Below the pieces are notes generated by a model. That model had not been told where the DNA came from, did not search any database, and was given only the letters and a program-made list of their open reading frames with translations. Positions 1 to 64,000 of a stretch of DNA of 64,000 nucleotides are shown here, piece by piece. A program made the position numbers and the translations under genes. How positions within the stretch are numbered: position 1 is the stretch's first letter; every line of letters starts with the position of its first letter. Source of the stretch: Arthrobacter agilis. Its GTDB lineage: Bacteria; Actinomycetota; Actinomycetes; Actinomycetales; Micrococcaceae. The stretch spans positions 1,674,001 through 1,738,000 of the forward strand of contig NZ_JAUSXO010000001.1 of assembly GCF_030816075.1 (NCBI RefSeq), given 5' to 3'.

Positions 1-2
1 AG

Positions 3-269
3 GCTGCGGCGCGCACCGCCCTCGAGGTATCGCTGCGGCTCCTCATGGACGAGGGGTACGCCGCGCGCGGCCGGACCACGACGGGGAACCCGGTGGACGC
101 GCTCGTGCAGGAGGCCGCGGACACCGGGGCCGCGCAGGCCGTGGTCATCACGCGCCCCCATGCCGTGGCGGACACCCTGCACCGGGACTGGGCCAATCGG
201 GCGCAGGACAAGCTCGGGATCGCCGTGCTGCACCTGTACTCGGGCTCGGGATTTATTGGTGACTCCTAG
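3..269 (+). CDS. C-terminal part of an unidentified protein
   Basis: The reading frame is open from the left edge of the window and stops at 269, so only the last 88 residues are visible and the start lies outside. The segment is rich in Ala and Asp and alternates helix-like and strand-like stretches, with the pattern [10 protein letters not shown] and later IAVLHLY. That would suit an alpha/beta nucleotide-binding or stress-protein-like fold, but no motif allows a family call. It ends 14 bases before msrB on the same strand, so the two may be co-transcribed. I do not recognise the gene. Confidence 0.6.
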
Positions 270-283
270 GCGTTGCACGCACT

Positions 284-709
284 ATGACTACCGAACATGA
301 TGCGTACCGGCCCGCTATCCAGAAGTCCGACGACGAGTGGCGGCAGGAACTGACCCCGCAGGAGTTCCAGGTGCTGCGCAAGGCCGGCACGGAGCGCCCC
401 TACACCGGGGAGTACTACGACGCGAAGACCGCGGGCACGTACGCGTGCCGTGCGTGCGGGGCGGAGCTCTTCACGAGCAACGAGAAGTTCGACTCCCACT
501 GCGGGTGGCCCTCCTTCTGGGCGCCGCTGGCCGAGGACAAGGTCCGCTACCTGCACGATCGCTCGCTCGGCATGGAACGCATCGAGGTGCGCTGTGCACG
601 CTGCGACTCGCACCTCGGCCACCTCTTCAAGGGCGAGGGCTTCGACACGCCCACCGACCAGCGCTTCTGCATCAACTCCATCTCCATGACGCTGGTGCCC
701 GCCGAGTAA
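284..709 (+). CDS. msrB: Peptide-methionine (R)-S-oxide reductase MsrB
   Basis: This cytosolic repair enzyme reduces methionine-R-sulfoxide in oxidised proteins. The 141-residue protein has the complete SelR signature: two zinc-binding CxxC pairs (C55/C58 and C104/C107), the CGWPSFW stretch at about 73-79, the DSHLGHLF segment at about 108-115, and the catalytic cysteine in RFCINS (C129). Length and motif order are normal for a stand-alone MsrB without an MsrA fusion. The ATG at 284 gives the full conserved N-terminus. A hairpin at 742-768 follows the stop, so transcription probably ends there. Confidence 0.95.
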
Positions 710-741
710 CGGGACGGGTGCCGACGCGCACCGCGCTCCCG

Positions 742-768
742 GAAGGCCGGTCTTCGGGCCGGCCTTTC
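742..768 (+). terminator. Rho-independent-type terminator after msrB
   Basis: An 8-bp perfect inverted repeat (AAGGCCGG at 743-750, CCGGCCTT at 759-766) surrounds an 8-base loop and begins about 30 bases after the msrB stop. The 3' side has only a short T stretch, as is common in high-GC actinobacteria. Confidence 0.75.
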
Positions 769-931
769 GCGTGCCCCTGCTGTGAAGCCGCGCTGATCCT
801 CCGGCGTCGGGTCCTCCCGGCGAGCATAAGTTCTGCTTTTGTAAGTCTTCCAAAAGTGTAAGTATCCCTGTTCATGTTGCTACTCTCACGGCAACGACCA
901 GCGATGCATCCCACCGACGAAAGCAGGAGCC

Positions 932-2296
932 ATGACCGTCACTCCGCTCGCCCCCGTAGACAACAGGCCGCAGGAACACCCCGCGTGGCACGCCCTCAAG
1001 GACGCGGCGCACCGGTTGCGCCTCCTGCAGGTCAAGGACGGCTCCGTCCCCGACCCGGAGCACCACGCCGAGGCGGCGGCCTGCACGGACGCCATCACGT
1101 CCGCCGTCCGGGAGCTCGCTCCCCTGTTCCCGCACGACGCCGACTACCTGAGCCGCACCGTCACGGCCTTCGAGGCCTGGCGCTCCGCAGGGTTCGCCGT
1201 GCCCGACTTCCTCGAGCCGCTGCTCGCACTGCAGCCCCAGCTGGACCGGGTCGACGGCCTCCAGCACCTCGTGGTCTTCCCGATGTACACGCAGAACGGC
1301 AGCACCAGCCGCCTCGTGGAGGCCGTGCTCATCGAGGTCCTCTGGCCGGAGTTCATCGGCGAGCTCGAGGCCGGCGAGTACTCCAATGCGCTCTTCGTGC
1401 CCATCCGCTTCCTCGACTTCACGGACGGGTACAACACCAACTCCGCCGTGCTGTTCCCCGAGACGGTCGCCGTCAGTTCCACCCCGACCTTCACCTGGGG
1501 CGCCATCTTCGCGGACCGCGAGGCCGCCCGCTTCCGCCGGGTGGTCCGCGCCGCAGCGGAAATCACGCGTCTCGACCTGCCCGAGGACGCCCTGGAGCTC
1601 CTCGACGACCAGCAGCTCACCGAGGAGACGTTCGTGATGTGGGACCTCATCCACGACCGCACCCACATGCGCGGCGACCTGCCCTTCGACCCGTTCATGA
1701 TCAAGCAGCGCATGCCGTTCTTCCTGTACTCGCTCGAGGAGCTGCGCTGCGACCTGACGGCCTTCCGCGAGTCCGTGCGGATCGCACAGGACGACGACGC
1801 GTCCCCCGAGGCACGCCGGCACGCGCGGCTCGTGCAGTACGCCGTCATCTTCGACCGCATCTTCCGCTTCAGCATCACGGGCAGCCGCGTGCGCAACTAC
1901 GACGGCCTGGGCGGCCAGCTGCTCTTCGCGTGGATGCACCAGCACCGGGTGCTGCACTGGACCGACACCAAGCTGACGATCGACTGGGACGAGGTCGCCG
2001 ACGTCGTCGTCGCCCTCGGCGAGCAGATCGAGCAGCTGTACTGGCGGTCGATCGACCGGCCGAAGATCGCGCACTGGCTCGCGGCCTACGAGCTCGTCTC
2101 CGCCACCGTCACCCCGCACCCGGCCTCCGTGTGGGCCAAGGGCCCCGACGCCCTCGAGCTCATGGGCCCGCCGCGCGCCCTCACGGACGCCGTGCTCGAC
2201 GACGAGTTCCCCCTCTCGATGTTCTTCGAGGCGCTGGAGCGCAAGATGAAGCCCGTCATCGAGTCGACCGCGGGCATCACCGCGCACACGGCGTGA
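932..2296 (+). CDS. DUF6421 family protein
   Basis: This 454-residue soluble protein matches what I know of the actinobacterial DUF6421 family, whose function is unknown. Recognisable stretches are FPMYTQNGSTSRLVEAVLIEV at about residues 114-133, FLDFTDGYNTNSAVLFPE at about 160-177, and a His-rich helical segment WDLIHDRTHMRG at about 237-248. There is no signal peptide or membrane segment. The stop overlaps the GTG of the next gene (SDR) in a GTGA arrangement, so the pair is probably translationally coupled and may act in one process. The start at 932 lies just after an AAGCAGGAGCC ribosome-binding region. Confidence 0.85.
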   Translation: MTVTPLAPVDNRPQEHPAWHALKDAAHRLRLLQVKDGSVPDPEHHAEAAACTDAITSAVRELAPLFPHDADYLSRTVTAFEAWRSAGFAVPDFLEPLLALQPQLDRVDGLQHLVVFPMYTQNGSTSRLVEAVLIEVLWPEFIGELEAGEYSNALFVPIRFLDFTDGYNTNSAVLFPETVAVSSTPTFTWGAIFADREAARFRRVVRAAAEITRLDLPEDALELLDDQQLTEETFVMWDLIHDRTHMRGDLPFDPFMIKQRMPFFLYSLEELRCDLTAFRESVRIAQDDDASPEARRHARLVQYAVIFDRIFRFSITGSRVRNYDGLGGQLLFAWMHQHRVLHWTDTKLTIDWDEVADVVVALGEQIEQLYWRSIDRPKIAHWLAAYELVSATVTPHPASVWAKGPDALELMGPPRALTDAVLDDEFPLSMFFEALERKMKPVIESTAGITAHTA

Positions 2297-3000
2297 GCGG
2301 TGCCTCCGGCGGCCGGACGGCCGTCGTGGCGGGCGCCACGAGCGCGTCCGGTCTCGCCCTCACCCGGCGCCTGCTGGCGGACGGCCTGACGGTCGTGGCC
2401 GTGGGGTCCGACGCGACGCGCCTCGAGGCGGCGTTCGCCGGACTCGACGGCGTCGACCGGCAGGCGTGCGACCTCACGGACGGGGCCGCGGTGGGCCTCC
2501 TCGCCGAGCGTGTCCGCACCGACCACGGGGGCGCCGACGCCCTGTTCCACCTCGTGGGTGGCTGGCGGGGTGGCCGGGGTATCACGACGCAGTCCACGGC
2601 GGACTACGAGTTCCTCCACCGGTCCGTCTTCGTCACCCTGTTCAACACCAGCCGGGCGTTCTACGAGCAGCTGGCCGGAGGTGCGGGCCGCCTGGCCGCC
2701 GTGACCGCGACGGCGGTCGCCGCGCCCACGGCGGCGAACGCCTCCTACGCCGCGGTGAAGGCGTCCGTCGACGCCTGGCTCCAGGCCGTGGCGCAGGGCT
2801 TCGCGAAGGACGGCACCGGAGCGGCCGCGACCGCCGTCGTCGTCAAGGCGCTGGTGGACGACTCGATGCTGCAGCAGCACCCGGAACGCACGTTCCCGGG
2901 CTTCACCCACGTCGACGACCTCGCCCGGATCCTCGCGTCGCTGCCCGGCGCACCGGCCGGCGAGGTCAACGGCGCCCGCATCGACGCGGTGCGGCGCTAG
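2293..3000 (+). CDS. SDR family NAD(P)-dependent oxidoreductase
   Basis: This is a 235-residue short-chain dehydrogenase/reductase. A modified glycine-rich cofactor loop (AGATSASG, about residues 12-19) follows the first strand, and the active-site pattern SYAAVK (YxxxK) appears in the C-terminal half. The Asn of the usual NAG motif is replaced in the LFHLVGGWRGG segment. The GTG start at 2293 overlaps the DUF6421 stop and keeps the full Rossmann N-terminus. Coupled expression with DUF6421 suggests a shared, unknown pathway. Substrate cannot be predicted. Confidence 0.85.
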   Translation: MSGASGGRTAVVAGATSASGLALTRRLLADGLTVVAVGSDATRLEAAFAGLDGVDRQACDLTDGAAVGLLAERVRTDHGGADALFHLVGGWRGGRGITTQSTADYEFLHRSVFVTLFNTSRAFYEQLAGGAGRLAAVTATAVAAPTAANASYAAVKASVDAWLQAVAQGFAKDGTGAAATAVVVKALVDDSMLQQHPERTFPGFTHVDDLARILASLPGAPAGEVNGARIDAVRR

Positions 3001-3012
3001 CCGCGGCTCGGG

Positions 3013-3018
3013 GATAAT
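3013..3018 (+). promoter_or_regulatory. Leaderless-type -10 box (GATAAT)
   Basis: GATAAT ends 6 bases before the GTG of the threonine-aldolase gene at 3025 and there is no Shine-Dalgarno sequence. This matches leaderless transcription in actinobacteria, with the start codon serving as transcription start. Inferred from spacing. Confidence 0.6.
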
Positions 3019-3024
3019 AGGACC

Positions 3025-4113
3025 GTGACCGACACCATGACTCCAGCCATCGCTCCCGCAGCGCCTGCGCCCCTGCACGACCGGACCTCGCGCAGCTTCG
3101 CGTCCGACAACTACTCGGGGGTGCACCCCGAGGTCCTCGCGGCCCTGGCGGCCGCCAACGAGGGGCACCAGGTGGCCTACGGCGAGGACCGGTACACCGC
3201 CAGGCTGCAGGAGGTCATGGAGCACCACTTCGGCGAGGGCATCTCCATCTACCCTGTGTTCAACGGCACGGGAGCCAACGTGCTCTCGCTGCAGTCCATC
3301 CTGCCGCGCTGGGGTGCCGTGATCTGCCCGCAGACCGCGCACATCAACGTGGACGAGAACGCGGCCCCCGAGCGCGTGGGCGGCATCAAGCTGCTCTCCG
3401 TCCCCACCCCGGACGGCAAGCTGACCCCCGAGCTCATCGACCGGGAGGCCTGGGGCTGGGGCGACCAGCACCGCGCGCAGCCCCTCGCGGTCTCGATCAC
3501 CCAGACCACGGAGCTCGGCACGCTCTACTCCGTGGCCGAGATCAAGGCGATCGCCGACCACTGCCACGCACGGGGTATGCGGGTCCACATGGACGGCGCG
3601 CGCCTCGCGAACGCCGCCGCCGCACTGGGCCAGCCACTGCGCGCCTTCACGCGCGACGCCGGGGTGGACATCCTCTCCTTCGGCGGCACCAAGAACGGCC
3701 TCATGTTCGGCGAGTGCGTCGTCGTGCTGAACCAGGAGGCGTCCACGGGGCTGGACTACCTGCGGAAGCTCAACATGCAGCTCGCGTCGAAGATGCGCTT
3801 CGTCTCCGCACAGCTCGTCGCCCTGCTCGAGGGTGACCTCTGGCTGCACTCGGCGTCGCACGCCAACGCCATGGCCGCCCGCCTCACCGAGGGTGTCCGC
3901 GGCATCCCGGGCGTGACGCTCACGCAGGAGACCACCGCCAACGCCGTCTTCGCCATCCTCCCCCCGGGAGCCGCGGACCGCGTCCGCGAGAGCTTCCGCT
4001 TCTACGACTGGGACCAGGCCACCGGGGAGGTCCGGTGGATGTGCTCGTTCGACACCACGGAGGAGGACGTCGACGCGTTCATCGAGGCGATCCGCCGGGA
4101 GGCGTCCGCCTGA
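3025..4113 (+). CDS. Low-specificity L-threonine aldolase / beta-eliminating lyase family
   Basis: This PLP-dependent fold-type I enzyme of 362 residues probably cleaves L-threonine or allo-threonine to glycine and acetaldehyde. The family also includes other beta-eliminating lyases, so the substrate is not certain. It shows the N-terminal SDNYSGVHPEVL motif (about 27-38), the cofactor-binding HMDGARLANAAAA stretch (about 188-200), and the Schiff-base lysine in SFGGTKNG (K223). It is monocistronic, with its own leaderless-type promoter and a following intergenic region that starts the DUF3000 gene. Length is normal for the family. Confidence 0.88.
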   Translation: MTDTMTPAIAPAAPAPLHDRTSRSFASDNYSGVHPEVLAALAAANEGHQVAYGEDRYTARLQEVMEHHFGEGISIYPVFNGTGANVLSLQSILPRWGAVICPQTAHINVDENAAPERVGGIKLLSVPTPDGKLTPELIDREAWGWGDQHRAQPLAVSITQTTELGTLYSVAEIKAIADHCHARGMRVHMDGARLANAAAALGQPLRAFTRDAGVDILSFGGTKNGLMFGECVVVLNQEASTGLDYLRKLNMQLASKMRFVSAQLVALLEGDLWLHSASHANAMAARLTEGVRGIPGVTLTQETTANAVFAILPPGAADRVRESFRFYDWDQATGEVRWMCSFDTTEEDVDAFIEAIRREASA

Positions 4114-4190
4114 GGACCCGAACGGATCCGTTCCCCGGCGCGCCGTCGTCCGCCGACCGGCGCGCCGCCGCAGAACCCACCCCCGCAGGG

Positions 4191-4196
4191 CATAAT
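4191..4196 (+). promoter_or_regulatory. Leaderless-type -10 box (CATAAT)
   Basis: CATAAT ends 8 bases before the GTG of the DUF3000 gene at 4205, without a separate ribosome-binding site. It is the same arrangement as upstream of 3025. Confidence 0.55.
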
Positions 4197-4204
4197 CTGC
4201 GGGG

Positions 4205-4831
4205 GTGAGTGCTACCGGTGGCGTATCGCAGCTTCCTGCCGAATTCCTCGATGCCCTGGCCGGGCTCCGGAAGGCGGCCCGTCGCAGCGAGATCCGGCTG
4301 GAGGAGATCCCGGCGCCCTCGCGGCTCGCCCCCTTCGCCGTGGCGCTCGGCGCGGAGGTCTTCGAGGCGTCGCCGCTGCCGCTCCACGGACCCGCACGCG
4401 GCCTCCTCGCACCGTCCGACCCCGAGGAACTCGCCACGGGCCGCTTCATCCTCCTCTACGATCCCGAGGGCTCCGAGGTCTGGAACGGCCGCTTCCGCAT
4501 CGTCACCTACATCCGCGCGCAGCTCGAAGCCGACATGGGCAACGACGCGCTCCTCGGGTCGGTCGCCTGGACCTGGCTCGTGGAAGCCCTCGAGACGCGC
4601 GGCGCGCGGCATCACAGCACCGGTGGCACCGCCACCCGGATCCTCTCCGAGAGCTACGGGACCCTCGAGGACCGCCCCGACACCATCGACATCGAACTCC
4701 GGGCGTCCTGGACGCCCGAGACGCAGGACGTGCGCCGGCACCTCGAGGCCTGGTCCGACATGGTGTGCACCTTCGCCGGCCTGCCGCCCCTGCCCGCGGG
4801 CGTCGCCCACCTGCCCCACCGCAGATCCTGA
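4205..4831 (+). CDS. DUF3000 domain-containing protein
   Basis: This 208-residue cytosolic protein belongs to the actinobacterial DUF3000 family, which usually lies directly upstream of RNase D. The characteristic core runs from LDALAGLRKAARR near the N-terminus through WTWLVEALE in the middle to a tail with the pattern RASWTP and FAGLPPLPAGV. No catalytic motif or membrane segment is seen. The GTG at 4205 follows a TATAAT-like box by 8 bases, consistent with a leaderless message. Function is unknown; conserved linkage to RNase D suggests a role in RNA metabolism, by inference only. Confidence 0.88.
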   Translation: MSATGGVSQLPAEFLDALAGLRKAARRSEIRLEEIPAPSRLAPFAVALGAEVFEASPLPLHGPARGLLAPSDPEELATGRFILLYDPEGSEVWNGRFRIVTYIRAQLEADMGNDALLGSVAWTWLVEALETRGARHHSTGGTATRILSESYGTLEDRPDTIDIELRASWTPETQDVRRHLEAWSDMVCTFAGLPPLPAGVAHLPHRRS

Positions 4832-4912
4832 CCACCCGGCGTCCCGCAGGCGGACACCTGCCCGCCGCAGCCCGGGGCGCCCTCCGCTTCCGGCCGCGGA
4901 CGTCCGCGGGGA

Positions 4913-4918
4913 TAGACT
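4913..4918 (+). promoter_or_regulatory. -10 box (TAGACT) before rnd
   Basis: TAGACT ends 9 bases before the ATG of the RNase D gene at 4928. It indicates a leaderless or nearly leaderless transcript, the third such promoter in a row here. Confidence 0.5.
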
Positions 4919-4927
4919 GAAATCACC

Positions 4928-6238
4928 ATGACTTCCCATACGTCCGAACAGACGGACAGCACCGATGCGCCCCCTCCCGCCGTCGAATCCGGGCCCCAGG
5001 ACCTCCCCCTCCTGACCGAACCCCGCGACGGCGTGCCCCTCGTCATCGACACCCAGGCCGGCCTCGAGCGCGCCGCGGCCGCCCTCGCCGCCGGGACCGG
5101 TCCGGCGGCCGTCGACGCCGAGCGGGCCTCCGGGTTCCGGTACGGCCAGCGCGCCTTCCTCGTGCAGATCCGGCGTGAGGGCGCCGGCACGTGGCTGATC
5201 GACCCCGAGCCCTTCGACGACCTCCGGATCATCGACGACGCCCTCGACGGCGTCGAGTGGATCCTGCACGCCGCGAGCCAGGACCTGCCCTGCCTCTCCG
5301 ACCTCGGCATGTGGCCCGACAGGCTCTTCGACACGGAGCTCGCCGCGCGCCTCGCCGGCCTCCCCCGCGTGGGCCTCGCCGCCGTCATCGAGTCGCAGCT
5401 CGGGTTCAGCCTCGCGAAGGAGCACTCCGCCGCGGACTGGTCGAAGCGGCCGCTGCCCGAGCCCTGGCTCCGCTACGCGGCACTCGACGTCGAGGTCCTG
5501 CCGGAGCTCCGGGACAAGCTGGCCAATCTGCTGCAGCAGGACGGGAAGCTGGCGATCGCCGAGGAGGAGTTCGAGCACATCCGCAACACACCGCCCGCGG
5601 AGCCGCGCGTCGATCCGTGGCGCCGCACGTCCGGGCTGCACCAGCTGCGGGACCGGCGGCAGCTCGCCGCCGTCCGCCAGATGTGGCTCGAACGCGAGGA
5701 CCTCGCGCAGCGCCGCGACGTGGCGCCCGGGCGGCTCATCCCGGATTCGGCGATCGTGGCCGCGGCGAAGGCGATGCCCGCCACCGTCCCGCAGCTGCTG
5801 GCCACGAAGGGCTTCCACGGCCGGGCGGCCCAGAAGGAGGCACCGCGCTGGCTGAAGTGCATCAGCGACGCCCGGAAGCTGACGGACCTCCCGCCCCTGC
5901 ACATCTCCACGAACGCCCCGCCGCCCCCGCGGGTCTGGGCCGAGAAGGATCCCGAGGCGGCGGCCCGCCTGCAGACCGCGCGACCGCGCGTCGCGGCCCA
6001 CGCCGAGAAGCTCGGCATGCCCGTCGAGAACCTGCTCACGCCGGACTACCTGCGGCGCATCGCGTGGCGGCCCCCGGCCGAGATCTCCCTCGAATCGGTC
6101 GCGGCGGCCCTCGCCGAGCTGGGCGCACGCCGCTGGCAGATCGAGCAGGTGGCAGCGATCATCACCGTGGCGTTCCTCGACCCGGACCCGCTGCCCGCCA
6201 AGGGTCATCGGCCCGGCCCGGAGCCCTCCGACGCCTGA
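4928..6238 (+). CDS. rnd: HRDC-domain 3'-5' exoribonuclease, RNase D family
   Basis: This 436-residue enzyme has a DnaQ-like 3'-5' exonuclease domain (about residues 35-205) followed by an HRDC domain (about 235-320), the typical RNase D layout. Exo motif I is seen as VDAERASGF, where the usual DTE is replaced by DAE. Motif II lies around HAASQDLPCL, and motif III is YAALDVEVL (YxxxD). It is expected to trim 3' ends of tRNA and other stable RNAs in the cytosol. The acidic, Pro-rich first 35 residues look disordered. The gene stands alone between DUF3000 and the fad operon. Confidence 0.9.
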   Translation: MTSHTSEQTDSTDAPPPAVESGPQDLPLLTEPRDGVPLVIDTQAGLERAAAALAAGTGPAAVDAERASGFRYGQRAFLVQIRREGAGTWLIDPEPFDDLRIIDDALDGVEWILHAASQDLPCLSDLGMWPDRLFDTELAARLAGLPRVGLAAVIESQLGFSLAKEHSAADWSKRPLPEPWLRYAALDVEVLPELRDKLANLLQQDGKLAIAEEEFEHIRNTPPAEPRVDPWRRTSGLHQLRDRRQLAAVRQMWLEREDLAQRRDVAPGRLIPDSAIVAAAKAMPATVPQLLATKGFHGRAAQKEAPRWLKCISDARKLTDLPPLHISTNAPPPPRVWAEKDPEAAARLQTARPRVAAHAEKLGMPVENLLTPDYLRRIAWRPPAEISLESVAAALAELGARRWQIEQVAAIITVAFLDPDPLPAKGHRPGPEPSDA

Positions 6239-6269
6239 CGCCCCACGCGCCCGGCGAGCCGCTTGCACG

Positions 6270-6293
6270 CTATGTTACTGGCCAGTAACATAG
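6270..6293. promoter_or_regulatory. Perfect 24-bp palindromic operator of the fadAB operon
   Basis: The half-site CTATGTTACTGG (6270-6281) is followed immediately by its exact reverse complement. A possible -35 (TTGCAC, 6263-6268) and a -10 (TAACAT, 6286-6291, spacer 17) flank and overlap it, so a bound dimer would block RNA polymerase. It lies 32 bases before the fadA start. The symmetry suits a TetR- or FadR-type fatty-acid-degradation repressor relieved by acyl-CoA; the regulator gene is not in this window. Confidence 0.8.
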
Positions 6294-6325
6294 TCGCGGA
6301 TCAACATCTCGAAGAGGAGCAACAG

Positions 6326-7585
6326 GTGAGCCTAGAAACCGGGACCACGTCCGCAGCCAGGACAGCGCGGGCATCGCGTGCCGTCCGCGACGTCGTTTTC
6401 GTCGATGGAGTACGGACCCCCTTCGGCAGGGCCGGTGACAAGGGCATCTACGCGGGCATGCGCGCCGACGACCTCGTGGTGAAGTGCATCCGCGACCTCC
6501 TGCGCCGGAACCCGTCGCTGCCGCCCGAGCGGGTGGACGACGTCGCGATCGCCGCCACGACCCAGACCGGCGACCAGGGCCTGACCATCGGCCGCACCGC
6601 CGCCCTCCTCGCAGGACTCCCCCGCACCGTCCCCGGCTTCGCGATCGACCGCATGTGCGCCGGCGCGATGACCGCCGTGACCACCACGGCGTCGGGCATC
6701 GCCTTCGGGGCCTACGACGTCGTCATCGCCGGCGGCGTGGAGCACATGGGCAACCACCCCATGGGCGCCGACGCCGATCCCAATCCGCGCTTCCAGTCCG
6801 AGCGGATCGTGGACCCCGCCGCCCTGAACATGGGCAACACCGCCGAGAACCTGCACGACCGCTTCCCGGACATCACGAAGGACCGCACGGACGCGTACGC
6901 GGTCCGCAGCCAGCAGAAGCTCGCGGCCGCCTACGAGACGGGCCGGATCCAGCCCGATCTCGTGCCGGTCGCGGGCCGGAAGGCCGGTTCCGGCTGGACG
7001 CTCAACACCGTGGACGAGCCGCCGCGCCCGGGCACCACCGTCGAGGACCTCGCGACGCTGCGCACGCCCTTCCGCGCCCACGGGCGCGTCACCGCCGGTA
7101 ACGCCGCGGGGCTGAATGACGGCGCGACGGCCGCCCTGCTCGCGTCCGCCGACGCCGCCGCCGAACTGGGCCTCCCCGTCCGCATGCGCCTCGTCGCCTA
7201 CGCCTTCGCCGGCGTGGAACCCGAGGTCATGGGCATCGGCCCGGTCCCCGCCACCGAGAAGGCCCTCCGCCAGGCCGGCCTGGACATCGGCGACATCGGG
7301 CTCTTCGAGATCAACGAGGCCTTCGCCGTCCAGGTGCTGAGCTTCCTGGACCACTTCGGCATCGACGACGACGACCCGCGGGTCAACCGCTACGGCGGAG
7401 CCATCGCCGTCGGGCACCCCCTGGCCTCCTCGGGCGTGCGCCTCATGAACCAGCTGGCCCGCCAGTTCGAGGAGGACCCGGCCGTGCGCTACGGCATGAC
7501 CACCATGTGCATCGGCCTCGGCATGGGCGCCACCGTCATCTGGGAGAACCCCCACCACGAGCACTACGGACAGGATGCAGCATGA
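6326..7585 (+). CDS. fadA: Acetyl-CoA acyltransferase (3-ketoacyl-CoA thiolase)
   Basis: This enzyme carries out thiolytic cleavage of 3-ketoacyl-CoA, the last step of beta-oxidation. The 419-residue protein has the nucleophilic cysteine in DRMCAGAM (C111), the NEAFAVQVL motif, the GGAIAVGHPLASSG motif with the catalytic His, and CIGLGMG with the second catalytic Cys near the C-terminus. I chose the GTG at 6326 because GAAGAGGAG lies 7 bases upstream. An in-frame upstream ATG at 6263 would put the palindromic operator inside the gene. The stop overlaps the ATG of fadB (ATGA), so the two subunits are translationally coupled. Likely repressed through the operator at 6270-6293. Confidence 0.93.
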   Translation: MSLETGTTSAARTARASRAVRDVVFVDGVRTPFGRAGDKGIYAGMRADDLVVKCIRDLLRRNPSLPPERVDDVAIAATTQTGDQGLTIGRTAALLAGLPRTVPGFAIDRMCAGAMTAVTTTASGIAFGAYDVVIAGGVEHMGNHPMGADADPNPRFQSERIVDPAALNMGNTAENLHDRFPDITKDRTDAYAVRSQQKLAAAYETGRIQPDLVPVAGRKAGSGWTLNTVDEPPRPGTTVEDLATLRTPFRAHGRVTAGNAAGLNDGATAALLASADAAAELGLPVRMRLVAYAFAGVEPEVMGIGPVPATEKALRQAGLDIGDIGLFEINEAFAVQVLSFLDHFGIDDDDPRVNRYGGAIAVGHPLASSGVRLMNQLARQFEEDPAVRYGMTTMCIGLGMGATVIWENPHHEHYGQDAA

Positions 7586-9705
7586 GCTTCGACCGCTACG
7601 ACGAACTGGCCGCACTGGTTCCCACCGAGATCGTCACCCATTCCTACGTCCAGGACATCACGCTCCCCGGGGGCGCGGGCGTCCTCGCGCTCATCACGCT
7701 CGACAACGACCTCGACCACGCGAAGCCGACCACGCTCGGGCCCAACACGCTCATCGAGTTCGGCCGCACCCTCGAGGGGCTCAAGGAGCGTGCCGCGCGC
7801 GGCGAGATCTCCGCCGTCGCCGTGACCGGCAAGCCCTACTTCCTCGTGGCGGGCGCTGACCTCAGCACCGTCAAGAGCGTGCGGTCCGAGCACCTCGGCC
7901 GCCTCATGGCGGAGCTCGGCCACGAGGCGTACGACCTCCTCGCCGATCTCGGGGTGCCGAGCTTCGCCTTCATCAACGGTGTCGCTCTCGGCGGCGGCCT
8001 TGAGATCGCCCTCGCAGCGAACTACCGCACGGTGTCCTCGGGTGCCAACGGGATCGGCCTGCCCGAGGCCTTCATCGGCCTCGTCCCGGGCTGGGGCGGC
8101 GTGTACCGCCTGCCGCGTCTGATCGGCCCCGCGAACGCCGTCAAGGTGATGATCGAGAACCCCCTCAGCAACAATCGGAGCCTGGACGGCAGGGCCGCCC
8201 ACGGCCTCGGCATCGCCGACGCCCTCTTCGAGCCGGCGGACTTCATCGAGCAGTCCCTCCTCTGGGCCGCCCGCGTCCTCACCGGTGGCGAGGCGGACGC
8301 CGTCGCGCAGCGTCGGGCCGAACTCGCACGCTACGACGACGACGCCTGGATCGGCGCGGTCGCCGCCGGCCGGGCGTTCGTCGAGGCGAAGACCAGCAAT
8401 GCGGCGCCGGCGCCCATGCGGGTCCTCGCCCTGCTCGACGCCGGCCGGACCTCCTCGCAGAAGGAATCGGCGGCTGCCGAGTGCACGGCCCTCGCCGAAC
8501 TCATGCAGACATCCGAGTTCCACGCCACGGTCTACGCCTTCCTCGATCTCGTGCAGAAGCGCGGCAAACGCCCTGCGGGAGCACCCGACCGGAAGCTGGC
8601 CCGCCCGGTCTCCAAGGTCGGCGTCGTCGGCGCAGGTCTCATGGCGAGCCAGCTCGCCCTCCTGTTCGCCCGGCAGCTCAAGGTACCCGTGGTCATGACG
8701 GACATCGACCAGGCCCGTGTGGACAAGGGCGTCGCCTACGTCCATGCCGAGATCGACAAGATGCTCGGCAGGAAGCGCCTGTCGCAGGACGCGGCGAACC
8801 GGACCAGGGCCCTCGTCACCGGCTCGGTCTCGAAGGACGTGTTCGCCGACGCGGACTTCGTGATCGAGGCCGTGTTCGAGGAACTGTCGGTCAAGAAGCA
8901 GGTGTTCGCCGAGGTGGAGGCCGTGGTCTCGCCCGAGTGCATCCTCGCGACCAACACGTCGTCACTGTCCGTGGCAGAGATGGCCGCGGACCTGGTGCAC
9001 CCCGAACGCGTGGTCGGCTTCCACTTCTTCAACCCCGTGGCCGCCATGCCCCTGCTCGAGGTGGTGCGCGCCCCCAAGACGGACGACACCGTGCTCGCCA
9101 CGGCCTTCGTCCTCGCGAAGGGCCTGAAGAAGAACGCCGTCCTCGTCCAGGACGCCCCCGCCTTCGTGGTGAACCGCATCCTCGGCCGCATGTTCGGCGA
9201 GATCACGGCCGTGTTCGACGAGGGCACCGACGCCGCGACCGCCGACAATGCGCTGCGGCCCATGGGCCTGCCCATGACGCCGTTCAGGCTGCTCGCCCTG
9301 GTGGGCCTGCCCGTCGGCCAGCACGTGCAGGAGTCGTTGCACGCCGCGTTCGGCGACCGGTTCCACGTCTCCGCGAACCAGCAGAAGCTGATCGACGCCG
9401 GCGTGAAGGGTCTCTGGGAGAAGCAGGAGGACGGCACCGAGACCGTCCCTCCCACGACGCTGGACCTCATGGAGCGCGGGAGCGCACCGTCGACCGCCGG
9501 GGAGGTCCTGCGCCGGACCCAGGACGCGCTGGCGGACGAGATCGGGCGCATGCTCGACGAGGGCGTCGTCGCCGCACCCGAGGACATCGACCTGTGCATG
9601 ATCATGGGCGCGGGCTGGCCGATGCACCTCGGCGGCATCACCCCGTACCTCGACCGCGTGGGGTCGTCCGAGCGCGTCCTCGGGAAGACCTTCCACCAGG
9701 CCTGA
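7582..9705 (+). CDS. fadB: Trifunctional-type 3-hydroxyacyl-CoA dehydrogenase / enoyl-CoA hydratase
   Basis: This 707-residue bifunctional beta-oxidation enzyme starts with an N-terminal crotonase domain (about 1-310; oxyanion-hole region NGVALGGGLEIALA). An NAD-binding 3-hydroxyacyl-CoA dehydrogenase domain follows (about 345-530; VGVVGAGLMASQLALL, then FHFFNPVAAMPLLEVV), and the C-terminal half carries the remaining dehydrogenase domains (about 535-700). The last glycine of the usual GxGxxG is Ala here. It overlaps fadA by 4 bases and forms a soluble FadAB complex by analogy. A strong hairpin at 9730-9758 ends the operon. Confidence 0.93.
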   Translation: MSFDRYDELAALVPTEIVTHSYVQDITLPGGAGVLALITLDNDLDHAKPTTLGPNTLIEFGRTLEGLKERAARGEISAVAVTGKPYFLVAGADLSTVKSVRSEHLGRLMAELGHEAYDLLADLGVPSFAFINGVALGGGLEIALAANYRTVSSGANGIGLPEAFIGLVPGWGGVYRLPRLIGPANAVKVMIENPLSNNRSLDGRAAHGLGIADALFEPADFIEQSLLWAARVLTGGEADAVAQRRAELARYDDDAWIGAVAAGRAFVEAKTSNAAPAPMRVLALLDAGRTSSQKESAAAECTALAELMQTSEFHATVYAFLDLVQKRGKRPAGAPDRKLARPVSKVGVVGAGLMASQLALLFARQLKVPVVMTDIDQARVDKGVAYVHAEIDKMLGRKRLSQDAANRTRALVTGSVSKDVFADADFVIEAVFEELSVKKQVFAEVEAVVSPECILATNTSSLSVAEMAADLVHPERVVGFHFFNPVAAMPLLEVVRAPKTDDTVLATAFVLAKGLKKNAVLVQDAPAFVVNRILGRMFGEITAVFDEGTDAATADNALRPMGLPMTPFRLLALVGLPVGQHVQESLHAAFGDRFHVSANQQKLIDAGVKGLWEKQEDGTETVPPTTLDLMERGSAPSTAGEVLRRTQDALADEIGRMLDEGVVAAPEDIDLCMIMGAGWPMHLGGITPYLDRVGSSERVLGKTFHQA

Positions 9706-9729
9706 GCCTGCAGCCGTTCGAGGAGCACG

Positions 9730-9758
9730 AAGGCCCCGACCCGCCGGTCCGGGGCCTT
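9730..9758 (+). terminator. Terminator after fadB
   Basis: A 9-bp perfect stem (AAGGCCCCG, 9730-9738, with CGGGGCCTT, 9750-9758) and an 11-base loop lie 25 bases after the fadB stop. Confidence 0.75.
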
Positions 9759-9915
9759 CCTGGTGCCTGCCCGCGCCGTCCCGCACGGCGTGGGGTGGCT
9801 GCACGCCGCACGGGTAGGGCGTGGCACCACCGTCGCACAGGGGTGGTCTGACGAGCCGTGGATACCTGAGGGTGAACACGATAGACAGAGGGTCCACTTC
9901 TGAAGGAGGCACAGC

Positions 9916-10806
9916 ATGATCGATCGTGCGGGACTGGGTTCGTTTCTGCGTCATCGCCGTGAATCGCTCCAGCCAGAGGACGTCGGGCTGATGCGGGGTC
10001 AGCGGCGGCGGACCAGCGGACTTCGAAGGGAGGAAGTGGCCGGGCTGTGCCACATGTCGAGCGACTACTACGCCCGCCTCGAACGTGGCACCGGCCCCCA
10101 CCCCTCCGGCCAGATGATCGCCTCCATCGCCCAGGGGCTTCACCTGACCCTGGGCGAGCGGGATCATCTTTTCCGCCTCGCAGGGCATACCCCGCCTCTG
10201 CGCGGCACCGACAGTGAGTTCGTGAGCCCGGGACTGCTACGGATCCTCAACCGGCTCACGGACACTCCCGCAGAGATCATCACCGAGGTCGGGGACACCC
10301 TCCGGCAGACACCGCTCGGTCTGGCCCTCTTCGGTGACGCCTCGCAGCGCACGGGTCCGGGGCGGAGTATCGGATAGCGGTGGTTCACCGACCCCACGGC
10401 GAGGGAGGCCTACCCGCTCGAGGAACGCGAGCGGCTGTCCCGCGTCTACGCCTCGGGGCTCCGTCAGCTTGTCGCCCTCCGCGGGCCAGGCTCGCGGGCC
10501 GCCGACCTCGCCGCGCTCCTCCAGGACAACGCGGACTTCCGCAGCGTCTGGGACACCCAGGAAGTGGGCGTGCAGCCGCCCGAGGTCAAACGCTTCCTCC
10601 ACCCGACAGTCGGCCGCCTCGATCTGAACTGCCAGACCCTGCTCGATCCGGACCAGTCGCACCGCCTCCTCGTCTACACGGCCGTGCCCGGCAGTGACAG
10701 CCACGAGAAACTGCAGCTGCTGACGGTCATCGGCACGGACCCTCACCTCCTAGCCGGCGCCACCCCTCAGCCGCTGTCCGCCGAGCCGTGGATCGACAGG
10801 TCCTAG
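9916..10806 (+). pseudogene. MmyB-type HTH transcriptional regulator with in-frame amber stop
   Basis: The frame encodes an XRE-type helix-turn-helix (about residues 10-75; LRREEVAGLCHMSSDYYARLERG) and then the MmyB-like ligand-binding domain typical of actinobacterial regulators. The frame is interrupted at codon 154 by TAG (10375-10377). Translation in the same frame resumes directly as RWFTDPTAREAYPLEERERL and runs to the natural stop at 10806. The conserved residue before RWF in this family is usually Tyr, so a single TAC/TAT to TAG change explains it. The first 153 residues could still bind DNA. A good ribosome-binding site (GAAGGAGG) precedes the ATG. Confidence 0.85.
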
Positions 10807-10884
10807 CTACGACACAGCAACCGATGAACCATGAATGAAGGCGCCGATTCCGGCACCCCTGATCCTCGACCGAAGGAATTCCTC

Positions 10885-11573
10885 ATGGCGCGCACCTACG
10901 ACCCCGTCCTCGACCTGACCGGGACCCTCGCCGTCGTCACCGGAGCGAGCGACGGCATCGGCACGGTCATTGCGACACGACTGGCCGGAGCCGGCGCGGA
11001 GGTCATCATGCCCGTCCGCAACCAGGTTAAGGGCGAAGCGGCAGCGCAGCGTATCCGCGCGGCCGTCGACGGCGCCAGGGTCAGCACCCGGTCCTTGGAC
11101 CTGTCGTCGCTGGAATCCGTCGCGGATCTCGTCACCACCCTCACCGCCGAGGGACGCCCGGGCTTCCAGATGGCCTTGCCGACGTCCGGTCTGCCCGGCC
11201 GACTCTTCTGGATGATTCCCCCGCTCTCCCTCGGCGTGGTGGGTGCGCTGCAGGCGCGGCGGGGGGGGCGAAGACAAGAGCCGGCTACACCCCCGAGATC
11301 CGTGCTTCGCTGGCTGGCGCGCAAGCCGCATTCGATGCCCGTATGGCAATCGGCGTTTTCCGTGACGTCGCGTTTCACCCTGTTGCCGCGGGGCCGCCAG
11401 CAGTACCGTCGACCATTGTCCTGTCGGACGACTCTGCAGCAGTGCTGCCGCAAAGCCTTGCAATCGAGCTGGAGGCACTCGGATGGGAGATTCGCCGTGT
11501 CGCAGGCGTGCATCACGATATGCATCTCGAGGCACCGCAGCGGACGATGGACACGATCTCCGACCGCCTCTGA
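10885..11573 (+). pseudogene. Chimeric remnant: SDR N-terminus joined to alpha/beta-hydrolase C-terminus
   Basis: From the ATG at 10885 about 90 residues are clearly an [13 protein letters not shown] cofactor loop, then [14 protein letters not shown]. After LTAEGRP (near 11160), where an SDR should continue to its NAG motif, the sequence changes character. It becomes a hydrophobic [14 protein letters not shown], then after a run of eight G (11261-11268) continues in another frame as [24 protein letters not shown] and ends [16 protein letters not shown], which looks like an alpha/beta-hydrolase C-terminus with its catalytic His region. This suggests a deletion fusing two neighbouring genes, followed by a frameshift in the G tract. 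Confidence 0.6.
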
Positions 11574-11694
11574 CAACACGCCTCCTGCCCAAGCAGCAGA
11601 GGCCGCCCGGCGACCCTGCAGCACACCACAGGGAACTGCCCTGCGCGGCGGGTGCCAGCCGTCGCGCATGGGAGTCCCGGCGGTAGTGCGGCGA

Positions 11695-12291
11695 CTAGCT
11701 GCGGAGCAGCACCAGTTCGTCCAGCGGAAGGCGCGTGCGGGGGGCGGTCTCCCTCTCCGCGAGCGCTTCGGGGAGCCTGTCCGCCTCGGCGACCGTGCCC
11801 ACTGCCGTGATGGTCATGGGCTTCATGTTCTCCGGGAGGTCGAATGCCGCGATGATCTTCTCCCACTCGACGCCCGCCATCTGGTGGGTCGAGAGGTTCT
11901 CGGCTTCCGCCTGAACGCTGAGGTGGGCCACGGCCTGTCCGAGGTCGTACTCCGCGTAGGGCCGTACGTCCCCCTCGACGCTGGAGGTCTCGGCGATCCC
12001 CACGATCAAGGCCGAAGCCGTCTGGGCCCAGGCTGCGTTGAAGCCCACGAGGGCCGAGACGATCGTGTCGAACGTGTGGGTTCCCCGGCGGGCGACGATG
12101 AACCGGCGGGGCTGGTTGTTGCTCGCCGACGGCGCCCAGCGTGCTGCCTCGAGCAATGCGTCGAGCTGGGCATCCGAGATCACCGCTTCGGCATCGAAGG
12201 ACCGCGGACTCCAGCGCCTGGCCAGTTCACTGATGAGGGGGACGCTGGTCTCGGCGGTGCGAAGGGTCGTCAGGGCAGGGCTGAGAGGCAT
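11695..12291 (-). CDS. Nitroreductase family protein
   Basis: This 198-residue FMN-dependent oxidoreductase of the nitroreductase fold contains the FMN-binding N-terminal segment RRWSPRSFD (about 25-33) and the conserved [15 protein letters not shown] stretch (about 51-65). A C-terminal [10 protein letters not shown] loop is also present. Family members reduce nitro compounds, quinones or flavins with NAD(P)H; the substrate is unknown. In mycobacterial DosR regulons nitroreductase-fold proteins are regular members, which makes the location near a DosR-like island notable. A weak DosR-like box lies at 12410-12423, about 120 bases upstream. Confidence 0.9.
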
Positions 12292-12409
12292 GGAGTACTC
12301 CTGTGCTTGATCCGATGTGTCGGCGCATCATCGAGCCTCACTGTGCGACAACGCCGAATCACCCTTCCACATTCCGGCCGCGGGGCTACCCCACGTTGTG
12401 CCAACGTCT

Positions 12410-12423
12410 CGGCCTTTGGGCGT
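12410..12423. promoter_or_regulatory. Weak DosR-like box upstream of nitroreductase
   Basis: CGGCCTTTGGGCGT shares the GGCCTTTGGGC core with the stronger site at 36563-36576 but deviates at both ends. It lies about 120 bases upstream of the nitroreductase start. Tentative. Confidence 0.3.
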
Positions 12424-12506
12424 CATAGCCAACTTGGTCCTCACCCCTACCCGCCTACGCCTCTATTTCCGGCACCTCTGGGGGGTGCTCTGCCCGACTT
12501 TGACCT

Positions 12507-12536
12507 AACAAAACATGGGCTATCGGCGGTTTTGTT
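12507..12536. repeat. 8-bp inverted repeat with 14-base loop
   Basis: AACAAAAC (12507-12514) pairs perfectly with GTTTTGTT (12529-12536). The AT-rich stem in an intergenic region could be a weak terminator or a remnant of a mobile-element end. No gene points clearly at it. Confidence 0.35.
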
Positions 12537-13061
12537 GTATGCGGGAAATGCGTTCTTCAAGCATAGGCAATGATGCTTCCCGATCATTGTTTCGCGCCCA
12601 TGGTAGAGCTGTTCCGCCAGATTGGAAGCATCGTTCCTCAGGGGTGACTGGTGTTTCGTGCTGGCCCAACACTGAGGGCAATTGGGAGCAGGCTGTCGAC
12701 GTTGAGCTTTGCAGAACCGGTAGCGCCACCGCGGCAATCACCCTCACCTCGGAGAAACTTGTTCCCGTCCTTAGATGAGCAGGGCAAGTTCAGCGATGCC
12801 CACTTCAGGACCTTCGGCACTGTCAGCAGTCGACCTAAGTTGCGAGAGTGGTTTCAAGCCGCACTTTTTCGCGCATCGACCGAAGGATCTCCGCACGCTC
12901 ACAACAGAGCAGGTTCGTGGCGACCGCGGAACTGAGTTTGCAGGACAGGTTGAACGTAGGTAATTCCCGGAGTGCACGAGCTCAGTTTGACGGGTGAGGC
13001 TATTTGGTACGTCCGCCGCCGTGCCGCCGAATGGGCGGTACTTCATCTACAAGGGGTTCAC

Positions 13062-13310
13062 ATGATCGACAACCACATCTCCCTTTCCGACCGGTCCTCG
13101 AAAGACGACACCGAAAACCGAATCCGGGACGCACTTGTCCGGAATACACAGGTCGATGCAGACAACGTCAAAGTCCGTGTCATTGGCACGAGAGTGACTC
13201 TCAGCGGAGAGGTTCATTCCTGGAGCGAGAAGCAGCAGGCCGGTCGTGCGGCGTGGTCCTCGCCGAACGTAACGGATGTCGAGAACCGCCTGTACGTCGA
13301 GTCCTACTAG
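13062..13310 (+). CDS. BON domain-containing protein
   Basis: This 82-residue protein is almost entirely one BON domain: ENRIRDALVRNTQVDADNVKV, then TRVTLSGEVHSW with the central conserved glycine, and a terminal VENRLYV strand. BON domains bind phospholipid or other hydrophobic partners and often occur in stress-induced proteins. No signal peptide or membrane helix is seen, so it is probably cytosolic or peripheral. I chose the ATG at 13062 because AAGGGG lies 5 bases upstream; a longer in-frame start at 12972 adds unrelated residues. It stands alone, flanked by gene-poor DNA. Confidence 0.85.
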   Translation: MIDNHISLSDRSSKDDTENRIRDALVRNTQVDADNVKVRVIGTRVTLSGEVHSWSEKQQAGRAAWSSPNVTDVENRLYVESY

Positions 13311-13891
13311 AGACTCAACCAATCCCCCTTCGATTGAGGCTACGTCACCGACGCGGTGGTGTTGGGTTCATTCCGGGTTGAGTCGCTCGGGTCGATCGAA
13401 CAGGAACTGATTCTTCTTGCATACTGCGCACACGGTCGGCCGCTGCAGCGACGCAAGATAGCGCTTCCTGGGCTCGCCCGATGACCATTAGCGGTGCGGC
13501 CACACCTGCGTCCAACGTAGTCGACGAGAGTGAAGGTTTTGGTCCGGAAGTTCGTGATCGAATCCGGTCGGACAAGTAGCTTTGCAGTCATCGGCTTTTG
13601 TTGCTCCGTTGCTTGCTCTCACAGATAGACCGCGACCGGTGCGCGATCACGAAGTCGAACCGATACGTTTTCTGCCATTACTGCACCAACCGGGTTCAGC
13701 GCGTGGTCATCTGCCTGCAGTGCGCATGCCTCCGAGAGCCTGCGCGGGAGCTTATGGTCCAGCAAGAAGGACCGGAGCGCCGTCCATGAGCGACGCACCA
13801 AGCCTCATGCTCACAGGCTGCTGGGTACCGCCGTCTTCTCGCCGCGATGCCCGCCCGTTTTCTGCCCCTCCCCAACAATCGAAGGATCCAC
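13311..13891. other. Intergenic region without a supported gene
   Basis: About 580 bases between the BON gene and the alcohol dehydrogenase gene. A minus-strand frame (13345-13575) and a Cys-containing plus-strand frame (13598-13789) are open, but neither has a recognisable domain or a convincing start. I see GGTCC and GGACC half-sites 8 bases apart at 13757-13774 but cannot assign them. Confidence 0.4.
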
Positions 13892-14926
13892 ATGAAAGCC
13901 CTGCAATACCGAACTATCGGGTCCGCCCCCGAGCTCGTTGACATACCCATGCCTTCCCCGGGGCCAGGCGAGGTATTGCTGCGCGTAACAGCCGCTGGGG
14001 TCTGCCACTCGGACTCTTTTATCATGGGTTTGCCTGAGGATCAGTACGTGTACGGCCTACCGTTGACTCTCGGTCATGAGGGGGCTGGCACTGTTGAAGC
14101 GCTCGGTGCAGGCGTTACCGGTCTCGACATTGGAGACGCGGTCCTCGTCTACGGCCCGTGGGGTTGCGGTCGTTGCTACCCGTGCTCGAAAGGTGAGGAG
14201 AACTACTGCGAGAACGCGGCAGCACGAGGCATCAAACCGCCCGGTCTGGGTGCGCCCGGTGCCATGGCCGAGTATCTGCTCGTCGATGATGCCCGGCACC
14301 TGGTGCCGCTTGAAGATCTCGACCCGGTCGTGAGCGTACCCCTGACAGACGCCGGCTTGACGCCCTATCACGCCATCAAGAAATCACTGCCGAAACTTGT
14401 TCCCGGTTCAACCGCAGTAGTAATCGGTGTCGGCGGCCTCGGGCATGTTGCCGTACAAATCCTGCGGGCCATCACTTCCTGCACTGTCATCGCTGTTGAC
14501 GCGGCGGCAGACAAACTTGCCCACGCCCGAGACGTCGGTGCCCACCACACTGTCCCATCCGGTCCGGACGCAGCGGAACAGATTCGGACACTGACCGGCG
14601 GCCGGGGAGCCGATGCCGTCTTCGATTTCGTCGGCATTGCTCCCACCACCGAACTCGGATCGCGGACCATCGCGGTCGGTGGTGATGTCGTGATCGTTGG
14701 CGTCGGTCCAGGAACTGTCGCTGTCGGCTTTTTTTCAACCCCATGGGAATCTTCCGCTCGAGCACCTTACTGGGGCTCCCGGTCGGAACTGATAGAAGTC
14801 ATCGAACTTGCCCGGTCGGGCCGGATCACCGTCGATGTCGAACGCTTCTCCCTCGAGCAGGGTCCCGAGGCGTATCGCAGGCTCCACGACGGCACTTTGC
14901 GGGGACGAGCCGTCATCGTTCCCTGA
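13892..14926 (+). CDS. Zinc-dependent NAD(P) alcohol dehydrogenase (MDR family)
   Basis: This 344-residue medium-chain dehydrogenase has the catalytic zinc ligands expected at C38 in GVCHSD and in GHEGAG, and structural zinc cysteines in CGRCYPCSKGEENYC. Its nucleotide-binding loop is VIGVGGLGHVAVQ. The Asp at the end of the second Rossmann strand (VIAVDAA) favours NAD over NADP. It probably oxidises a primary or secondary alcohol in the cytosol. I chose the ATG at 13892, 5 bases after GAAGGA, because it opens the family's conserved N-terminus (MKALQY). It is a paralogue of the enzyme at 44027-45061. No operon partners are seen. Confidence 0.92.
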   Translation: MKALQYRTIGSAPELVDIPMPSPGPGEVLLRVTAAGVCHSDSFIMGLPEDQYVYGLPLTLGHEGAGTVEALGAGVTGLDIGDAVLVYGPWGCGRCYPCSKGEENYCENAAARGIKPPGLGAPGAMAEYLLVDDARHLVPLEDLDPVVSVPLTDAGLTPYHAIKKSLPKLVPGSTAVVIGVGGLGHVAVQILRAITSCTVIAVDAAADKLAHARDVGAHHTVPSGPDAAEQIRTLTGGRGADAVFDFVGIAPTTELGSRTIAVGGDVVIVGVGPGTVAVGFFSTPWESSARAPYWGSRSELIEVIELARSGRITVDVERFSLEQGPEAYRRLHDGTLRGRAVIVP

Positions 14927-15064
14927 TCCGGACCTCGTCGTGTGGGGTGCGTCCCGATAGCGCCATCGGGCGGATGATCGCTGATTACCGGCCTGGGAAC
15001 TACTCGGAGAGATGTAATAATCGTTCAGGTCTGAGGGGATAGTGCCGCTCTTCCGCAGCTAGGT

Positions 15065-17342
15065 ATGCACGGGGTGCAGAATGTGGGCATGACGAGGGCC
15101 GCGGGGCGTTGGGTAGCGCGAGCGAGAAACTTGGCGTTGCCGGACACGCGGGTTACGGGCGGCGTGTACGGCGAGGTGGTGCGCGCGGTCCGCGCGGGCG
15201 AGCTCGGTGCTGATGACGCCGCGGAGCAACTGATCGCCCGGATGACGGAAGGGGAGATTCTTGGGCTGCTCGACGGTGACTCTCCGCGGCTGTTGCTCCC
15301 CTTCATCCCGATACTGCTTGGGCGGCGGCCGTTCGTGGCGGGGGCGGTCCCGCGGCTAGGCATTCCAGGTATTCGGTTCAGCGACGGTGGCCGTGGCGTG
15401 GTGATCGGAGCGTCTACCGCCTTCCCGGTGACAGTTGCGCGGGCCGCGACCTGGGATCCGTCGCTGGAGGAACGTGTCGGGCTTGCGATCGGTGTGGAGA
15501 CGAGGGCGCGGGGAGCGAACTACTCCGCCTCCGTGTGCGTGAACCTGCTTCGCCACCCCGCGTGGGGCCGGGCGCAGGAGTGTTATGGGGAGGATCCGGT
15601 ACTCACGGGCCGGATGGCATCGGCCCTCACCCGAGGCGTCCGCGTGCACGTCATGGCGTGCGTGAAGCACTTCGCGCTCAACTCGATGGAGAACGAGCGC
15701 TTCGAGGTGGATGTGTCGGTCGACGACCACGCCTTGCACGAGGTGTACTTGCCGCACTTCAAAGCCGTCGTGAAAGCTGGCGCGGATTCTGTGATGAGTT
15801 CCTACAACCGGGTGCGGGGCGAGTACATGGACGTCAACCGCGCCTTGCTCACTGATGTGCTGCGACAGGAATGGGGCTTTCCGGGGTTCGTGACCAGCGA
15901 CTGGGTGTTCGGAATCCACGACGCGGTTGCCAGCCTAGAAGCTGGGATGGATGTGGAGATGCCGCTGCGACTGCTGCGTGCACGCGATCTGCCGGCCGCG
16001 CTGCACAGTGGCGAGCTAACCCAAGCGACTGTGCTGCGGTCCGCGCGCCGCATCCTGCGCACGTGCCTGCTGCATGCCGCGACCCGGGACGTTGTGAGCC
16101 CCACCCCTGACCTCATCGCCTCCCCGGCGCACCGTGCACTCGCCCACCGGGTTGCCGCGGAGTCGATCGTCCTGCTGAAGAATGAAACCGTCGGTGGGGC
16201 GCCGCTGTTGCCGCTGGCTCCTACCACCGGACATCTCGCGGTGATCGGACGTCTCGCGGCACGGGCGAATCTCGGCGATCATGGCTCTTCACGCGTTCGG
16301 CCCCCCTCCACGGTGTCGCCGCTGCAGGGGCTGCGTGAGGCGCTTCCCCTGGTACGGATCACGACCACCTCCGGTCGGAACGAGCGGGCCGCGGCTGCGC
16401 TGGCAGCCGCGGCCGAAATAGCGATCGTCGTCGTCGGGTTGGACCAGCACGACGAGGGCGAATCCGTCGTCACGGGCGGCGTCGACGTGGGCCGTGCTCG
16501 GCCGGGCCTTTGGCTCAGGCCCGCTCCGTCAGTCCCTGATCGGTCTCGCGCACGTCGCGTCGCGCTTCGTCCGGGGCGGCGACCGCAGCTCGCTCGACCT
16601 GCGCCCCTCCGATGTGCGTCTTATCCATACGGTCGCCGCGGCGAACCCTCGGACCATCGTCGTGCTGATCGGCGGCAGCGCGATCCTCATGGAGGCGTGG
16701 CGGGACCGGGTGCCGGCACTCCTTTTGACGTGGTACAGCGGAATGGAGGGCGGCCGTGCCCTCGCGAGCGTGGTGACCGGCAGCGCGGAGCCCGGCGGAC
16801 GGCTGCCGTTCGTGCTGCCGAAGGACGCCGCGCATCTGCCACCGTTTGATCGTGCGGCGAAGTCCGTCATCTACGACGATATGTGGGGTCAGCGCCGCCT
16901 TGACCGGGAGGGACAGGCGCCCGCGTTCCCGTTCGGATTCGGCCTGGGTTACACGACGATCAAGCACCGGCTTCTGGGCCACAGCATTGATGACGCAGGA
17001 GGCGCCGCGGACGTACTCGTAACGAACACCGGCAACAGGGAGGGCTCGACTGTCATCCAGGTATACGCCGCAGACGTGTCCCTGCGCAGGCCGGTGGCCC
17101 ATCTCTTGGGCTTCCGGAAGGTGACACTGGGGCCCGACGCGGAGGCGACCGTGCGGGTAGCACTGGATGCGGGGCCCACCCTTCAGCGCGATCCGATCAC
17201 ACGGCGTTGGTCCGCTCGCGCAGGCGACTGGGCGCTACTCGCCGACCAGCACAGCCCGGTCAGCTGGACGCACGCAATGCGGTTCCGACGCACCGAGGAA
17301 CCGGTCAATGAGAAAGGTGCCCCCGGCCGCTGGCCGGCCTGA
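15065..17342 (+). pseudogene. Glycoside hydrolase family 3 beta-glucosidase, frameshifted
   Basis: The first frame (15065 to about 16490) encodes the GH3 TIM-barrel domain with the nucleophile Asp in FVTSDW (D279) and the KHF motif (VMACVKHFALNSMENER). It continues into the second domain as VVVGLDQHDEGESVV. The remainder of the protein (AFGSGPLRQSLIGL, TWYSGMEGGRALASV, FPFGFGLGYT and a fibronectin-III-like tail) continues in another frame from about 16494 to 17342. One small indel between about 16460 and 16495 would restore a protein of roughly 755 residues. Either it is a recent pseudogene or a base-calling error. The product would hydrolyse beta-glucosides or steryl/lipid glucosides. Confidence 0.85.
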
Positions 17343-17368
17343 GCACGCAGCGGGGCGTGTCGTGCCGG

Positions 17369-18832
17369 TTACTCGGACAAGTCGTGAGGGGACGCCGAAA
17401 GCCCTTCAATGCGCACAGGCAGCGCGTCGTCGCGCCTCAGCAAGGCGCGGAGGAATCGTCGCGGCTCCCACCGGAGCGAGATGGACGCTTGGCCCCGTCG
17501 CAGCACCAGATCCCCGTTGGGTGTCGCGTACCGCTTCTGCAGATCCTTCAGTTCCTTAACTTGCAGCAATGCGATGGTGCTAGCCGCAGCGGAGTCGACC
17601 AGACGGACCAGCGAGGAGGGCCCCGTTAGATCCGTCGCTACGACGCGCTGATCGCTCGCTGCGAAAATCGTCCTTTGGGCTGCGCGGGTCACGACGAGAG
17701 GACGTGCCGGTCCGCCCAGCAGGCGGGTGAGAACGTTCGCTGCAGCGTCAGGGCGGCCAATTCTCTGCGCCGCCGCCCGCATTCGCTGAAGACGGCCGGG
17801 CTCGCGCAGGACCTCGTCAATCTTCCAACCGATCGTCGCTGCGGTGTTGCAACGGACGGCCGCCCCCTGCTCCATCAGGTAGTCACCGTTTCGGATCTCC
17901 TGCCCTGGAATCGGGTTCACCAAGACCATGGGCAGCCCTGCAGCCATGCACTCCGACGCCGACAGCCCGCCCGGCTTGCCTACGAACAGGTCGGCACGGT
18001 GCAGCAGCTGCGGCATCTCTGCCGTGAACCCGAGCACGCGGTAGCGGTCGCCGGCGGGCGCCACCAGCTGCTCGATGTGCTGCCGCAGCGCGTCGTTGTG
18101 TCCGCACACGATCGTGGCGGTGAACGATGAGCGCATGTGCATCGTCTGCCGCACCACCGAGACCGCATCATCGCCGCCGGTTGCGCCCGCCGAGATCAGC
18201 AGCATCGGGGGCTCGGTGGCACTGCGTGCGGGCGCGATACAGGGCTGGTGGGTAATGGGAATGCCCGTGGCCGCGACACGATCGGCAGGGAGGCCGAGCG
18301 CTGTGAGCTCTACCCTCCCCTCCTCCCTGGCGACGAAGAGGGCGTGGAACGCGCCCGGAAGCCACAGGCCCTGGAAATCGTAGTCCGTCGTCACGACGGC
18401 GGTCCTCGCGTCGATGACGCCGCGAAGCAGCAGTGATGCCACCAGCTGGGCTGGCAGGAAATGCGTGCATACGATCGCGGTGGGTCGGAAGCGCTTGATC
18501 GCACCGATAACGGGAACAGCGTTCGCCCGTGTCCATGGGTCGATCGGGCCGCGTCGCCGGAACGGCGGGTCGCTCGTGTCGTAGCCCCACTCGACCAGCC
18601 AGGGCAAACCCTTGACCAGGACGAAGTAGCCCTTTCCGAGCAGTGTTCGGTACAGCAGGCTACTTACCTGCAGTACATCGAGCACCTGCACGTCGGAGAC
18701 CTCGGGGCGCGCCGCGCACGCCTGCTGCACCGCGGCAGCGGCGCTGTTATGCCCCGAGCCCACCCCTGCGGACAGGATCAGGATGCGTTCCCCTCCGGGG
18801 AGGTCGCGGTCGCGCGTTGACGTCCTATCCAT
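17369..18832 (-). CDS. MGDG-synthase/MurG-like glycosyltransferase (GT28 type)
   Basis: This 487-residue protein begins with the GT-B glycine-rich loop ILILSAGVGSGHNSAAAAVQQ (about 16-36), typical of diacylglycerol glucosyl/galactosyltransferases. The C-terminal nucleotide-sugar domain has VGKPGGLSASECMAAGLPMVLVNPIPGQE (about 286-314). It probably transfers a sugar from a UDP donor to a membrane lipid at the inner face of the membrane; donor and acceptor are not predictable. The last ~100 residues are an extra extension of unclear role. It converges with the GH3 gene (26 bases apart) and is divergent from the usp gene at 19089. Confidence 0.85.
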   Translation of the reverse strand: MDRTSTRDRDLPGGERILILSAGVGSGHNSAAAAVQQACAARPEVSDVQVLDVLQVSSLLYRTLLGKGYFVLVKGLPWLVEWGYDTSDPPFRRRGPIDPWTRANAVPVIGAIKRFRPTAIVCTHFLPAQLVASLLLRGVIDARTAVVTTDYDFQGLWLPGAFHALFVAREEGRVELTALGLPADRVAATGIPITHQPCIAPARSATEPPMLLISAGATGGDDAVSVVRQTMHMRSSFTATIVCGHNDALRQHIEQLVAPAGDRYRVLGFTAEMPQLLHRADLFVGKPGGLSASECMAAGLPMVLVNPIPGQEIRNGDYLMEQGAAVRCNTAATIGWKIDEVLREPGRLQRMRAAAQRIGRPDAAANVLTRLLGGPARPLVVTRAAQRTIFAASDQRVVATDLTGPSSLVRLVDSAAASTIALLQVKELKDLQKRYATPNGDLVLRRGQASISLRWEPRRFLRALLRRDDALPVRIEGLSASPHDLSE

Positions 18833-19012
18833 GATCAGAGGCTAGCGGGCCGTGTCCCTTGGCGGACGAGGGACTGGCCGTGCTCCCCCCACTGCCTTGA
18901 TGATGTGCGGATCGGCAAAGGGAAAAGACAGCAGCTCCTGCGGGCGCGCACCGCTCGACGCTGCGCCGGCATGATCAACCCGCCCATAGTGAGACGATTC
19001 CACCTGCCTGAA

Positions 19013-19026
19013 AGGCCTTTTGGCCC
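19013..19026. promoter_or_regulatory. DosR-like box upstream of usp
   Basis: AGGCCTTTTGGCCC matches the GGGMCYWWNGNCCC-type motif in 13 of 14 positions and is nearly palindromic. Its 3' end is 62 bases before the universal stress gene start (19089), in the divergent promoter region shared with the glycosyltransferase. Inference from similarity to the mycobacterial DosR box. Confidence 0.5.
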
Positions 19027-19088
19027 TGTCTGGTTGCACTTGCCTCCGCGACCATCGGAAGAGCACTCTCCTGCGATGGTAAGGACCA

Positions 19089-19583
19089 ATGATGAAGAAC
19101 TTTCCCGCAGCACATGAACGTGTGGTCGTCGTCGGCGTTGATGGGTCACTCTCATCAGTCACCGCACTACAGCTGGCTGCCCAGTTCGTCCCAGCAGCAG
19201 GGGATGTGATTCATGCGGTAGCAGCCTGGCACTACCCCCTCGCTTTCGGGCTGTACGCCCCCACCGGGTGGAACCCCCAGGATCAGGCCGAAGAAGTCCT
19301 CGACCGGGCTCTGGCAATTGCTTTTCACGACGAGGCACCCTGCAGAGTCGAGCGGCTGGTCCTGCAGGGGCCACCGGCCGAGATACTCATCGAGAAGAGC
19401 AAATCTGCTTCGTTGGTAGTTGTTGGTTCGCGTGGACATGGCGGTTTCGCTGGCCTCCTTCTCGGTTCGGTCAGCTCCGCTATCGCCGAACGATCAGCAT
19501 GCCCTGTCCTGATCTCCCACGGAGCGCTGCAACTCTCCCACGACGCATCGACAGTCACGCCAGCGGCGGAATCGCTAGCGTGA
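19089..19583 (+). CDS. Universal stress protein, single UspA domain
   Basis: This 164-residue protein has one Usp fold: strand VVVVGVDGSLSS at about 12-23, and the ATP-binding signature VVGSRGHGGFAGLLLGSVSSAIAERSACPVLI at about 116-147 (G-2x-G-9x-G-S type). ATP-binding Usp proteins act in stress and hypoxic persistence. It is a close paralogue of the protein at 32604-33107, sharing nearly the whole signature block. An AAGGA site precedes the two adjacent ATGs at 19089 and 19092. A DosR-like box lies upstream. It is followed by a small membrane-protein gene on the same strand. Confidence 0.93.
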   Translation: MMKNFPAAHERVVVVGVDGSLSSVTALQLAAQFVPAAGDVIHAVAAWHYPLAFGLYAPTGWNPQDQAEEVLDRALAIAFHDEAPCRVERLVLQGPPAEILIEKSKSASLVVVGSRGHGGFAGLLLGSVSSAIAERSACPVLISHGALQLSHDASTVTPAAESLA

Positions 19584-19783
19584 GGACCTGCGCGAGCCCC
19601 CGAACGCAGCCCTGCCCCTGACGGCAGCTCCCACCGGAGTGCAGGCATGATGTCTTCCGTTGCTCACCTTCCACCGCGCCGGTAGTAGCCGCATCCCGCG
19701 TGATCCACGAATATCTGGTGCAGGTTGAAGGACACCTGGCCCTGGCCCTTCGAGTATCCGGTTCGATTGAGGTAGGGAATTCA

Positions 19784-19984
19784 ATGGCCCGTCTGAAGAC
19801 AGCATCAGAGCCGGTACGCCACCCAAGGTCGGCCAGGGGGCAGGCTTTCCATGATGCCTCCGAGGACATCATCGACGATGCCGTCATTTACAAAGTTGTC
19901 TTCGGTGCCTGGGCTGTTCTTGTGCTCTACCCACTTACCCGATCAGGACTTCAGCGCATCTGGAAGTGGATTACCCGTCTTTGA
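19784..19984 (+). CDS. Small hypothetical protein with one membrane segment
   Basis: This 66-residue product has a charged N-terminal half and one hydrophobic stretch (VVFGAWAVLVLYPL, about 41-54), so it may be a single-pass membrane peptide. The ATG at 19784 follows GAGGTAGGG at a suitable distance. A longer GTG start at 19700 is possible but has no ribosome-binding site. It lies 200 bases after usp on the same strand and may share its message. I recognise no family. Confidence 0.5.
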   Translation: MARLKTASEPVRHPRSARGQAFHDASEDIIDDAVIYKVVFGAWAVLVLYPLTRSGLQRIWKWITRL

Positions 19985-20048
19985 CGAGCGACCTTGCCGG
20001 ACCTGCGTCGGCACGACATGAGAAGGTTCTGGGACCACGGTCAGTACA

Positions 20049-20730
20049 TCAGGCGGCGGAGACCGAGTTGTTCCCTTCGGTCTCAATGACGGGGTCGCCG
20101 TTCTCGTAGATGATCGTGGTCTCGTCCCCTGCGACGTCGATAGCGCTTGCTTCACCAACCTCGATGGTGTTGTTGTCTCTCCGTCGACACTCACCTCCGG
20201 GACCGAACCTGTGGTGGCGGTATTGCGGTCGCCTTCGACATCGAGCGTCTGGGTGCTGCCGCCAGTTACGGTGTTCCGGTTTCCATCGACCTCGATGTCC
20301 GCGCAGTCATCTGTGACTGTCAGTTCCACGGTGTCGGTCTCGAGGTCGATGTCTCCGCCGCTGGTGCATTCGCCAGTGGCAGGCTCGTCCGAGCGGGTGA
20401 TGCTGTGCTCGGCGCCCGCTACCAAGGACACGTTGGCTGAGCCGGCGCCGACCGAGGCCGACCCGACGAGGCGCCTCCTGCCTGCCCGGGCGCGGTCACC
20501 GACGGCGTGGCATCAGGCGAGCTCAAGGCCGGAGCGGCCGCCCCTGCCGGGTCGGATGCCGAGGGAGACTTCGCCTCGGTGGTTGTGGCTGGCGCGGACG
20601 ATGCGGTGCTGCTCTCACGGGGGGCGTTCTGTCGTCCGGACCCGAACCCGTTGAGCACCCCGCAAGGACAATGGCGGCGCCGAAGCGAACAGTCCTACAG
20701 GGGCGAGGATCTGACTCTTTGATACCTCAT
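20049..20730 (-). pseudogene. DUF3060 lipoprotein gene with several frameshifts
   Basis: The stop-side frame reads GDETTIIYENGDP and ends at 20049. The middle reads SLVAGAEHSITRSDEPATGE, then VEGDRNTATTGSVPEVSVDGE, the repeated strand pattern of DUF3060. An upstream frame holds a Ser/Pro/Ala-rich linker, and a further frame holds a lipobox, IVLAGC. The ATG at 20730 has a strong GGGAG site. The frames join only through at least three indels. One is an extra GA dinucleotide within a short GA repeat near 20176-20180, another a missing base near 20470. The intact ancestor would be a secreted lipid-anchored surface protein. Confidence 0.7.
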
Positions 20731-21178
20731 TCTCTCCCTGGCTACTTCCAAACGTATCGATGGTCCGTAACGCCACTAGACACCCGACAAGGCGTGCCAG
20801 GGTGCGCGCCTAGTCCCCGCAAAGACACCCATCAACCGGCGCTATCAACACATCGAGTGGTGGGCAAGCTGCTGCGAGAAGGTTCCGCAGTGCCTGACGC
20901 ACCCGGCATGTCCGCTCACAACCGTCGCACTGTGTAGGGCGGAAGAGGCACTCCCAATCGGTCGCGGACGCCTGGCGGGATCGCTGATGGCGCGAGCCCC
21001 TTGTCGGCGGTTTGACCAAGGACTGACCACCGCCTGCCTGGATCCACCGACATCGGTTGAAGGACCGATAGTCATTGACACATCCGGGTCGGCAGGGCAT
21101 TCCCAAGCCACGCCCCTTCTGCGTTTCCGCCTTTTCAATGCTTGAGGGGTGCTGGCTTCTCCAGGAAGTCGTGCTGGG
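20731..21178. other. Intergenic region without a supported gene
   Basis: About 450 bases between the DUF3060 remnant start and the end of the lycopene-cyclase-like gene. The short open frames overlap each other on both strands and show no domain. Nothing else was seen. Confidence 0.4.
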
Positions 21179-22315
21179 TCAGATCCAGAGCCGCGGGTGG
21201 AGGAGCAAGGTGACCGGCATGGAGCCGAGTAGGCCGCGTTCTTGCTCAAGGGTCGTTTGTTCGTCCAGGAAATCGAGGACGAGATCGGCGTCACCGGCCG
21301 CGAACGCGGCTTTCATGAAGGAGACTGCGTCCTGGGGACTGTGCTTCCACATTCTCAGGACAGGTTTGTCGTACCAATGGAAACGGCGGGACGGCCGGGG
21401 AGCGTCCGGTGATCCGGTGGAGGCAAGCGAGGCTGCGATGGATTCGGTTTGGCGAAGAATGCGGGTGAGACCGTAGCCCGTCGTGGCTTTGATGACTCCG
21501 GAAGGGGTTCCGATGTACATATGGCGACGGTGAGGGGCGGGTGGGTGGATTCCCAGGGGGATGAAACCCCGTTCGAGGGACAAGAGGGAAAACTCGGTCA
21601 CGCCCCACACCTCGCCCAGGTAGGCCGATGTCGCCTCTTCGAAGGAGAATCCCGGATCTATATGCCCGTTGGGCAGAATCCGGGTTACTTCTACGAAGGC
21701 TTCCCTGGCCGAGATCGGCAGGACGCAGTGGAAGTGCACGGGAGTTTTCTCGCCCGACCGGAAATCGATGAAGGTAGCCACCGACGGGTCGAACGATGGC
21801 TGGGGAGTGCGTATCCGTCGGATTTCGCCCGACATGAGCAATGGTGCCTTGACTCCGAGCGGGTAGAAAGTGCTGTCGAAGCAGTAGGGCGCTCGGAATG
21901 GCTGGCCATCGCTGAGTGTGACTTCTACAAAGTCCTTGTGACTGCGTACACGTGAGATGTTGGCGTCAAGGCGCGTGATGTGGCTATTGGCGTCGATGAC
22001 CTTATCGAGGCACCGAAAGACGGTTCGTGACGAGGTGAGGCACAGGCTGTGGTGCTTGAGCGGCAGGACCCGTCGGGCAGGTTCTGCGTCGACTGCGATG
22101 CTTTTGAATGTGGCTGCGGGTGCCAGAGGCAAAGGAAAATCTCCATCGTGCCAGTAGATCAGCGAACGGTGTTCATACTGGTTCCGGGCACCGTCGATGA
22201 GGAGGATCCTGGTTCCAGCCAGCTGTGGTTTCCGACTGAGGAAGTAGGCGAGGCTACGCCCTGCAATGCCTCCCCCGGCAATGATGACGTCGTACGTTTG
22301 TACTGGATCGGCCAT
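21179..22315 (-). CDS. Lycopene cyclase-like FAD/NAD-dependent protein
   Basis: This 378-residue flavoprotein of the lycopene cyclase (CrtY/CrtL) type starts with a dinucleotide-binding motif, VIIAGGGIAGRSLAYFLS (about 9-26). It continues with RSLIYWHDGDFPL and contains FIPLGIHPPAP and the late helix segment GVIKATTGYGL typical of lycopene beta-cyclases. Such enzymes cyclise the ends of lycopene at the membrane. No phytoene synthase or desaturase gene is in the window, so the carotenoid assignment is by family only. The ATG at 22315 has GGAAGGA 13 bases upstream. A weak DosR-like box lies at 22478-22491. Confidence 0.8.
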   Translation of the reverse strand: MADPVQTYDVIIAGGGIAGRSLAYFLSRKPQLAGTRILLIDGARNQYEHRSLIYWHDGDFPLPLAPAATFKSIAVDAEPARRVLPLKHHSLCLTSSRTVFRCLDKVIDANSHITRLDANISRVRSHKDFVEVTLSDGQPFRAPYCFDSTFYPLGVKAPLLMSGEIRRIRTPQPSFDPSVATFIDFRSGEKTPVHFHCVLPISAREAFVEVTRILPNGHIDPGFSFEEATSAYLGEVWGVTEFSLLSLERGFIPLGIHPPAPHRRHMYIGTPSGVIKATTGYGLTRILRQTESIAASLASTGSPDAPRPSRRFHWYDKPVLRMWKHSPQDAVSFMKAAFAAGDADLVLDFLDEQTTLEQERGLLGSMPVTLLLHPRLWI

Positions 22316-22477
22316 GAGTGATGTACGTTCCTTCCGCGTCGGGTCGTGCGGCTGCTGTCGAGAACGACAGCCGCTCGACGCATCCGTGCTGAGTGGGTCA
22401 GTGCCGGTCGTTGTGTCGGCCCCACACAACAGGCCGGAATCGTCTTCAGCCCGACGAGTCTCTTCATGAGGGACACG

Positions 22478-22491
22478 GTGGCTTCTGGCCC
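22478..22491. promoter_or_regulatory. Weak DosR-like box upstream of the cyclase gene
   Basis: GTGGCTTCTGGCCC agrees with the box motif in about 11 of 14 positions and lies about 160 bases upstream of the lycopene-cyclase-like gene. Tentative. Confidence 0.3.
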
Positions 22492-22543
22492 ACGACGTTC
22501 CTACGTATCGGGAGTTGATTTAGACGGCAGCGCCGGGCGCTGC

Positions 22544-24961
22544 TCATCCGCTTCCCTTCACGGCTTCCGCACCAAGGGATGCTGTCCACTGCCAGTTCAT
22601 GATGTCGGGCATGTCTTCTCCATGGACGCGGATGAACTGGTGGTGTTCGATGAGCTTGTTTCGGAGCTCTTCCCGTACGTGTGCCGAGGTGTTGGCGAGG
22701 CGTGGGATGTGGTCGAGGGCGTTGATGGCGAGGGTGTATCGGTCGATGCCGTTGAGCACGCACATGTCGAACGGTGTGGTGGTGGTTCCTTCCTCCCGGT
22801 ACCCGTGGACGTGGAAGTTGTCGTGATTGGTGTGTCGGTAGGTGAGGCGGTGAATGAGCCAGGGGTACCCGTGGTAGGCGAAGATGACCGGCTTATCCGT
22901 GGTGAACAGGGCGTCGAAGTCCTCTCCAGAGAGACCATGAGAGTGCTGGCTCCGGTCCTGGAGGCGCATTAGGTCAACGACGTTGATGACCCGGATCTTC
23001 AGGTCGGGGAAGCGCGTTCGCAGGATTTCGACGGCGGCGAGGGTCTCCATGGTGGGCACGTCCCCGGCGCACGCCATGACGATGTCCGGTTCAGCATCTA
23101 CGTCGGTACTGGCCCAGTCCCAGATGCTGATGCCCTTGGTGCAGTGAATGGCGGCCTGCTCCATGGTCAGGTACTGCAGTGCGGGTTGCTTACCGGCAAC
23201 GATGACGTTGACGTATTGGCGGCTGCGCAGACAGTGATCGGTGACGGAGAGCAGCGTGTTGGCATCCGCCGGAAGATAGACGCGGGTCACGTCGGCTTTT
23301 TTGACGACGTGATCAATGAATCCCGGGTCCTGGTGGGAGAGCCCGTTGTTGTCCTGCCGCCACACGTGGGAGGTCAGTAGGTAGTTCAGGGATGCGACCG
23401 GTTTCCGCCAGGGGATGGTGTTGGTGGTGGTCAGCCATTTGGCGTGCTGGTTGACCATCGAGTCGACGAGGTGGGCGAACGCTTCGTAGCAGGAGAACAG
23501 TCCGTGGCGTCCGGAGAGCAGGTAACCTTCGAGCCAGCCCTGGCAGGTGTGTTCGGAGAGGATCTCCATGACACGCCCGTCGCGAGCAAGATGGTCGTCC
23601 TCGGCGAGGGTTCGAGCGTTCCAGGTGCGGTTGGTTGCTTCCAGAATTGCGCCGAGACGGTTTGAGTTGTTCTCATCGGGGGAGAAAACACGGAAGCTGT
23701 CCATGTTGGAGGCCATCACGTCCCGCAGGAACGTGCCCAGTACCTTGGTGGATTCGACCGCGCCGGTACCCGGCGCGGCCACGGGTACCGCGTAGTTGTG
23801 GAAGTCGGGCAGCTGCAGGTCCCGAAGCAGGACGCCCCCGTTCGCGTGGGGGTTGGCGCTCATGCGCCTCTCCCCCACCGGATGCAAAGTGCGGATCGCG
23901 TCGACAGGAGCGCCGGTCGCGTCAAAAAGTTCCTCCGGGTGGTAACTGCGCGTCCACTGCTCAAGGACAGCCCGATGACCGTCGTTCTCGCGGGCACGGG
24001 TGAAAGGCACCTGGTGCGATCGCCAGCTGCCCTCGACCTTCAGGCCGTCGACTTCAGCAGGACCCGTCCATCCCTTCGGGGATCGCAGGACGATCATCGG
24101 CCACCGTGGCCTTTCCGTCACCCCGTTCTCCCGTGCCTGGCGGGTAATGTCCTGGATTGCATCGAGGCAGGCGTCGAGGACGCGGGCGAAGTCTTGGTGC
24201 ATCTGCTCCGGATCGGACCCTTCCACGTAATAGGGGGTGTGTCCGTATCCGCGCAGGAGTGCGTCGAGTTCGTCCCTGTCGATCCGGTCCAGGACGGTGG
24301 GGTTGGCGATTTTGAATCCATTGAGGTGCAGGATGGGCAGTACAGTGCCGTCCCGAGCGGGGTCGACAAACTTATTGGAGTGCCAACTCGCAGCCAGCGG
24401 GCCGGTCTCTGCCTCGCCGTCTCCGATGATGGCGGCGACGACGAGGTCCGGGTTGTCGAACGCTGCACCGTAGGCGTGCGAAAGTGCATATCCAAGCTCT
24501 CCACCTTCATGGATCGAGCCAGGGGTCTGCGGTGCAACATGGCTGGGAATGCCGCCCGGAAAGGAGAACTGGCGGAAAAGCCGCTTCATGCCGTCGTGGT
24601 CCTGAGTGATGTCGGGGTACGTTTCGCTGTAGGTGCCCTCAAGCCAGCCGGCTGCCACCGGACCTGGACCACCGTGGCCCGGGCCCATGATGTACATCAT
24701 GTTCAGATCGCGTTTCATGATGACCCGATTGAGGTGGGCGTAGATGAAGTTCAGGCCCGGCGTCGTCCCCCAGTGGCCCAGGAGCCGTGGCTTGATGTGT
24801 TCAGGGCGCAGCGGCTCGCGCAGCAGAGGGTTATCCATTAGATAGATCTGTCCGACCGAGAGATAGTTCGCTGCCCGCCACCATGCATGAATGCGCTCCA
24901 ACTCGATCGCATCAAGAACAGGTTCCGCCGCGAGATCGCGAACAGTGTTGAGAACACTCAT
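22544..24961 (-). CDS. xfp: Phosphoketolase (xylulose-5-P / fructose-6-P)
   Basis: This 805-residue thiamine-diphosphate enzyme splits xylulose-5-phosphate or fructose-6-phosphate into acetyl phosphate plus a triose or tetrose phosphate. It shows the [10 protein letters not shown] motif (about 91-100), the TDP-binding [19 protein letters not shown] block (about 180-198), and the family's C-terminal [15 protein letters not shown]. Length is normal for an Xfp. Acetyl phosphate production allows ATP formation without respiration, which fits an oxygen-limited programme. The gene is monocistronic, with a DosR-like box 75 bases upstream (25036-25049). Confidence 0.95.
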
Positions 24962-25035
24962 AAGTTTTCATCCAGTGGTCGAAGGCATAGGGCTGAGGCT
25001 AGAACCACCTTCGTTGCTGTGCCCGCCTGCAGACA

Positions 25036-25049
25036 GGGTCATTGGTCCT
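25036..25049. promoter_or_regulatory. DosR-like box upstream of phosphoketolase
   Basis: On the minus strand this reads AGGACCAATGACCC, matching the GGGMCYWWNGNCCC pattern except at the first base. It lies 75 bases upstream of the xfp start, a normal activator distance. Inference. Confidence 0.5.
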
Positions 25050-25401
25050 ACATCACCGATGTTCAGTCTGAGCTTCCTCAAGCAGAGGCTCAGCACACTA
25101 CGGAAGCAGCGCAAAGGTGACGACATCCTCGGACACGACCACGCTGAGCGGAGGATGAGGCATCTTGAAACGAACTGCCCGCGGGAACGTTCACCTGGCC
25201 GTAGCGGCCACCCACAGCCAGTGCCGGTATCCCCGCGCCCCTGAAGAGTGGTTTCACAGTGTGTTCGGGGGTCAAGGGCCGGGTTGGCCCGGGAACGAGT
25301 GAAAACGATACCTAGAGGGCGCCAGCGCGTCTGCTCAGACAACCGGGCCGTACCGGCGGAGGGCTCTGACACGTCATCAACACTTCCCACGGGTGCCTGT
25401 C

Positions 25402-25563
25402 CTCGCCGTGCGACGAAGCGGTGCGCATCGAACGTCGACCCATCGTGTTGCGATCCCTGGTGATCAGCCGCTGTAGATGAAGTCTGGTCAAAACGTTGCC
25501 CATGGTCTGCGCCTCCAGATACAGGACAGCGGCGAGATCCGAGCGACTGACCAGGTCACCTAC
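25402..25563 (-). pseudogene. Remnant of a MarR-family regulator
   Basis: The minus strand reads VGDLVSRSDLAAVLYLEAQT followed by MGNVLTRLHLQRLITRDRN, which resembles the recognition helix and start of the wing of MarR proteins (QTMGNVLTRLxxxGLITR). A stop codon lies four codons upstream and no C-terminal helix follows. Only the HTH core is left, about 54 codons. Confidence 0.5.
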
Positions 25564-25745
25564 TGACAGGGCTTAAAGCGCTGCAGCACCTACCGCGGTG
25601 ACAGCGAGGTTTTGAGCTGACGATTCTCATGATGTTCATTCAATAGTGCGCCAGCGCCCACGACAGGGCTGGTCGGCCACTGAACGGTACCCACACGCAC
25701 CCTTTCCCCACTCTGACGGTCGTGGCGTACTCCACCACCCATGTA

Positions 25746-25759
25746 GTGGCCAAAGACCC
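25746..25759. promoter_or_regulatory. DosR-like box upstream of the 25862 operon
   Basis: GTGGCCAAAGACCC matches the box pattern in 12 of 14 positions, including CC, AA, G and the CCC end. It lies 103 bases before the GTG at 25862. Inference. Confidence 0.4.
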
Positions 25760-25793
25760 TAGCGGGTCGCCGACGCGAGAGGGACCATCAAAA

Positions 25794-25829
<36 letters not shown>

Positions 25830-25861
25830 GTGCGGTACGGAGCACCAAGGAAGGATCACCT

Positions 25862-26122
25862 GTGAGCACAAGACATCCCCGCCGTCCCATCGATTCCCTC
25901 CTGGGATCAGCATCACTGCCGCTCCCGAAAGTGAAGAGCCCCGCTTTTCCTCGTCCTGCGCACTACTTGTTCCCTGACCAGGACGGTCAAGGTCGTGGTG
26001 AAAGCAACCGCGTCAGGTCTTCATTGGAACGGCGAGGCGAGCGTCGCCGGGAGACGGAACGAAAAATTGCCCTGCATATTGCGACCTACCGACGGACACG
26101 GTTCGCGGACTCTGATGAGTGA
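25862..26122 (+). CDS. Hypothetical basic protein
   Basis: This 86-residue, Arg-rich, soluble protein has no recognised domain. It contains PRRPIDSLLGSASLPLP near the start, and the second half is strongly charged (SSLERRGERRRETERK). The GTG start is supported by GGAAGGA 7 bases upstream. Its end overlaps the ATG of the next frame by 8 bases, suggesting coupling. The upstream region carries a DosR-like box and the AGAGCC repeat. The translation could be accidental in such GC-rich DNA, but the ribosome-binding site argues for a real gene. Confidence 0.5.
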   Translation: MSTRHPRRPIDSLLGSASLPLPKVKSPAFPRPAHYLFPDQDGQGRGESNRVRSSLERRGERRRETERKIALHIATYRRTRFADSDE

Positions 26123-26498
26123 CACTAGCCCGCCTCCTTCACCCCCGGCATCGGCCCGAACAGTCCCACATCCTCTACCCCAGCCACTGCTGACCACCAC
26201 AAAAGGCTGTGGACAGATCACTGATACGGGCGAGCCAGATCAGCGTCGGGCGATCGACTTGTACTGGGCGAATGACCCTGAGCAGATGCGTACCGTCCAA
26301 CCACTCCACAGCGTGACCACAGGCAAAAAGCGCACAAGCACAAAACGCGCGCAGCCCAACGCCGCGACAGGGCGCGTGAGTGATACACGACCGGGGGCGC
26401 GCGTCCTGAAAGGCCAGGTCCCTACGCCTGGCGCCATCCTGGGCGGAACCGTTAGTTACACCTTCAACCTCGTTTCGGCAGGTGAAAACCATCCGTAA
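26115..26498 (+). CDS. Hypothetical Pro/Thr-rich protein
   Basis: This 127-residue product starts with the low-complexity MSDTSPPPSPPASART and has a mixed middle, RRAIDLYWANDPEQMRT. It shows no membrane segment or known motif. The ATG at 26115 overlaps the end of the previous frame, so it probably depends on translational coupling. Its 3' end overlaps the start of the DUF1003 gene by 17 bases. The three would form a small operon. Function unknown; low confidence that it is expressed. Confidence 0.4.
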   Translation: MSDTSPPPSPPASARTVPHPLPQPLLTTTKGCGQITDTGEPDQRRAIDLYWANDPEQMRTVQPLHSVTTGKKRTSTKRAQPNAATGRVSDTRPGARVLKGQVPTPGAILGGTVSYTFNLVSAGENHP

Positions 26499-26997
26499 CG
26501 CGAAAACCCCCGCACAGAATCTCGTGCCGAAGCATCCGACGTGGCTCTCGGTGCATTTCGAGGGCCTGACCGTCGGGCAGCGAGCCGCGGACGTGCTGCG
26601 CAATGGCATGGGAAGTTGGGCGTTCATCGCCGTCCTGGTCTCGCTGATGCTCGTGTGGGCGCTGATGAACACCATGATTCTCACCAATGATGCCTGGGAC
26701 CCCTACCCTTACATCCTGCTCAACCTCGGACTGTCGATGCTCGCCGGGCTGCAGGGGGCCATCCTCCTCATCGCAGCGAAACGGCAGGATGGGATCAGCG
26801 CCGCTATGGCGCTGCACGACTTCCAAACCGACACCGCAGCCAAGCAGGAAATCGACCGCCTCATCCAACTCAGCGAGCAGCAGCTGGCCATCATCCTGGA
26901 ACTCCGTGACCACCTTCGAGCCGGCCACGTCGCTGAACCTGCAGCTACCCTGGAGGACCCGGTACCGGCCGGATCTGCGCAGGAGGAGCTGGCGTAG
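26482..26997 (+). CDS. DUF1003 membrane protein
   Basis: This 171-residue protein has the DUF1003 core: MGSWAFIAVLVSLMLVWALMN (first membrane helix, about 43-63), then WDPYPYILLNLGLSMLAGLQGAILLI (second helix, about 72-97), followed by a long cytoplasmic helical tail rich in Gln and Glu. Function is unknown. The GTG at 26482 lacks a strong ribosome-binding site and overlaps the preceding frame, so coupled translation is likely. An 18-bp palindrome lies 25 bases after its stop. Confidence 0.85.
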   Translation: MKTIRNAKTPAQNLVPKHPTWLSVHFEGLTVGQRAADVLRNGMGSWAFIAVLVSLMLVWALMNTMILTNDAWDPYPYILLNLGLSMLAGLQGAILLIAAKRQDGISAAMALHDFQTDTAAKQEIDRLIQLSEQQLAIILELRDHLRAGHVAEPAATLEDPVPAGSAQEELA

Positions 26998-27021
26998 AAA
27001 GGCAGGGCGCTGACCTGCGCT

Positions 27022-27039
27022 TTTTCGTCCGGACGAAAA
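27022..27039. promoter_or_regulatory. Perfect 18-bp palindrome after the DUF1003 gene
   Basis: TTTTCGTCC (27022-27030) is followed with no spacer by its exact reverse complement. With no loop it is a poor terminator stem and may rather be a dimeric protein-binding site. Confidence 0.45.
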
Positions 27040-27177
27040 CAGGCGAGGGCTCAGTGACGCTGACAGGGTTCTGCGAAGAGACACGGACGAACGGCGACCT
27101 GACCTTGCCTGCCACGGGGCGGGCTGAGGGCGCTGGTACCCGGTCAGGAAGTGGTGACGGCGCGGGTCGGGTGAGGG

Positions 27178-27489
27178 TCACTGGTCGAGGGCCTCTCTAT
27201 GAGGATCCAGTCCCGGTTCATCGGAGCGAAGGGCGGCAGCACGCGAGCGCACCTGAGGTGACGGCGACTTTGTGGAGTGCGGCGATTGGCTTCGCACGGC
27301 TTTCAGAAAGAGCATGTCCTCCTTGGACAGCCAGTACTCACCGTGCTCGTCCAGATGCAGAACCTGCCCCGCACCTGCTGCGACTTGGTTGACGTACGTC
27401 CGGGGCAGCACCATCGTGCCGGGGTTCTGCAGCAGCCATCGCTGCACCGTGGTATCGAGTGTTGCCCACAAAGTGCTGATGCTGGTCAT
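27178..27489 (-). CDS. Hypothetical protein
   Basis: This 103-residue protein reads MTSISTLWATLDTTVQRWLL and then NPGTMVLPRTYVNQVAAGAGQVLHLDEHGEYWLSKED, a well-formed globular segment, with a polar C-terminal tail. I chose the ATG at 27489, 8 bases after AAAGGA. I do not recognise the family. It is divergent from the F420-reductase-like gene, with about 350 bases between them that hold a possible DosR-like box. Confidence 0.6.
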   Translation of the reverse strand: MTSISTLWATLDTTVQRWLLQNPGTMVLPRTYVNQVAAGAGQVLHLDEHGEYWLSKEDMLFLKAVRSQSPHSTKSPSPQVRSRAAALRSDEPGLDPHREALDQ

Positions 27490-27730
27490 GAAGCGCGTCC
27501 TTTTCATCGGAAAGCCACGATGGTCACCATCCCCGGATGACACGCACCTCAGGTCCTCTTCCCATCCAAATTTCCATCCAAACGGGCACCCACGCCATAC
27601 GGGTAGGGCACAACGTCCCGAAGTGTTGGACCCAGCTATCAGCACGGGCAGTACGAGGGCGGACAGGGCGCGGTGTCAGAGGCACTCGGGCAAGCCTTGG
27701 CGAGCCGGGCGCGGTGAAAGATGCGAAGTC

Positions 27731-27744
27731 AGGACCTAAGACAC
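27731..27744. promoter_or_regulatory. DosR-like box upstream of the F420/NADP reductase-like gene
   Basis: AGGACCTAAGACAC matches the box in 12 of 14 positions and shares its left half with the site at 35777-35790. It lies about 97 bases upstream of the ATG at 27841. Confidence 0.4.
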
Positions 27745-27840
27745 CTCCAATCAGGACTGCCTGCCTCCTACGGTGAGCTCATGTTGCACCAGTGGATCGC
27801 GGTCGCCCTGCCGGGCGGACTTCTCGAACGACAAACACAG

Positions 27841-28533
27841 ATGAACTCCGTCACGATCATCGGAACCGGGCCGATAGCTCACGGATTAGCGGTGAGGATG
27901 CTCCATGCCCGCTGCGAGGTGACAATCATGGGCGACGATCAAAAGGTGCAGGCACTGGTGAGTGTGCTGGGAACAGAGGCCCGCGGCGCGCACTACGGCA
28001 GCCCGATCGAAGGCACGATCATCATGCTGGCCCTCTCCTACCCGGACATCGAACCGTTCGTCCTGAAGTACGGGCCCCAGCTGAGGGGGAAAATCGTCGT
28101 TGATGTCAGCAACCCCGTGGATACTGCCAGTTTCGACCGGATGCTGGTCCCGCCGGGTCACTCAGCCGCCGAGCATCTCTCCGGGCTCCTAGGCGATCAG
28201 ACGCCTGTCGTGAAGGCGTTCAACACCATTCCCGCCGCCGCGTTGCAAGCCGGCACGGTCGGTGGACTCCCCCTGGATGTTTTCATTGCCGGCGACTCCG
28301 ATGGTGCGAAAGCAGCTGTCGGTCGGCTTGCGGCTTCAGCTGGTATGCACCCCATCGACTGTGGACCTCTTCGTCGTGCGCGTGAGCTCGAAGGGATCAT
28401 GCTCATCATTCTTGGTCTTCAAGCCCGTGCAACCGATGCCTCTTGCACGGGGGCCGCCCTGAAGTTGCTGCCAAACCTGTGCCCAGCAGCCCGCCATAGC
28501 GCGCCGCTACCTGTGAGCGGCGTCCTAGGGTGA
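27841..28533 (+). CDS. NADPH-dependent F420 reductase-like oxidoreductase
   Basis: This 230-residue protein begins with a dinucleotide-binding loop, VTIIGTGPIAHGLAVRML (about 4-21). The downstream layout is that of F420H2:NADP+ oxidoreductase/NADP-binding YrhF-type proteins: ALSYPDIEPFV, then VVDVSNPVD, VVKAFNTIPAAAL and FIAGDSDGAKAAV. Such enzymes move hydride between NADPH and F420 or other acceptors. F420 use here is inferred from the fold only. The ATG at 27841 opens the fold directly, although no good ribosome-binding site precedes it. It lies 142 bases upstream of the P-type ATPase gene on the same strand. Confidence 0.8.
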   Translation: MNSVTIIGTGPIAHGLAVRMLHARCEVTIMGDDQKVQALVSVLGTEARGAHYGSPIEGTIIMLALSYPDIEPFVLKYGPQLRGKIVVDVSNPVDTASFDRMLVPPGHSAAEHLSGLLGDQTPVVKAFNTIPAAALQAGTVGGLPLDVFIAGDSDGAKAAVGRLAASAGMHPIDCGPLRRARELEGIMLIILGLQARATDASCTGAALKLLPNLCPAARHSAPLPVSGVLG

Positions 28534-28675
28534 GAAACGGAAACAGATTGGTCCTTCGGCGTGCAGCGGGTGCCCGGGACGATCAACGCATCACTGTGGC
28601 CAGCGGTCCGCCATCGTCGATCCAGCACAGGGGTGGCTTCCGAATGGAGCTGCAGGGCGGGACCGTCGCATAGAT

Positions 28676-31054
28676 ATGGGACACACAATGGTCCGGCCCG
28701 ACGCACAGGCACCGGCCAGAGCAGGACTCTCAGGGGAAGCGGCGGCACAAAGGCTCCTCGCAGGCTTCGGCAATGAGGTGTCCGACCAGTCCAGCAGGAG
28801 CTTGTGGCAGATTTTCCGTGCCAACGTCCTGACCGTTTTCAACGGGATCGTTGCCGGCAGTTTTGCTCTGCTGTTGGTGATCGGCCAGTGGCAGGACGCC
28901 CTGTTCGGCTTCGCTGCTATCGGCAACGCTGTCATCGGGGTGGTGCAGGAGTACCAGGCTAAAAGGTCGTTGGATCGACTTGCTGTCCTTGATCGTCCTA
29001 CCGCCCGCGTGCTCCGTGACGGGTTTGCGCATGAAATCGCCAGAGCGACCATTGTTCGGGACGACATTCTCGTGCTTCGCGCCGGTGATCAGCTCAGCGC
29101 TGACGCTGTTGTGCTCGACAGTGAGGGTTTACAGCTGGACGAGTCACTGCTCACCGGTGAATCGGATCCAGTCGATAAGCCCCCCGGTTCGGAGGCGCTG
29201 TCAGGCTCCAGCGTTCTCGCCGGGCAGGGACGGGCACGTGTCATTCGCGTCGGCGATGACGCGTCCCTGAGTCGCCTGACAGCAGAAGCCAAACGCTTCT
29301 CGCTCGTCAATTCCGAGATCCGCAGCAGCCTCAACAAGATTCTGCAGTGGATCACGTGGATGTTGCTGCCCGTGATGTTGCTGGTCATCAATGGGCAGAT
29401 GCAAGCCAACGGTGGTTGGTCACAGGCGATCACCACAGGGGCCTGGCGAACAGGGGCTATTGGAGCGGTCGCCAGCATCGTCGCGATGATCCCTCTGGGC
29501 TTGGTGCTGCTGACCAGCGTCGCGTTCGCCGTCGGCGGAGTGAGGCTGGCGCGGGAGAAGGTCCTCATTCAGGAGCTTGCCTCCGTCGAGGGCCTCGCGC
29601 GAGTCGATGTCCTCTGCCTCGACAAGACCGGCACCCTTACCGAGGGCCGTATCGTGTTCGAGGCCGTCCACGAAGTCAGCTCCGACCATGTACGGGGGTG
29701 GGAACAAGCACTGGGCTGGTTCGGGGCCGACCCTAACGCCAACGCGACCGCACGATGCCTGAGCGAACAGTACGCTTCCGGCCAGAGCCTCTCCCCCATC
29801 TCGACTGTGGCCTTCTCCTCAGCAAGAAAATGGAGTGCGGTCAGCTTCGACGTCGAGCATGGCGGCGAGGAAACCTGGGTGCTCGGTGCACCGGAACTGG
29901 TCCTGACCTCTGATACGCCGCGGACGAATTCAACGCTGGAGAAGGCTGCAGCCCTGGCATCAACGGGTTCACGGACCCTCATCCTGGCTCACGCCTCCGG
30001 CGCTCTACGAAGTGATCCCCCCCATGATGCTCAGCTACCACTAACCCCAGTGCCCGTAGTCCTCCTGACCTTCCGGGAAAAAACACGATCGGACGCGGGG
30101 CGAACCCTCGCCTATTTTCTCGAGCAGGGCGTGAGCCTAAGGATCATTTCAGGCGACGATCCGCACACGGTCGCCGCCGTCGCGCGCGACGTCGGACTGG
30201 ATATCGACAAGGGCTTCGACGCCCGTAGCCTTCCGGATGATCAGGAACTACTCGCCGAAGTGATGGAGGAACACACCGTCTTCGGACGGGTTACGCCGAC
30301 ACAGAAGAAGGAAATGATCCGCGCTCTGCAAAGCCGCGGCCATACAGTAGCGATGACCGGGGACGGGGTGAACGACGTCCTGGCCTTGAAGGAGGCGGAC
30401 ATCGGTATCGCCATGGGTTCAGCGGCGGCCGCCACGAAGGCCGTATCCCGCCTCGTACTTCTTGACGGCCAGTTCGCACGTCTGCCGGGCGTGGTGGCAG
30501 AAGGCCGGCGGGTCATCGCGAATATCGAACGCGTCTCCATGCTGTTTCTGACCAAGACGACCTACGCCATCGTCATCTCCGTCGTCTTCGGTTCGCTCCT
30601 GTGGGCCTTTCCGTTCCTTCCTCGGCAACTATCCGTCACCGACGGCCTGACCATCGGGATCCCCGCATTCTTCCTCGCCCTGATGCCCAATACGCGCCGC
30701 TACACACCCGGCTTCCTCCGACGTTCCCTGACTTTCGCTATACCTGCCGGCATGACTGTTGCAGCAACTGTCATCGCGCTGAACATCTATGCCACAGTCA
30801 GCGGCGCCTTCGATCCCCAGGCCGTTCGGACCGCATCTGTCATCGTGCTCACACTGGTGGGCCTATGGATCCTCGTGGTCACGTCGCGACCCCTGAATGC
30901 CCAGCGAGTCGCTGTCGTTCTAGCGATGTGTGCAGGTCTCGCGGCCGTACTCATCGTCCCCGTCGTCCGCGACTTCCTCGACCTGTCATGGCCCCCCACA
31001 CGCCCTGCTCACGATGAGCCTGGCCACCGCGATGGTCGGCGCCGCAGCGATTGA
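28676..31054 (+). CDS. CtpE-like P-type cation-translocating ATPase
   Basis: This 792-residue membrane pump has the actuator motif LLTGES (about 158-163), the phosphorylation motif DKTGTLT (D316), and the hinge motif MTGDGVNDVLALKEADIGIAMG in the C-terminal half. About eight to ten hydrophobic segments are present, including a C-terminal block of helices. The helix-4 motif reads MIPLGLVLLTS, as in the CtpE-like group, rather than the CPC of copper pumps or the PEGL of classical calcium pumps. That favours a divalent cation such as Ca2+, but ion specificity is inferred. A DosR-regulated P-type ATPase (CtpF) is known in mycobacteria. Only a half-box is seen upstream here. Confidence 0.9.
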   Translation: MGHTMVRPDAQAPARAGLSGEAAAQRLLAGFGNEVSDQSSRSLWQIFRANVLTVFNGIVAGSFALLLVIGQWQDALFGFAAIGNAVIGVVQEYQAKRSLDRLAVLDRPTARVLRDGFAHEIARATIVRDDILVLRAGDQLSADAVVLDSEGLQLDESLLTGESDPVDKPPGSEALSGSSVLAGQGRARVIRVGDDASLSRLTAEAKRFSLVNSEIRSSLNKILQWITWMLLPVMLLVINGQMQANGGWSQAITTGAWRTGAIGAVASIVAMIPLGLVLLTSVAFAVGGVRLAREKVLIQELASVEGLARVDVLCLDKTGTLTEGRIVFEAVHEVSSDHVRGWEQALGWFGADPNANATARCLSEQYASGQSLSPISTVAFSSARKWSAVSFDVEHGGEETWVLGAPELVLTSDTPRTNSTLEKAAALASTGSRTLILAHASGALRSDPPHDAQLPLTPVPVVLLTFREKTRSDAGRTLAYFLEQGVSLRIISGDDPHTVAAVARDVGLDIDKGFDARSLPDDQELLAEVMEEHTVFGRVTPTQKKEMIRALQSRGHTVAMTGDGVNDVLALKEADIGIAMGSAAAATKAVSRLVLLDGQFARLPGVVAEGRRVIANIERVSMLFLTKTTYAIVISVVFGSLLWAFPFLPRQLSVTDGLTIGIPAFFLALMPNTRRYTPGFLRRSLTFAIPAGMTVAATVIALNIYATVSGAFDPQAVRTASVIVLTLVGLWILVVTSRPLNAQRVAVVLAMCAGLAAVLIVPVVRDFLDLSWPPTRPAHDEPGHRDGRRRSD

Positions 31055-31764
31055 GATCATCGCCCAGATACACGCGCGACACCACGCACGACACCACGCA
31101 CGGCATCGGGCTGCGAGGCGACGGCTTCGCCCATGAAGACAGTTCCAGTAAGCGAACGGCTTGGTCAGTGTCGTGCCGAGCCGTTCCCCGAGGTCAGCAC
31201 CAATCTGGCGTTGAAGGGACGAAAGGTGTCAGCTGGGACGTCAAGGGTGCAGGAGCGCCACCTGACGTAGGGAGCATGAGCGTGCGACGTGGAAGATCCA
31301 CGCCGGCGATAGACATGCTGCCGGCCGACAACGGCGTCCAGTGCTCGCAGGCATGAGAAGTGCCACACCACGTAAGAGACGGCGCTATCGGGGCATAGCG
31401 ACGATCAAGGACACCAACGAACTCCTCGACGATTCCTGGCGCATACGGCGCATCCGCAACGACGATCACGTCCCCGGTCAAACCGTTTCAGGCATGGTGC
31501 CGGGAGTGTGTGCCACACGTCCCTGCAACACGCACGAGGTCACTTCTCCCGGATTCTCGTGCCCGCTCCGACGGCCGCCGGTCCGGAACCCGAGCGTGGT
31601 CTGCCGCAGAGTCTTCCCGTGCCCTCCGGAAACGGTGTGAGAGCTGCGCCTGCTGGACGCCGTTCAGGCATCGTCCATTTGATGACGGGTGAGCGCTGCC
31701 AGTGATGCGCTGTTCAGCGCGTGCCCTTCTTGAAGGCTGAGATTCTGGTTCGGGGTGTTGTGGC
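31055..31764. other. Intergenic region with short repeat and no supported gene
   Basis: About 710 bases between the ATPase stop and the end of the tandem usp gene. A minus-strand frame (31194-31481) begins MTGDVIVVADAPYAPGIVEE, which is strand-helix-like, but then loses coherence. The remaining frames are short. A tandem 12-bp repeat lies at 31077-31100. Some of this may be decayed coding DNA. Confidence 0.4.
31077..31100. repeat. Two tandem copies of a 12-bp unit
   Basis: CGACACCACGCA occurs twice head-to-tail shortly after the P-type ATPase stop. Significance unknown. Confidence 0.6.
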
Positions 31765-32607
31765 TCAGCGGACGACGAGGACGCTCCCTTGGGCGTGGTG
31801 CAGCACGGCGTGGACCGTGGATCCGAGGCGGGCGCCGAGAGTGTTGTTGCCCTTCGCTCCGAGCACCACGATCATGGCCCCGCGCGTGTGGTGGACGATG
31901 ACGCCGGGTACCGAGTGTTCGGCGAACGAATCCTCGATGACGGTCAGGTCCGTGTCGCCCGGCAGGAGATTCAAGGCCTGCTGGATGACGGGGTCGCTTT
32001 CGAGGTCGGCGAGTCGGGCGGCGACATGCCGGCTGTAGGGCCTGACGTGCAGGATGCGCAGCTGGGCGTGCAGGGTGGTCGCCAGCGATGCTGCCGCGAT
32101 GACGGCGCGGTCGCTCTCGGGGGATCCGTCGACCGCCACCAGGACGTCGCCGTTGGCGGGCTGATCATCACGGATGACCGCGATGGGGCACGACGCGGCG
32201 GCGGCGAGATGGAGGCTGACCGATCCGATGAGCAGGCCCGCAAAACCTCCGAGCCCGCGCGTGCCGGTGACAAGCAGAGAGGCTTCCACCGAGAGCCTGG
32301 TGAGCACTTCCGAAGGGAAGCCGACGATGAGCCGTTCGCTCGTGTCGACGTCGGGCTCGGCCTGTCGAGCGAGGCCGAGGCCTTCAGCGGCGATCCGCTG
32401 CGCTGCGCTCCGAAGGCCGCTGTCCTTCACGGTTGGAACCGGGCCGAGGTCCTGCGTGAAGAACGGCCAGACCCAGCAGTGCACGACGACGAGGCCCAAA
32501 CCTGTGGCCGCCGCGTGGTGGGCTGCCCACTGCACGGCGAGCCGGGAGCCATCGGAGCCGTCGTAGCCGACGATCACTGGTTTGGCGGGGACACCGGGAG
32601 GGTTCAT
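31765..32607 (-). CDS. Universal stress protein with two Usp domains
   Basis: This 280-residue tandem UspA protein has domain 1 at about 8-148 (VIVGYDGSDGS ... LLVTGTRGLGGFAGLLIGSVSLHLAAAASCPIAVI) and domain 2 at about 152-280 (VLVAVDGSPES ... VVLGAKGNNTLGARLGSTVHAVLHHAQGSVLVV). Both ATP-binding signatures are present, the second somewhat divergent. The start overlaps the stop of the upstream single-domain usp (ATGA), so the two are one operon. Double-domain Usp proteins are characteristic of mycobacterial DosR regulons. The operon is read from the promoter region that holds the paired DosR-like boxes at 33173-33224. Confidence 0.93.
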   Translation of the reverse strand: MNPPGVPAKPVIVGYDGSDGSRLAVQWAAHHAAATGLGLVVVHCWVWPFFTQDLGPVPTVKDSGLRSAAQRIAAEGLGLARQAEPDVDTSERLIVGFPSEVLTRLSVEASLLVTGTRGLGGFAGLLIGSVSLHLAAAASCPIAVIRDDQPANGDVLVAVDGSPESDRAVIAAASLATTLHAQLRILHVRPYSRHVAARLADLESDPVIQQALNLLPGDTDLTVIEDSFAEHSVPGVIVHHTRGAMIVVLGAKGNNTLGARLGSTVHAVLHHAQGSVLVVR

Positions 32608-33107
32608 GCCGGTATCCGGACGGGCGGCAGGGCGGTGGTCTCACCCTCGGCGAGGTGGAGCGCGCCGTGGGCGACGAGGACCGGGCATTGCGCCCGCTCT
32701 GCCAGTGCGGAACTGACGGACCCCAGGAGTAGTCCTGCGAACCCGCCATGACCGCGGGAACCGACGACGACCATCGCGGCATGCCTGCTCTCCTGGATGA
32801 GGACCTCCACGGCGAGGCCGCGCACCACTCTGCGCTCAATGTCCGCAGCCTGGCGAGGAGCCCCCGGGGGGAACGCCTCGGTCACCGCCTGATCCAGGGC
32901 CTCGCGAGCGAGTCCCTCGTAGTCGTGCTCCACGGGCGGTGAGTAACGGCCGAAGGCAATGGGGTGCTGCCATACCGCGAGGGCGTGGATGGTGTCACCG
33001 GCCAGCGGCATGAGGTTGACGGCGAGTTGCAGAGCAGCGATCGACGACGGGGAACCATCAACTCCCACAACGATGACGCGTCGGCGGGGGGTAGAGGGTG
33101 CGTCCAT
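32604..33107 (-). CDS. Universal stress protein, single domain
   Basis: This 167-residue UspA protein has VIVVGVDGSPSSIAALQLA at about 11-29 and the ATP-binding signature VVVGSRGHGGFAGLLLGSVSSALAERAQCPVLV at about 116-148. It is a close paralogue of the protein at 19089-19583, including the unusual GDTIHALAVWQHPIAFG segment. It is the first gene of a two-gene operon with the tandem Usp and is divergent from the DosR-like regulator, about 220 bases apart. Confidence 0.93.
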   Translation of the reverse strand: MDAPSTPRRRVIVVGVDGSPSSIAALQLAVNLMPLAGDTIHALAVWQHPIAFGRYSPPVEHDYEGLAREALDQAVTEAFPPGAPRQAADIERRVVRGLAVEVLIQESRHAAMVVVGSRGHGGFAGLLLGSVSSALAERAQCPVLVAHGALHLAEGETTALPPVRIPA

Positions 33108-33172
33108 GAGGAGTCCTTTTCTGGGCGGAACACGACTTCTTCCGATCGTCGCCGGTCCCGCAATAAGCAGGT

Positions 33173-33224
33173 AGGGCCTTACGTCCCCTCCTCAGTCCAT
33201 AGTGGTAAGGGGACGTAAGGCCCT
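33173..33224. promoter_or_regulatory. Inverted pair of DosR-like boxes between usp and dosR
   Basis: Two 17-base arms (33173-33189 and 33208-33224) are exact reverse complements separated by 18 bases. Each arm contains a box, GGGCCTTACGTCCC (33174-33187) and its complement (33210-33223), which differs from the mycobacterial core GGGACTTTAGTCCC at three positions. The site lies 66 bases from the usp start and 106 bases from the regulator start, as expected for divergent activation and autoregulation. As a single structure it could also form a long hairpin, but no gene ends here. Confidence 0.65.
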
Positions 33225-33330
33225 GTCAGGGAAGGCCGGGCGGGATCATGCTGATGCTTGGTGTCGACAGGCGTCAGGTCTGAAAAAACTAAGGCAGATA
33301 TGGGATGCGAGTAACGACGGTGATCAGCAG

Positions 33331-33981
33331 ATGAAGGACGTCACGGTGTTCCTCCTCGACGACCACGAACTGGTCAGGCGAGGATTACGAGAACTGCTGG
33401 AGGCCCAGGGGTGCGTGATCGTCGGGGAATCCGACTCCGCCGAGGAAGCAACGCGCCGAATCCCTGCCCTGTCACCTGACATCTCGATCCTCGACGCGAG
33501 GTTGCCGGACGGGACGGGAATCGAGGTGTGCCGTGATGTGCGCTCGATCGACCCGTCCCTGTCGTGTGTCATCCTGACCAGCTACGACGACGACCAGGCG
33601 GTGCGGGGCGCCGTCCTGGCCGGGGCCTCCGGATACATCCTGAAGGAGATCATCGGCTCCGATCTGGTCGGCAAGGCACGCAGGGCCGCCGCGGGTGAGT
33701 CTCTGTTCGAGCCAGGGTTGAAGGAGCGCATCATCGCCGGACTGCGCGACGCCCCACAGGAGGACGTGCGCCTGGCCGGCCTGACAGCGCAGGAGAAAAA
33801 GGTCCTCACACTGATCGGAGGCGGACTGACGAACCGGCAGATCGGCGCCGAACTGTTCCTGGCCGAGAAAACCGTCAAGAACTACGTCTCCGCGCTCCTG
33901 GCGAAGCTCGGCTTCCAGCGCCGCACCCAGGCCGCCGTCTACATTTCCCGGCCCTCAGAACCACCGGCCCCTACGCGCTAG
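33331..33981 (+). CDS. DosR/DevR-like NarL-family response regulator
   Basis: This 216-residue regulator has a receiver domain (about 4-120) with acidic pocket D10-D11, phospho-acceptor D55 in ISILDARLPDGTGIEVCRD, and K in ASGYILKEI. A LuxR/NarL-type HTH follows (about 148-208; LTAQEKKVLTLIGGGLTNRQIGAELFLAEKTVKNYVSALLAKLGFQRRTQAAV). The receiver and HTH signatures are very close to mycobacterial DosR as I remember it, particularly LPDG.GIE.CRD and FLAEKTVKNYVS.LLAKLG..RRTQAAV. Its probable partner is the kinase on the opposite strand, whose 3' end overlaps by 11 bases. Probably autoregulated through 33173-33224. Confidence 0.92.
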   Translation: MKDVTVFLLDDHELVRRGLRELLEAQGCVIVGESDSAEEATRRIPALSPDISILDARLPDGTGIEVCRDVRSIDPSLSCVILTSYDDDQAVRGAVLAGASGYILKEIIGSDLVGKARRAAAGESLFEPGLKERIIAGLRDAPQEDVRLAGLTAQEKKVLTLIGGGLTNRQIGAELFLAEKTVKNYVSALLAKLGFQRRTQAAVYISRPSEPPAPTR

Positions 33982-35752
33982 GAGCAAGTAGAGGTAAAAC
34001 GGTTGGCGAGGATGTTAGAGGCACCGTGACCAGGACATCCGTTCCCCTGCCCGGGGGACTGGAGATCGTGAGGGTGCCTCCGCAGAGCTCGGCGCGACGC
34101 CGCATATTCGCCAGCCCGCTGCGCGACGGTGTCTGTTCAAACCCTGACCCGTCGTCGGTGATCCGCAGCTCTAGGCGGTCCGGCAGTGCCTGCAGCGTCG
34201 TCGTGATGGACCGCGCGCCGGCATGGCGGAGCGCATTGGACAAACCCTCGAGGAGGATCGCCCGCACGTGATCAGCCCACGCCGGATCGATGGTGGCGTC
34301 GAGGGGTCCGGCGAGGTGCAGGACAGGTTGAAGGTCGTGACCGTCGAAGACTCTCGCAACGAGGGTGAAGATACTGGACGTGAATGTCTGGGTGCTCTGA
34401 GGGATGGAGCGCAGCGAGTAGATGGTGTCGCGCAGTTCCCTGATCGTCGCGTCCAGTTCGACGGTGACGGCCTCGATCCGTTCAAGAGCCTCGGCATCCG
34501 GCAGGTATTTGTGCAAACTTTGGATGCTCAGGCCCGCCGCGAAGAGTCGTTGGATCACCAGGTCGTGGAGGTCGCGGGCGATCCGGTCGCGATCGCCGAA
34601 GACCGCTTCCTGCTCCCGCTGCCGGTGGACCCGCAGTAGCTCCAGAGACAGGGCCACGTGGGAGGTGAACGAGGTCACCATCTCATGATCGACGTCCGAG
34701 AAGGGCGGGAATTCCGCAGGTCTGCCGAAGAGGAGGAACTGCCGTTCCCCGGTCCCCGCGAGGCGTGTGAGGAGGGCTGTGGAGATCGTTGCCGGTGGCG
34801 CTCCTGGAAGGAGCTGGTTGATGTCCTCCTCCGTCAGCAGGAGCGGCGGCGATTGTGCTGTCAGTCCGTCGAGTTGTACGTTGTCAGCCCCTGATTGTCC
34901 GATGAAAGCTCCGGCATTGACGCCGTCCGCGGCTTCGCAGATCAGGCCCCGCTGCTGGCCGAAGTCACGCAGCACGACAGTGAGGTCGCTGCGTGATGCG
35001 TGCAGGGCGTGGTGTGCGATTAGTTCGAGGTCATTGCGGGCATCATCGGGTTGCTCGAGGAGCTCATGTGCGGCGTTCAGGCCGCCTTCGAGCCACTGCG
35101 TTCGTCGGGTCGAGTCGTGGAAGAGGCGCGAATTCTCGATGGCGACGCCGGCCGCGGCCGCAAGGGCGATGAGCAGCTTCTCATCGGTGTCGGTAAAGTC
35201 TTCCTCCCCATTTTTTTCCGTGAGGTAAAGGTTCCCAAAAACCGTCCCGTGGATCCGGATCGGGACACCCAGGAATGAACCCATCTGCGGATGACGCTCC
35301 GGGAACCCCGTGGCGCGATCGTGATGGCGCAGGTCCTGAAGCCGTAACGGCCGGGGTTCGCTGACAAGAAGACCCAGCACGCCGTGCCCCTGAGGCGGGG
35401 ACCCGATCCGTTTGATGTGATCATCCTGAAGTCCCACCGTAATGAACTGACCCAGTGTCCCGTTCGGGCCGATAACGCCCAGCGCACCGTAGTGTGCGTC
35501 AACCAGCTGACAAGCGGCCGAGATGACGCGTTCGAGGACGGTATCCAGATCGATATCATCGGCCATGGACTCGAAAGCTGCGAGGAGGTTTCCGATTCCC
35601 GCCGCTGAGGTGGCAGTAATGGTCTGATCGTGCGGGGTCACCGATTCGTGCTGGGATCCTGTTACCACTGAACGCTCCCGAGTGCCGTGGTTGAACTTCC
35701 ATGAAGTTCCTGAGGTAATCGATTCACCCGGTCGTTCGGATGACGCTGGCAC
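33971..35752 (-). CDS. DosS/DevS-like GAF-GAF sensor histidine kinase
   Basis: This 593-residue cytosolic kinase has GAF-A at about 65-215, GAF-B at about 230-370, and HisKA_3 with phospho-acceptor H396 in DRIARDLHD. An HATPase_c domain follows at about 470-585 (ITDDGSGFEQ, SGLANMRRRAELCGG). GAF-A reads GFPERHPQMGSFLGVPIRI; the His (H154) matches, from memory of the family, the proximal heme ligand of DosS/DosT (GFP..HPPM.TFLGVPVR). A heme-based redox, O2 or NO sensor is therefore likely. No membrane segment is seen. It is convergent with and overlaps its regulator gene by 11 bases and is divergent from the oxidase gene at 35826, with a DosR-like box between. Confidence 0.9.
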   Translation of the reverse strand: MPASSERPGESITSGTSWKFNHGTRERSVVTGSQHESVTPHDQTITATSAAGIGNLLAAFESMADDIDLDTVLERVISAACQLVDAHYGALGVIGPNGTLGQFITVGLQDDHIKRIGSPPQGHGVLGLLVSEPRPLRLQDLRHHDRATGFPERHPQMGSFLGVPIRIHGTVFGNLYLTEKNGEEDFTDTDEKLLIALAAAAGVAIENSRLFHDSTRRTQWLEGGLNAAHELLEQPDDARNDLELIAHHALHASRSDLTVVLRDFGQQRGLICEAADGVNAGAFIGQSGADNVQLDGLTAQSPPLLLTEEDINQLLPGAPPATISTALLTRLAGTGERQFLLFGRPAEFPPFSDVDHEMVTSFTSHVALSLELLRVHRQREQEAVFGDRDRIARDLHDLVIQRLFAAGLSIQSLHKYLPDAEALERIEAVTVELDATIRELRDTIYSLRSIPQSTQTFTSSIFTLVARVFDGHDLQPVLHLAGPLDATIDPAWADHVRAILLEGLSNALRHAGARSITTTLQALPDRLELRITDDGSGFEQTPSRSGLANMRRRAELCGGTLTISSPPGRGTDVLVTVPLTSSPTVLPLLAPSA

Positions 35753-35776
35753 GTACGCTTGCTGAAGCGCCGTAAC

Positions 35777-35790
35777 AGGACCTAGTGCCC
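35777..35790. promoter_or_regulatory. DosR-like box between dosS-like kinase and oxidase gene
   Basis: AGGACCTAGTGCCC matches the motif in 12 of 14 positions. It lies 25 bases from the kinase start and 35 bases from the pyridoxamine-oxidase-like start, so it could serve either gene. Inference. Confidence 0.45.
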
Positions 35791-35825
35791 TAGCCGGTGG
35801 AGCAGCAGCTTCATAGTGTCACGGT

Positions 35826-36284
35826 ATGAACGCTGAGCCCACACCTACGAGGATCCTTCCAGCACATGAATGCTGGGCGCTCCTGCGTGCGACGTCCGTC
35901 GGGCGTCTTGCCCTCTGCAAGGACGGGCGGCCCGAGATCTTCCCCATCAACTTCACCGTCGATCACGGGACAGTCGTCTACAGGACATCCGAAGGCACAA
36001 AATCCCTTGCCGCCGAACACGCCCCTGCCGCGCTCGAAGCGGATGGCTCGTACACAGACGATGGCACAGGCCAGGAGGTGGTGTGGAGTGTTGTCGTGAA
36101 AGGAGACGCAGCGACTATCGCGGTGACCTCCGAGCTTCTGGCCACAGTGCAACTGCCCCTTCATCCGTGGGAAAGCGGTCGTAAAGACCGGTTCATGCGC
36201 CTGGTTCCCGGGTCCATCAGCGGACGGGCCTTCCCCCGCAGTGGCTCGAACAACCCCGTCAACCAGGAAGCGTCAGCCACGTAG
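35826..36284 (+). CDS. Pyridoxamine 5'-phosphate oxidase family protein
   Basis: This 152-residue split-barrel flavin-binding protein of the PNPOx-like type shows CWALLRATSVGRLALCKDGRPEIFPINFTVDHG at about 18-50, VYRTSEGTKS at about 51-60, and WSVVVKGDA at about 87-95. These single-domain proteins bind FMN or F420 and are typical members of actinobacterial DosR regulons. Exact activity unknown. It has a paralogue at 36739-37242. It is transcribed divergently from the DosS-like kinase with a DosR-like box between them. Confidence 0.88.
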   Translation: MNAEPTPTRILPAHECWALLRATSVGRLALCKDGRPEIFPINFTVDHGTVVYRTSEGTKSLAAEHAPAALEADGSYTDDGTGQEVVWSVVVKGDAATIAVTSELLATVQLPLHPWESGRKDRFMRLVPGSISGRAFPRSGSNNPVNQEASAT

Positions 36285-36738
36285 CCTTCGGTCATCCATC
36301 CCGGCGAGGAACCATCCACTGACGAGCACCTGACATCCTGCAAAGGCGCATTGCAGCAACAAACCAGACCCCGCCCACACAGCCCCTGCAGCATCCGTCC
36401 TGTCCTCCGTCGGGTCAGAGCAGCGGCTGTGGCCCCTCGATGATTCCGGCAAGCGCGCTGAGGGTACAAGTCACTGCGACCTCATTCCGGCGACACCCGA
36501 ACTGATGACCGTCCCCGCACAGTGCACGCCCGCCACCAGCAGCAAATAAAAGTGCCTTATCAGGGCCTTTGGGCCCTGATAAGGCACTTCCTCGTTCCGT
36601 AGCCTGAAAATCAGGAGATCACCAGGCGTTGACGCCAGTCCATGACGAGCTGCGACGCCTGCTCCCGCCCAAGCTGTCGCGGGCACTTTTGGTGTGCTGG
36701 TGATCGGTCTCCGTATCAAACGGGAAGAAGACAACACC
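36285..36738. other. Intergenic region containing a 40-bp palindrome
   Basis: About 450 bases between the two oxidase-fold genes. No supported gene. The main structure is the inverted repeat at 36550-36589. Confidence 0.5.
36550..36589. promoter_or_regulatory. 40-bp palindrome centred on a DosR-like box
   Basis: Two perfect 18-base arms (36550-36567 and 36572-36589) are separated by TTTG. The centre is GGGCCTTTGGGCCC (36563-36576), the best DosR-like match of the window in symmetry. It lies 150 bases upstream of the oxidase gene at 36739 and 265 bases after the previous stop. It could be an extended operator or a strong hairpin. There is no T tract on either side, which argues against a standard terminator. 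Confidence 0.6.
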
Positions 36739-37242
36739 ATGACAACCACCTCCTCCGCCACTCCTGACCCATCGACGTCCAGGACGAGACACAACTCTCC
36801 GATAGAGCACCAGGACGCCTACGGGGAGTCCGAGGGCGGGCTGAACGCTGCGAAAGCACTCACCAGTGCCCAGTGTTGGGCTTTGGCAGCGACGCAATCC
36901 GCGGGCCGGCTCGGCTTCTTCCGTGACGGGGTGCTGGACATTGTGCCGGTGAGCTACTTCATGATGGCCGACCATGTGTACTTCCGCACCTCCACCGAGG
37001 GCACCAACGCCGCCAGCTACCTCGAGCACGCAGCGTTTCAGATCGACCGCATCGACACAGAGGCCCGCAGCGGATGGTCGGTGCTGCTCAACGGTTCTGC
37101 CACCCGCGTGGCAGACCCGAGCCTAGTGAGGCCCCTGTGGGCTGAAGCAGTCGACCAGCCCTGGGCGGCGGGCCAACGGGACCAGTTCTTCAACCTGGCA
37201 CGCTCCATGGCGCGCGGCCGTCTCATGGGAGCCACGCACTGA
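36739..37242 (+). CDS. Pyridoxamine 5'-phosphate oxidase family protein (second copy)
   Basis: This 167-residue split-barrel protein is a paralogue of the one at 35826. A 45-residue polar N-terminal extension precedes the fold: AQCWALAATQSAGRLGFFRDGVLDIVPVSYFMMADHVYFRTSTEG at about 44-88, then WSVLLNGSATRV, ending in the basic RSMARGRLMGATH. It probably binds a flavin. The ATG at 36739 follows GGGAAGAAG. Its stop overlaps the start of the next gene (TGATG), giving a coupled pair. Confidence 0.87.
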   Translation: MTTTSSATPDPSTSRTRHNSPIEHQDAYGESEGGLNAAKALTSAQCWALAATQSAGRLGFFRDGVLDIVPVSYFMMADHVYFRTSTEGTNAASYLEHAAFQIDRIDTEARSGWSVLLNGSATRVADPSLVRPLWAEAVDQPWAAGQRDQFFNLARSMARGRLMGATH

Positions 37243-37571
37243 TGCCCACCAGTCAGAAGGACGCCGAGCAGAGGCCCATCGATCTACTCACGGCTCACCG
37301 CGTGGCCGTCCCACCGTCACAGGCACTACATTCCGCGGCGATGAGAAGATATGCGTCCCGGAAGGCCAGCGCGGCCGACACAACCCCTGTCTGCCTGAGC
37401 TGCGGGACTGACGAGAACTTGATCTACCCGGAGTACAGCCTGCAACACACGCTTCCGAACGGCCACGTCGAACCGGCGTGGGCGCGATACTGCTGCACGC
37501 GCTGCGGCGCAGGACGACAACATGCGGTCCCTGTGTCCTGGCGACCGCCGGGCTGGTTCTGGTGCACCTGA
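37242..37571 (+). CDS. Small zinc-ribbon-like hypothetical protein
   Basis: This 109-residue protein has two cysteine pairs, CLSC (about 51-54) and, after YPEYSLQHTLPNGHVEPAWARY, CCTRC (about 84-88). It resembles a zinc ribbon, with a Trp-rich end (PVSWRPPGWFWCT). The ATG overlaps the previous stop by one base, so translation is coupled to the oxidase-fold protein. Function unknown; the zinc site is inferred from spacing. Confidence 0.6.
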   Translation: MPTSQKDAEQRPIDLLTAHRVAVPPSQALHSAAMRRYASRKASAADTTPVCLSCGTDENLIYPEYSLQHTLPNGHVEPAWARYCCTRCGAGRQHAVPVSWRPPGWFWCT

Positions 37572-37627
37572 ACCTCCACCGTGAAATGCGCCATGCCGTA
37601 CCTGGGCCAAGGAAAGAAGTCACCCCA

Positions 37628-37885
37628 ATGCATCTTGAAGTCACTCGAAGCGGCGGATTCACCAGCCTGACCCGGCAGTGGTCGACTGACATCCCTGATT
37701 CGGATTGCACTCCGCTCCTTACCGCGCTCGAGCAAGCCGACGAAAGCTGCCGGAAGTACCCCGACGAACGCATGTACGAAATACATCTCGGGGACACCTC
37801 GGCCACTGTCCCTGAACGCCACACACTGCACGGTGCGTTGGCAACGCTCATCGAGCGGGCGCAACACGGCAACCATGACCACTGA
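37628..37885 (+). CDS. Emfourin-like protealysin inhibitor family protein
   Basis: This 85-residue protein reads MHLEVTRSGGFTSLTRQWSTDIPDSD at the start and LLTALEQADESC, YEIHLGDTSATVPERHTLHGALATLIERA later. It matches the emfourin family, proteinaceous inhibitors normally encoded next to an M4 metallopeptidase (protealysin/emfourin pair). No M4 protease gene is visible in the window. It follows the zinc-ribbon gene by 56 bases and may share the message. The ATG at 37628 follows GGAAAGAAG. Confidence 0.75.
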   Translation: MHLEVTRSGGFTSLTRQWSTDIPDSDCTPLLTALEQADESCRKYPDERMYEIHLGDTSATVPERHTLHGALATLIERAQHGNHDH

Positions 37886-37935
37886 CCAGAGCGTGCCCGG
37901 CCGCAGTCGTCACCTGCAGCACGAGAGGGCCAGCG

Positions 37936-37951
37936 GCCCTACCAGTAGGGC
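37936..37951. repeat. 7-bp inverted repeat
   Basis: GCCCTAC (37936-37942) and GTAGGGC (37945-37951) are separated by CA. They lie about 50 bases after the emfourin gene. Too tight a loop for a normal terminator; possibly a small operator. Confidence 0.35.
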
Positions 37952-38085
37952 GCCTTTCGAGAGGACCAGCGCGGACTCGCTCATTGAATCACCGCCCATG
38001 CGAGAGGAGTACCCGCCCTTCAACCTCGACCAGAGACCGGATGAGCCGGAAGACACTCTTCACCGGCCGAGCCGCACCCCAACAC

Positions 38086-38181
38086 ATCTCCTACGCGGCC
38101 CTAGGGACTACCCTCACCCAGCTGTTCCCCGTGCGGCCGCGCTACTCCGGAATCGCCCTTTCAGCCAATATCGCCGGCGTC
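38086..38181 (+). pseudogene. 32-codon fragment of an MHS/MFS transporter
   Basis: The translated stretch starts ISYAALGTTLTQLFPVR and ends YSGIALSANIAGV. It is identical, apart from one residue, to residues 376-407 of the complete transporter at 45311-46720. At the DNA level the two differ at many third positions, so this is not a recent exact copy. No transporter sequence continues on either side. Confidence 0.8.
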
Positions 38182-38357
38182 GAAGGTCGGCTATCTGTGG
38201 TTGAGAAGAAAGGTCTGGAGCGGACCGGTTAAGCGCAGGTGCGTTTGAGCTCGTCTGTACAGTGAGGGTGTCGTCTAGTAGCAGGCGGCTCTATAGCTTC
38301 AGCGCTTTCACCATCGTGGTGAAGGGATCAACGCGGAGCGTGAAGGCGGGCTCTTTG

Positions 38358-39110
38358 ATGTCCACCCCACAACCCGGCGATACAGACGCTGATGCACGTG
38401 CTTTCGCAGATGAAATGCAGAACCTCGTCCTGGACAGCGGTGACAGGGGCCAGTTGCTGACCCTGCTGGCCCAGCGTGCCGCCTCGAAGTTCAGCACCTC
38501 GAGGACGACCATTCTGTGCGGGGTGACGCTGCTGCGACCACGAACGAAAATGACCATTGCCAGCAGCAGCGCTCGTGCGCAGCGCATCGATGAGGTGCAG
38601 TACCGCTTCAACGACGGACCCTGTGTTCGCGCGGCCCGGAGCGGCCAAGTGCAGTACGTGACCGATTTTCGTTCCGACACCCGCTTCGGTGAGTACACCA
38701 ACGTCGTCAGGAACTACGGCATCCTGTCCGCTCTTGGCACCCCGATTCCCCTGGACGGTGGGGTTCGAGCAGCCTTAGACCTGTATGCCGAACACCCCGA
38801 TGCTTTCAACGAGGAGGCACAAGCTGAAGCGCTGCAGATAGCGCAGGGTGCCTCGAGAGCCTTACGTCTGGCGGTTCGTCTCGCGCAGGTCACCGACACC
38901 AATCACCAGCTGATGAGCACCCTGGAATCACGGACAGCGATTCTCCTCGCCGCGGGCATCATCATGGGGCAGAACCAATGCAGCCACGATGAGGCGATGC
39001 GTATCCTCCTCGCCGCATCCAGCGGGCAAAACGTCAAAGTCCACGACATTTCAGCGCAAGTCCTGGCCTCCATCGGCCAGAAGGTCCCCACCACCCATTT
39101 CATCCTGTAA
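38358..39110 (+). CDS. GAF and ANTAR domain-containing regulator
   Basis: This 250-residue protein has an N-terminal GAF domain (about 30-170; VQYRFNDGPCVRAARSGQVQYVTDFRSDTRF, then GTPIPLDGGVRAALDLYA). A C-terminal ANTAR domain follows (about 185-245; LESRTAILLAAGIIMGQNQCSHDEAMRILLAASSGQNVKVHDISAQVL). ANTAR domains bind two-hexaloop RNA motifs and prevent premature termination, so this is probably a ligand- or redox-controlled antiterminator. The ATG at 38358 follows GAAGGCGGG. No partner kinase is adjacent. Confidence 0.9.
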   Translation: MSTPQPGDTDADARAFADEMQNLVLDSGDRGQLLTLLAQRAASKFSTSRTTILCGVTLLRPRTKMTIASSSARAQRIDEVQYRFNDGPCVRAARSGQVQYVTDFRSDTRFGEYTNVVRNYGILSALGTPIPLDGGVRAALDLYAEHPDAFNEEAQAEALQIAQGASRALRLAVRLAQVTDTNHQLMSTLESRTAILLAAGIIMGQNQCSHDEAMRILLAASSGQNVKVHDISAQVLASIGQKVPTTHFIL

Positions 39111-39705
39111 GAACCCCGAAGGACCGCTTTCCCTCTGACGGTGTACTAGCGTACACCCCAGTATCGGCGCCGGTGGCCGCATACGGACTGCCGGATCTTC
39201 GTGGCCAAGGTTGCCCCGACAAGACCCCGAAAGCCAGGTTGCGGTGCGCGGACTCCTGAACAGCGCGTGTCGAGGCCGTGATGTTGACTTCGCCCCTGGG
39301 GCGGAGCGGACGCTGAACCTGAGAGCGGACGCAGTCCGCGCCGGAGGAGGTCAATGAGGCAACCGAAGTGGCTTTCAGCTGGTCGGTGCTCAAAGCGATC
39401 GCCGCCCTCACCCAGGGCATTGCGGCTGCACGCACAGAACGGACTGCTCCTGCCGGCGAAGGTGGACTCGCAAACGGGCTACCGAGCGTGCGAGCCTGAC
39501 CAGTTGCGCGCCCAACGATCGATCTGGCTGCACCGACGGACCGGGGTGCCGATGCACTCAGCAGCGGAACCGGTCAATACGCCCCGCGAACAACGGAACC
39601 CTACGTTATGTCGTGGAGGTCCCAGCCTGTCGCCAATCCGACTACCACCGCACCATCCTCGAGCTCCTCTTCCACACCAACACCGATAGATGGGATTGCT
39701 ACATC
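39111..39705. other. Degenerate region with a MerR-type HTH remnant
   Basis: About 595 bases between the ANTAR gene and the GyrI-like gene. The only recognisable coding trace is the MerR remnant at 39417-39554. The first 250 bases hold short frames only. Confidence 0.5.
39417..39554 (+). pseudogene. Remnant of a MerR-family DNA-binding domain
   Basis: The frame reads ALRLHAQNGLLLPAKVDSQ followed by TGYRACEPDQLRAQRSIWL and HRRTGVPM. This matches the MerR winged-helix core ALRLYdxxGLLxPAxVDxxTGYRxYxPxQL with the second Tyr lost. The first recognition-helix residues are missing and the frame does not join the GyrI-like domain 150 bases downstream, which lies in another frame. Confidence 0.6.
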
Positions 39706-40194
39706 ATGTTCCCTGTCACCACACGCGAAATACCAGCCCAAACGCTGCTTACCGAGCAGGCCTACGTCGATGCCCCGAATCGCAGCGACTGGATTGTGCA
39801 AACAGGTATTCGGCAGCAAGCTGCTGCGGCAGGACTTGGGGGGCAAGTGGATGCTTCCATCGTGATGTACCACGGTGATGTCTCCAAGGACAGTGACGGG
39901 CCCGTGGAGTCGGCGCTCCCAATCGACATCGAGCGAGCGAAAGACACAACCCTGCGCACCAGAGTGGAACCGGCGCACCTCGAGGCTTTCGTCACGATCA
40001 CCCGCGCCCACATCCGGTATCCAGATATTCTCTCCGCCTACGATTCCATCAGAATTTGGATCGATGAAAATGACGTCGAGCAAGCAGGTTCGCCTAGGGA
40101 GTACTACTTTGCCGATCCCTCCACCGGGCCAGATGAGGAACCGGTCGCGCACGTTGCCTTCCCCATCCGTCAGCCGGCATCGCCCCATACCTAA
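39706..40194 (+). CDS. GyrI-like small-molecule-binding protein
   Basis: This 162-residue protein matches the GyrI/AraC effector-binding fold: VTTREIPAQTLLTEQAYVDAPN at the start, an internal VEPAHLEAFVTITRAHIRYPDILSAYDSIRIWI, and a terminal EPVAHVAFPIR. It binds small hydrophobic ligands by family analogy. With the MerR HTH remnant just upstream, it is probably the surviving effector domain of a broken MerR regulator. The ATG at 39706 opens the domain cleanly, but translation may not occur if the ancestral start was upstream. Confidence 0.7.
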   Translation: MFPVTTREIPAQTLLTEQAYVDAPNRSDWIVQTGIRQQAAAAGLGGQVDASIVMYHGDVSKDSDGPVESALPIDIERAKDTTLRTRVEPAHLEAFVTITRAHIRYPDILSAYDSIRIWIDENDVEQAGSPREYYFADPSTGPDEEPVAHVAFPIRQPASPHT

Positions 40195-40491
40195 GAGCTG
40201 CATCGAGCCCCATCACGACGAAGTAGACGGAACATCCCGCTCTTGGCGCTTCGCTCTGGTCGGATCGACGGGGTAGATGACGACCGCGGCAATGGTGTCT
40301 TGAAGCGTCTCCGGCCTCGTGATCTATTGCTCTGTTGCTTGCGAATGCTAAGTAGGCGACGGCTGATAAGGAGAGACGCTTGGTTGATAAAGCTAGCCTC
40401 GTCAACATGGGTTGACATAGATGAATTATCCGCCCAGCTGCTGGGATAGCAGGGGCGGTCGTGGCGACCCTCGCGGCAGCAGCGGAAGCGG

Positions 40492-42006
40492 TCAACTCCG
40501 TGGGTTGATACCTAATTTGGTGAGGCGTCGGTAGATGGTGGCTCGGCTGATGCCTAGTTCCGCTGCGGCTTCGGCAACGGATGTGCCGGGGCGTGAGAGA
40601 AGTCGTGCTATTTCGTCTCGTTCGAAGGTCTCTATCCGGGTCAGTCTCCTCGCGGTGGGTCCGATCAACCCGGGAGGGAGGTGGTGCGTGTCGATGATAT
40701 CGGTGACGAGTGCGGCCGCGTGGATTGCGTGGACGAGTTCGTCGGTATTTCCTGGCCAGTCGTAGTTGGCAAGCGCTCGTTCGGCTGCTGGGGTGAAGTC
40801 GAGGTCGCGCAGCCTTGTCTGGCGGGCCGCGTACCTGGCGAGGGGCATGATGTCCGCGGGCCGCTCTCTCAGTGCTGGGACGGGGATGACGCGCGCGACT
40901 GCACGCGTCAGTTCCGCTGGGACATGGTCGAGGTTCTCCGCTGTGAAAGCCCAGTGAAGGAGCGGGACCGTTGTTGAAGTGTCGGGCGACGAGTGGGTCG
41001 TGGCGCCGGGGAGGTTCCGTACCTGACCTGCAATATTCTGTGCGGCCCATGCTGGAAGGAAATCAGCATTCTCGATGATGATCGCGGTGTCCGGCTTGCA
41101 GAGTTCGGGAGTCCAGAGCGCCAGCCATTCTTCGACCATGTCAGGTGCGGGTACGGACGCGCAGAGGATTCGGCTGGCGGGGTGTGCCTGACGGAGCGCC
41201 TGACCCAAGAGTGTGGCCCGTCCACTTCCAGGTTCTCCGACCGCGGCAACGACGTCTCCTATGGCTAGGGCCTCAGTTGCTTTCTGCAAGGCTGAGGTCC
41301 AGGGGGCAGACATGGCGCGCATCGTGCCTGCTGCCGGCTCAAGCCTCGGACGTTGGACCCGAAACACTCCTCCTTGGGGCTTGGCGGGCTGAACCCGTCC
41401 CCTTGATCGGCTGGACATGAGGGTGGAGGTGTTCGTCGCTGCGGACTGGGCGAGGGCGAGCAGTAGGCCGGGTGAGGTTTTGGACCAGGTGGTGATGTTG
41501 ACGCTTCCTTCGATGCTCCCTGTGACCGGGTCCAGCACGGGCACTGCTGCGCAGGTGTAGGTCCGCAGGCTCGCGCTGTAGTGCTCTTCGGCTCGCACAA
41601 GGGTGGGTACCTTGTCGGCCAACGCAAGTCCGAGTCCATTGGTTCCGGCCTGGCGCTCGGAGAACGCGAAGCCCGGCGCCAGGTAGACGCGATCCAATGC
41701 GCGCAGGAGGGACGAGTCTCCGCTGAATCTGTTCAGCACAAGCCCGTCTGCGTCGGTGAGCATGAGACTGAGCGGCTCGTTCACCAGCGACTCGTGAAGG
41801 CCTGCGAGTACTTCCTGTCCGCACTGGTAGAACAGCGAATCGTCGGGGATGTCACCGGCCCAGGTGGGATCAACGGATTCTGCGGACACGCCGTACTCCT
41901 GGCTTCTCTGCCAGGACGCCAGGAGCCGCCGAGCCCCGACGGATACTCCGTCCTTTCCGGCACTCTCGCGCGACGGAACGGGAGAGGGGATGTGGTTCGG
42001 CTTCAT
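40492..42006 (-). CDS. AcoR/MimR-type GAF-Fis transcriptional activator
   Basis: This 504-residue regulator has an N-terminal GAF-type sensor domain (about 25-195; NEPLSLMLTDADGLVLNR, ERQAGTNGLGLAL). A degenerate AAA+ domain follows (about 235-430; VVAAVGEPGSGRATLLGQAL as Walker A, ALRERPADIMPLA). The C-terminal Fis-type HTH lies at about 460-504 (TSVAEAAAELGISRATIYRRLTKLGI). The sigma-54 GAFTGA loop is not visible, as in actinobacterial relatives. Family members activate acetoin or propane/phenol monooxygenase operons. It is divergent from the amidohydrolase operon, with a palindrome at 42072-42088 between. Confidence 0.88.
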   Translation of the reverse strand: MKPNHIPSPVPSRESAGKDGVSVGARRLLASWQRSQEYGVSAESVDPTWAGDIPDDSLFYQCGQEVLAGLHESLVNEPLSLMLTDADGLVLNRFSGDSSLLRALDRVYLAPGFAFSERQAGTNGLGLALADKVPTLVRAEEHYSASLRTYTCAAVPVLDPVTGSIEGSVNITTWSKTSPGLLLALAQSAATNTSTLMSSRSRGRVQPAKPQGGVFRVQRPRLEPAAGTMRAMSAPWTSALQKATEALAIGDVVAAVGEPGSGRATLLGQALRQAHPASRILCASVPAPDMVEEWLALWTPELCKPDTAIIIENADFLPAWAAQNIAGQVRNLPGATTHSSPDTSTTVPLLHWAFTAENLDHVPAELTRAVARVIPVPALRERPADIMPLARYAARQTRLRDLDFTPAAERALANYDWPGNTDELVHAIHAAALVTDIIDTHHLPPGLIGPTARRLTRIETFERDEIARLLSRPGTSVAEAAAELGISRATIYRRLTKLGINPRS

Positions 42007-42071
42007 CGCCGTCCTCCTTGAACTTTGTCCCTCGAGACTAGCGGGGCTGCCGTTCGTCGGTCAGCACCGTC

Positions 42072-42088
42072 CGTCTCAAATTGAGACG
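42072..42088. promoter_or_regulatory. 17-bp palindromic operator between activator and amidohydrolase operon
   Basis: CGTCTCAA (42072-42079) and TTGAGACG (42081-42088) are perfect inverted arms around one A. It is 65 bases from the activator start and 83 bases from the operon start, so it is the likely binding site of the Fis-type activator. Inference. Confidence 0.65.
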
Positions 42089-42171
42089 CCGATCACACTT
42101 TGCGTTCTTGGAAAGCTCGTAGCGTCTCTCCCATCGCAACTACGGCAGTTGCGAGGAGATGGAGATATGGC

Positions 42172-43215
42172 ATGTACACCAAAGACGGCGAGAACTACTT
42201 CATCGTCGACGCCCACATCGCTCTGTGGGACGCCCGTCCGGAGAACCAACTCAACATCCACGGCAAGCAGTTCATCGACTGCTTCTACGATTATCACCGC
42301 AACCTCTCCCCCGCTGACCAACTGTGGACCTACGAGGAATACCTGTACCAGGGCGGCAAGCGCCTGATGAAGGACATCTTCGAGGACGGCTACGTCGATC
42401 ACGCGATCTTCCAGCCCGCCTACCTCGGCGAGTTCTACAAGACCGGGTTCGGACAGACCGAGGAAGCCTATGCCCTCGCCGCGGCCAACCCGACCCAGCT
42501 CAGCTACAACCATTGCTTCGACCCGCGCAACGGCGAGGCCGGCCTGGACCAATTGCGGGCTGACCACGAGCGGATGAACTTCAAGGGCGTGAAGCTCTAC
42601 ACCGCGGAATGGAACGGAGACTCGCGCGGCTACAAGCTGTCCGATCCTTGGACCTACCGCTACTTCGAGGAGTGCCGCAAGCTCGGCGTGAAGAACATCC
42701 ACGTCCACAAGGGCCCCACGATCCGCCCCTTGGACCGGGATGCCTTCGACGTCTCCGACGTCGATCACGCCGCCACCGACTTCACCGACCTGAACTTCGT
42801 CGTCGAGCACGTCGGACTGCCCCGTCTGGAAGACTTCTGCTGGATCGCCACCCAGGAGCCGAACGTGCACGGTGGCCTTGCCGTCGCCATGCCCTTCATG
42901 CACACCCGCCCCCGCTACTTCGCGCAGATCATCGGCGAGCTCATCTACTGGATCGGCGAGGACCGCATCCAGTTCTCCAGCGACTACGCCCTATGGACGC
43001 CACGGTGGCTCATCGAAGCGTTCGTCGACTTCCAGATCCCCGAGGACATGACTGAGTACGCCCCGCTGACCATCGACCAGAAGAAGAAGATCCTCGGGCT
43101 GAATGCCGCAAAAATGTACGACATCCCGGTGCCTGCGGCCCTGCAGCTCCCCGACGCCGGGGAGCCCACGACGGGTCCGCGCCAGCCCGAGCGGGCAGAT
43201 CTGGCGGGCGTGTGA
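42172..43215 (+). CDS. Amidohydrolase family protein of the diiron-monooxygenase cluster type
   Basis: This 347-residue metal-dependent hydrolase of the amidohydrolase_2 (TIM barrel) type shows FIVDAHIALWD at about 9-19, the VKNIHVHKGPT metal/His stretch at about 177-187, FVVEHVGLPRLEDF at about 210-223, and the Asp-containing FSSDYALWTP at about 269-278. Proteins of this type are conserved in propane and phenol soluble diiron monooxygenase operons, where they probably assist enzyme maturation or metabolism; the reaction is unknown. First gene of the operon, coupled to the next by TGATG. The ATG at 42172 has GGAGATATGG upstream. Confidence 0.88.
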   Translation: MYTKDGENYFIVDAHIALWDARPENQLNIHGKQFIDCFYDYHRNLSPADQLWTYEEYLYQGGKRLMKDIFEDGYVDHAIFQPAYLGEFYKTGFGQTEEAYALAAANPTQLSYNHCFDPRNGEAGLDQLRADHERMNFKGVKLYTAEWNGDSRGYKLSDPWTYRYFEECRKLGVKNIHVHKGPTIRPLDRDAFDVSDVDHAATDFTDLNFVVEHVGLPRLEDFCWIATQEPNVHGGLAVAMPFMHTRPRYFAQIIGELIYWIGEDRIQFSSDYALWTPRWLIEAFVDFQIPEDMTEYAPLTIDQKKKILGLNAAKMYDIPVPAALQLPDAGEPTTGPRQPERADLAGV

Positions 43216-44030
43216 TGACAGACATTCAGACCCGGCCGTCCCCTCGCGCGACCCTGCTCGAGACCGACGACATCCGACGCGCCCTCAGTGCCGTGCAGGA
43301 TCCCGAACTCGACGAACCCATCACTGACCTTGGGTTCGTGCGATCCATCGACGTCATGCACGGTGTCGGAGGATTGACCATCAGCGTGCACCTGCGTCTT
43401 CCGACGTCGTTCTGCTCACCCAATTTCGCCTACCTCATGGCGTCCGACAGCAAGGACGCCATCGCGGCATTGGAAGGAGTCGACAGGGTGGTCGTCGAGT
43501 TGGACGACCACCACGACTCCGACCTGATCAATGCCGGGCTCGCCGCGGACGCCGGGTACCGGGGAACCTTCCGCCACGAGGCGGAGGAAGGCCTTGACGA
43601 GCTGCGCTGGACGTTCCGAAAGAAAGCGCACACTGCCGCAATGGAACGGTGCCTTACGGAATTGCTTCGCGCCAACCGGAACCTTCCCGAATCAGACATC
43701 GGCCGGATCCCGCTGGCGGACATCCCGGCCGGTCGCACCAAGACAGCTCTTCTCCGCCGACGGGAAGCACTCGGGCTGCCCACGCATCCGGACGCAATCG
43801 TCCTGGTCGATCATGAAGGCCGCACGTACGCGCTGGAGGCTGTGCCCATGGCACTGAGACGAGCCCGGTCGACCCGCATCTCCATCGACGGAAACGCCCA
43901 CTTCTGCAGGGGGCTGCTCCGTACCCGCTACGCAGGATCCGAAGCCGACCAGAGCGCCCGTCCGGAAGGCGCAGAACCCAGCACCCAACACACCCTGCTT
44001 CCAGTCACAATCAAGGAGATCCACCAGTGA
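43215..44030 (+). CDS. DUF59 (MIP18-type) iron-sulfur assembly protein
   Basis: This 271-residue protein has an N-terminal DUF59 domain (about 18-115) with DIRRALSAVQDPELDEPITDLGFVRSI and LPTSFCSPNFAYLMASD. A conserved extension follows, unique to the monooxygenase-cluster version: GTFRHEAEEGLDELRWTFRKKAHTAAMERCLTELL and a C-terminal FCRGLLRTRY. It is thought to help iron or Fe-S centre assembly. The ATG overlaps the previous stop and its stop overlaps the next start (GTGA), so it sits in a tightly coupled operon. Confidence 0.87.
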   Translation: MTDIQTRPSPRATLLETDDIRRALSAVQDPELDEPITDLGFVRSIDVMHGVGGLTISVHLRLPTSFCSPNFAYLMASDSKDAIAALEGVDRVVVELDDHHDSDLINAGLAADAGYRGTFRHEAEEGLDELRWTFRKKAHTAAMERCLTELLRANRNLPESDIGRIPLADIPAGRTKTALLRRREALGLPTHPDAIVLVDHEGRTYALEAVPMALRRARSTRISIDGNAHFCRGLLRTRYAGSEADQSARPEGAEPSTQHTLLPVTIKEIHQ

Positions 44031-45061
44031 GCACCATGCGAGCCGTCCAGGTCGTCGGCTACCACGAAGGACTGAAGATGGCCGAGGTGCCCAGGCCGGA
44101 AGTAACCGGGCCGTGGGACGTCGTCGTCCGAATCGGCGGGGCCGGTGTCTGCAGAACCGACCTTCACATCCTTGAAGGACAGTGGGCCGAAAAATCACAG
44201 GTCCATCTGCCCTACACGATCGGTCACGAGAACGCCGGGTGGGTTCACGCCACCGGAAGCGCGGTGACGAATGTCCAGGTCGGCGACAAGGTGATCCTCC
44301 ACCCACTCGTGACGTGTGGGCTCTGCCGCGCCTGCCGCTCGGGAGATGACGTGCACTGCGAAACCAGCAAGTTCCCCGGAATCGACACACACGGCGGGTA
44401 CGCGGAATACCTGTTGACGTCGGCACGCTCCGTGGTGAGGATCGACGACGCCCTCGAACCAGCCGATGTCGCCGCTCTCGCCGATGCCGGCCTCACCGCA
44501 TACCATGCGGCCGCGAAAGCCGCCAAGCGGCTCACCCCCCGCGATACCTGTGTCGTCATCGGGGCTGGAGGACTCGGGCACATCGGAATTCAGGTCCTCA
44601 AAGCACTCACGCCCAGCCGGATCGTCGTCGTCGACCGGAATCCGGCCGCCCTGGAACTCGCGAAGAGCATCGGGGCCGACGAGGGCGTTCTCGCCGACGG
44701 AACACAGGTGGAACAGGTCCTGGAACTCACCGGCGGCCACGGCGCCGAAGTACTCATCGACTTCGTCGGCGAAGGTGGGGCCACCACGGAGGGCATCGCC
44801 ATGACCAGGCAGGCGGGAGACTACTTCGTCGTCGGCTACGGCGAGAACATCAACGTGCCGACCATCGACCTGGTGTCTTCCGAGATCAACATCATCGGGA
44901 ACCTTGTCGGCAGCTATAACGACCTGCAGGACCTCATGGCCTTGGCAGCACGCGGAGCAGTCACGCTCCACACCCAGAAATACTCCCTCGACGACTTCCA
45001 ACAGGCAATCAGCGACCTCGACGCCGGCAAGGTCCGCGGCCGCGCGATCCTCGTCCCCTGA
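44027..45061 (+). CDS. Zinc-dependent NAD(P) alcohol dehydrogenase of the monooxygenase cluster
   Basis: This 344-residue MDR enzyme has catalytic zinc ligands in GVCRTDLHILEG and GHENAG, structural-zinc cysteines in CGLCRACRSGDDVHC, and a nucleotide-binding VIGAGGLGHIGIQVL. The Asp after the second strand (VVVDRN) favours NAD. In propane monooxygenase clusters this enzyme oxidises the alcohol product (e.g. 2-propanol to acetone). The GTG at 44027 has a strong AAGGAGAT site and overlaps the preceding stop. It is a paralogue of the enzyme at 13892-14926. Confidence 0.92.
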   Translation: MSTMRAVQVVGYHEGLKMAEVPRPEVTGPWDVVVRIGGAGVCRTDLHILEGQWAEKSQVHLPYTIGHENAGWVHATGSAVTNVQVGDKVILHPLVTCGLCRACRSGDDVHCETSKFPGIDTHGGYAEYLLTSARSVVRIDDALEPADVAALADAGLTAYHAAAKAAKRLTPRDTCVVIGAGGLGHIGIQVLKALTPSRIVVVDRNPAALELAKSIGADEGVLADGTQVEQVLELTGGHGAEVLIDFVGEGGATTEGIAMTRQAGDYFVVGYGENINVPTIDLVSSEINIIGNLVGSYNDLQDLMALAARGAVTLHTQKYSLDDFQQAISDLDAGKVRGRAILVP

Positions 45062-45099
45062 ACCTGCTGCACCGCGTCAGAAACGTGGAGAAGAATCCC

Positions 45100-45140
45100 A
45101 TGGCGTACTGATCACCGGCGCAGGCTGAGGAATCGGGGCA
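45100..45140 (+). pseudogene. 5' stub of an SDR gene
   Basis: After a good GGAGAAG site and an ATG at 45100, the sequence reads (shifted by one base) VLITGAG, then a TGA, then GIGA. That is the glycine-rich SDR nucleotide loop TGAGxGIGA with an in-frame stop. No SDR follows. It suggests that an ancestral fourth enzyme of the operon was deleted. Confidence 0.45.
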
Positions 45141-45310
45141 ATACCCGAAGGCTGATGATGGGAGTGACGGTCCAAAGCTTCTTGGTGGTGATCATGGCAG
45201 AGTCAGGCCAGGATTGATGGCCTTGGTTTGTGGGTATGGGTGGAACGTAGGGTCTTTGAAGGGGGTGCTGTATCTGGGCGTCGCCGATCGGGACGGACGA
45301 AAACTCAGGA

Positions 45311-46720
45311 GTGATCAGCATCGCCACATCGAATACCCCACCTGCCGCCGACGACGCAGCCTCGCTCGACAACAGGCCGGAATACGACGCCGCACCGGTG
45401 GCGCTCGGACCAGCTGATGCACGGCGGGCGCGCAAAGCCGTCATCAGCTCCTACGTCGGAACATCCCTGGAGTGGTACGACTTCTTCCTGTTCGGAACGA
45501 CTGCATCCATCGTCTTCGCACCCTTGTTCTTCGGCGGAGACGACCCCGCCCTGCAGACGCTTCAATCGTTCCTGGCTTTCGGTATCGGGTTCATCGGTCG
45601 CCCCCTCGGCGCACTGGTCTTCGGACACTTCGGGGACCGGCTTGGCCGGAAGGGCATCCTCGTCACAACGATCGTGCTGATGGGAGTCGCTTCCACCCTC
45701 ATCGGGGTGCTGCCTACTTTCCAGACCGCGGGCATCATCGCCCCGATCCTGCTCACCATCCTGCGCTTCGTGCAGGGCATCGCGGCCGGTGGTGAGTGGG
45801 GTGGGGCAATGCTCATGGCGGTGGAATCCGCGCCGGCACACAAGCGCGGCTTCTATGGTGCCGTCGTCCAACTCGGCTCCCCCACCGGAACTTTGCTGTC
45901 GACGCTCATCGTCGCTGCAGTCGTCAGCCTGACCGGGCCGCAATTCCTCGAGTGGGGCTGGCGGATCCCCTACCTCATCTCGATCCTCCTGGTGGCCGTC
46001 GGCGTGTGGCTGCGCCTGCGCGTGGACGAGACCGTCGACTTCACAGCAGCTGCAGCCGCTCATCGTACGGACGACAAAGTGCCCTTTGCGCGACTGATCT
46101 CCGAAGCCCCCGTGCGGCTGCTCGTGGGCGTCTGCGCCTACCTGATGAACAACGCAGGTTTCTTCCTCCTGACGACCTTCATGATCAGCTACGTGACGGG
46201 CACGCTGGAGCTCAGCGCCACCGTGATCCTCACCTCCATCTCGTGGGGTGCCGTCGCGCAGATCATCGTCACCTTGATCGTCGGGAAGTTGTCCGACCGT
46301 TTCACCCCATCCAGGATGCTCATCGTCGGGTATGCGGTCAGCGTGGTGACCGCATTCCCGATCTTCTGGCTGGTGGACTCGCGGCAGTCGGTCGCGATCA
46401 GCGCCGCGATGTTCTTGGCCCTGGGCCTCGGCTCGATCTCGTACGCAGCCTTGGGTACGACACTGACCCAGCTCTTCCCCGTGCGATTGCGCTATTCGGG
46501 AATCGCGCTGTCAGCCAATATCGCCGGAGTCATCGCCGGATTCATGCCGGCACTGGCAGCCTGGATTCTGACCCTCACCGACGGTTCCTCCACCGGCCCT
46601 GCCACGTTGCTGCTCGTCCTCGCCCTGGTCTCGTTCGTCGGCTCGATAGTCGCTCGGCGCATCATCCTCGCGGACCACCGCGCCGATCTCCGGAGTGGAG
46701 AACCCACCCCCGGCCACTAG
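45311..46720 (+). CDS. MHS family MFS transporter
   Basis: This 469-residue, 12-helix major facilitator of the metabolite:H+ symporter (MHS) group shows the signature GTSLEWYDFFLFG at about 50-62, FGHFGDRLGRKGIL (loop 2-3 motif) at about 104-117, and LRFVQGIAAGGEWGGAMLMAVE at about 153-174. MHS proteins carry small organic acids such as shikimate, ketoglutarate or acetate. It is the last gene of the amidohydrolase-ADH cluster strand but separated by 250 bases that contain the SDR stub. A strong hairpin at 46754-46790 follows. A 32-codon related fragment lies at 38086-38181. Confidence 0.92.
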   Translation: MISIATSNTPPAADDAASLDNRPEYDAAPVALGPADARRARKAVISSYVGTSLEWYDFFLFGTTASIVFAPLFFGGDDPALQTLQSFLAFGIGFIGRPLGALVFGHFGDRLGRKGILVTTIVLMGVASTLIGVLPTFQTAGIIAPILLTILRFVQGIAAGGEWGGAMLMAVESAPAHKRGFYGAVVQLGSPTGTLLSTLIVAAVVSLTGPQFLEWGWRIPYLISILLVAVGVWLRLRVDETVDFTAAAAAHRTDDKVPFARLISEAPVRLLVGVCAYLMNNAGFFLLTTFMISYVTGTLELSATVILTSISWGAVAQIIVTLIVGKLSDRFTPSRMLIVGYAVSVVTAFPIFWLVDSRQSVAISAAMFLALGLGSISYAALGTTLTQLFPVRLRYSGIALSANIAGVIAGFMPALAAWILTLTDGSSTGPATLLLVLALVSFVGSIVARRIILADHRADLRSGEPTPGH

Positions 46721-46753
46721 CAGCAGGCCCGGCTTCTCCGTGCGCACTGGTCT

Positions 46754-46790
46754 CCCCACTCTCCACCCCGCGCGGGAGTGGAGAGTGGGG
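46754..46790. terminator. Bidirectional terminator between MFS and aldo/keto reductase genes
   Basis: Thirteen-base perfect arms CCCCACTCTCCAC (46754-46766) and GTGGAGAGTGGGG (46778-46790) enclose a self-complementary CCCGCGCGGG. Convergent genes end on either side. Confidence 0.8.
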
Positions 46791-46823
46791 ACAGGTGCTC
46801 TTCGTTCGGCCTGCCGATCGGAG

Positions 46824-47789
46824 TCAGGCGGCTGGGCGGGGGAAGATCCGGTCCAGTTCCGCGAGGTCCTCGTCCGACGGCGTCCATGCCGCGGCCGCCG
46901 CGTTCTGGCGCACCTGGTCGGGTGAGGTGGCCCCCGCGATCACGGACCCGACCGACGGCTGGGCGGCGAGCCAGGAGAAGGCCACCTGCACCTCGGTGAG
47001 GTCCCGTTCCCGTGCGAAGGCCGAGAAGGCCTCGAGCTGGTCCCAGTCCGCGGTGTCGAGCACGTTCTGGCGGGAGTGCGTGAGCCTGCTGCCGGCGGGC
47101 ACCTCGTTCCGGCGGTACTTGCCGGTCAGGAGGCCGTTGGCGAGCGGGAAGTACGGCAGGATGCCGAGGCCGTAGGCCTCGGCCGCCGGGACCACCTCGC
47201 GTTCCAGGCGCCGGTCCAGCAGGCTGTAGGGGTTCTGCGCGGAGATGAAGGGCGTGTAGCCGCCGCTGCGCGCGGTGAACTCCGCCTCGGCGATCTGCCA
47301 GCCGGCGAAGTTGGAGTGCCCGAGGTAGCGGACCTTGCCGCTGGTCACGAGGTCGTCGAGGGCTGCGAGGGTCTCCTCGACGGGTGTGAGGGCGTCCGGG
47401 GCGTGGTACTGGTAGAGGTCGATCCACTCGGTGCCGAGGCGCCGCAGCGACGCTTCGGCGGCCCGGACGATGTAGCGCCGGGAGCCCCGGGCATTCCAGT
47501 CGGGTCCGTTCACGCCGCCCATGTCGAGGCCGAACTTGGTGGCGAGGACGACGTCGTCGCGCCGGCTGCCGAGCGCCTTGCCCAGCTGCACCTCACTGAC
47601 GCCGGGCGCCCTGCCGTACATGTCCGCGACGTCGAAGAGCGTGATGCCGGCATCGATGGCCGCGTGCACGACGGCGTCGGTGCCCTCCTGCGACTCGGAG
47701 GAGGTGCCGGCCCTGCCCAGGTTGTTGCAGCCGAGCCCGACGGTGGAAACGCTGAGTCCCGAGGAACCCAGTCTTTGGTAGGTCATCAT
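46824..47789 (-). CDS. Aldo/keto reductase
   Basis: This NADPH-dependent (alpha/beta)8 reductase of 321 residues has the catalytic tetrad D53, Y58, K85 and H129 (LFDVADMYG, VVLATKFG, LYQYHAPD) and the cofactor region SVIAGATSPDQVRQN at about 283-297. The substrate is an unknown aldehyde or ketone; the protein resembles the YajO/Gfo-like AKR groups. Two adjacent ATGs (47789, 47786) could serve as start. Monocistronic, with terminators on both sides; it marks the return to core genome. Confidence 0.92.
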   Translation of the reverse strand: MMTYQRLGSSGLSVSTVGLGCNNLGRAGTSSESQEGTDAVVHAAIDAGITLFDVADMYGRAPGVSEVQLGKALGSRRDDVVLATKFGLDMGGVNGPDWNARGSRRYIVRAAEASLRRLGTEWIDLYQYHAPDALTPVEETLAALDDLVTSGKVRYLGHSNFAGWQIAEAEFTARSGGYTPFISAQNPYSLLDRRLEREVVPAAEAYGLGILPYFPLANGLLTGKYRRNEVPAGSRLTHSRQNVLDTADWDQLEAFSAFARERDLTEVQVAFSWLAAQPSVGSVIAGATSPDQVRQNAAAAAWTPSDEDLAELDRIFPRPAA

Positions 47790-47809
47790 GGCCCTAACCT
47801 ACCAAGACA

Positions 47810-47838
47810 GTTGCCCCGGGCACACGACCCGGGGCAAC
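47810..47838 (-). terminator. Terminator after ndk
   Basis: An 11-bp perfect stem (GTTGCCCCGGG with CCCGGGGCAAC) and a 7-base loop lie 13 bases after the ndk stop. Confidence 0.8.
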
Positions 47839-47851
47839 CCTGCCGGCGGCG

Positions 47852-48268
47852 TCAGGCGAACCAGATGCCGATCTCGCGCTCGGCGGACTCCGCCGAGTCG
47901 GACCCGTGGACCAGGTTCTGCTGGACCTTGACACCCCAGTCACGGCCGAGGTCCCCGCGGATGGTGCCGGGCGCCGCCGTGGTCGGCTCCGTGGCTCCCG
48001 CCAGGGAGCGGAAGCCCTCGATGACGCGCTGGCCCTCGAAGATCGCTGCGACGATCGGCCCGCTGAGCATGAACTCGACGAGCGGCTCGAAGAACGGCTT
48101 GCCGGCGTGCTCCGCGTAGTGCTCCTCCAGCAGTTCACGGCTCGCGTGGACCTGCTTGAGTTCGGCGATGGTGTAGCCCTTCGCCTCGATCCGGGACAGG
48201 ATGGTGCCGGTCAGGCCGCGGGCCACGCCGTCGGGCTTGACGAGGACAAGGGTGCGCTCGACGCTCAT
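47852..48268 (-). CDS. ndk: Nucleoside-diphosphate kinase
   Basis: This enzyme transfers the gamma phosphate between nucleoside tri- and diphosphates. The 138-residue protein shows [13 protein letters not shown] at the start, IRGDLGRDW in the middle, and the active-site His in [20 protein letters not shown] at the C-terminus. Length and motifs are normal. It lies downstream of DUF4233 and folC in the usual actinobacterial order folC-DUF4233-ndk. Confidence 0.97.
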
Positions 48269-48352
48269 GATGTACTCCTGGGGGTGGGCGCCGTCCCGGA
48301 CGGCGCAGTCAACGGTGAACTGGTATCAGGTCCGACTCTACTAAAGCCGCCG

Positions 48353-48784
48353 CTACTCGGGGTTCGCCTTCTCCCACTCCGCCTGCAGGCGGTCCCGCTC
48401 CACGTTCTCGCGATCCACCCGCCTGCCCTGGCGAAGGCCGTAGAGCCAGGTCAGCGCGAACGCGAGCCCGACGACGAACATGGTCGGCTCGAGGAAGCCG
48501 CCCGCGATGAGGACGAGCTGCAGGACCCAGCCCAGCGCGATCCCCCACCGCTTCGTCAGCACGGCGCACGTCAGCACGAGCACCACGCTGAGGATCAGCC
48601 CGGAGGTCAGGATGAGCGCGGGCGGGATCTCGTCGCGGCGCAGCCCGAAGACGGCGAGCGTGGCGAAGAACACCACGAACGCCTCGAGCAACAGCACGGT
48701 GGAGGCGAACATGATCTTCGTGGACCGGCGCTTCTTCGGCATCCCGGGCCGACACTCGCGCTGGGCCTTGGTCATGCGTGCCAT
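48353..48784 (-). CDS. DUF4233 membrane protein
   Basis: This 143-residue protein has four predicted membrane helices (about 28-47, 56-77, 82-99 and 102-117) and charged ends (MPKKRRSTK at the start, DRENVERDRLQAEWEKANPE at the end). It belongs to the actinobacterial DUF4233 family, always found between folC and ndk. It starts 8 bases after the folC stop and is probably co-transcribed. Function unknown. Confidence 0.9.
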   Translation of the reverse strand: MARMTKAQRECRPGMPKKRRSTKIMFASTVLLLEAFVVFFATLAVFGLRRDEIPPALILTSGLILSVVLVLTCAVLTKRWGIALGWVLQLVLIAGGFLEPTMFVVGLAFALTWLYGLRQGRRVDRENVERDRLQAEWEKANPE

Positions 48785-48791
48785 GATCTGC

Positions 48792-50171
48792 CTACTTCCC
48801 TAGGAGCGTGCGGGCTTCCCCGACCACCGTGATGGAGCCGGTCACGAGGACACCGCCCGCGAGGTCGTTGTTCTCCTCGGCCTTCAGCACGGCCCACTCG
48901 AGGGCGTCGTCGAGACCCGGGGCGATGTTGATGTTCTCCTCCGCGAAGCCCGCCGAGAGGGCGGCCTGCAGGAGGTCCGCCGCCGGGACCGAGCGGGGCG
49001 AGGTGGACTGCGTCAGGCAGACGTCCTCCAGGATGCCGCCGAGCTCCTCGTGGAGTTCGGCGAGGATCCCCGCGGCGTCCTTGTCCTCGAGGACACCGAT
49101 GACCAGCACGAGCCGGGAGAAATCGAACGCCTCGCTGACGCCCTTCGCCGCCGCGCGGGCCCCGGCCGGGTTGTGGGCGGCGTCGACGATGATGCTCGGC
49201 GCGGTGCGCACCACCTCGAGGCGGCCCGGCGACGTGACGGCGCGCAGTCCGTTGCGCACCAGCTCCGTCTGCAGCTCACGCTCACCGGCACCGAGGAACG
49301 CCTCGACGGCGGCGACGGCGACGGCGGCGTTCTCCGCCTGGTGTTCACCGTGCAGGGGCACCAGCAGCTCACCGTAGCGGCCCGCCAGCCCGGTCAGGGA
49401 GACCACCTGTCCGCCGACGGCGACCGTGCGGGACTCGACCCCGAACTCGACGCCCTCGAAGCGGAACTCCGCGCCGACCTCGCGGGCGCGGTCGAGGAGC
49501 ACCTGGGCGGCGTCCCGGGGCTGGATGGCGCTGACGAGGAACGAGCCGGGCTTGATGATGCCCGCCTTCTCGAGGGCGATGTCCTCCTCCGTGTCACCGA
49601 GGAGCTCGGTGTGGTCCAGGGAGATGGGCGTGACGACCGCCACCTGGCCGTCGCCGACGTTCGTGGCATCGGTGATCCCGCCGAGTCCCACCTCGATCAC
49701 GCCGACGTCGATCGGCTCGTCGGCGAAGATCGCGAACGCGAGGATCGTGACGCACTCGAAGTACGTGAGCCGCGGCTCCCCCGCGACGAGGAGTTCGCCG
49801 TCGACGATGTCCAGGTAGGGCTTGATCTCGTCCCACACCCGGACGAAGGTCTCGTCCGCGACGGGCTCGCCGTCGATGCTGATGCGTTCCGTCACGCGCG
49901 ACAGGTGCGGGCTGGTGAACCGGCCGGTGCGGAGATCGTGCGCCAGCAGGATGCTCTCGATCATGCGCGCCGTCGAGGTCTTGCCGTTGGTGCCGGTGAT
50001 GTGGATGATCGGGAACGCCTTGTTCGGCTCCCCGAGGATCTCCATCGCCCGGTACAGCGGAGCCATCCGCGGCTCCATCCTGTCCTCCGGCGCCCGGCTC
50101 AGCAGTTCGGCGTACACGCTCTCGACCGAGAAGCGGTCGAGCTCGGGGCCCGCCCCGTTCAAGTCATCCAT
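48792..50171 (-). CDS. folC: Folylpolyglutamate synthase / dihydrofolate synthase
   Basis: This cytosolic ATP-dependent ligase adds glutamate to dihydropteroate or folate. The 459-residue protein has the P-loop [17 protein letters not shown] at about 59-75, the family's TSPHL motif at about 87-91, the [12 protein letters not shown] motif at about 161-172, and the C-terminal [17 protein letters not shown]. The start overlaps the ileS stop by 8 bases, so folC is translated from the T-box-controlled ileS message at least in part. Confidence 0.96.
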
Positions 50172-53100
50172 TCTGCTGCTCCTGCTTCGCGACGGTGATG
50201 GTGAAGTCGTTCCCCGAGCCCTCGACGGCCTCGACGCGGAGGTCGACGGTGAGGGTCTCGGCCCTGATCAGGCCGGCGTTCGCCTCGAGGGCGGCGACCT
50301 GCGCGGGGGCGACGCCGATGGTCGTGCCGATGCGGTCACTGATGTCGAGGTTCGCGTCGCGGCGCGCCTGCTGGATGGCCCGGATGGCGTCCCGCGCCGT
50401 CCCTTCGGCGGCCAGTTCAGGGGTCACCTCGGTGTCGAGGACGAGGAAGCCGCCACCCGGCAGGACCGTCACGGCCTTCGACGCGGCGTCGTTGCCCTCC
50501 ACCACGGTGTCGAGCGTGTACTCGTGCGGCTCGAGGGCGAGTCCCCCGGCGGTGACACCGCCGTCGTCGTCCACGGACCAGTCCCCCGACTTCGAGGCCT
50601 TGATGACGGCCTGGACGTTCTTGCCGAGGCGGGGGCCGGCCGCCCTGGCGTTGACGACGAGGCGCTGCGCGATGCCGAACTCGGCCGGCTCGGCGTCCGC
50701 GGAGTCGACCAGGCGCACGTCCTTGAGGTTCAGTTCATCGGCGATGATCGAGGCGTACTGCCCGGTGAGGCCTTCGGCGCCGGGCGCGACGACGGTCAGC
50801 TCCCGCAGCGGCAGCCGCACGCGGAGGTTGGCCGCCTTGCGGAGGCTCGATCCGACGGAGCAGACCTGGCGGGTCCGGTCCATCTGCTCCACGAGGTCGG
50901 GAGCGGCGGGGAACGACGCCGCCTCGGGCCAGTCGGTGAGGTGCACGGACCGGCCGCCGGTGAGGCCGCGCCAGATCTCCTCGGTGACGAGCGGCAGCAG
51001 CGGTGCCGCCACCCGGCACACCGCCTCCAAGCACGTGTACAGGACGTCGAAGGCGTCGGTGTCCTCGTCGAAGAACCGCTGGCGGCTCCGGCGGACGTAC
51101 CAGTTGGTGAGCGTGTCGAGGTAGCGTCGCAGCGACTCGCACGCGTCGCTGATCGTGAACGCGTCGAGCGCCTCGGTGAGGTCCCTCACGAGGTTGCCGG
51201 TGTTCGCGAGGATGTAGCGGTCGATCGGCTCCGCGAGCTGCGCGGCAGCCTCCGGGGTGACGGTCTTCGCCTCGTAGCCCGCTCCGCCGTTCGCGGCGTT
51301 GGTGTAGAGGCTGAAGAAGTGCCAGACGTTCCACAGCGGCAGGATCACCTGGCGGACGCCGTCGCGGATGCCCTGCTCGGTGACCACGAGGTTGCCGCCC
51401 CGGAGGATCGGGGAGGCCATGAGGAACCAGCGCATCGCGTCGGAGCCGTCGCGGTCGAACACCTCGGAGACGTCCGGGTAGTTGCGGAGGCTCTTGGACA
51501 TCTTCTGCCCGTCCGAACCGAGCACGATCCCATGGCTGATGACGTTGCGGAACGCGGGGCGGTCGAACAACGCGGTGGACAGGATGTGCAGCATGTAGAA
51601 CCAGCCGCGCGTCTGCCCGATGTACTCGACGATGAAGTCCGCCGGGTTGTGCGTGTCGAACCACTGCTCGTTCTCGAACGGGTAGTGCACCTGGCCGAAG
51701 GGCATCGACCCGGAGTCGAACCAGACGTCCAGCACGTCCTCGACGCGCCGCATGGTCGACCGACCGGTCGGATCGTCCGGGTTGGGGCGCGTCAGCTCGT
51801 CGATGAAGGGGCGGTGGAGGTCCACCTCGCCCTGCTTGTTCAGCGGGAGCCTGCCGAAGTCGGCCTGCAGCTCGGCGAGTGAGCCGTACACGTCCGTGCG
51901 GGGGTGTTCCGGGTCGTCGGACTGCCAGACCGGGATGGGGCTGCCCCAGAAGCGGTTGCGGCTGATGGACCAGTCGCGTGCATTGGAGAGCCACTTGCCG
52001 AACTGGCCGTCCTTGACGTTGCCGGGGATCCAGGTGATGTCCTGGTTCAGCTCCACCATGCGGTCGCGGATCTTGGTGACCTCGACGTACCAGGACGACA
52101 CGGCCCGGTAGATGAGCGGGTTCCGGCACCGCCAGCAGTGCGGGTAGCTGTGGACGTAGCTGGACTGGCGCACCAGGCGCCCCTCGGACTTCAGGACGCG
52201 CGTGATGTGCCGGTTCGCCTCGAAGACCTGCAGGCCGACGACCTCCGCGAGCGGGCCCTTGCCGAACAGCGGCAGGAACTTCGCGCCCTCGTCGACGGAG
52301 AGGATCACCTGGATGCCGGCGTCCTCGCAGACCTTCTGGTCCTCCTCGCCGTACGCGGGCGCCTGGTGCACGAGCCCGGTGCCGTCCGTCGTCGTGACGT
52401 AGTCGGCCACGAGGATGCGGAAGGCGTTGCGGTACCCGCCCTCCTCCGGATCGGCGAGGTAGTCCCACAGGGGCTCGTAGGTGAGCCCTTCCAGCTCGGT
52501 GCCCACGTGGCGCGAGGTCACGGCGTCGCGGGCGGCGGCGGCGTCGGCGAACCCGAGGTCCTTGGCATAGTTGCCGAGCAGATCCTCCGCGAGGAGGTAG
52601 CGGGCCGCCTGGCCGTCGTGCTCGCCCTCGACGACGACGTAGGTGATGTCCGGCCCGACGGCGAGCGCCGCGTTGGTGGGCAGGGTCCAGGGCGTGGTGG
52701 TCCAGGCGAGGGCCCGGACGCCGGCGAGTTCCTTCGACAGCTCGGTGGCGCCGGCGAGGAGGGGGAAGGTCACCGTGACGGTCTGGTCCTGGCGGTCCTG
52801 GTAGACGTCCTCGTCCATGCGGAGCTCATGGTTGGACAGCGGTGTCTCGTCGTTCCAGCAGTACGGCAGCACGCGGTACCCGTTGTACGTCAGGCCCTTC
52901 TCGTGAAGGGTCTTGAACGCCCAGAGGACGGACTCCATGTACTCCGGGTTGAGGGTCTTGTAGTCGTTGTCGAAGTCCACCCAGCGGGCCTGGCGGGTCA
53001 CGTAGTCGCGCCACTCCCCCGCGTACTTCATGACGGAGGCGCGGGAGGCCTCGTTGAACTTGTCGATGCCCATGGCGAGGATCTGCTGCTTGTCGGTCAT

Positions 53101-53463
53101 GCCGAGCTGCTTCATCGCCTCGAGCTCGGCGGGCAGGCCGTGGGTGTCCCAGCCGAAGCGCCGCTCCACGCGGTGTCCGCGCTGCGTCTGGTAGCGGCCC
53201 ACGAGGTCCTTGGCGTAGCCGGTGAGGAGGTGGCCGTAGTGCGGCAGGCCGTTGGCGAAGGGCGGGCCGTCGTAGAACACGAACTCGTTGGAGCCGTCCA
53301 CCCCGGCGTCGCGGTTGTCGATGGACGCCTGGAACGTGCCGTCCTTCTCCCAGTAGCGGAGGACTCGCTGCTCGAGCTCCGGGAAGCTCGGGGACGCGCC
53401 CGTCCCGGAGGAAGGGGTCCCGGCGTCGTCGGGCGACACTGCTTTGGGGTAGATCTGCGGCAT
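50164..53463 (-). CDS. ileS: Isoleucine--tRNA ligase
   Basis: This class Ia synthetase of 1099 residues is the long, eukaryote-like/actinobacterial type. The ATP motif HIGH appears as [16 protein letters not shown] at about 63-78, the KMSKS loop as [12 protein letters not shown] at about 650-661, the editing domain spans roughly 190-410, and the anticodon domain is C-terminal. The ATG at 53463 opens the family N-terminus ([10 protein letters not shown]) and is preceded by GGATGAG. Transcript control is by the T-box leader immediately upstream. folC overlaps its 3' end. Confidence 0.96.
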
Positions 53464-53479
53464 TGTTCTCATCCTGTGT

Positions 53480-53757
53480 ACGGCGGCGTGGGGTGGGGAG
53501 TCCTGCCGTGAGGACGGGAGCCTGCCCGGCCCGCCGCCGGTTGCCTGACCGGCCGCAGGGGAACTGGACCCGCGGTACCACCTCACTTGCCGCCGTCGTC
53601 CGCCATGCCGCTCGTCGCGGGCACTGCGGGCGGGGCCGCCGCTCGTTTCCAGGCTGTGACGGGCCACCCCGTCCGGTTCTACGGGCCGCCGCGCGGGCGG
53701 GCCTTTCTTCCGGAAGCTCACCGGTGATCGCCGGGTCGATGCTTGTCCTGCCAGTCT
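53480..53757 (-). ncRNA. Isoleucine-specific T-box leader of ileS
   Basis: On the minus strand the leader contains the conserved T-box sequence GAGGTGGTACCGCGGG (about 53570-53585). Further upstream is a Stem I region with the specifier codon ATC (53726-53728) in the context GGCGATCACCGG. In actinobacteria ileS T-boxes usually act on translation by exposing or hiding the ribosome-binding site when uncharged tRNA-Ile binds. The short distance to the ileS start and absence of a T-rich terminator fit that. The boundaries are estimated. Confidence 0.88.
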
Positions 53758-53893
53758 AGCGCCGGGGCGAATTCGTTGTCGAAAGGGCGACCGCACACCG
53801 CGCGGGTGCGTGGGCGGGCGGAAAGTCGTTGTGGTCGCGGCTCCTCGTTGGCACGCTGGGAGGGCACCCCCCGAGCAACAGGATGGACACCGC

Positions 53894-55243
53894 ATGCCGA
53901 CCACCACCCTCCCCACCGCGACGACGCTGGACACCGCCCGCCTGCTGCTGGGGGTCCTCCTGCCCACCATCGCCAAGGGGCCCATCGTCCGCAGGCCGTG
54001 GGCGGTGCGGCTCACGGCGCGCCTCGACCTGGACACGAGGGCCGTGGACATCGTCCGGAGAGTCCATGCGCGGTACCCGGAGGGCCCGCTGATGCTGAAG
54101 CTGCCCGTACGGAAGCAGGCGATGGTCCTGGCCCCCGGGGACGTGGACACCGTCCTGGCACAGTCGCCGGAGCCCTTCTCCCCGGCCAGCAGCGAGAAGC
54201 GCGCGGCGCTGTCCCATTTCCAGCCCGCCAACGTGCTGGTCTCCCGCGGTCCCGTCCGCACCGTGCGCCGCGCCCTCCAGGAGCAGGTCCTGGACACGGC
54301 TCATCCGGTGCACCGCCTCGCCGACCGCTTCGTCCCGGTCGTGGAGGAGGAGATGCAGCACCTGATGTGTGCCGCCGCCCGCAGCGGCACCCTCCCGTGG
54401 GGCGAGTTCCTCGACGCCTGGTACCGCGTGGTGCGGCGGGTGGTCTTCGGCGACCACGCGCGGGACGACAAGGACCTCACGGCCATGATGATCAGACTCC
54501 GCAAGGGCGGCAACTGGGCGTTCCTCAGGCCGGTGCGGAAGGACACGCGCCGCCGGTTCCTGCAGCGGGTCAACGAGGAACTCGCGAACGCGGAACCCGG
54601 CAGCCTGGCGGCCGTGCTGGCGGCCGCACCGAAGGGCGACGGCGCCGAACCGGCCGAGCAGCTGCCGCAGTGGCTGTTCGCCTTCGACCCCGCGGGCATG
54701 GCGACCTTCCGGGCGCTGACCGTGCTCGCCACGCACCCGCAGGCGATGGCGGCGGCCCGGCGCGAGGTCGACGGCGACACCTCGGGCCGGCGCGTACTCC
54801 CCTACCTCCGTGCGTGCGTCCTCGAGGCACTGCGCCTCTGGCCCACCACGCCGATGATCCTCCGCCAGACCACGCGACCCGTGGAATGGCCGGCGGGGGT
54901 GATGCCGGCGGACTGCGGCGTGCTCGTCTACGCGCCGTACTTCCACCGCGACGACCGCCACCTGCGCGGCGCCCACGACTTCTCGCCGGAGCGCTGGCTG
55001 ACGGACGAGGAGGACGGCTGGCCGCTCGTACCGTTCAGCGACGGGCCCGTGGTGTGTCCCGGGAAGCAGCTGGTGCTGCTGCTGACGAGCGCCACCCTGG
55101 CCTCGCTCGTGGGCGGGCACGATCTCCGCGTGGCGGAGGGCCAGGCCCTCGACCCGGAGCGTCCGCTGCCCGGCACCATGGACAACTACTCCGTCACGCT
55201 CGCGGTGGCACCGAGGGCGGAACGGGCGGCAGCAGCATCCTGA
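53894..55243 (+). CDS. Cytochrome P450
   Basis: This 449-residue heme monooxygenase has the ExxR motif [11 protein letters not shown] at about 309-319 and the heme-binding loop [19 protein letters not shown] at about 376-394, with the axial Cys. The I-helix reads [13 protein letters not shown], where the usual A-G-x-x-T is altered. It is soluble without an N-terminal anchor, as in bacterial P450s. No ferredoxin or reductase is adjacent and the substrate is unknown. I chose the ATG at 53894; earlier in-frame starts enter the ileS leader region. Its last 50 bases overlap the lipid-kinase gene on the other strand. Confidence 0.92.
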
Positions 55244-56177
55244 GCGAGCACGGCTCGACGACGACGGTCAGCGGGAGCGGGCCCACCAGCTCCCCGTCCG
55301 CGTAGGCGTTGAGGGGTCGGTCGGCGGCGATCCTGATGCTCGTGCCGCGCTCGACGGTGATCCCGGGCCGCCGGAGGTGACGGCCCCTGTAGGAGAGCAG
55401 GAAGGTGGCGACGACGTTCAGGATCGAGGACCGTCCGAGGGCCACGACGTCGAGGAGTCCGTCGTCGATCACCGCGCGCGGACAGATGCGCAGGCCACCG
55501 CCGTACCGGCCCCCGTTGCCGACCGCCACGAACCAGCCGGTCACCACGCGGTGCTGCCCGTCGACCGTCAGGGTGAAGGTGACCTCACGCCAGGAGCGGA
55601 ACGCGCGGATCCCGCCGTACAGGTAGACGAGCGGCCCGAGGTCCCACCGCGAGGCGTTGCCGTACTCGTTGGCGACGGCATCGAAGCCGGCATGCGCGAC
55701 CCCGAGGAACGGACGGCCGCCGACGAGCCCGACGTCGATGGTCCGTTCGTGCCATCCTGCCATCGCGCGGACGGCCCGCACCGGGTCGAGGGGGACGCCG
55801 AGTCGCCGGACGGTGTCGTTGCCGCGGCCCCCGGCCAGGGGCACCAGGACCGCGCCGGAGAGCCTCGTGCCGGCCGCGACAGCGCCGAGGAACCCGTCGC
55901 CGCCGAGCGCGACGACGACGCTGCCGGGCGGCGCGCTCCGCGCGCATGCGGTCGCCTCGGCGAGACTCCCCGTCCGGACCACCGACACCGTGGCGTGGGC
56001 GCTCCGGAGGGCGTGCTCGACCGCGGGCGCACGGCGCTCGGCCCTGCCCTTCCCCGCGGCCGGGTTGACCAGCAGGAGAACCGGTACCCCGCCCGGCGCC
56101 GCGTCCACCCGGTCGGGACGCGGCGAGGACCGGCGTGCGAGGAAGCGGCGTCCGGTGCCCGCCGCCGGAGGGCCCAT
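55194..56177 (-). CDS. Diacylglycerol/lipid kinase family protein
   Basis: This 327-residue protein has the DAGK catalytic fold: LLLVNPAAGKGRAERRAPAVEHAL at about 34-57, VVVALGGDGFLGAVAAG (GGDGT variant, with F in place of T) at about 86-102, and LVPLAGGRGNDTVRRLG at about 110-126. It likely phosphorylates diacylglycerol or a related lipid at the membrane. The ATG at 56177 has no strong ribosome-binding site. It follows the SDR gene by 23 bases and is probably co-transcribed. Its 3' end overlaps the P450 gene by 50 bases. Confidence 0.87.
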   Translation of the reverse strand: MGPPAAGTGRRFLARRSSPRPDRVDAAPGGVPVLLLVNPAAGKGRAERRAPAVEHALRSAHATVSVVRTGSLAEATACARSAPPGSVVVALGGDGFLGAVAAGTRLSGAVLVPLAGGRGNDTVRRLGVPLDPVRAVRAMAGWHERTIDVGLVGGRPFLGVAHAGFDAVANEYGNASRWDLGPLVYLYGGIRAFRSWREVTFTLTVDGQHRVVTGWFVAVGNGGRYGGGLRICPRAVIDDGLLDVVALGRSSILNVVATFLLSYRGRHLRRPGITVERGTSIRIAADRPLNAYADGELVGPLPLTVVVEPCSLRMLLPPVPPSVPPRA

Positions 56178-56200
56178 GAGGGTCGGGTTCCGCGGGGCGG

Positions 56201-56995
56201 TCAGCGGCGGAGGACCTTGTGGTTCGCCGCCTGGGCGAGCGGACGCAGGACGAGCTGGTCGATGTTCATGTGGTGCGGTGCGTTGAGGGTGAACGCCACG
56301 GCCCCGGCGACGTCGTCGGCGGTCAGCGGGTAGTCGACGCCCTCGTAGACCTTGTCCGCCGCCCCCTGGTCGCCACCGAGGCGGTTGAGGGAGAACTCCT
56401 CGGTGTGCACCATGCCCGGGGACACCTCGATGACGCGGATGTTGTTCTCGGCCTCCTCGAGCCGGAGCGAGCGCGCCATGGACTCCTGGGCCGCCTTCAC
56501 CCCGCAGTAGCCTGCGCCGCCCTCGTAGGCGGCGAGCGCGGCCGTGGAGGTCAGGAACAGGACGGTGCCCTGGCCGCCCTCGCGCAGGGCCGGCAGCAGT
56601 GCGCGCGTCATGCGCATCGAGCCGAGGACGTTCACGTTGTACATCCACTCCCAGTCGGCCGTCACCGCGTCCACGACACGGTCCGCGCCGAAGGCCCCGC
56701 CCGCGTTGTTGACGAGCGCGTGGACCGGTCCGGCCGCGGACACCTCCGCGGCGAACGCATCGACGGACGCCTGGTCGGTGACGTCGAGGACCATCGGGGT
56801 GGCCCCCGTCTCCTCGGCGAGCGCCGTGAGGCGGTCCAGGCGCCGGGCCGCCGCGACGACGTCCCAGCCGGCGCTGCGCAGCGCACGCACCGTCGCGGCA
56901 CCGATGCCGGAGCTCGCCCCCGTGACGATCGCGCGGAGGGCGGTGGGGGCTGGGTCTGCGGGGGCGCCGAGAGGCGTGGCTGATGTCTGGCTCAT
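56201..56995 (-). CDS. SDR family NAD(P)-dependent oxidoreductase
   Basis: This 264-residue classical SDR shows the cofactor loop VTGASSGIGAATV at about 24-36, LVNNAGGAFG (NNAG) at about 94-103, catalytic Ser in FLTSTAA, and YCGVKAAQ (YxxxK) at about 162-169. The ARR at the end of the second strand favours NADP. It resembles YdfG/serine-type dehydrogenases. It is first in a two-gene unit with the lipid kinase and divergent, after a short gap, from the AraC-type gene on the same strand. Confidence 0.92.
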   Translation of the reverse strand: MSQTSATPLGAPADPAPTALRAIVTGASSGIGAATVRALRSAGWDVVAAARRLDRLTALAEETGATPMVLDVTDQASVDAFAAEVSAAGPVHALVNNAGGAFGADRVVDAVTADWEWMYNVNVLGSMRMTRALLPALREGGQGTVLFLTSTAALAAYEGGAGYCGVKAAQESMARSLRLEEAENNIRVIEVSPGMVHTEEFSLNRLGGDQGAADKVYEGVDYPLTADDVAGAVAFTLNAPHHMNIDQLVLRPLAQAANHKVLRR

Positions 56996-57049
56996 GGGGC
57001 CACTGTAGCGATCACCCTCCGCGGGCGGGGCCCGCGCCCGGCACCACCG

Positions 57050-57913
57050 TCAGCTCGACGCCGCCGGTTCGATCGGGATCCACAGCTGACCGCGGCCCGT
57101 GCCGCCGCCCGGATCCGCCTGGACACTCAGCAGCTGCGGGCCCGGCGCCCAGCGGTACGGGTTGGCCGGGAACCACTCCGCCGCCGCATCGGCCCAGAGG
57201 CGCTGCAGCACGTCGGGGAACACGCCCTCGGTATCGAACACCACCCACTGTCCGGCCGCCACCTCCAGGGCGTCGAGACCATCCGGCGGCGCCTGGAGCG
57301 TTGCGGCGGCACGCCAGTAGTCGACCTCGCCGCCCTCCTCCACCGGATGCGCGATGGTGTCGGTGACGGCGAGCAGCCCCTGCGGCTCCGTGTCCGACAA
57401 CGCCTCCAGCAGGGGCCTCAGGGCAGGGTCCAGGGACCGCTCGAACCGCTCGATGTGCGGGTTGGGGCCCTCGAAGACGATCGGCACCCGTGCCCTGCGC
57501 CCGACCAGGCGGAATGCGTCCTTGCTGATGATGCGGTGCTTCATGTCCGTCGTCCCTTCGACCCGTAGATGGAACCTCAGCTGCGGCTGGGAGTGCAGGA
57601 TGGCTCCCGGTCGCCGTGCCTGTGAGGGGGTTGTGCCGTGCAGGGCCCTGAACGCCCGTGTGAAGGCCTCCGCCGACCCGTACCCGTACCGGGTCGCCAC
57701 CTCGAGCACCGTGCGACCGGCGAGGATCTCGCCGGTCGCCGCCGTGAGCCGGCGCCGGCGGATGTACTCGGACAGGGGCATGCCCGCCAGGGAAGCGAAC
57801 ATGCGCCGGAAGTGGTACTCGGAGGTGAGCGCGACCCTTGCGAGGGCACCGGCGTCGACGGGCGCGGTGAGGTCCGCCTCGATGAGCTCGATCGCACGGT
57901 TCCACTCCTGCAT
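57050..57913 (-). CDS. AraC family regulator with GyrI-like effector domain
   Basis: This 287-residue protein has an N-terminal AraC HTH (about 5-100; LARVALTSEYHFRRMFASLAGMPLSEYIRRRRLTAA, then VLEVATRYGYGSAEAFTRAFRALHGTTPSQAR). A C-terminal GyrI-like ligand-binding domain follows (about 130-285; RIISKDAFRLVGRRARVPIVF, VFDTEGVFPDVLQRLW, GQLWIPI). The layout matches SoxS/Rob-like drug- or metabolite-responsive activators. The ATG at 57913 has a strong GGGAGGACC site. Its target is not evident; the SDR downstream is a candidate. Confidence 0.93.
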   Translation of the reverse strand: MQEWNRAIELIEADLTAPVDAGALARVALTSEYHFRRMFASLAGMPLSEYIRRRRLTAATGEILAGRTVLEVATRYGYGSAEAFTRAFRALHGTTPSQARRPGAILHSQPQLRFHLRVEGTTDMKHRIISKDAFRLVGRRARVPIVFEGPNPHIERFERSLDPALRPLLEALSDTEPQGLLAVTDTIAHPVEEGGEVDYWRAAATLQAPPDGLDALEVAAGQWVVFDTEGVFPDVLQRLWADAAAEWFPANPYRWAPGPQLLSVQADPGGGTGRGQLWIPIEPAASS

Positions 57914-58070
57914 CAGGTCCTCCCGTCCTGTCCGACCTTTCTGTCCGACCGTCCTGCACCACGGTACAAAGACCCGGCCTGCTCCCACCCGACAATCCCG
58001 GCCCGAAGAAGTCGGGCCCCGGACCCCTACCCCGGAGGGTGCGGGCTCCCGGGTAGGGAACAATGGAGAC

Positions 58071-60695
58071 ATGGCCGATACGACCCAGGGCACAGACACG
58101 CCCTCCCCCCAGTCCGTTTCCGTTCCCGACAAACCCGCCCTGGAGGGCCTCGAGGAGAGGCTGTCCCGCCAGTGGCGCGAGGACGGCACCTACACCTTCC
58201 GGCGCGACACCACCCGCGAGCAGGTGTACTCGATCGACACACCCCCGCCCACGGCGTCGGGCTCCCTCCACGTCGGTCACATGTTCTCCTACACGCAGAC
58301 CGACGTGATGGCCCGCTTCAAGCGCATGAACGGCGCCAACGTCTTCTACCCGATGGGCTGGGACGACAACGGTCTGCCCACCGAGCGCCGCGTCCAGAAC
58401 TACTACGGTGTCCGCTGCGACCCGTCGGTGCCCTACGACGCCGACTACCGTCCGCCGGCGGAGCCGGCCAAGAACCAGCGTGACTTCGACGCCGTCTCGC
58501 GCCGCACCTTCATCGAGCTCTGCGAGGAGCTCGCCGTCGAGGACGAGAAGGTCTTCGAGAACCTCTTCAGCACGCTGGGGCTCTCGGTCGACTGGGACCT
58601 GACCTACCGGACCATCGACGACACCTCCCGCGCCGTCTCGCAGCGGGCCTTCCTCGAGAACCTGAAGGCGGGCGACGCCTACCTCGCCGAGGCCCCCACC
58701 CTGTGGGACGTCACCTTCCGCACCGCCGTCGCGCAGGCCGAGCTCGAGGACCGCGAGCAGCCCGGCGCGTACCATCGCATCGCCTTCCACACCCCGGGCG
58801 GCGACCCGATCCACATCGAGACGACCCGGCCCGAGCTCCTCCCCGCGTGCGTCGCCCTCGTCGCCCATCCGGACGACGAGCGCTACAAGCCGCTGTTCGG
58901 TACCACTGTGACCTCCCCCCTGTTCGACGTCGAGGTCGAGATCAAGGCCCACCCCCTCGCCAAGCCCGACAAGGGCAGCGGCATCGCGATGATCTGCACG
59001 TTCGGCGACCTCACGGATGTCACCTGGTGGCGTGAGCTGCAGCTGCCCACGCGCGCCGTCGTCGGCCGGGACGGACGCCTCCGCTCGGAGACGCCCGAGT
59101 GGATCGCCACGGAGCGCGCCCGGGAGAACTACGCCCAGCTCGCCGGCAAGACGATCTTCAGCGCCAAGGAGGCCGTCGTCGCCCTGCTCCGCGACAGCGG
59201 GGACCTCGAGGGCGAGCCGACGAAGATCATGCACCCGGTCAACTTCTACGAGAAGGGCGACAAGCCCCTCGAGGTGGTGACGAGCCGCCAGTGGTACATC
59301 CGCAACGGCGGGCGTGACGCCGCCAAGCGCGACGCGCTGATCCAGCGCGGGCGTGCCATCGACTTCCACCCGGCCTTCATGCGCTCCCGCTACGAGAACT
59401 GGATCGAGGGCCTGAACGGCGACTGGCTCGTCTCCCGCCAGCGGTTCTTCGGAGTGCCCGTGCCCGTGTGGTACCGCCTGGACGCCGACGGCGAGCCGGA
59501 GTACGAGGATCCGATCCTCCCCGCCCTCGAGACCCTGCCCGTCGATCCGGCCGCCGATCCGGCACCGGGCTTCGAGGAGTCCGCCCGCAACCAGCCGGGC
59601 GGCTTCATCGGCGACAGCGACGTGCTCGACACCTGGGCGACGTCGTCCCTCACCCCGCAGATCGTCGGAGGCTGGGCCCGGGACGAGGACCTGTTCGGGA
59701 AGGTCTTCCCGTTCGATCTCCGGCCCCAGGGGCACGACATCATCAGGACGTGGCTGTTCTCGACCGCCGTCCGCGCGGATGCACTGCAGGATTCCGTGCC
59801 GTGGAAGCACGCGGCGCTGTCCGGCTGGATCCTCGACCCCGACCGCAAGAAGATGTCGAAGTCCAAGGGCAACGTCGTGGTGCCCACCGACGTCCTCGAG
59901 CAGTTCGGCGCGGACGCCGTGCGTTACTGGGCCGCGTCGGCGAAGCTCGGCGCGGACACCGCGTACGAGGTGAACCAGATGAAGATCGGACGCCGTCTCG
60001 CGATCAAGCTGCTCAACGCGTCGAAGTTCGTGCTGAACCTCGGCGTCACGGACGCGTCCGTCGGCGAGGGATCACTCGGCCGTGTCACCGAGGCACTGGA
60101 CCAGTCGCTGCTGGCGCAGCTGCGCACCGTGACCGAGCAGGCCACGGCCGCATTCGGCAAGTACGACTACGCCCGGGCGCTCCAGCTCACCGAGTCCTTC
60201 TTCTGGACCTTCACGGACGACTACGTGGAACTGGTCAAGGACCGCGCGTACGGCGACCCCGCGGACGCGGCGACGCAGTCGGTGCAGACGGCGCTGGCGA
60301 CGACGCTGGACGCGCTCCTGCGTCTCTTCGCGCCGTTCCTGCCGTTCGCCACCGAGGAGGTCTGGAGCTGGTGGCGGCAGGATTCCGTGCACCGGGCCGC
60401 GTGGCCGAGCGCCGACGCCCTCGCGGCACTGCCCGACACCGCTGACGCGGAGGTCCTGACGGCGGTCGCCCTGGCGCTCGGAGGGATCCGGAAGGCCAAG
60501 TCCGAGGCCAAGGTCAAGCAGCGCACCGAGGTGGAGACCGCCGTGGTGACCGCGCCCGCCGCCCAGGTGGAGCAGGTCCGGGCCGGTCTCGCGGACCTGC
60601 TCGCCGCCGGCAACGCGAAGGACCTCCGGTTGGCGGCGGGGGACGGCGCGCTCGCCGTGTCCGACGTCGAACTCGTGCCCCAGCCCGCGGAGTAG
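58071..60695 (+). CDS. valS: Valine--tRNA ligase
   Basis: This class Ia synthetase of 874 residues shows the HIGH region PPPTASGSLHVGHMFSY at about 60-76 and the KMSKS region DRKKMSKSKGNVVVP at about 593-607. The editing domain lies between, the anticodon-binding domain follows, and a C-terminal coiled region (RKAKSEAKVKQRTEVETA) is present. The ATG at 58071 follows GGAGAC. No T-box is seen upstream. A strong hairpin at 60724-60753 ends the gene. Confidence 0.96.
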   Translation: MADTTQGTDTPSPQSVSVPDKPALEGLEERLSRQWREDGTYTFRRDTTREQVYSIDTPPPTASGSLHVGHMFSYTQTDVMARFKRMNGANVFYPMGWDDNGLPTERRVQNYYGVRCDPSVPYDADYRPPAEPAKNQRDFDAVSRRTFIELCEELAVEDEKVFENLFSTLGLSVDWDLTYRTIDDTSRAVSQRAFLENLKAGDAYLAEAPTLWDVTFRTAVAQAELEDREQPGAYHRIAFHTPGGDPIHIETTRPELLPACVALVAHPDDERYKPLFGTTVTSPLFDVEVEIKAHPLAKPDKGSGIAMICTFGDLTDVTWWRELQLPTRAVVGRDGRLRSETPEWIATERARENYAQLAGKTIFSAKEAVVALLRDSGDLEGEPTKIMHPVNFYEKGDKPLEVVTSRQWYIRNGGRDAAKRDALIQRGRAIDFHPAFMRSRYENWIEGLNGDWLVSRQRFFGVPVPVWYRLDADGEPEYEDPILPALETLPVDPAADPAPGFEESARNQPGGFIGDSDVLDTWATSSLTPQIVGGWARDEDLFGKVFPFDLRPQGHDIIRTWLFSTAVRADALQDSVPWKHAALSGWILDPDRKKMSKSKGNVVVPTDVLEQFGADAVRYWAASAKLGADTAYEVNQMKIGRRLAIKLLNASKFVLNLGVTDASVGEGSLGRVTEALDQSLLAQLRTVTEQATAAFGKYDYARALQLTESFFWTFTDDYVELVKDRAYGDPADAATQSVQTALATTLDALLRLFAPFLPFATEEVWSWWRQDSVHRAAWPSADALAALPDTADAEVLTAVALALGGIRKAKSEAKVKQRTEVETAVVTAPAAQVEQVRAGLADLLAAGNAKDLRLAAGDGALAVSDVELVPQPAE

Positions 60696-60723
60696 GCGCC
60701 GCGCCGCCCGTGCCGACGACGCA

Positions 60724-60753
60724 GAAGGGACCCACCGCCTGGTGGGTCCCTTC
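60724..60753 (+). terminator. Bidirectional-type terminator between valS and DsbA-like gene
   Basis: A 13-bp perfect stem (GAAGGGACCCACC with GGTGGGTCCCTTC) and the loop GCCT lie between the convergent genes. Confidence 0.85.
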
Positions 60754-60770
60754 CGCGTTGTGCTGCGGCC

Positions 60771-61388
60771 CTAGTCGAACGTGGGGCTGGCCGTCCGTGA
60801 ACGCTTGAGCTCGAAGAACTCGGGGAACCCGGACATCAGCACGGCGCCGTCGAAGATGCGGCCGGCCTCCTCGCCGCGCGGGATCCTCGTGAGCACGGGC
60901 CCGAAGAACGCGGTGCCGTTGAACGCGACGACGGGTGTCCCGACCTCGTCTCCCACCCGGTCGATGCCGTCCTTGTGCGATGCGCGGAGCTGGGCGTCGT
61001 ACTCGTCGGTGTGCGCGTACTGCGCCAGCTCGGCAGGAAGCCCCACCTCGTCGAGTGCCTCCCGGATGACGACGTCGAAGTCCTTGTTCTGGCCGATGTG
61101 GATGCGTGTGCCCATCGCGTCGTACAGCTTCTTGATGTACTCGCCGCCGTGCAGCTCGGCTGCGGCGATGATGACGCGGACGGGACCCCATCCCCGTTCC
61201 ATGACGGCCTGGTAGTCCTCGGGCAGGTCGCGTCCCTCGTTGAGGACGGACAGGCTCATGACGTGCCAGTCCACGGAGATGTTCCGGACCTGCTCCACCT
61301 CCCCCATCCAGCGGGACGTGATCCACGCGAAGGGGCACAGGGGATCGAACCAGAAATCGGCCTTCTCGACGGTGGTGGACTCGCTCAT
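60771..61388 (-). CDS. DsbA-like oxidoreductase, Rv2466c (mycothiol-dependent) family
   Basis: This 205-residue thioredoxin-fold protein with helical insertion is close to the mycothiol-dependent nitroreductase Rv2466c family: ADFWFDPLCPFAWITSRW at about 10-27, then VDWHVMSLSVLNEGRDLP, and VGTPVVAFNGTAFFGPVLTRIP with the cis-Pro loop. The active site here is C18-P-F-A, so the second (resolving) Cys of CPWC is missing, which suggests a monothiol mechanism. Cytosolic. It is transcribed towards valS and shares the terminator region. Confidence 0.88.
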   Translation of the reverse strand: MSESTTVEKADFWFDPLCPFAWITSRWMGEVEQVRNISVDWHVMSLSVLNEGRDLPEDYQAVMERGWGPVRVIIAAAELHGGEYIKKLYDAMGTRIHIGQNKDFDVVIREALDEVGLPAELAQYAHTDEYDAQLRASHKDGIDRVGDEVGTPVVAFNGTAFFGPVLTRIPRGEEAGRIFDGAVLMSGFPEFFELKRSRTASPTFD

Positions 61389-61625
61389 GCAGTACTCCTT
61401 CGGATGGTGGGCAGGCCGGGGGCCTTTTCCGGTGCAACCGGCTCCGGCCGCGCCCTATTCCATAGCGGCTTCCGGCGTGGTCGGGACGGCCGAGTTGATG
61501 CGGGGCCGTGCGGAGCGGTCTAATGGGAGCACACGACCAGCCGACGGTGCCTGGCGCTATCCCTGCGTCGCCATCCGGCTGGAGGAGCCCGCACCGGTGT
61601 TCCCGGTGCCCGAAGGGATGCACAC

Positions 61626-63128
61626 TTGCCGTACGACAGGACCGAGAACGACGCCGGAACCCGGGACATGTGGCTTGAGCGGGAGGCGTTGGCGGAGGCC
61701 ATGATCCCGCTGATCGGGCGCCTCTACCGCACCAATAACGTGGTGACGAGCATCCACGGGCGCAGCCTGATCAACAAATCCACCATGAACATCCTCAAGG
61801 CCCACCGGTTCGCCCGCCGCATCACCACCGAAGAACTCCGCCTCGAGGACACCGCCCCGCTGCTGGCGATCCTCGCGGACCTCGACCTCGGCGCCGCGGC
61901 GATCGACATTGGACGCCTGCGCAACGCCTACGACCACGCCGCCGCCGCCGGGGACACCCGGACCCTGGAGGAGTTCCTCCGCACCGAGCTCGCCGACATC
62001 GTCGGCAAGGGCGGCCACGACGAGCGCACCAGCACCGACGTCGTCCTCTACGGCTTCGGCCGGATCGGCCGGCTCGTGGCCCGCCTGCTCATCGAGAAAG
62101 CCGGCGGCGGCCACGGCCTGCGCCTGCGCGCCGTCGTGGTCCGCCGCGGCGCCGACAACGACCTCGTCAAACGCGCCAGCCTGCTGCGCCGCGACTCCGT
62201 GCACGGCTCCTTCGACGGCACCATCCAGGTCGACGAGGCCACCAACACCATCACCGCCAACGGCATCCGCATCCAGGTCATCTACTCCGAGAACCCCGCC
62301 ACCATCGACTACACCGCCTACGGCATCCGGGACGCCCTCGTCGTGGACAACACCGGCCGCTGGCGCGACGAGGCCGGCCTGTCCCAACACCTCATGAGCA
62401 CCGGCGTCGCGAAAGTCCTGCTCACCGCACCCGGCAAGGGCGCCCTGAAGAACATCGTCCACGGCATCAACCACGCAACCATCGAAGAGTCGGACCGGAT
62501 CATCACCGCCGCGTCCTGCACCACCAACGCCATCACCCCGGTCCTGAAAGCCATCCACGACCGCTACGGCGTCGCCCACGGCCACGTCGAGACCGTGCAC
62601 TCCTTCACCAACGACCAGAACCTCATCGACAACTTCCACCGCGGCGACCGCCGCGGCCGCTCCGCAGCCCTGAACATGGTCCTCACCGAAACCGGGGCCG
62701 CGACCGCCGTCGCCAAAGCCCTCCCCGAACTGGCCGGCAAACTCACCGGCAGCAGCATCCGCGTCCCCACCCCGGACGTGTCCATCGCCATCCTGAACCT
62801 CACCCTGGACCACGCCACCACCAAGGACGAGATCAACACCTACCTCCGGGAAGTCTCCCTCCACTCCGAGATGCGCAAACAGATCGACTACATCGACAGC
62901 CCCGAAGTCGTCTCCACCGACTTCGTCGGCTCCCGCCGCGCCGGCATCGTCGACGGCCTCGCGACCATCGCCGACGGCCACCACACCGTGCTCTACATCT
63001 GGTACGACAACGAATTCGGCTACAGCTGCCAAGTCGTCCGCGTCCTCGAGGAAATGGCCGCCGTCCACCCACCCACCTACCCCACCACCCACACCGACAC
63101 CGACACCGAAATCGCCGCGGGGGTCTGA
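61626..63128 (+). CDS. Glyceraldehyde-3-phosphate dehydrogenase, long form
   Basis: This 500-residue enzyme converts glyceraldehyde-3-phosphate to 1,3-bisphosphoglycerate. A conserved 135-residue N-terminal extension (WLEREALAEAMIPLIGRLYRTNNVVTSIHGRSLINKS ...) precedes the NAD-binding domain (VVLYGFGRIGRLVARLL). The catalytic Cys is C298 in ITAASCTTNAITPV, and the C-terminal WYDNEFGYSCQVVR is typical. This long form occurs in many actinobacteria beside the ordinary Gap. The start is TTG at 61626 with GAAGGGATG upstream; an internal ATG (61668, MWLEREAL) is the alternative. A strong terminator follows. Confidence 0.93.
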   Translation: MPYDRTENDAGTRDMWLEREALAEAMIPLIGRLYRTNNVVTSIHGRSLINKSTMNILKAHRFARRITTEELRLEDTAPLLAILADLDLGAAAIDIGRLRNAYDHAAAAGDTRTLEEFLRTELADIVGKGGHDERTSTDVVLYGFGRIGRLVARLLIEKAGGGHGLRLRAVVVRRGADNDLVKRASLLRRDSVHGSFDGTIQVDEATNTITANGIRIQVIYSENPATIDYTAYGIRDALVVDNTGRWRDEAGLSQHLMSTGVAKVLLTAPGKGALKNIVHGINHATIEESDRIITAASCTTNAITPVLKAIHDRYGVAHGHVETVHSFTNDQNLIDNFHRGDRRGRSAALNMVLTETGAATAVAKALPELAGKLTGSSIRVPTPDVSIAILNLTLDHATTKDEINTYLREVSLHSEMRKQIDYIDSPEVVSTDFVGSRRAGIVDGLATIADGHHTVLYIWYDNEFGYSCQVVRVLEEMAAVHPPTYPTTHTDTDTEIAAGV

Positions 63129-63160
63129 CCCGGATCTCCGTCGGACGCCTCGGCGCGTGA

Positions 63161-63200
63161 CACAGGAAAGGCCCGGCCTGACGGCCGGGCCTTTCCTGTG
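63161..63200. terminator. Bidirectional terminator between gap and clpX
   Basis: Perfect 18-base arms (63161-63178 and 63183-63200; loop TGAC; core AGGAAAGGCCCGGCC) lie between convergent genes, 32 bases after the gap stop and 9 bases after the clpX stop. Confidence 0.9.
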
Positions 63201-63209
63201 CTGCGGGAG

Positions 63210-64000
63210 TCAGGCCGACTTGTTGCGGCGCTTCGCGACGACCTCGTGCGAGATCAGCGTGGGCTCCGCGCGCCGTCCGACGACGTCGTCCGTGATCACC
63301 ACGGTGGCGATGTCCTCGCGGCTCGGGAGGTCGAACATGACGGGCAGGAGCACTTCCTCCATGATGGCGCGCAGCCCGCGTGCGCCCGTGCCCCGGTCCA
63401 GGGCGAGGTCGGCGATCGCTTCGAGCGCCTTCGGTTCGAAGACGAGTTCCACGCCGTCGAGCAGGAACATCTTCTGGTACTGCTTCATGAGGGCGTTCTT
63501 GGGCTCGGTCAGGATCTGCATGAGCGCCGGGCGGTCGAGGTGCGTGACGGTGGTGATGACCGGCAGGCGGCCGATGAACTCGGGGATCAGCCCGAATTTC
63601 AGCAGGTCCTCCGGCATCACGTCGCCGTAGCTGGCTTCCTCGTTCTTCAGCGAGCTCAACGGCGCCCCGAAGCCGATCCCCTTGCGGCCCGCCCGCGACC
63701 CGATGATCTCCTCGAGGCCCGCGAAGGCCCCTGCCACGATGAAGAGCACGTTGGTGGTGTCGATCTGGATGAATTCCTGGTGCGGGTGCTTGCGTCCGCC
63801 CTGCGGAGGAACGGAGGCGACAGTGCCCTCGAGGATCTTCAGCAGCGCCTGCTGCACGCCCTCGCCGGAGACGTCGCGGGTGATCGACGGGTTCTCGCTC
63901 TTGCGGGAGATCTTGTCGATCTCGTCGATGTAGATGATGCCCTGCTCGGCCTTCTTCACGTCGTAGTCCGCGGCCTGGATGAGCTTGAGGAGGATGTTCT
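63210..64000 (-). CDS. clpX: ATP-dependent Clp protease ATP-binding subunit ClpX (C-terminal part)
   Basis: The right edge of the window cuts the gene; 263 residues up to the stop are visible. The sequence contains Walker [12 protein letters not shown], the sensor region [16 protein letters not shown] with [15 protein letters not shown], and the GFGAPL pore-loop/IGF region. The C-terminal small AAA+ domain ([23 protein letters not shown]) follows. It unfolds ssrA-tagged and regulatory proteins and feeds them to ClpP. The N-terminal zinc domain and Walker A lie outside. Confidence 0.96.

What the first reader, a model, noticed from the sequence alone, without database searches (positions are those of the whole stretch)
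19013..36589. A DosR-type dormancy regulon, with sensor, regulator and targets, in an Arthrobacter-like genome
A DosR-like response regulator (33331-33981) and a DosS-like GAF-GAF kinase (33971-35752) sit inside a cluster of families known from mycobacterial DosR regulons. These are three Usp proteins (one double-domain), a nitroreductase, two oxidase-fold flavoproteins and a P-type ATPase, plus an F420/NADP reductase-like protein and a phosphoketolase. A recurring 14-bp motif of the form RGGMCYWWNGNCCC lies upstream of several of them: 19013, 25036, 25746, 27731, 33174, 33210, 35777 and 36563, with weaker copies at 12410 and 22478. Sensor, regulator, targets and candidate sites are in one 25-kb block, unlike the scattered mycobacterial regulon. 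The motif was collected by eye without statistics.
Basis: partly seen in the sequence, partly recalled or inferred. Interest (0 to 1): 0.85.

Follow-up and report, generated by a model that had tools for sequence, protein, structure and literature searches.

The report
Island-borne dormancy regulon in Arthrobacter
A soil bacterium related to Arthrobacter agilis carries, on a 37-kb inserted stretch of DNA, a set of genes that looks like the oxygen-sensing dormancy switch of the tuberculosis bacillus and of Streptomyces, and its genome holds two more copies of that switch.

Summary
The core observation holds. The window encodes a DosR/DevR-type regulator (54% identical to M. tuberculosis DevR) and a DosT-like haem-GAF kinase, with DosR-type operators upstream of Usp and pyridoxamine-oxidase-fold (PNPOx) genes. 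A published DosR box, not derived from this window, gives 4 sites in the island against 2 in 400 kb of background; a matrix from other species' regulator promoters gives 5 against 1 at 15 bits or more.

Corrections: the block lies on a 37-kb island (9767-46818) missing at this place in the relatives examined. The genome holds two more regulator-kinase pairs and three satellite sites, so the regulon is not one block. Clustering is known from Streptomyces.

New: regulator and kinase genes are tail-to-tail, often overlapping, in 11 Micrococcaceae genera examined, unlike the Streptomyces operon. PNPOx-1 looks leaderless. An unnamed small-protein family (27178-27507) occurs in this genus only in DosR-positive genomes and usually has a DosR site. 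P-type ATPase, phosphoketolase and nitroreductase are poorly supported as direct targets. Hypoxia response is untested.

The parts
9767..46818 (.). genomic island (about 37.05 kb) carrying the Dos block; G+C 0.634 against 0.705 in the flanks
   Evidence: In six relatives' loci the flank homologies are 6, 63, 103, 111, 143 and 334 bp apart, in a seventh 4.3 kb; lower GC3 and G+C inside
33331..33981 (+). DosR/DevR-type response regulator (216 aa; D55, K180, K183, N184 correspond to DevR D54, K179, K182, N183)
   Evidence: Pfam; best PDB match M. tuberculosis DevR 3c3w, E 1.6e-62; 54% identity over 209 aligned residues; residue positions
33971..35668 (-). DosT/DosS-type sensor kinase, convergent with the regulator and overlapping it by 11 bp (ORF open up to 35752)
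   Evidence: GAF matches DosT 2vzw, E 5.7e-44; haem-ligand His, distal Tyr, and Gly at the DosS E87 position; overlap
33173..33188 (.). DosR-type operator, -158 of the regulator and -81 of Usp 32604-33107
   Evidence: 17.7 bits; site pairs in orthologous promoters
33209..33224 (.). DosR-type operator, -122 of the regulator and -117 of Usp 32604-33107
   Evidence: 17.7 bits; site pairs in orthologous promoters
35776..35791 (+). weak operator at -50 of PNPOx-1, centre -42.5 from the start codon
   Evidence: 6.75 bits, but same position as sites in orthologues, followed by TAGTGT at -12
35826..36284 (+). Pyridox_ox_2 protein (PNPOx-1), predicted leaderless target
   Evidence: Pfam; promoter
36562..36577 (+). 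operator upstream (-132) of PNPOx-2, inside a 40-bp palindrome (36550-36589)
   Evidence: 19.35 bits; palindrome
36694..37242 (+). Pyridox_ox_2 protein (PNPOx-2), target
   Evidence: Pfam
32604..33107 (-). universal stress protein, target
   Evidence: Pfam; sites at -81 and -117
31765..32607 (-). double-domain universal stress protein, probably co-transcribed with 32604-33107
   Evidence: Pfam; overlapping same-strand ORFs
19012..19027 (.). operator between a glycosyltransferase gene (17369-18832, -) and Usp 19089-19583 (+), -77 of the Usp
   Evidence: 16.1 bits
19089..19583 (+). universal stress protein, target
   Evidence: Pfam
   Evidence: 12.3 bits; same 16-mer upstream of homologues in G002, G004 and G007
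27178..27507 (-). 109-aa protein of an unnamed family, candidate DosR target
   Evidence: no Pfam or NCBIfam match; in 19 of 26 DosR-positive and 0 of 12 DosR-negative genus genomes; site of 10 bits or more in 18 of 25 homologues, the two own copies included
27781..28533 (+). NADPH-dependent F420 reductase-like protein (start uncertain, 27721 or later), possible divergent target of 27605
   Evidence: Pfam; NCBIfam npdG below its cut-off
25745..25760 (.). moderate operator-like site, gene it would serve unclear
   Evidence: 10.8 bits
25035..25050 (-). borderline operator-like site upstream of the phosphoketolase
   Evidence: 8.4 bits
22544..24961 (-). phosphoketolase, uncertain target
   Evidence: NCBIfam NF003619; borderline site only
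28676..31054 (+). P-type ATPase, neighbour; direct control not supported
   Evidence: Pfam; no site here (best 3.8 bits), 0 of 8 homologues with a site within 300 bp
11958..11973 (.). high-scoring operator-like site inside the nitroreductase ORF
   Evidence: 18.1 bits; intragenic, meaning unknown
11695..12291 (-). nitroreductase, uncertain target
   Evidence: Pfam; no upstream site (best 3.9 bits)

Best explanation
This is a DosR-type oxygen-responsive dormancy or stress module, sited on a genomic island of an Arthrobacter close to A. agilis. The GAF domain of the kinase binds haem and reads O2 (and probably NO or CO) in the manner of DosT. When O2 is lost, the kinase phosphorylates the regulator on D55. 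The phosphorylated regulator binds AGGGCC-WW-GGCCCT-type operators and activates Usp genes, the two pyridoxamine-oxidase-fold genes, the 109-aa unnamed gene and its own gene. At the PNPOx-1 promoter it would act as a class-II activator at -42.5 on a leaderless transcript. Shown by sequence: protein families, conserved key residues, operators and their conserved positions, island insertion. Inferred: haem binding, gas sensing, phosphotransfer, activation, and cross-talk with the two paralogous pairs.
For: The regulator's best solved relative is M. tuberculosis DevR (54% identity), with D54, K179, K182 and N183 equivalents. The kinase GAF is closest to DosT (52%) and DosS (46%); the haem His and distal Tyr are in 24 of 24 aligned relatives and invariant in the window kinase and its two paralogues. 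The published DosR box gives 4 sites in the island against 2 in 400 kb; a matrix from other species gives 5 against 1 at 15 bits or more. In 31 relatives' loci, sites of 10 bits or more lie within 300 bp upstream of 28 of 46 Usp, 19 of 27 PNPOx and 6 of 7 109-aa genes, against 18 of 262 other genes of the same loci. Genome-wide, 14 places match AGGGNCNWWNGNCCCN: 9 on the island or within about 6.3 kb of the other two pairs, 3 upstream of Usp or PNPOx genes elsewhere, 2 not examined. Of the 7 relatives' PNPOx-1 genes printed with the site at exactly -50, 6 have TAGTGT or TAGCGT shortly before the ATG, as do the second own block and the window gene.
Against: No expression, haem or binding data exist here. 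Genome-wide the strict pattern gives 18 strand-matches against 11 for its reversed control, so the excess lies in where the sites are rather than in their number. Regulator promoters of seven more distant genus members (L060, L062-L065, L067, L068) show no site of 7.5 or more with the Streptomyces matrix, though L065's has 10.4 bits with the genus matrix (L167). One top site (11958) lies inside a gene, and another (36562) lies in a 40-bp palindrome that might be a hairpin. The genus matrix includes two sites identical in sequence to 33173 and 33209, from orthologous promoters.
Confidence: 0.86

Rival explanations
1. A NarL-family pair controls these genes through this operator, but the signal is not O2 (for example redox, quinone or another stress).
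For: No expression data; whether DosS is a gas or a redox sensor is debated (PMC4082495, passages).
Against: Haem His and distal Tyr in 24 of 24 aligned relatives, and Gly at the E87 position as in DosT in 22 of 24; Usp, nitroreductase and PNPOx genes belong to the OsdR set (PMC5069765, sections 7 and 12).
Confidence: 0.1
2. The sites are DosR-type, but the window's own pair is not their main controller; one of the two other pairs in the genome is, and the island merely brought further targets.
For: Three regulators with identical recognition helices; sites at the three blocks have the same form.
Against: The window pair has open reading frames and its own tandem operators.
Confidence: 0.2
3. 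The palindromes are GC-rich repeats, hairpins or chance in a 66% G+C window, and the gene families came together by chance in a variable region.
For: 36562 lies in a 40-bp palindrome; at low cut-offs the Streptomyces matrix shows no excess; the strict pattern is only mildly commoner genome-wide than its reversed control.
Against: Fixed distances to start codons across genera; excess over 400 kb of the same genome; excess over other genes of the same loci.
Confidence: 0.02

Closest known systems
OsdR-OsdK cluster of Streptomyces coelicolor (SCO0167-SCO0219 region; PMC5069765, abstract, sections 6, 7, 12 and passages seen)
   Same: DevR-type regulator and DosS/DosT-type kinase in a cluster with Usp, nitroreductase, PNPOx and dehydrogenase genes and palindromic AGGGCC..GGCCCT operators; a matrix from the 25 distinct sites of its Table 1 scores four window sites at 14 bits or more
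   Different: osdR-osdK is an operon, here the genes are convergent; S. coelicolor has nitrate reductase Nar2 in the cluster; here three paralogous pairs, an island location and the 109-aa family
DevR/DosR-DosS-DosT regulon of Mycobacterium tuberculosis (PMC4082495 and PMC3029386, passages seen)
   Same: Regulator family and key residues; haem-GAF sensor; Usp targets; start-proximal site over the -35 element
   Different: There one regulator with two sensors, with devR and devS in one operon (Rv3134c-devRS, cited title); here three regulator-kinase pairs with convergent genes, DosT-like Gly in all three sensors, and mostly C rather than A at position 5 of the operator (74%)
DosR boxes of Rhodococcus equi (PMC2947987, passages and a table caption seen)
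   Same: The box NNNGGGHCNWWNGNCCCBNN given there fits four window sites
   Different: The passages seen only say that homologues of the regulon are present and point to a table that I did not see; no island or convergent pair is mentioned in them

Membership tests
DosR/DevR response regulators | NarL-type receiver + LuxR HTH with phospho-acceptor Asp54 | tested here: met
   Pfam; D55, aligned to DevR
DosR/DevR response regulators | DNA-contact residues K179, K182, N183 (their role recalled; the 13 residues of PMC5069765 were not all tested) | tested here: met
   KTVKNYV starts at 180 in the window, 179 in DevR
DosR/DevR response regulators | closest solved relative is DevR, not NarL or VraR | tested here: met
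   E 1.6e-62 against 5.4e-33 for VraR and 1.7e-28 for NarL
DosS/DosT sensor kinases | GAF-A with proximal haem His149 and distal Tyr171 | tested here: met
   window H126 and Y148
DosS/DosT sensor kinases | second GAF domain (GAF-B; recalled) | tested here: inconclusive
   one GAF stretch found by Pfam; structure prediction failed
DosS/DosT sensor kinases | binds haem and changes autokinase activity with O2, NO or CO | not testable with these tools
   needs protein
DosR regulon | DosR box upstream of regulator and of stress targets | tested here: met
DosR regulon | targets induced by hypoxia through the regulator | not testable with these tools
   no expression data
OsdRK-type clusters | regulator and kinase genes in one operon | tested here: not met
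   convergent and overlapping by 11 bp

The most novel reading that the evidence does not exclude
In Micrococcaceae the Dos system is a mobile, amplifiable module: a tail-to-tail regulator-kinase unit that travels in islands, accumulates in several copies per genome, and whose copies converge on one shared operator set, so that several O2 sensors feed one dormancy regulon. The 109-aa family is a new dormancy-protein family of that regulon.
Probability: 0.4. Interest if true: 0.65.

Novelty: new variant of a known kind. Interest (0 to 1): 0.52.

Why it matters
It extends the DosR dormancy circuit, studied mainly in mycobacteria and Streptomyces, to soil bacteria of the family Micrococcaceae, with predicted operators, a predicted leaderless class-II promoter and an unnamed target family that can be tested directly. 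Three parallel pairs in one genome give a natural case for asking whether several oxygen sensors share one regulon. Gly at the DosS E87 position in 22 of 24 aligned relatives (Ala in the other two, Glu in none) suggests that the DosT-like state is the common one and M. tuberculosis DosS the exception.

Tried and rejected

Controls and their limits. The first background set (L033-L043, 161 kb) was biased, because those stretches had been chosen for sites or Usp genes; 20 systematic stretches replaced it. The Poisson value printed is wrong because each site was counted twice; one search corrects it. The upstream test uses a simple codon-based gene caller that missed some island genes (for example Usp 19089 and PNPOx-1) and skips genes that follow closely on the same strand. 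In one search, 31 loci were used; L073 (near copy of L074), L143 (same genome region as L072), L085 and the short loci L044-L071 were left out. The family search scored at most 10 candidates a genome, so copy numbers there are lower bounds, and its weaker copies may be other NarL-type regulators. Of six other Usp-bearing regions of the genome that I fetched, three have such a site, L040's Usp has none of 9 bits or more, and L042 and L043 gave no match to the island's Usp queries and were not assessed.

Literature: searches for DosR with Arthrobacter, Micrococcus luteus, DevR/DosR with Micrococcaceae, Kocuria and Micrococcales (15 of 258 papers listed), DosR with genomic island or convergent and DosR with Rhodococcus (8 of 67 listed) listed no paper that by title or start of abstract describes this system in Micrococcaceae. 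Only the held open-access library was searched.
Full report
Where it lies. The window is bases 1674001-1738000 of a 3.857-Mb single-contig genome. The kinase's nearest named relatives in the genome collection are in Arthrobacter agilis, A. echini, A. bussei and A. subterraneus; that of A. agilis UMCV2 is 85% identical.

The island. GC3 of the called genes is 0.90-0.97 on both sides and 0.68-0.89 between about 9.9 and 46.7 kb; G+C is 0.634 inside against 0.705 outside. The gene to the left (7582-9705) and a gene to the right (48792-50171) are present in 37 of 38 genus genomes. In the own genome 39.1 kb lie between them. Among the 33 other genomes that have both on one contig, 32 have 1.0-12.6 kb (17 of them 2.5 kb or less) and one, G032, has 53.8 kb. 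In six fetched relatives (L135-L139, L148) the flank homologies are 6-334 bp apart, in a seventh (L147) 4.3 kb; L136 leaves 6 bp between window 9766 and 46819. So about 9767-46818 (37,052 bp) is extra here. Of the G032 insert, only about 1.2 kb matched the island by blastn, so this is a variable spot. No integrase or transposase was among the 30 island ORFs scanned against Pfam.

Regulator and kinase. The regulator is a receiver + LuxR-HTH protein whose best solved relative is M. tuberculosis DevR, 54% identical over 209 aligned residues. D54 and the recognition-helix residues K179, K182 and N183 have counterparts (that these are DNA contacts is recalled). The kinase GAF domain is closest to DosT (52%) and DosS (46%). 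His149 and Tyr171, the haem ligand and the distal residue of DosS (PMC4082495, passages), are matched in 24 of 24 aligned relatives. Position 87 is Gly in 22 and Ala in 2; DosT has Gly, M. tuberculosis DosS has Glu. The window kinase and both paralogues have Gly there. The review notes that the role of Glu87 in oxygen stability is disputed.

Three pairs. The genome has three close regulators: the window copy, one at 1484053 (82%) and one at 20420 (78%); the next best is 38%. Each has a kinase gene that converges on it and overlaps it (11, 35 and 35 bp), and Usp genes beside it. A midpoint-rooted tree puts the window copy with A. agilis UMCV2, A. echini and others (100/99) and the other two in a different clade (97/94), all inside an Arthrobacter group (100/100). 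The regulators' first helix and the kinases' dimerisation helix are nearly identical in the three, and the DNA recognition helix is identical, which suggests but does not show cross-talk.

Distribution and gene order. 26 of 38 genus genomes have a regulator at E 1e-55 or better; two have three (one of G004's is partial), two have two. In the family, 109 of 295 genomes and 14 of 32 genera match at 1e-50, up to six per genome. Of 31 genus regulator loci (own three included; 31 of the 32 matches), 26 have the kinase convergent, 20 of them with overlapping ends, and 5 show no kinase within 1.5 kb. Of 20 further loci, 14 are convergent (13 from 10 other genera; one, L168, repeats the genus locus L069), 2 are same-strand (L161, L162) and 4 show no kinase. 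Among named loci, L072-L079 are convergent; A. ulcerisalmonis, Mycobacterium OTB74, an Acidobacteria MAG and an Actinomycetes MAG are same-strand; two MAG loci with partial kinase matches read as divergent. S. coelicolor osdRK is an operon (PMC5069765, section 6). So the tail-to-tail order is common in Micrococcaceae, though not universal there.

Operators. Three matrices or boxes not taken from this window were used. The published box (PMC2947987, table caption seen) gives 11959, 33174, 33210 and 36563 in the window and 2 sites in 400 kb of systematic background. A matrix from 27 regulator-upstream sites of other genomes (sites picked with the Streptomyces matrix, so not de novo, and two identical in sequence to the window's orthologous sites) gives 5 sites of 15 bits or more in the island, 0 in the flanks, 1 in 400 kb. 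The Streptomyces matrix gives 4 of 14 bits or more against 2, but no excess at a cut-off of 8. Genome-wide, AGGGNCNWWNGNCCCN has 14 distinct places: 9 on the island or near the other two pairs (17812, 21174, 1483863, 1483891, 1492612, 1685958, 1707173, 1707210, 1710562), 3 upstream of PNPOx or Usp genes elsewhere (1303221, 1352070, 1372251) and 2 whose context I did not examine (107318, 2133785) (contexts). The reversed control pattern had 11 strand-matches against 18, so the number alone is no strong evidence; the placement is.

Conserved positions. In 31 relatives' loci a site of 10 bits or more lies within 300 bp upstream of 28 of 46 Usp, 21 of 32 regulator, 12 of 27 kinase, 19 of 27 PNPOx, 4 of 10 ADH, 1 of 2 glycosyltransferase and 6 of 7 109-aa genes, and of 0 of 8 P-type ATPase, 0 of 3 BON, 0 of 2 GAF-ANTAR, 0 of 2 of the 135-aa gene at 37478-37885, and 0 of 1 each of phosphoketolase, DUF1003 and GH3 genes; other genes of the same loci 18 of 262. 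Regulator genes, and Usp genes that share their promoters, are not independent of the matrix. Of the 19 PNPOx sites, 7 lie exactly at -50. Of the 7 PNPOx-1 genes with the site at exactly -50 printed, 6 carry TAGTGT or TAGCGT shortly before the ATG; the window gene and the second own block carry TAGTGT at -12. With the operator centred at -42.5 from the A of ATG, this reads as a leaderless promoter with the operator over the -35 region, the overlap described for DevR promoters (PMC3029386, passages).

A new target family. The 109-aa protein at 27178-27507 has no Pfam or NCBIfam match. Homologues (E 1e-6) occur in 19 of 38 genus genomes, all 19 among the 26 with a regulator and none among the 12 without (Fisher p 1.9e-5; shared ancestry not corrected). 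18 of 25 homologues, the two own copies included, have a site of 10 bits or more within 250 bp, 16 of the 18 at 64-113 bp upstream. In G002 the gene lies about 350 kb from the nearer of that genome's two regulators. Three of the 25 (L186-L188) are weak homologues of 34-37% identity.

What remains weak. Phosphoketolase, P-type ATPase and nitroreductase share the island but have borderline, no, or only intragenic sites. Phosphoketolase and P-type ATPase homologues do recur beside Dos-type kinases in A. ulcerisalmonis (L080) and Klenkia terrae (L085), so the linkage may be functional even without a direct site. Nothing here shows a response to oxygen or NO.

Verdict. A real DosR-type regulon and a new variant of a known kind: island-borne, tail-to-tail and multiplied, with a new candidate target family. 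It is not a single self-contained block, and clustering as such is known from Streptomyces.

Noticed in passing
27178-27507: 109-aa protein family without Pfam or NCBIfam match; among 38 genus genomes it occurs only in DosR-positive ones and usually has a DosR-type site upstream.
   Followed up: yes
36550-36589: The operator upstream of PNPOx-2 is the core of a 40-bp palindrome (18-bp perfect arms, 4-bp loop); long palindromes also surround the PNPOx-2 sites of L072 and L146, a shorter one that of L144.
   Followed up: partly
11958-11973: A very strong operator-like site (18.1 bits) lies inside the nitroreductase reading frame.
   Followed up: no
10036-10806: An MmyB-like regulator is present only as two separate pieces; it looks broken.
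   Followed up: no
15065-17342: A GH3 glycosidase appears to run over two frames; it looks broken.
   Followed up: no
38041-38232: Fragment identical in 31 of 32 aligned residues to the MFS transporter at 45311-46720, pointing to a duplication or rearrangement inside the island.
   Followed up: no
40492-45061: DhaR-like regulator, amidohydrolase, Fe-S assembly (DUF59) protein and Zn-alcohol dehydrogenase in a row; as I recall, such genes accompany propane or acetone monooxygenase operons, but no monooxygenase was found among the scanned ORFs.
   Followed up: no
G032 (L140-L142): A relative carries a largely different insertion (53.8 kb between the flank genes) at the same chromosomal spot.
   Followed up: partly
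L065-L068, L071: Five genus regulators have no kinase detected within 1.5 kb and may be solitary.
   Followed up: no
own genome near 1303221 and 1372251 (L039, L041): Two similar satellite loci, each with a PNPOx-2-like gene 65-66 bp from an identical operator, a Usp gene and GAF-ANTAR genes.
   Followed up: partly
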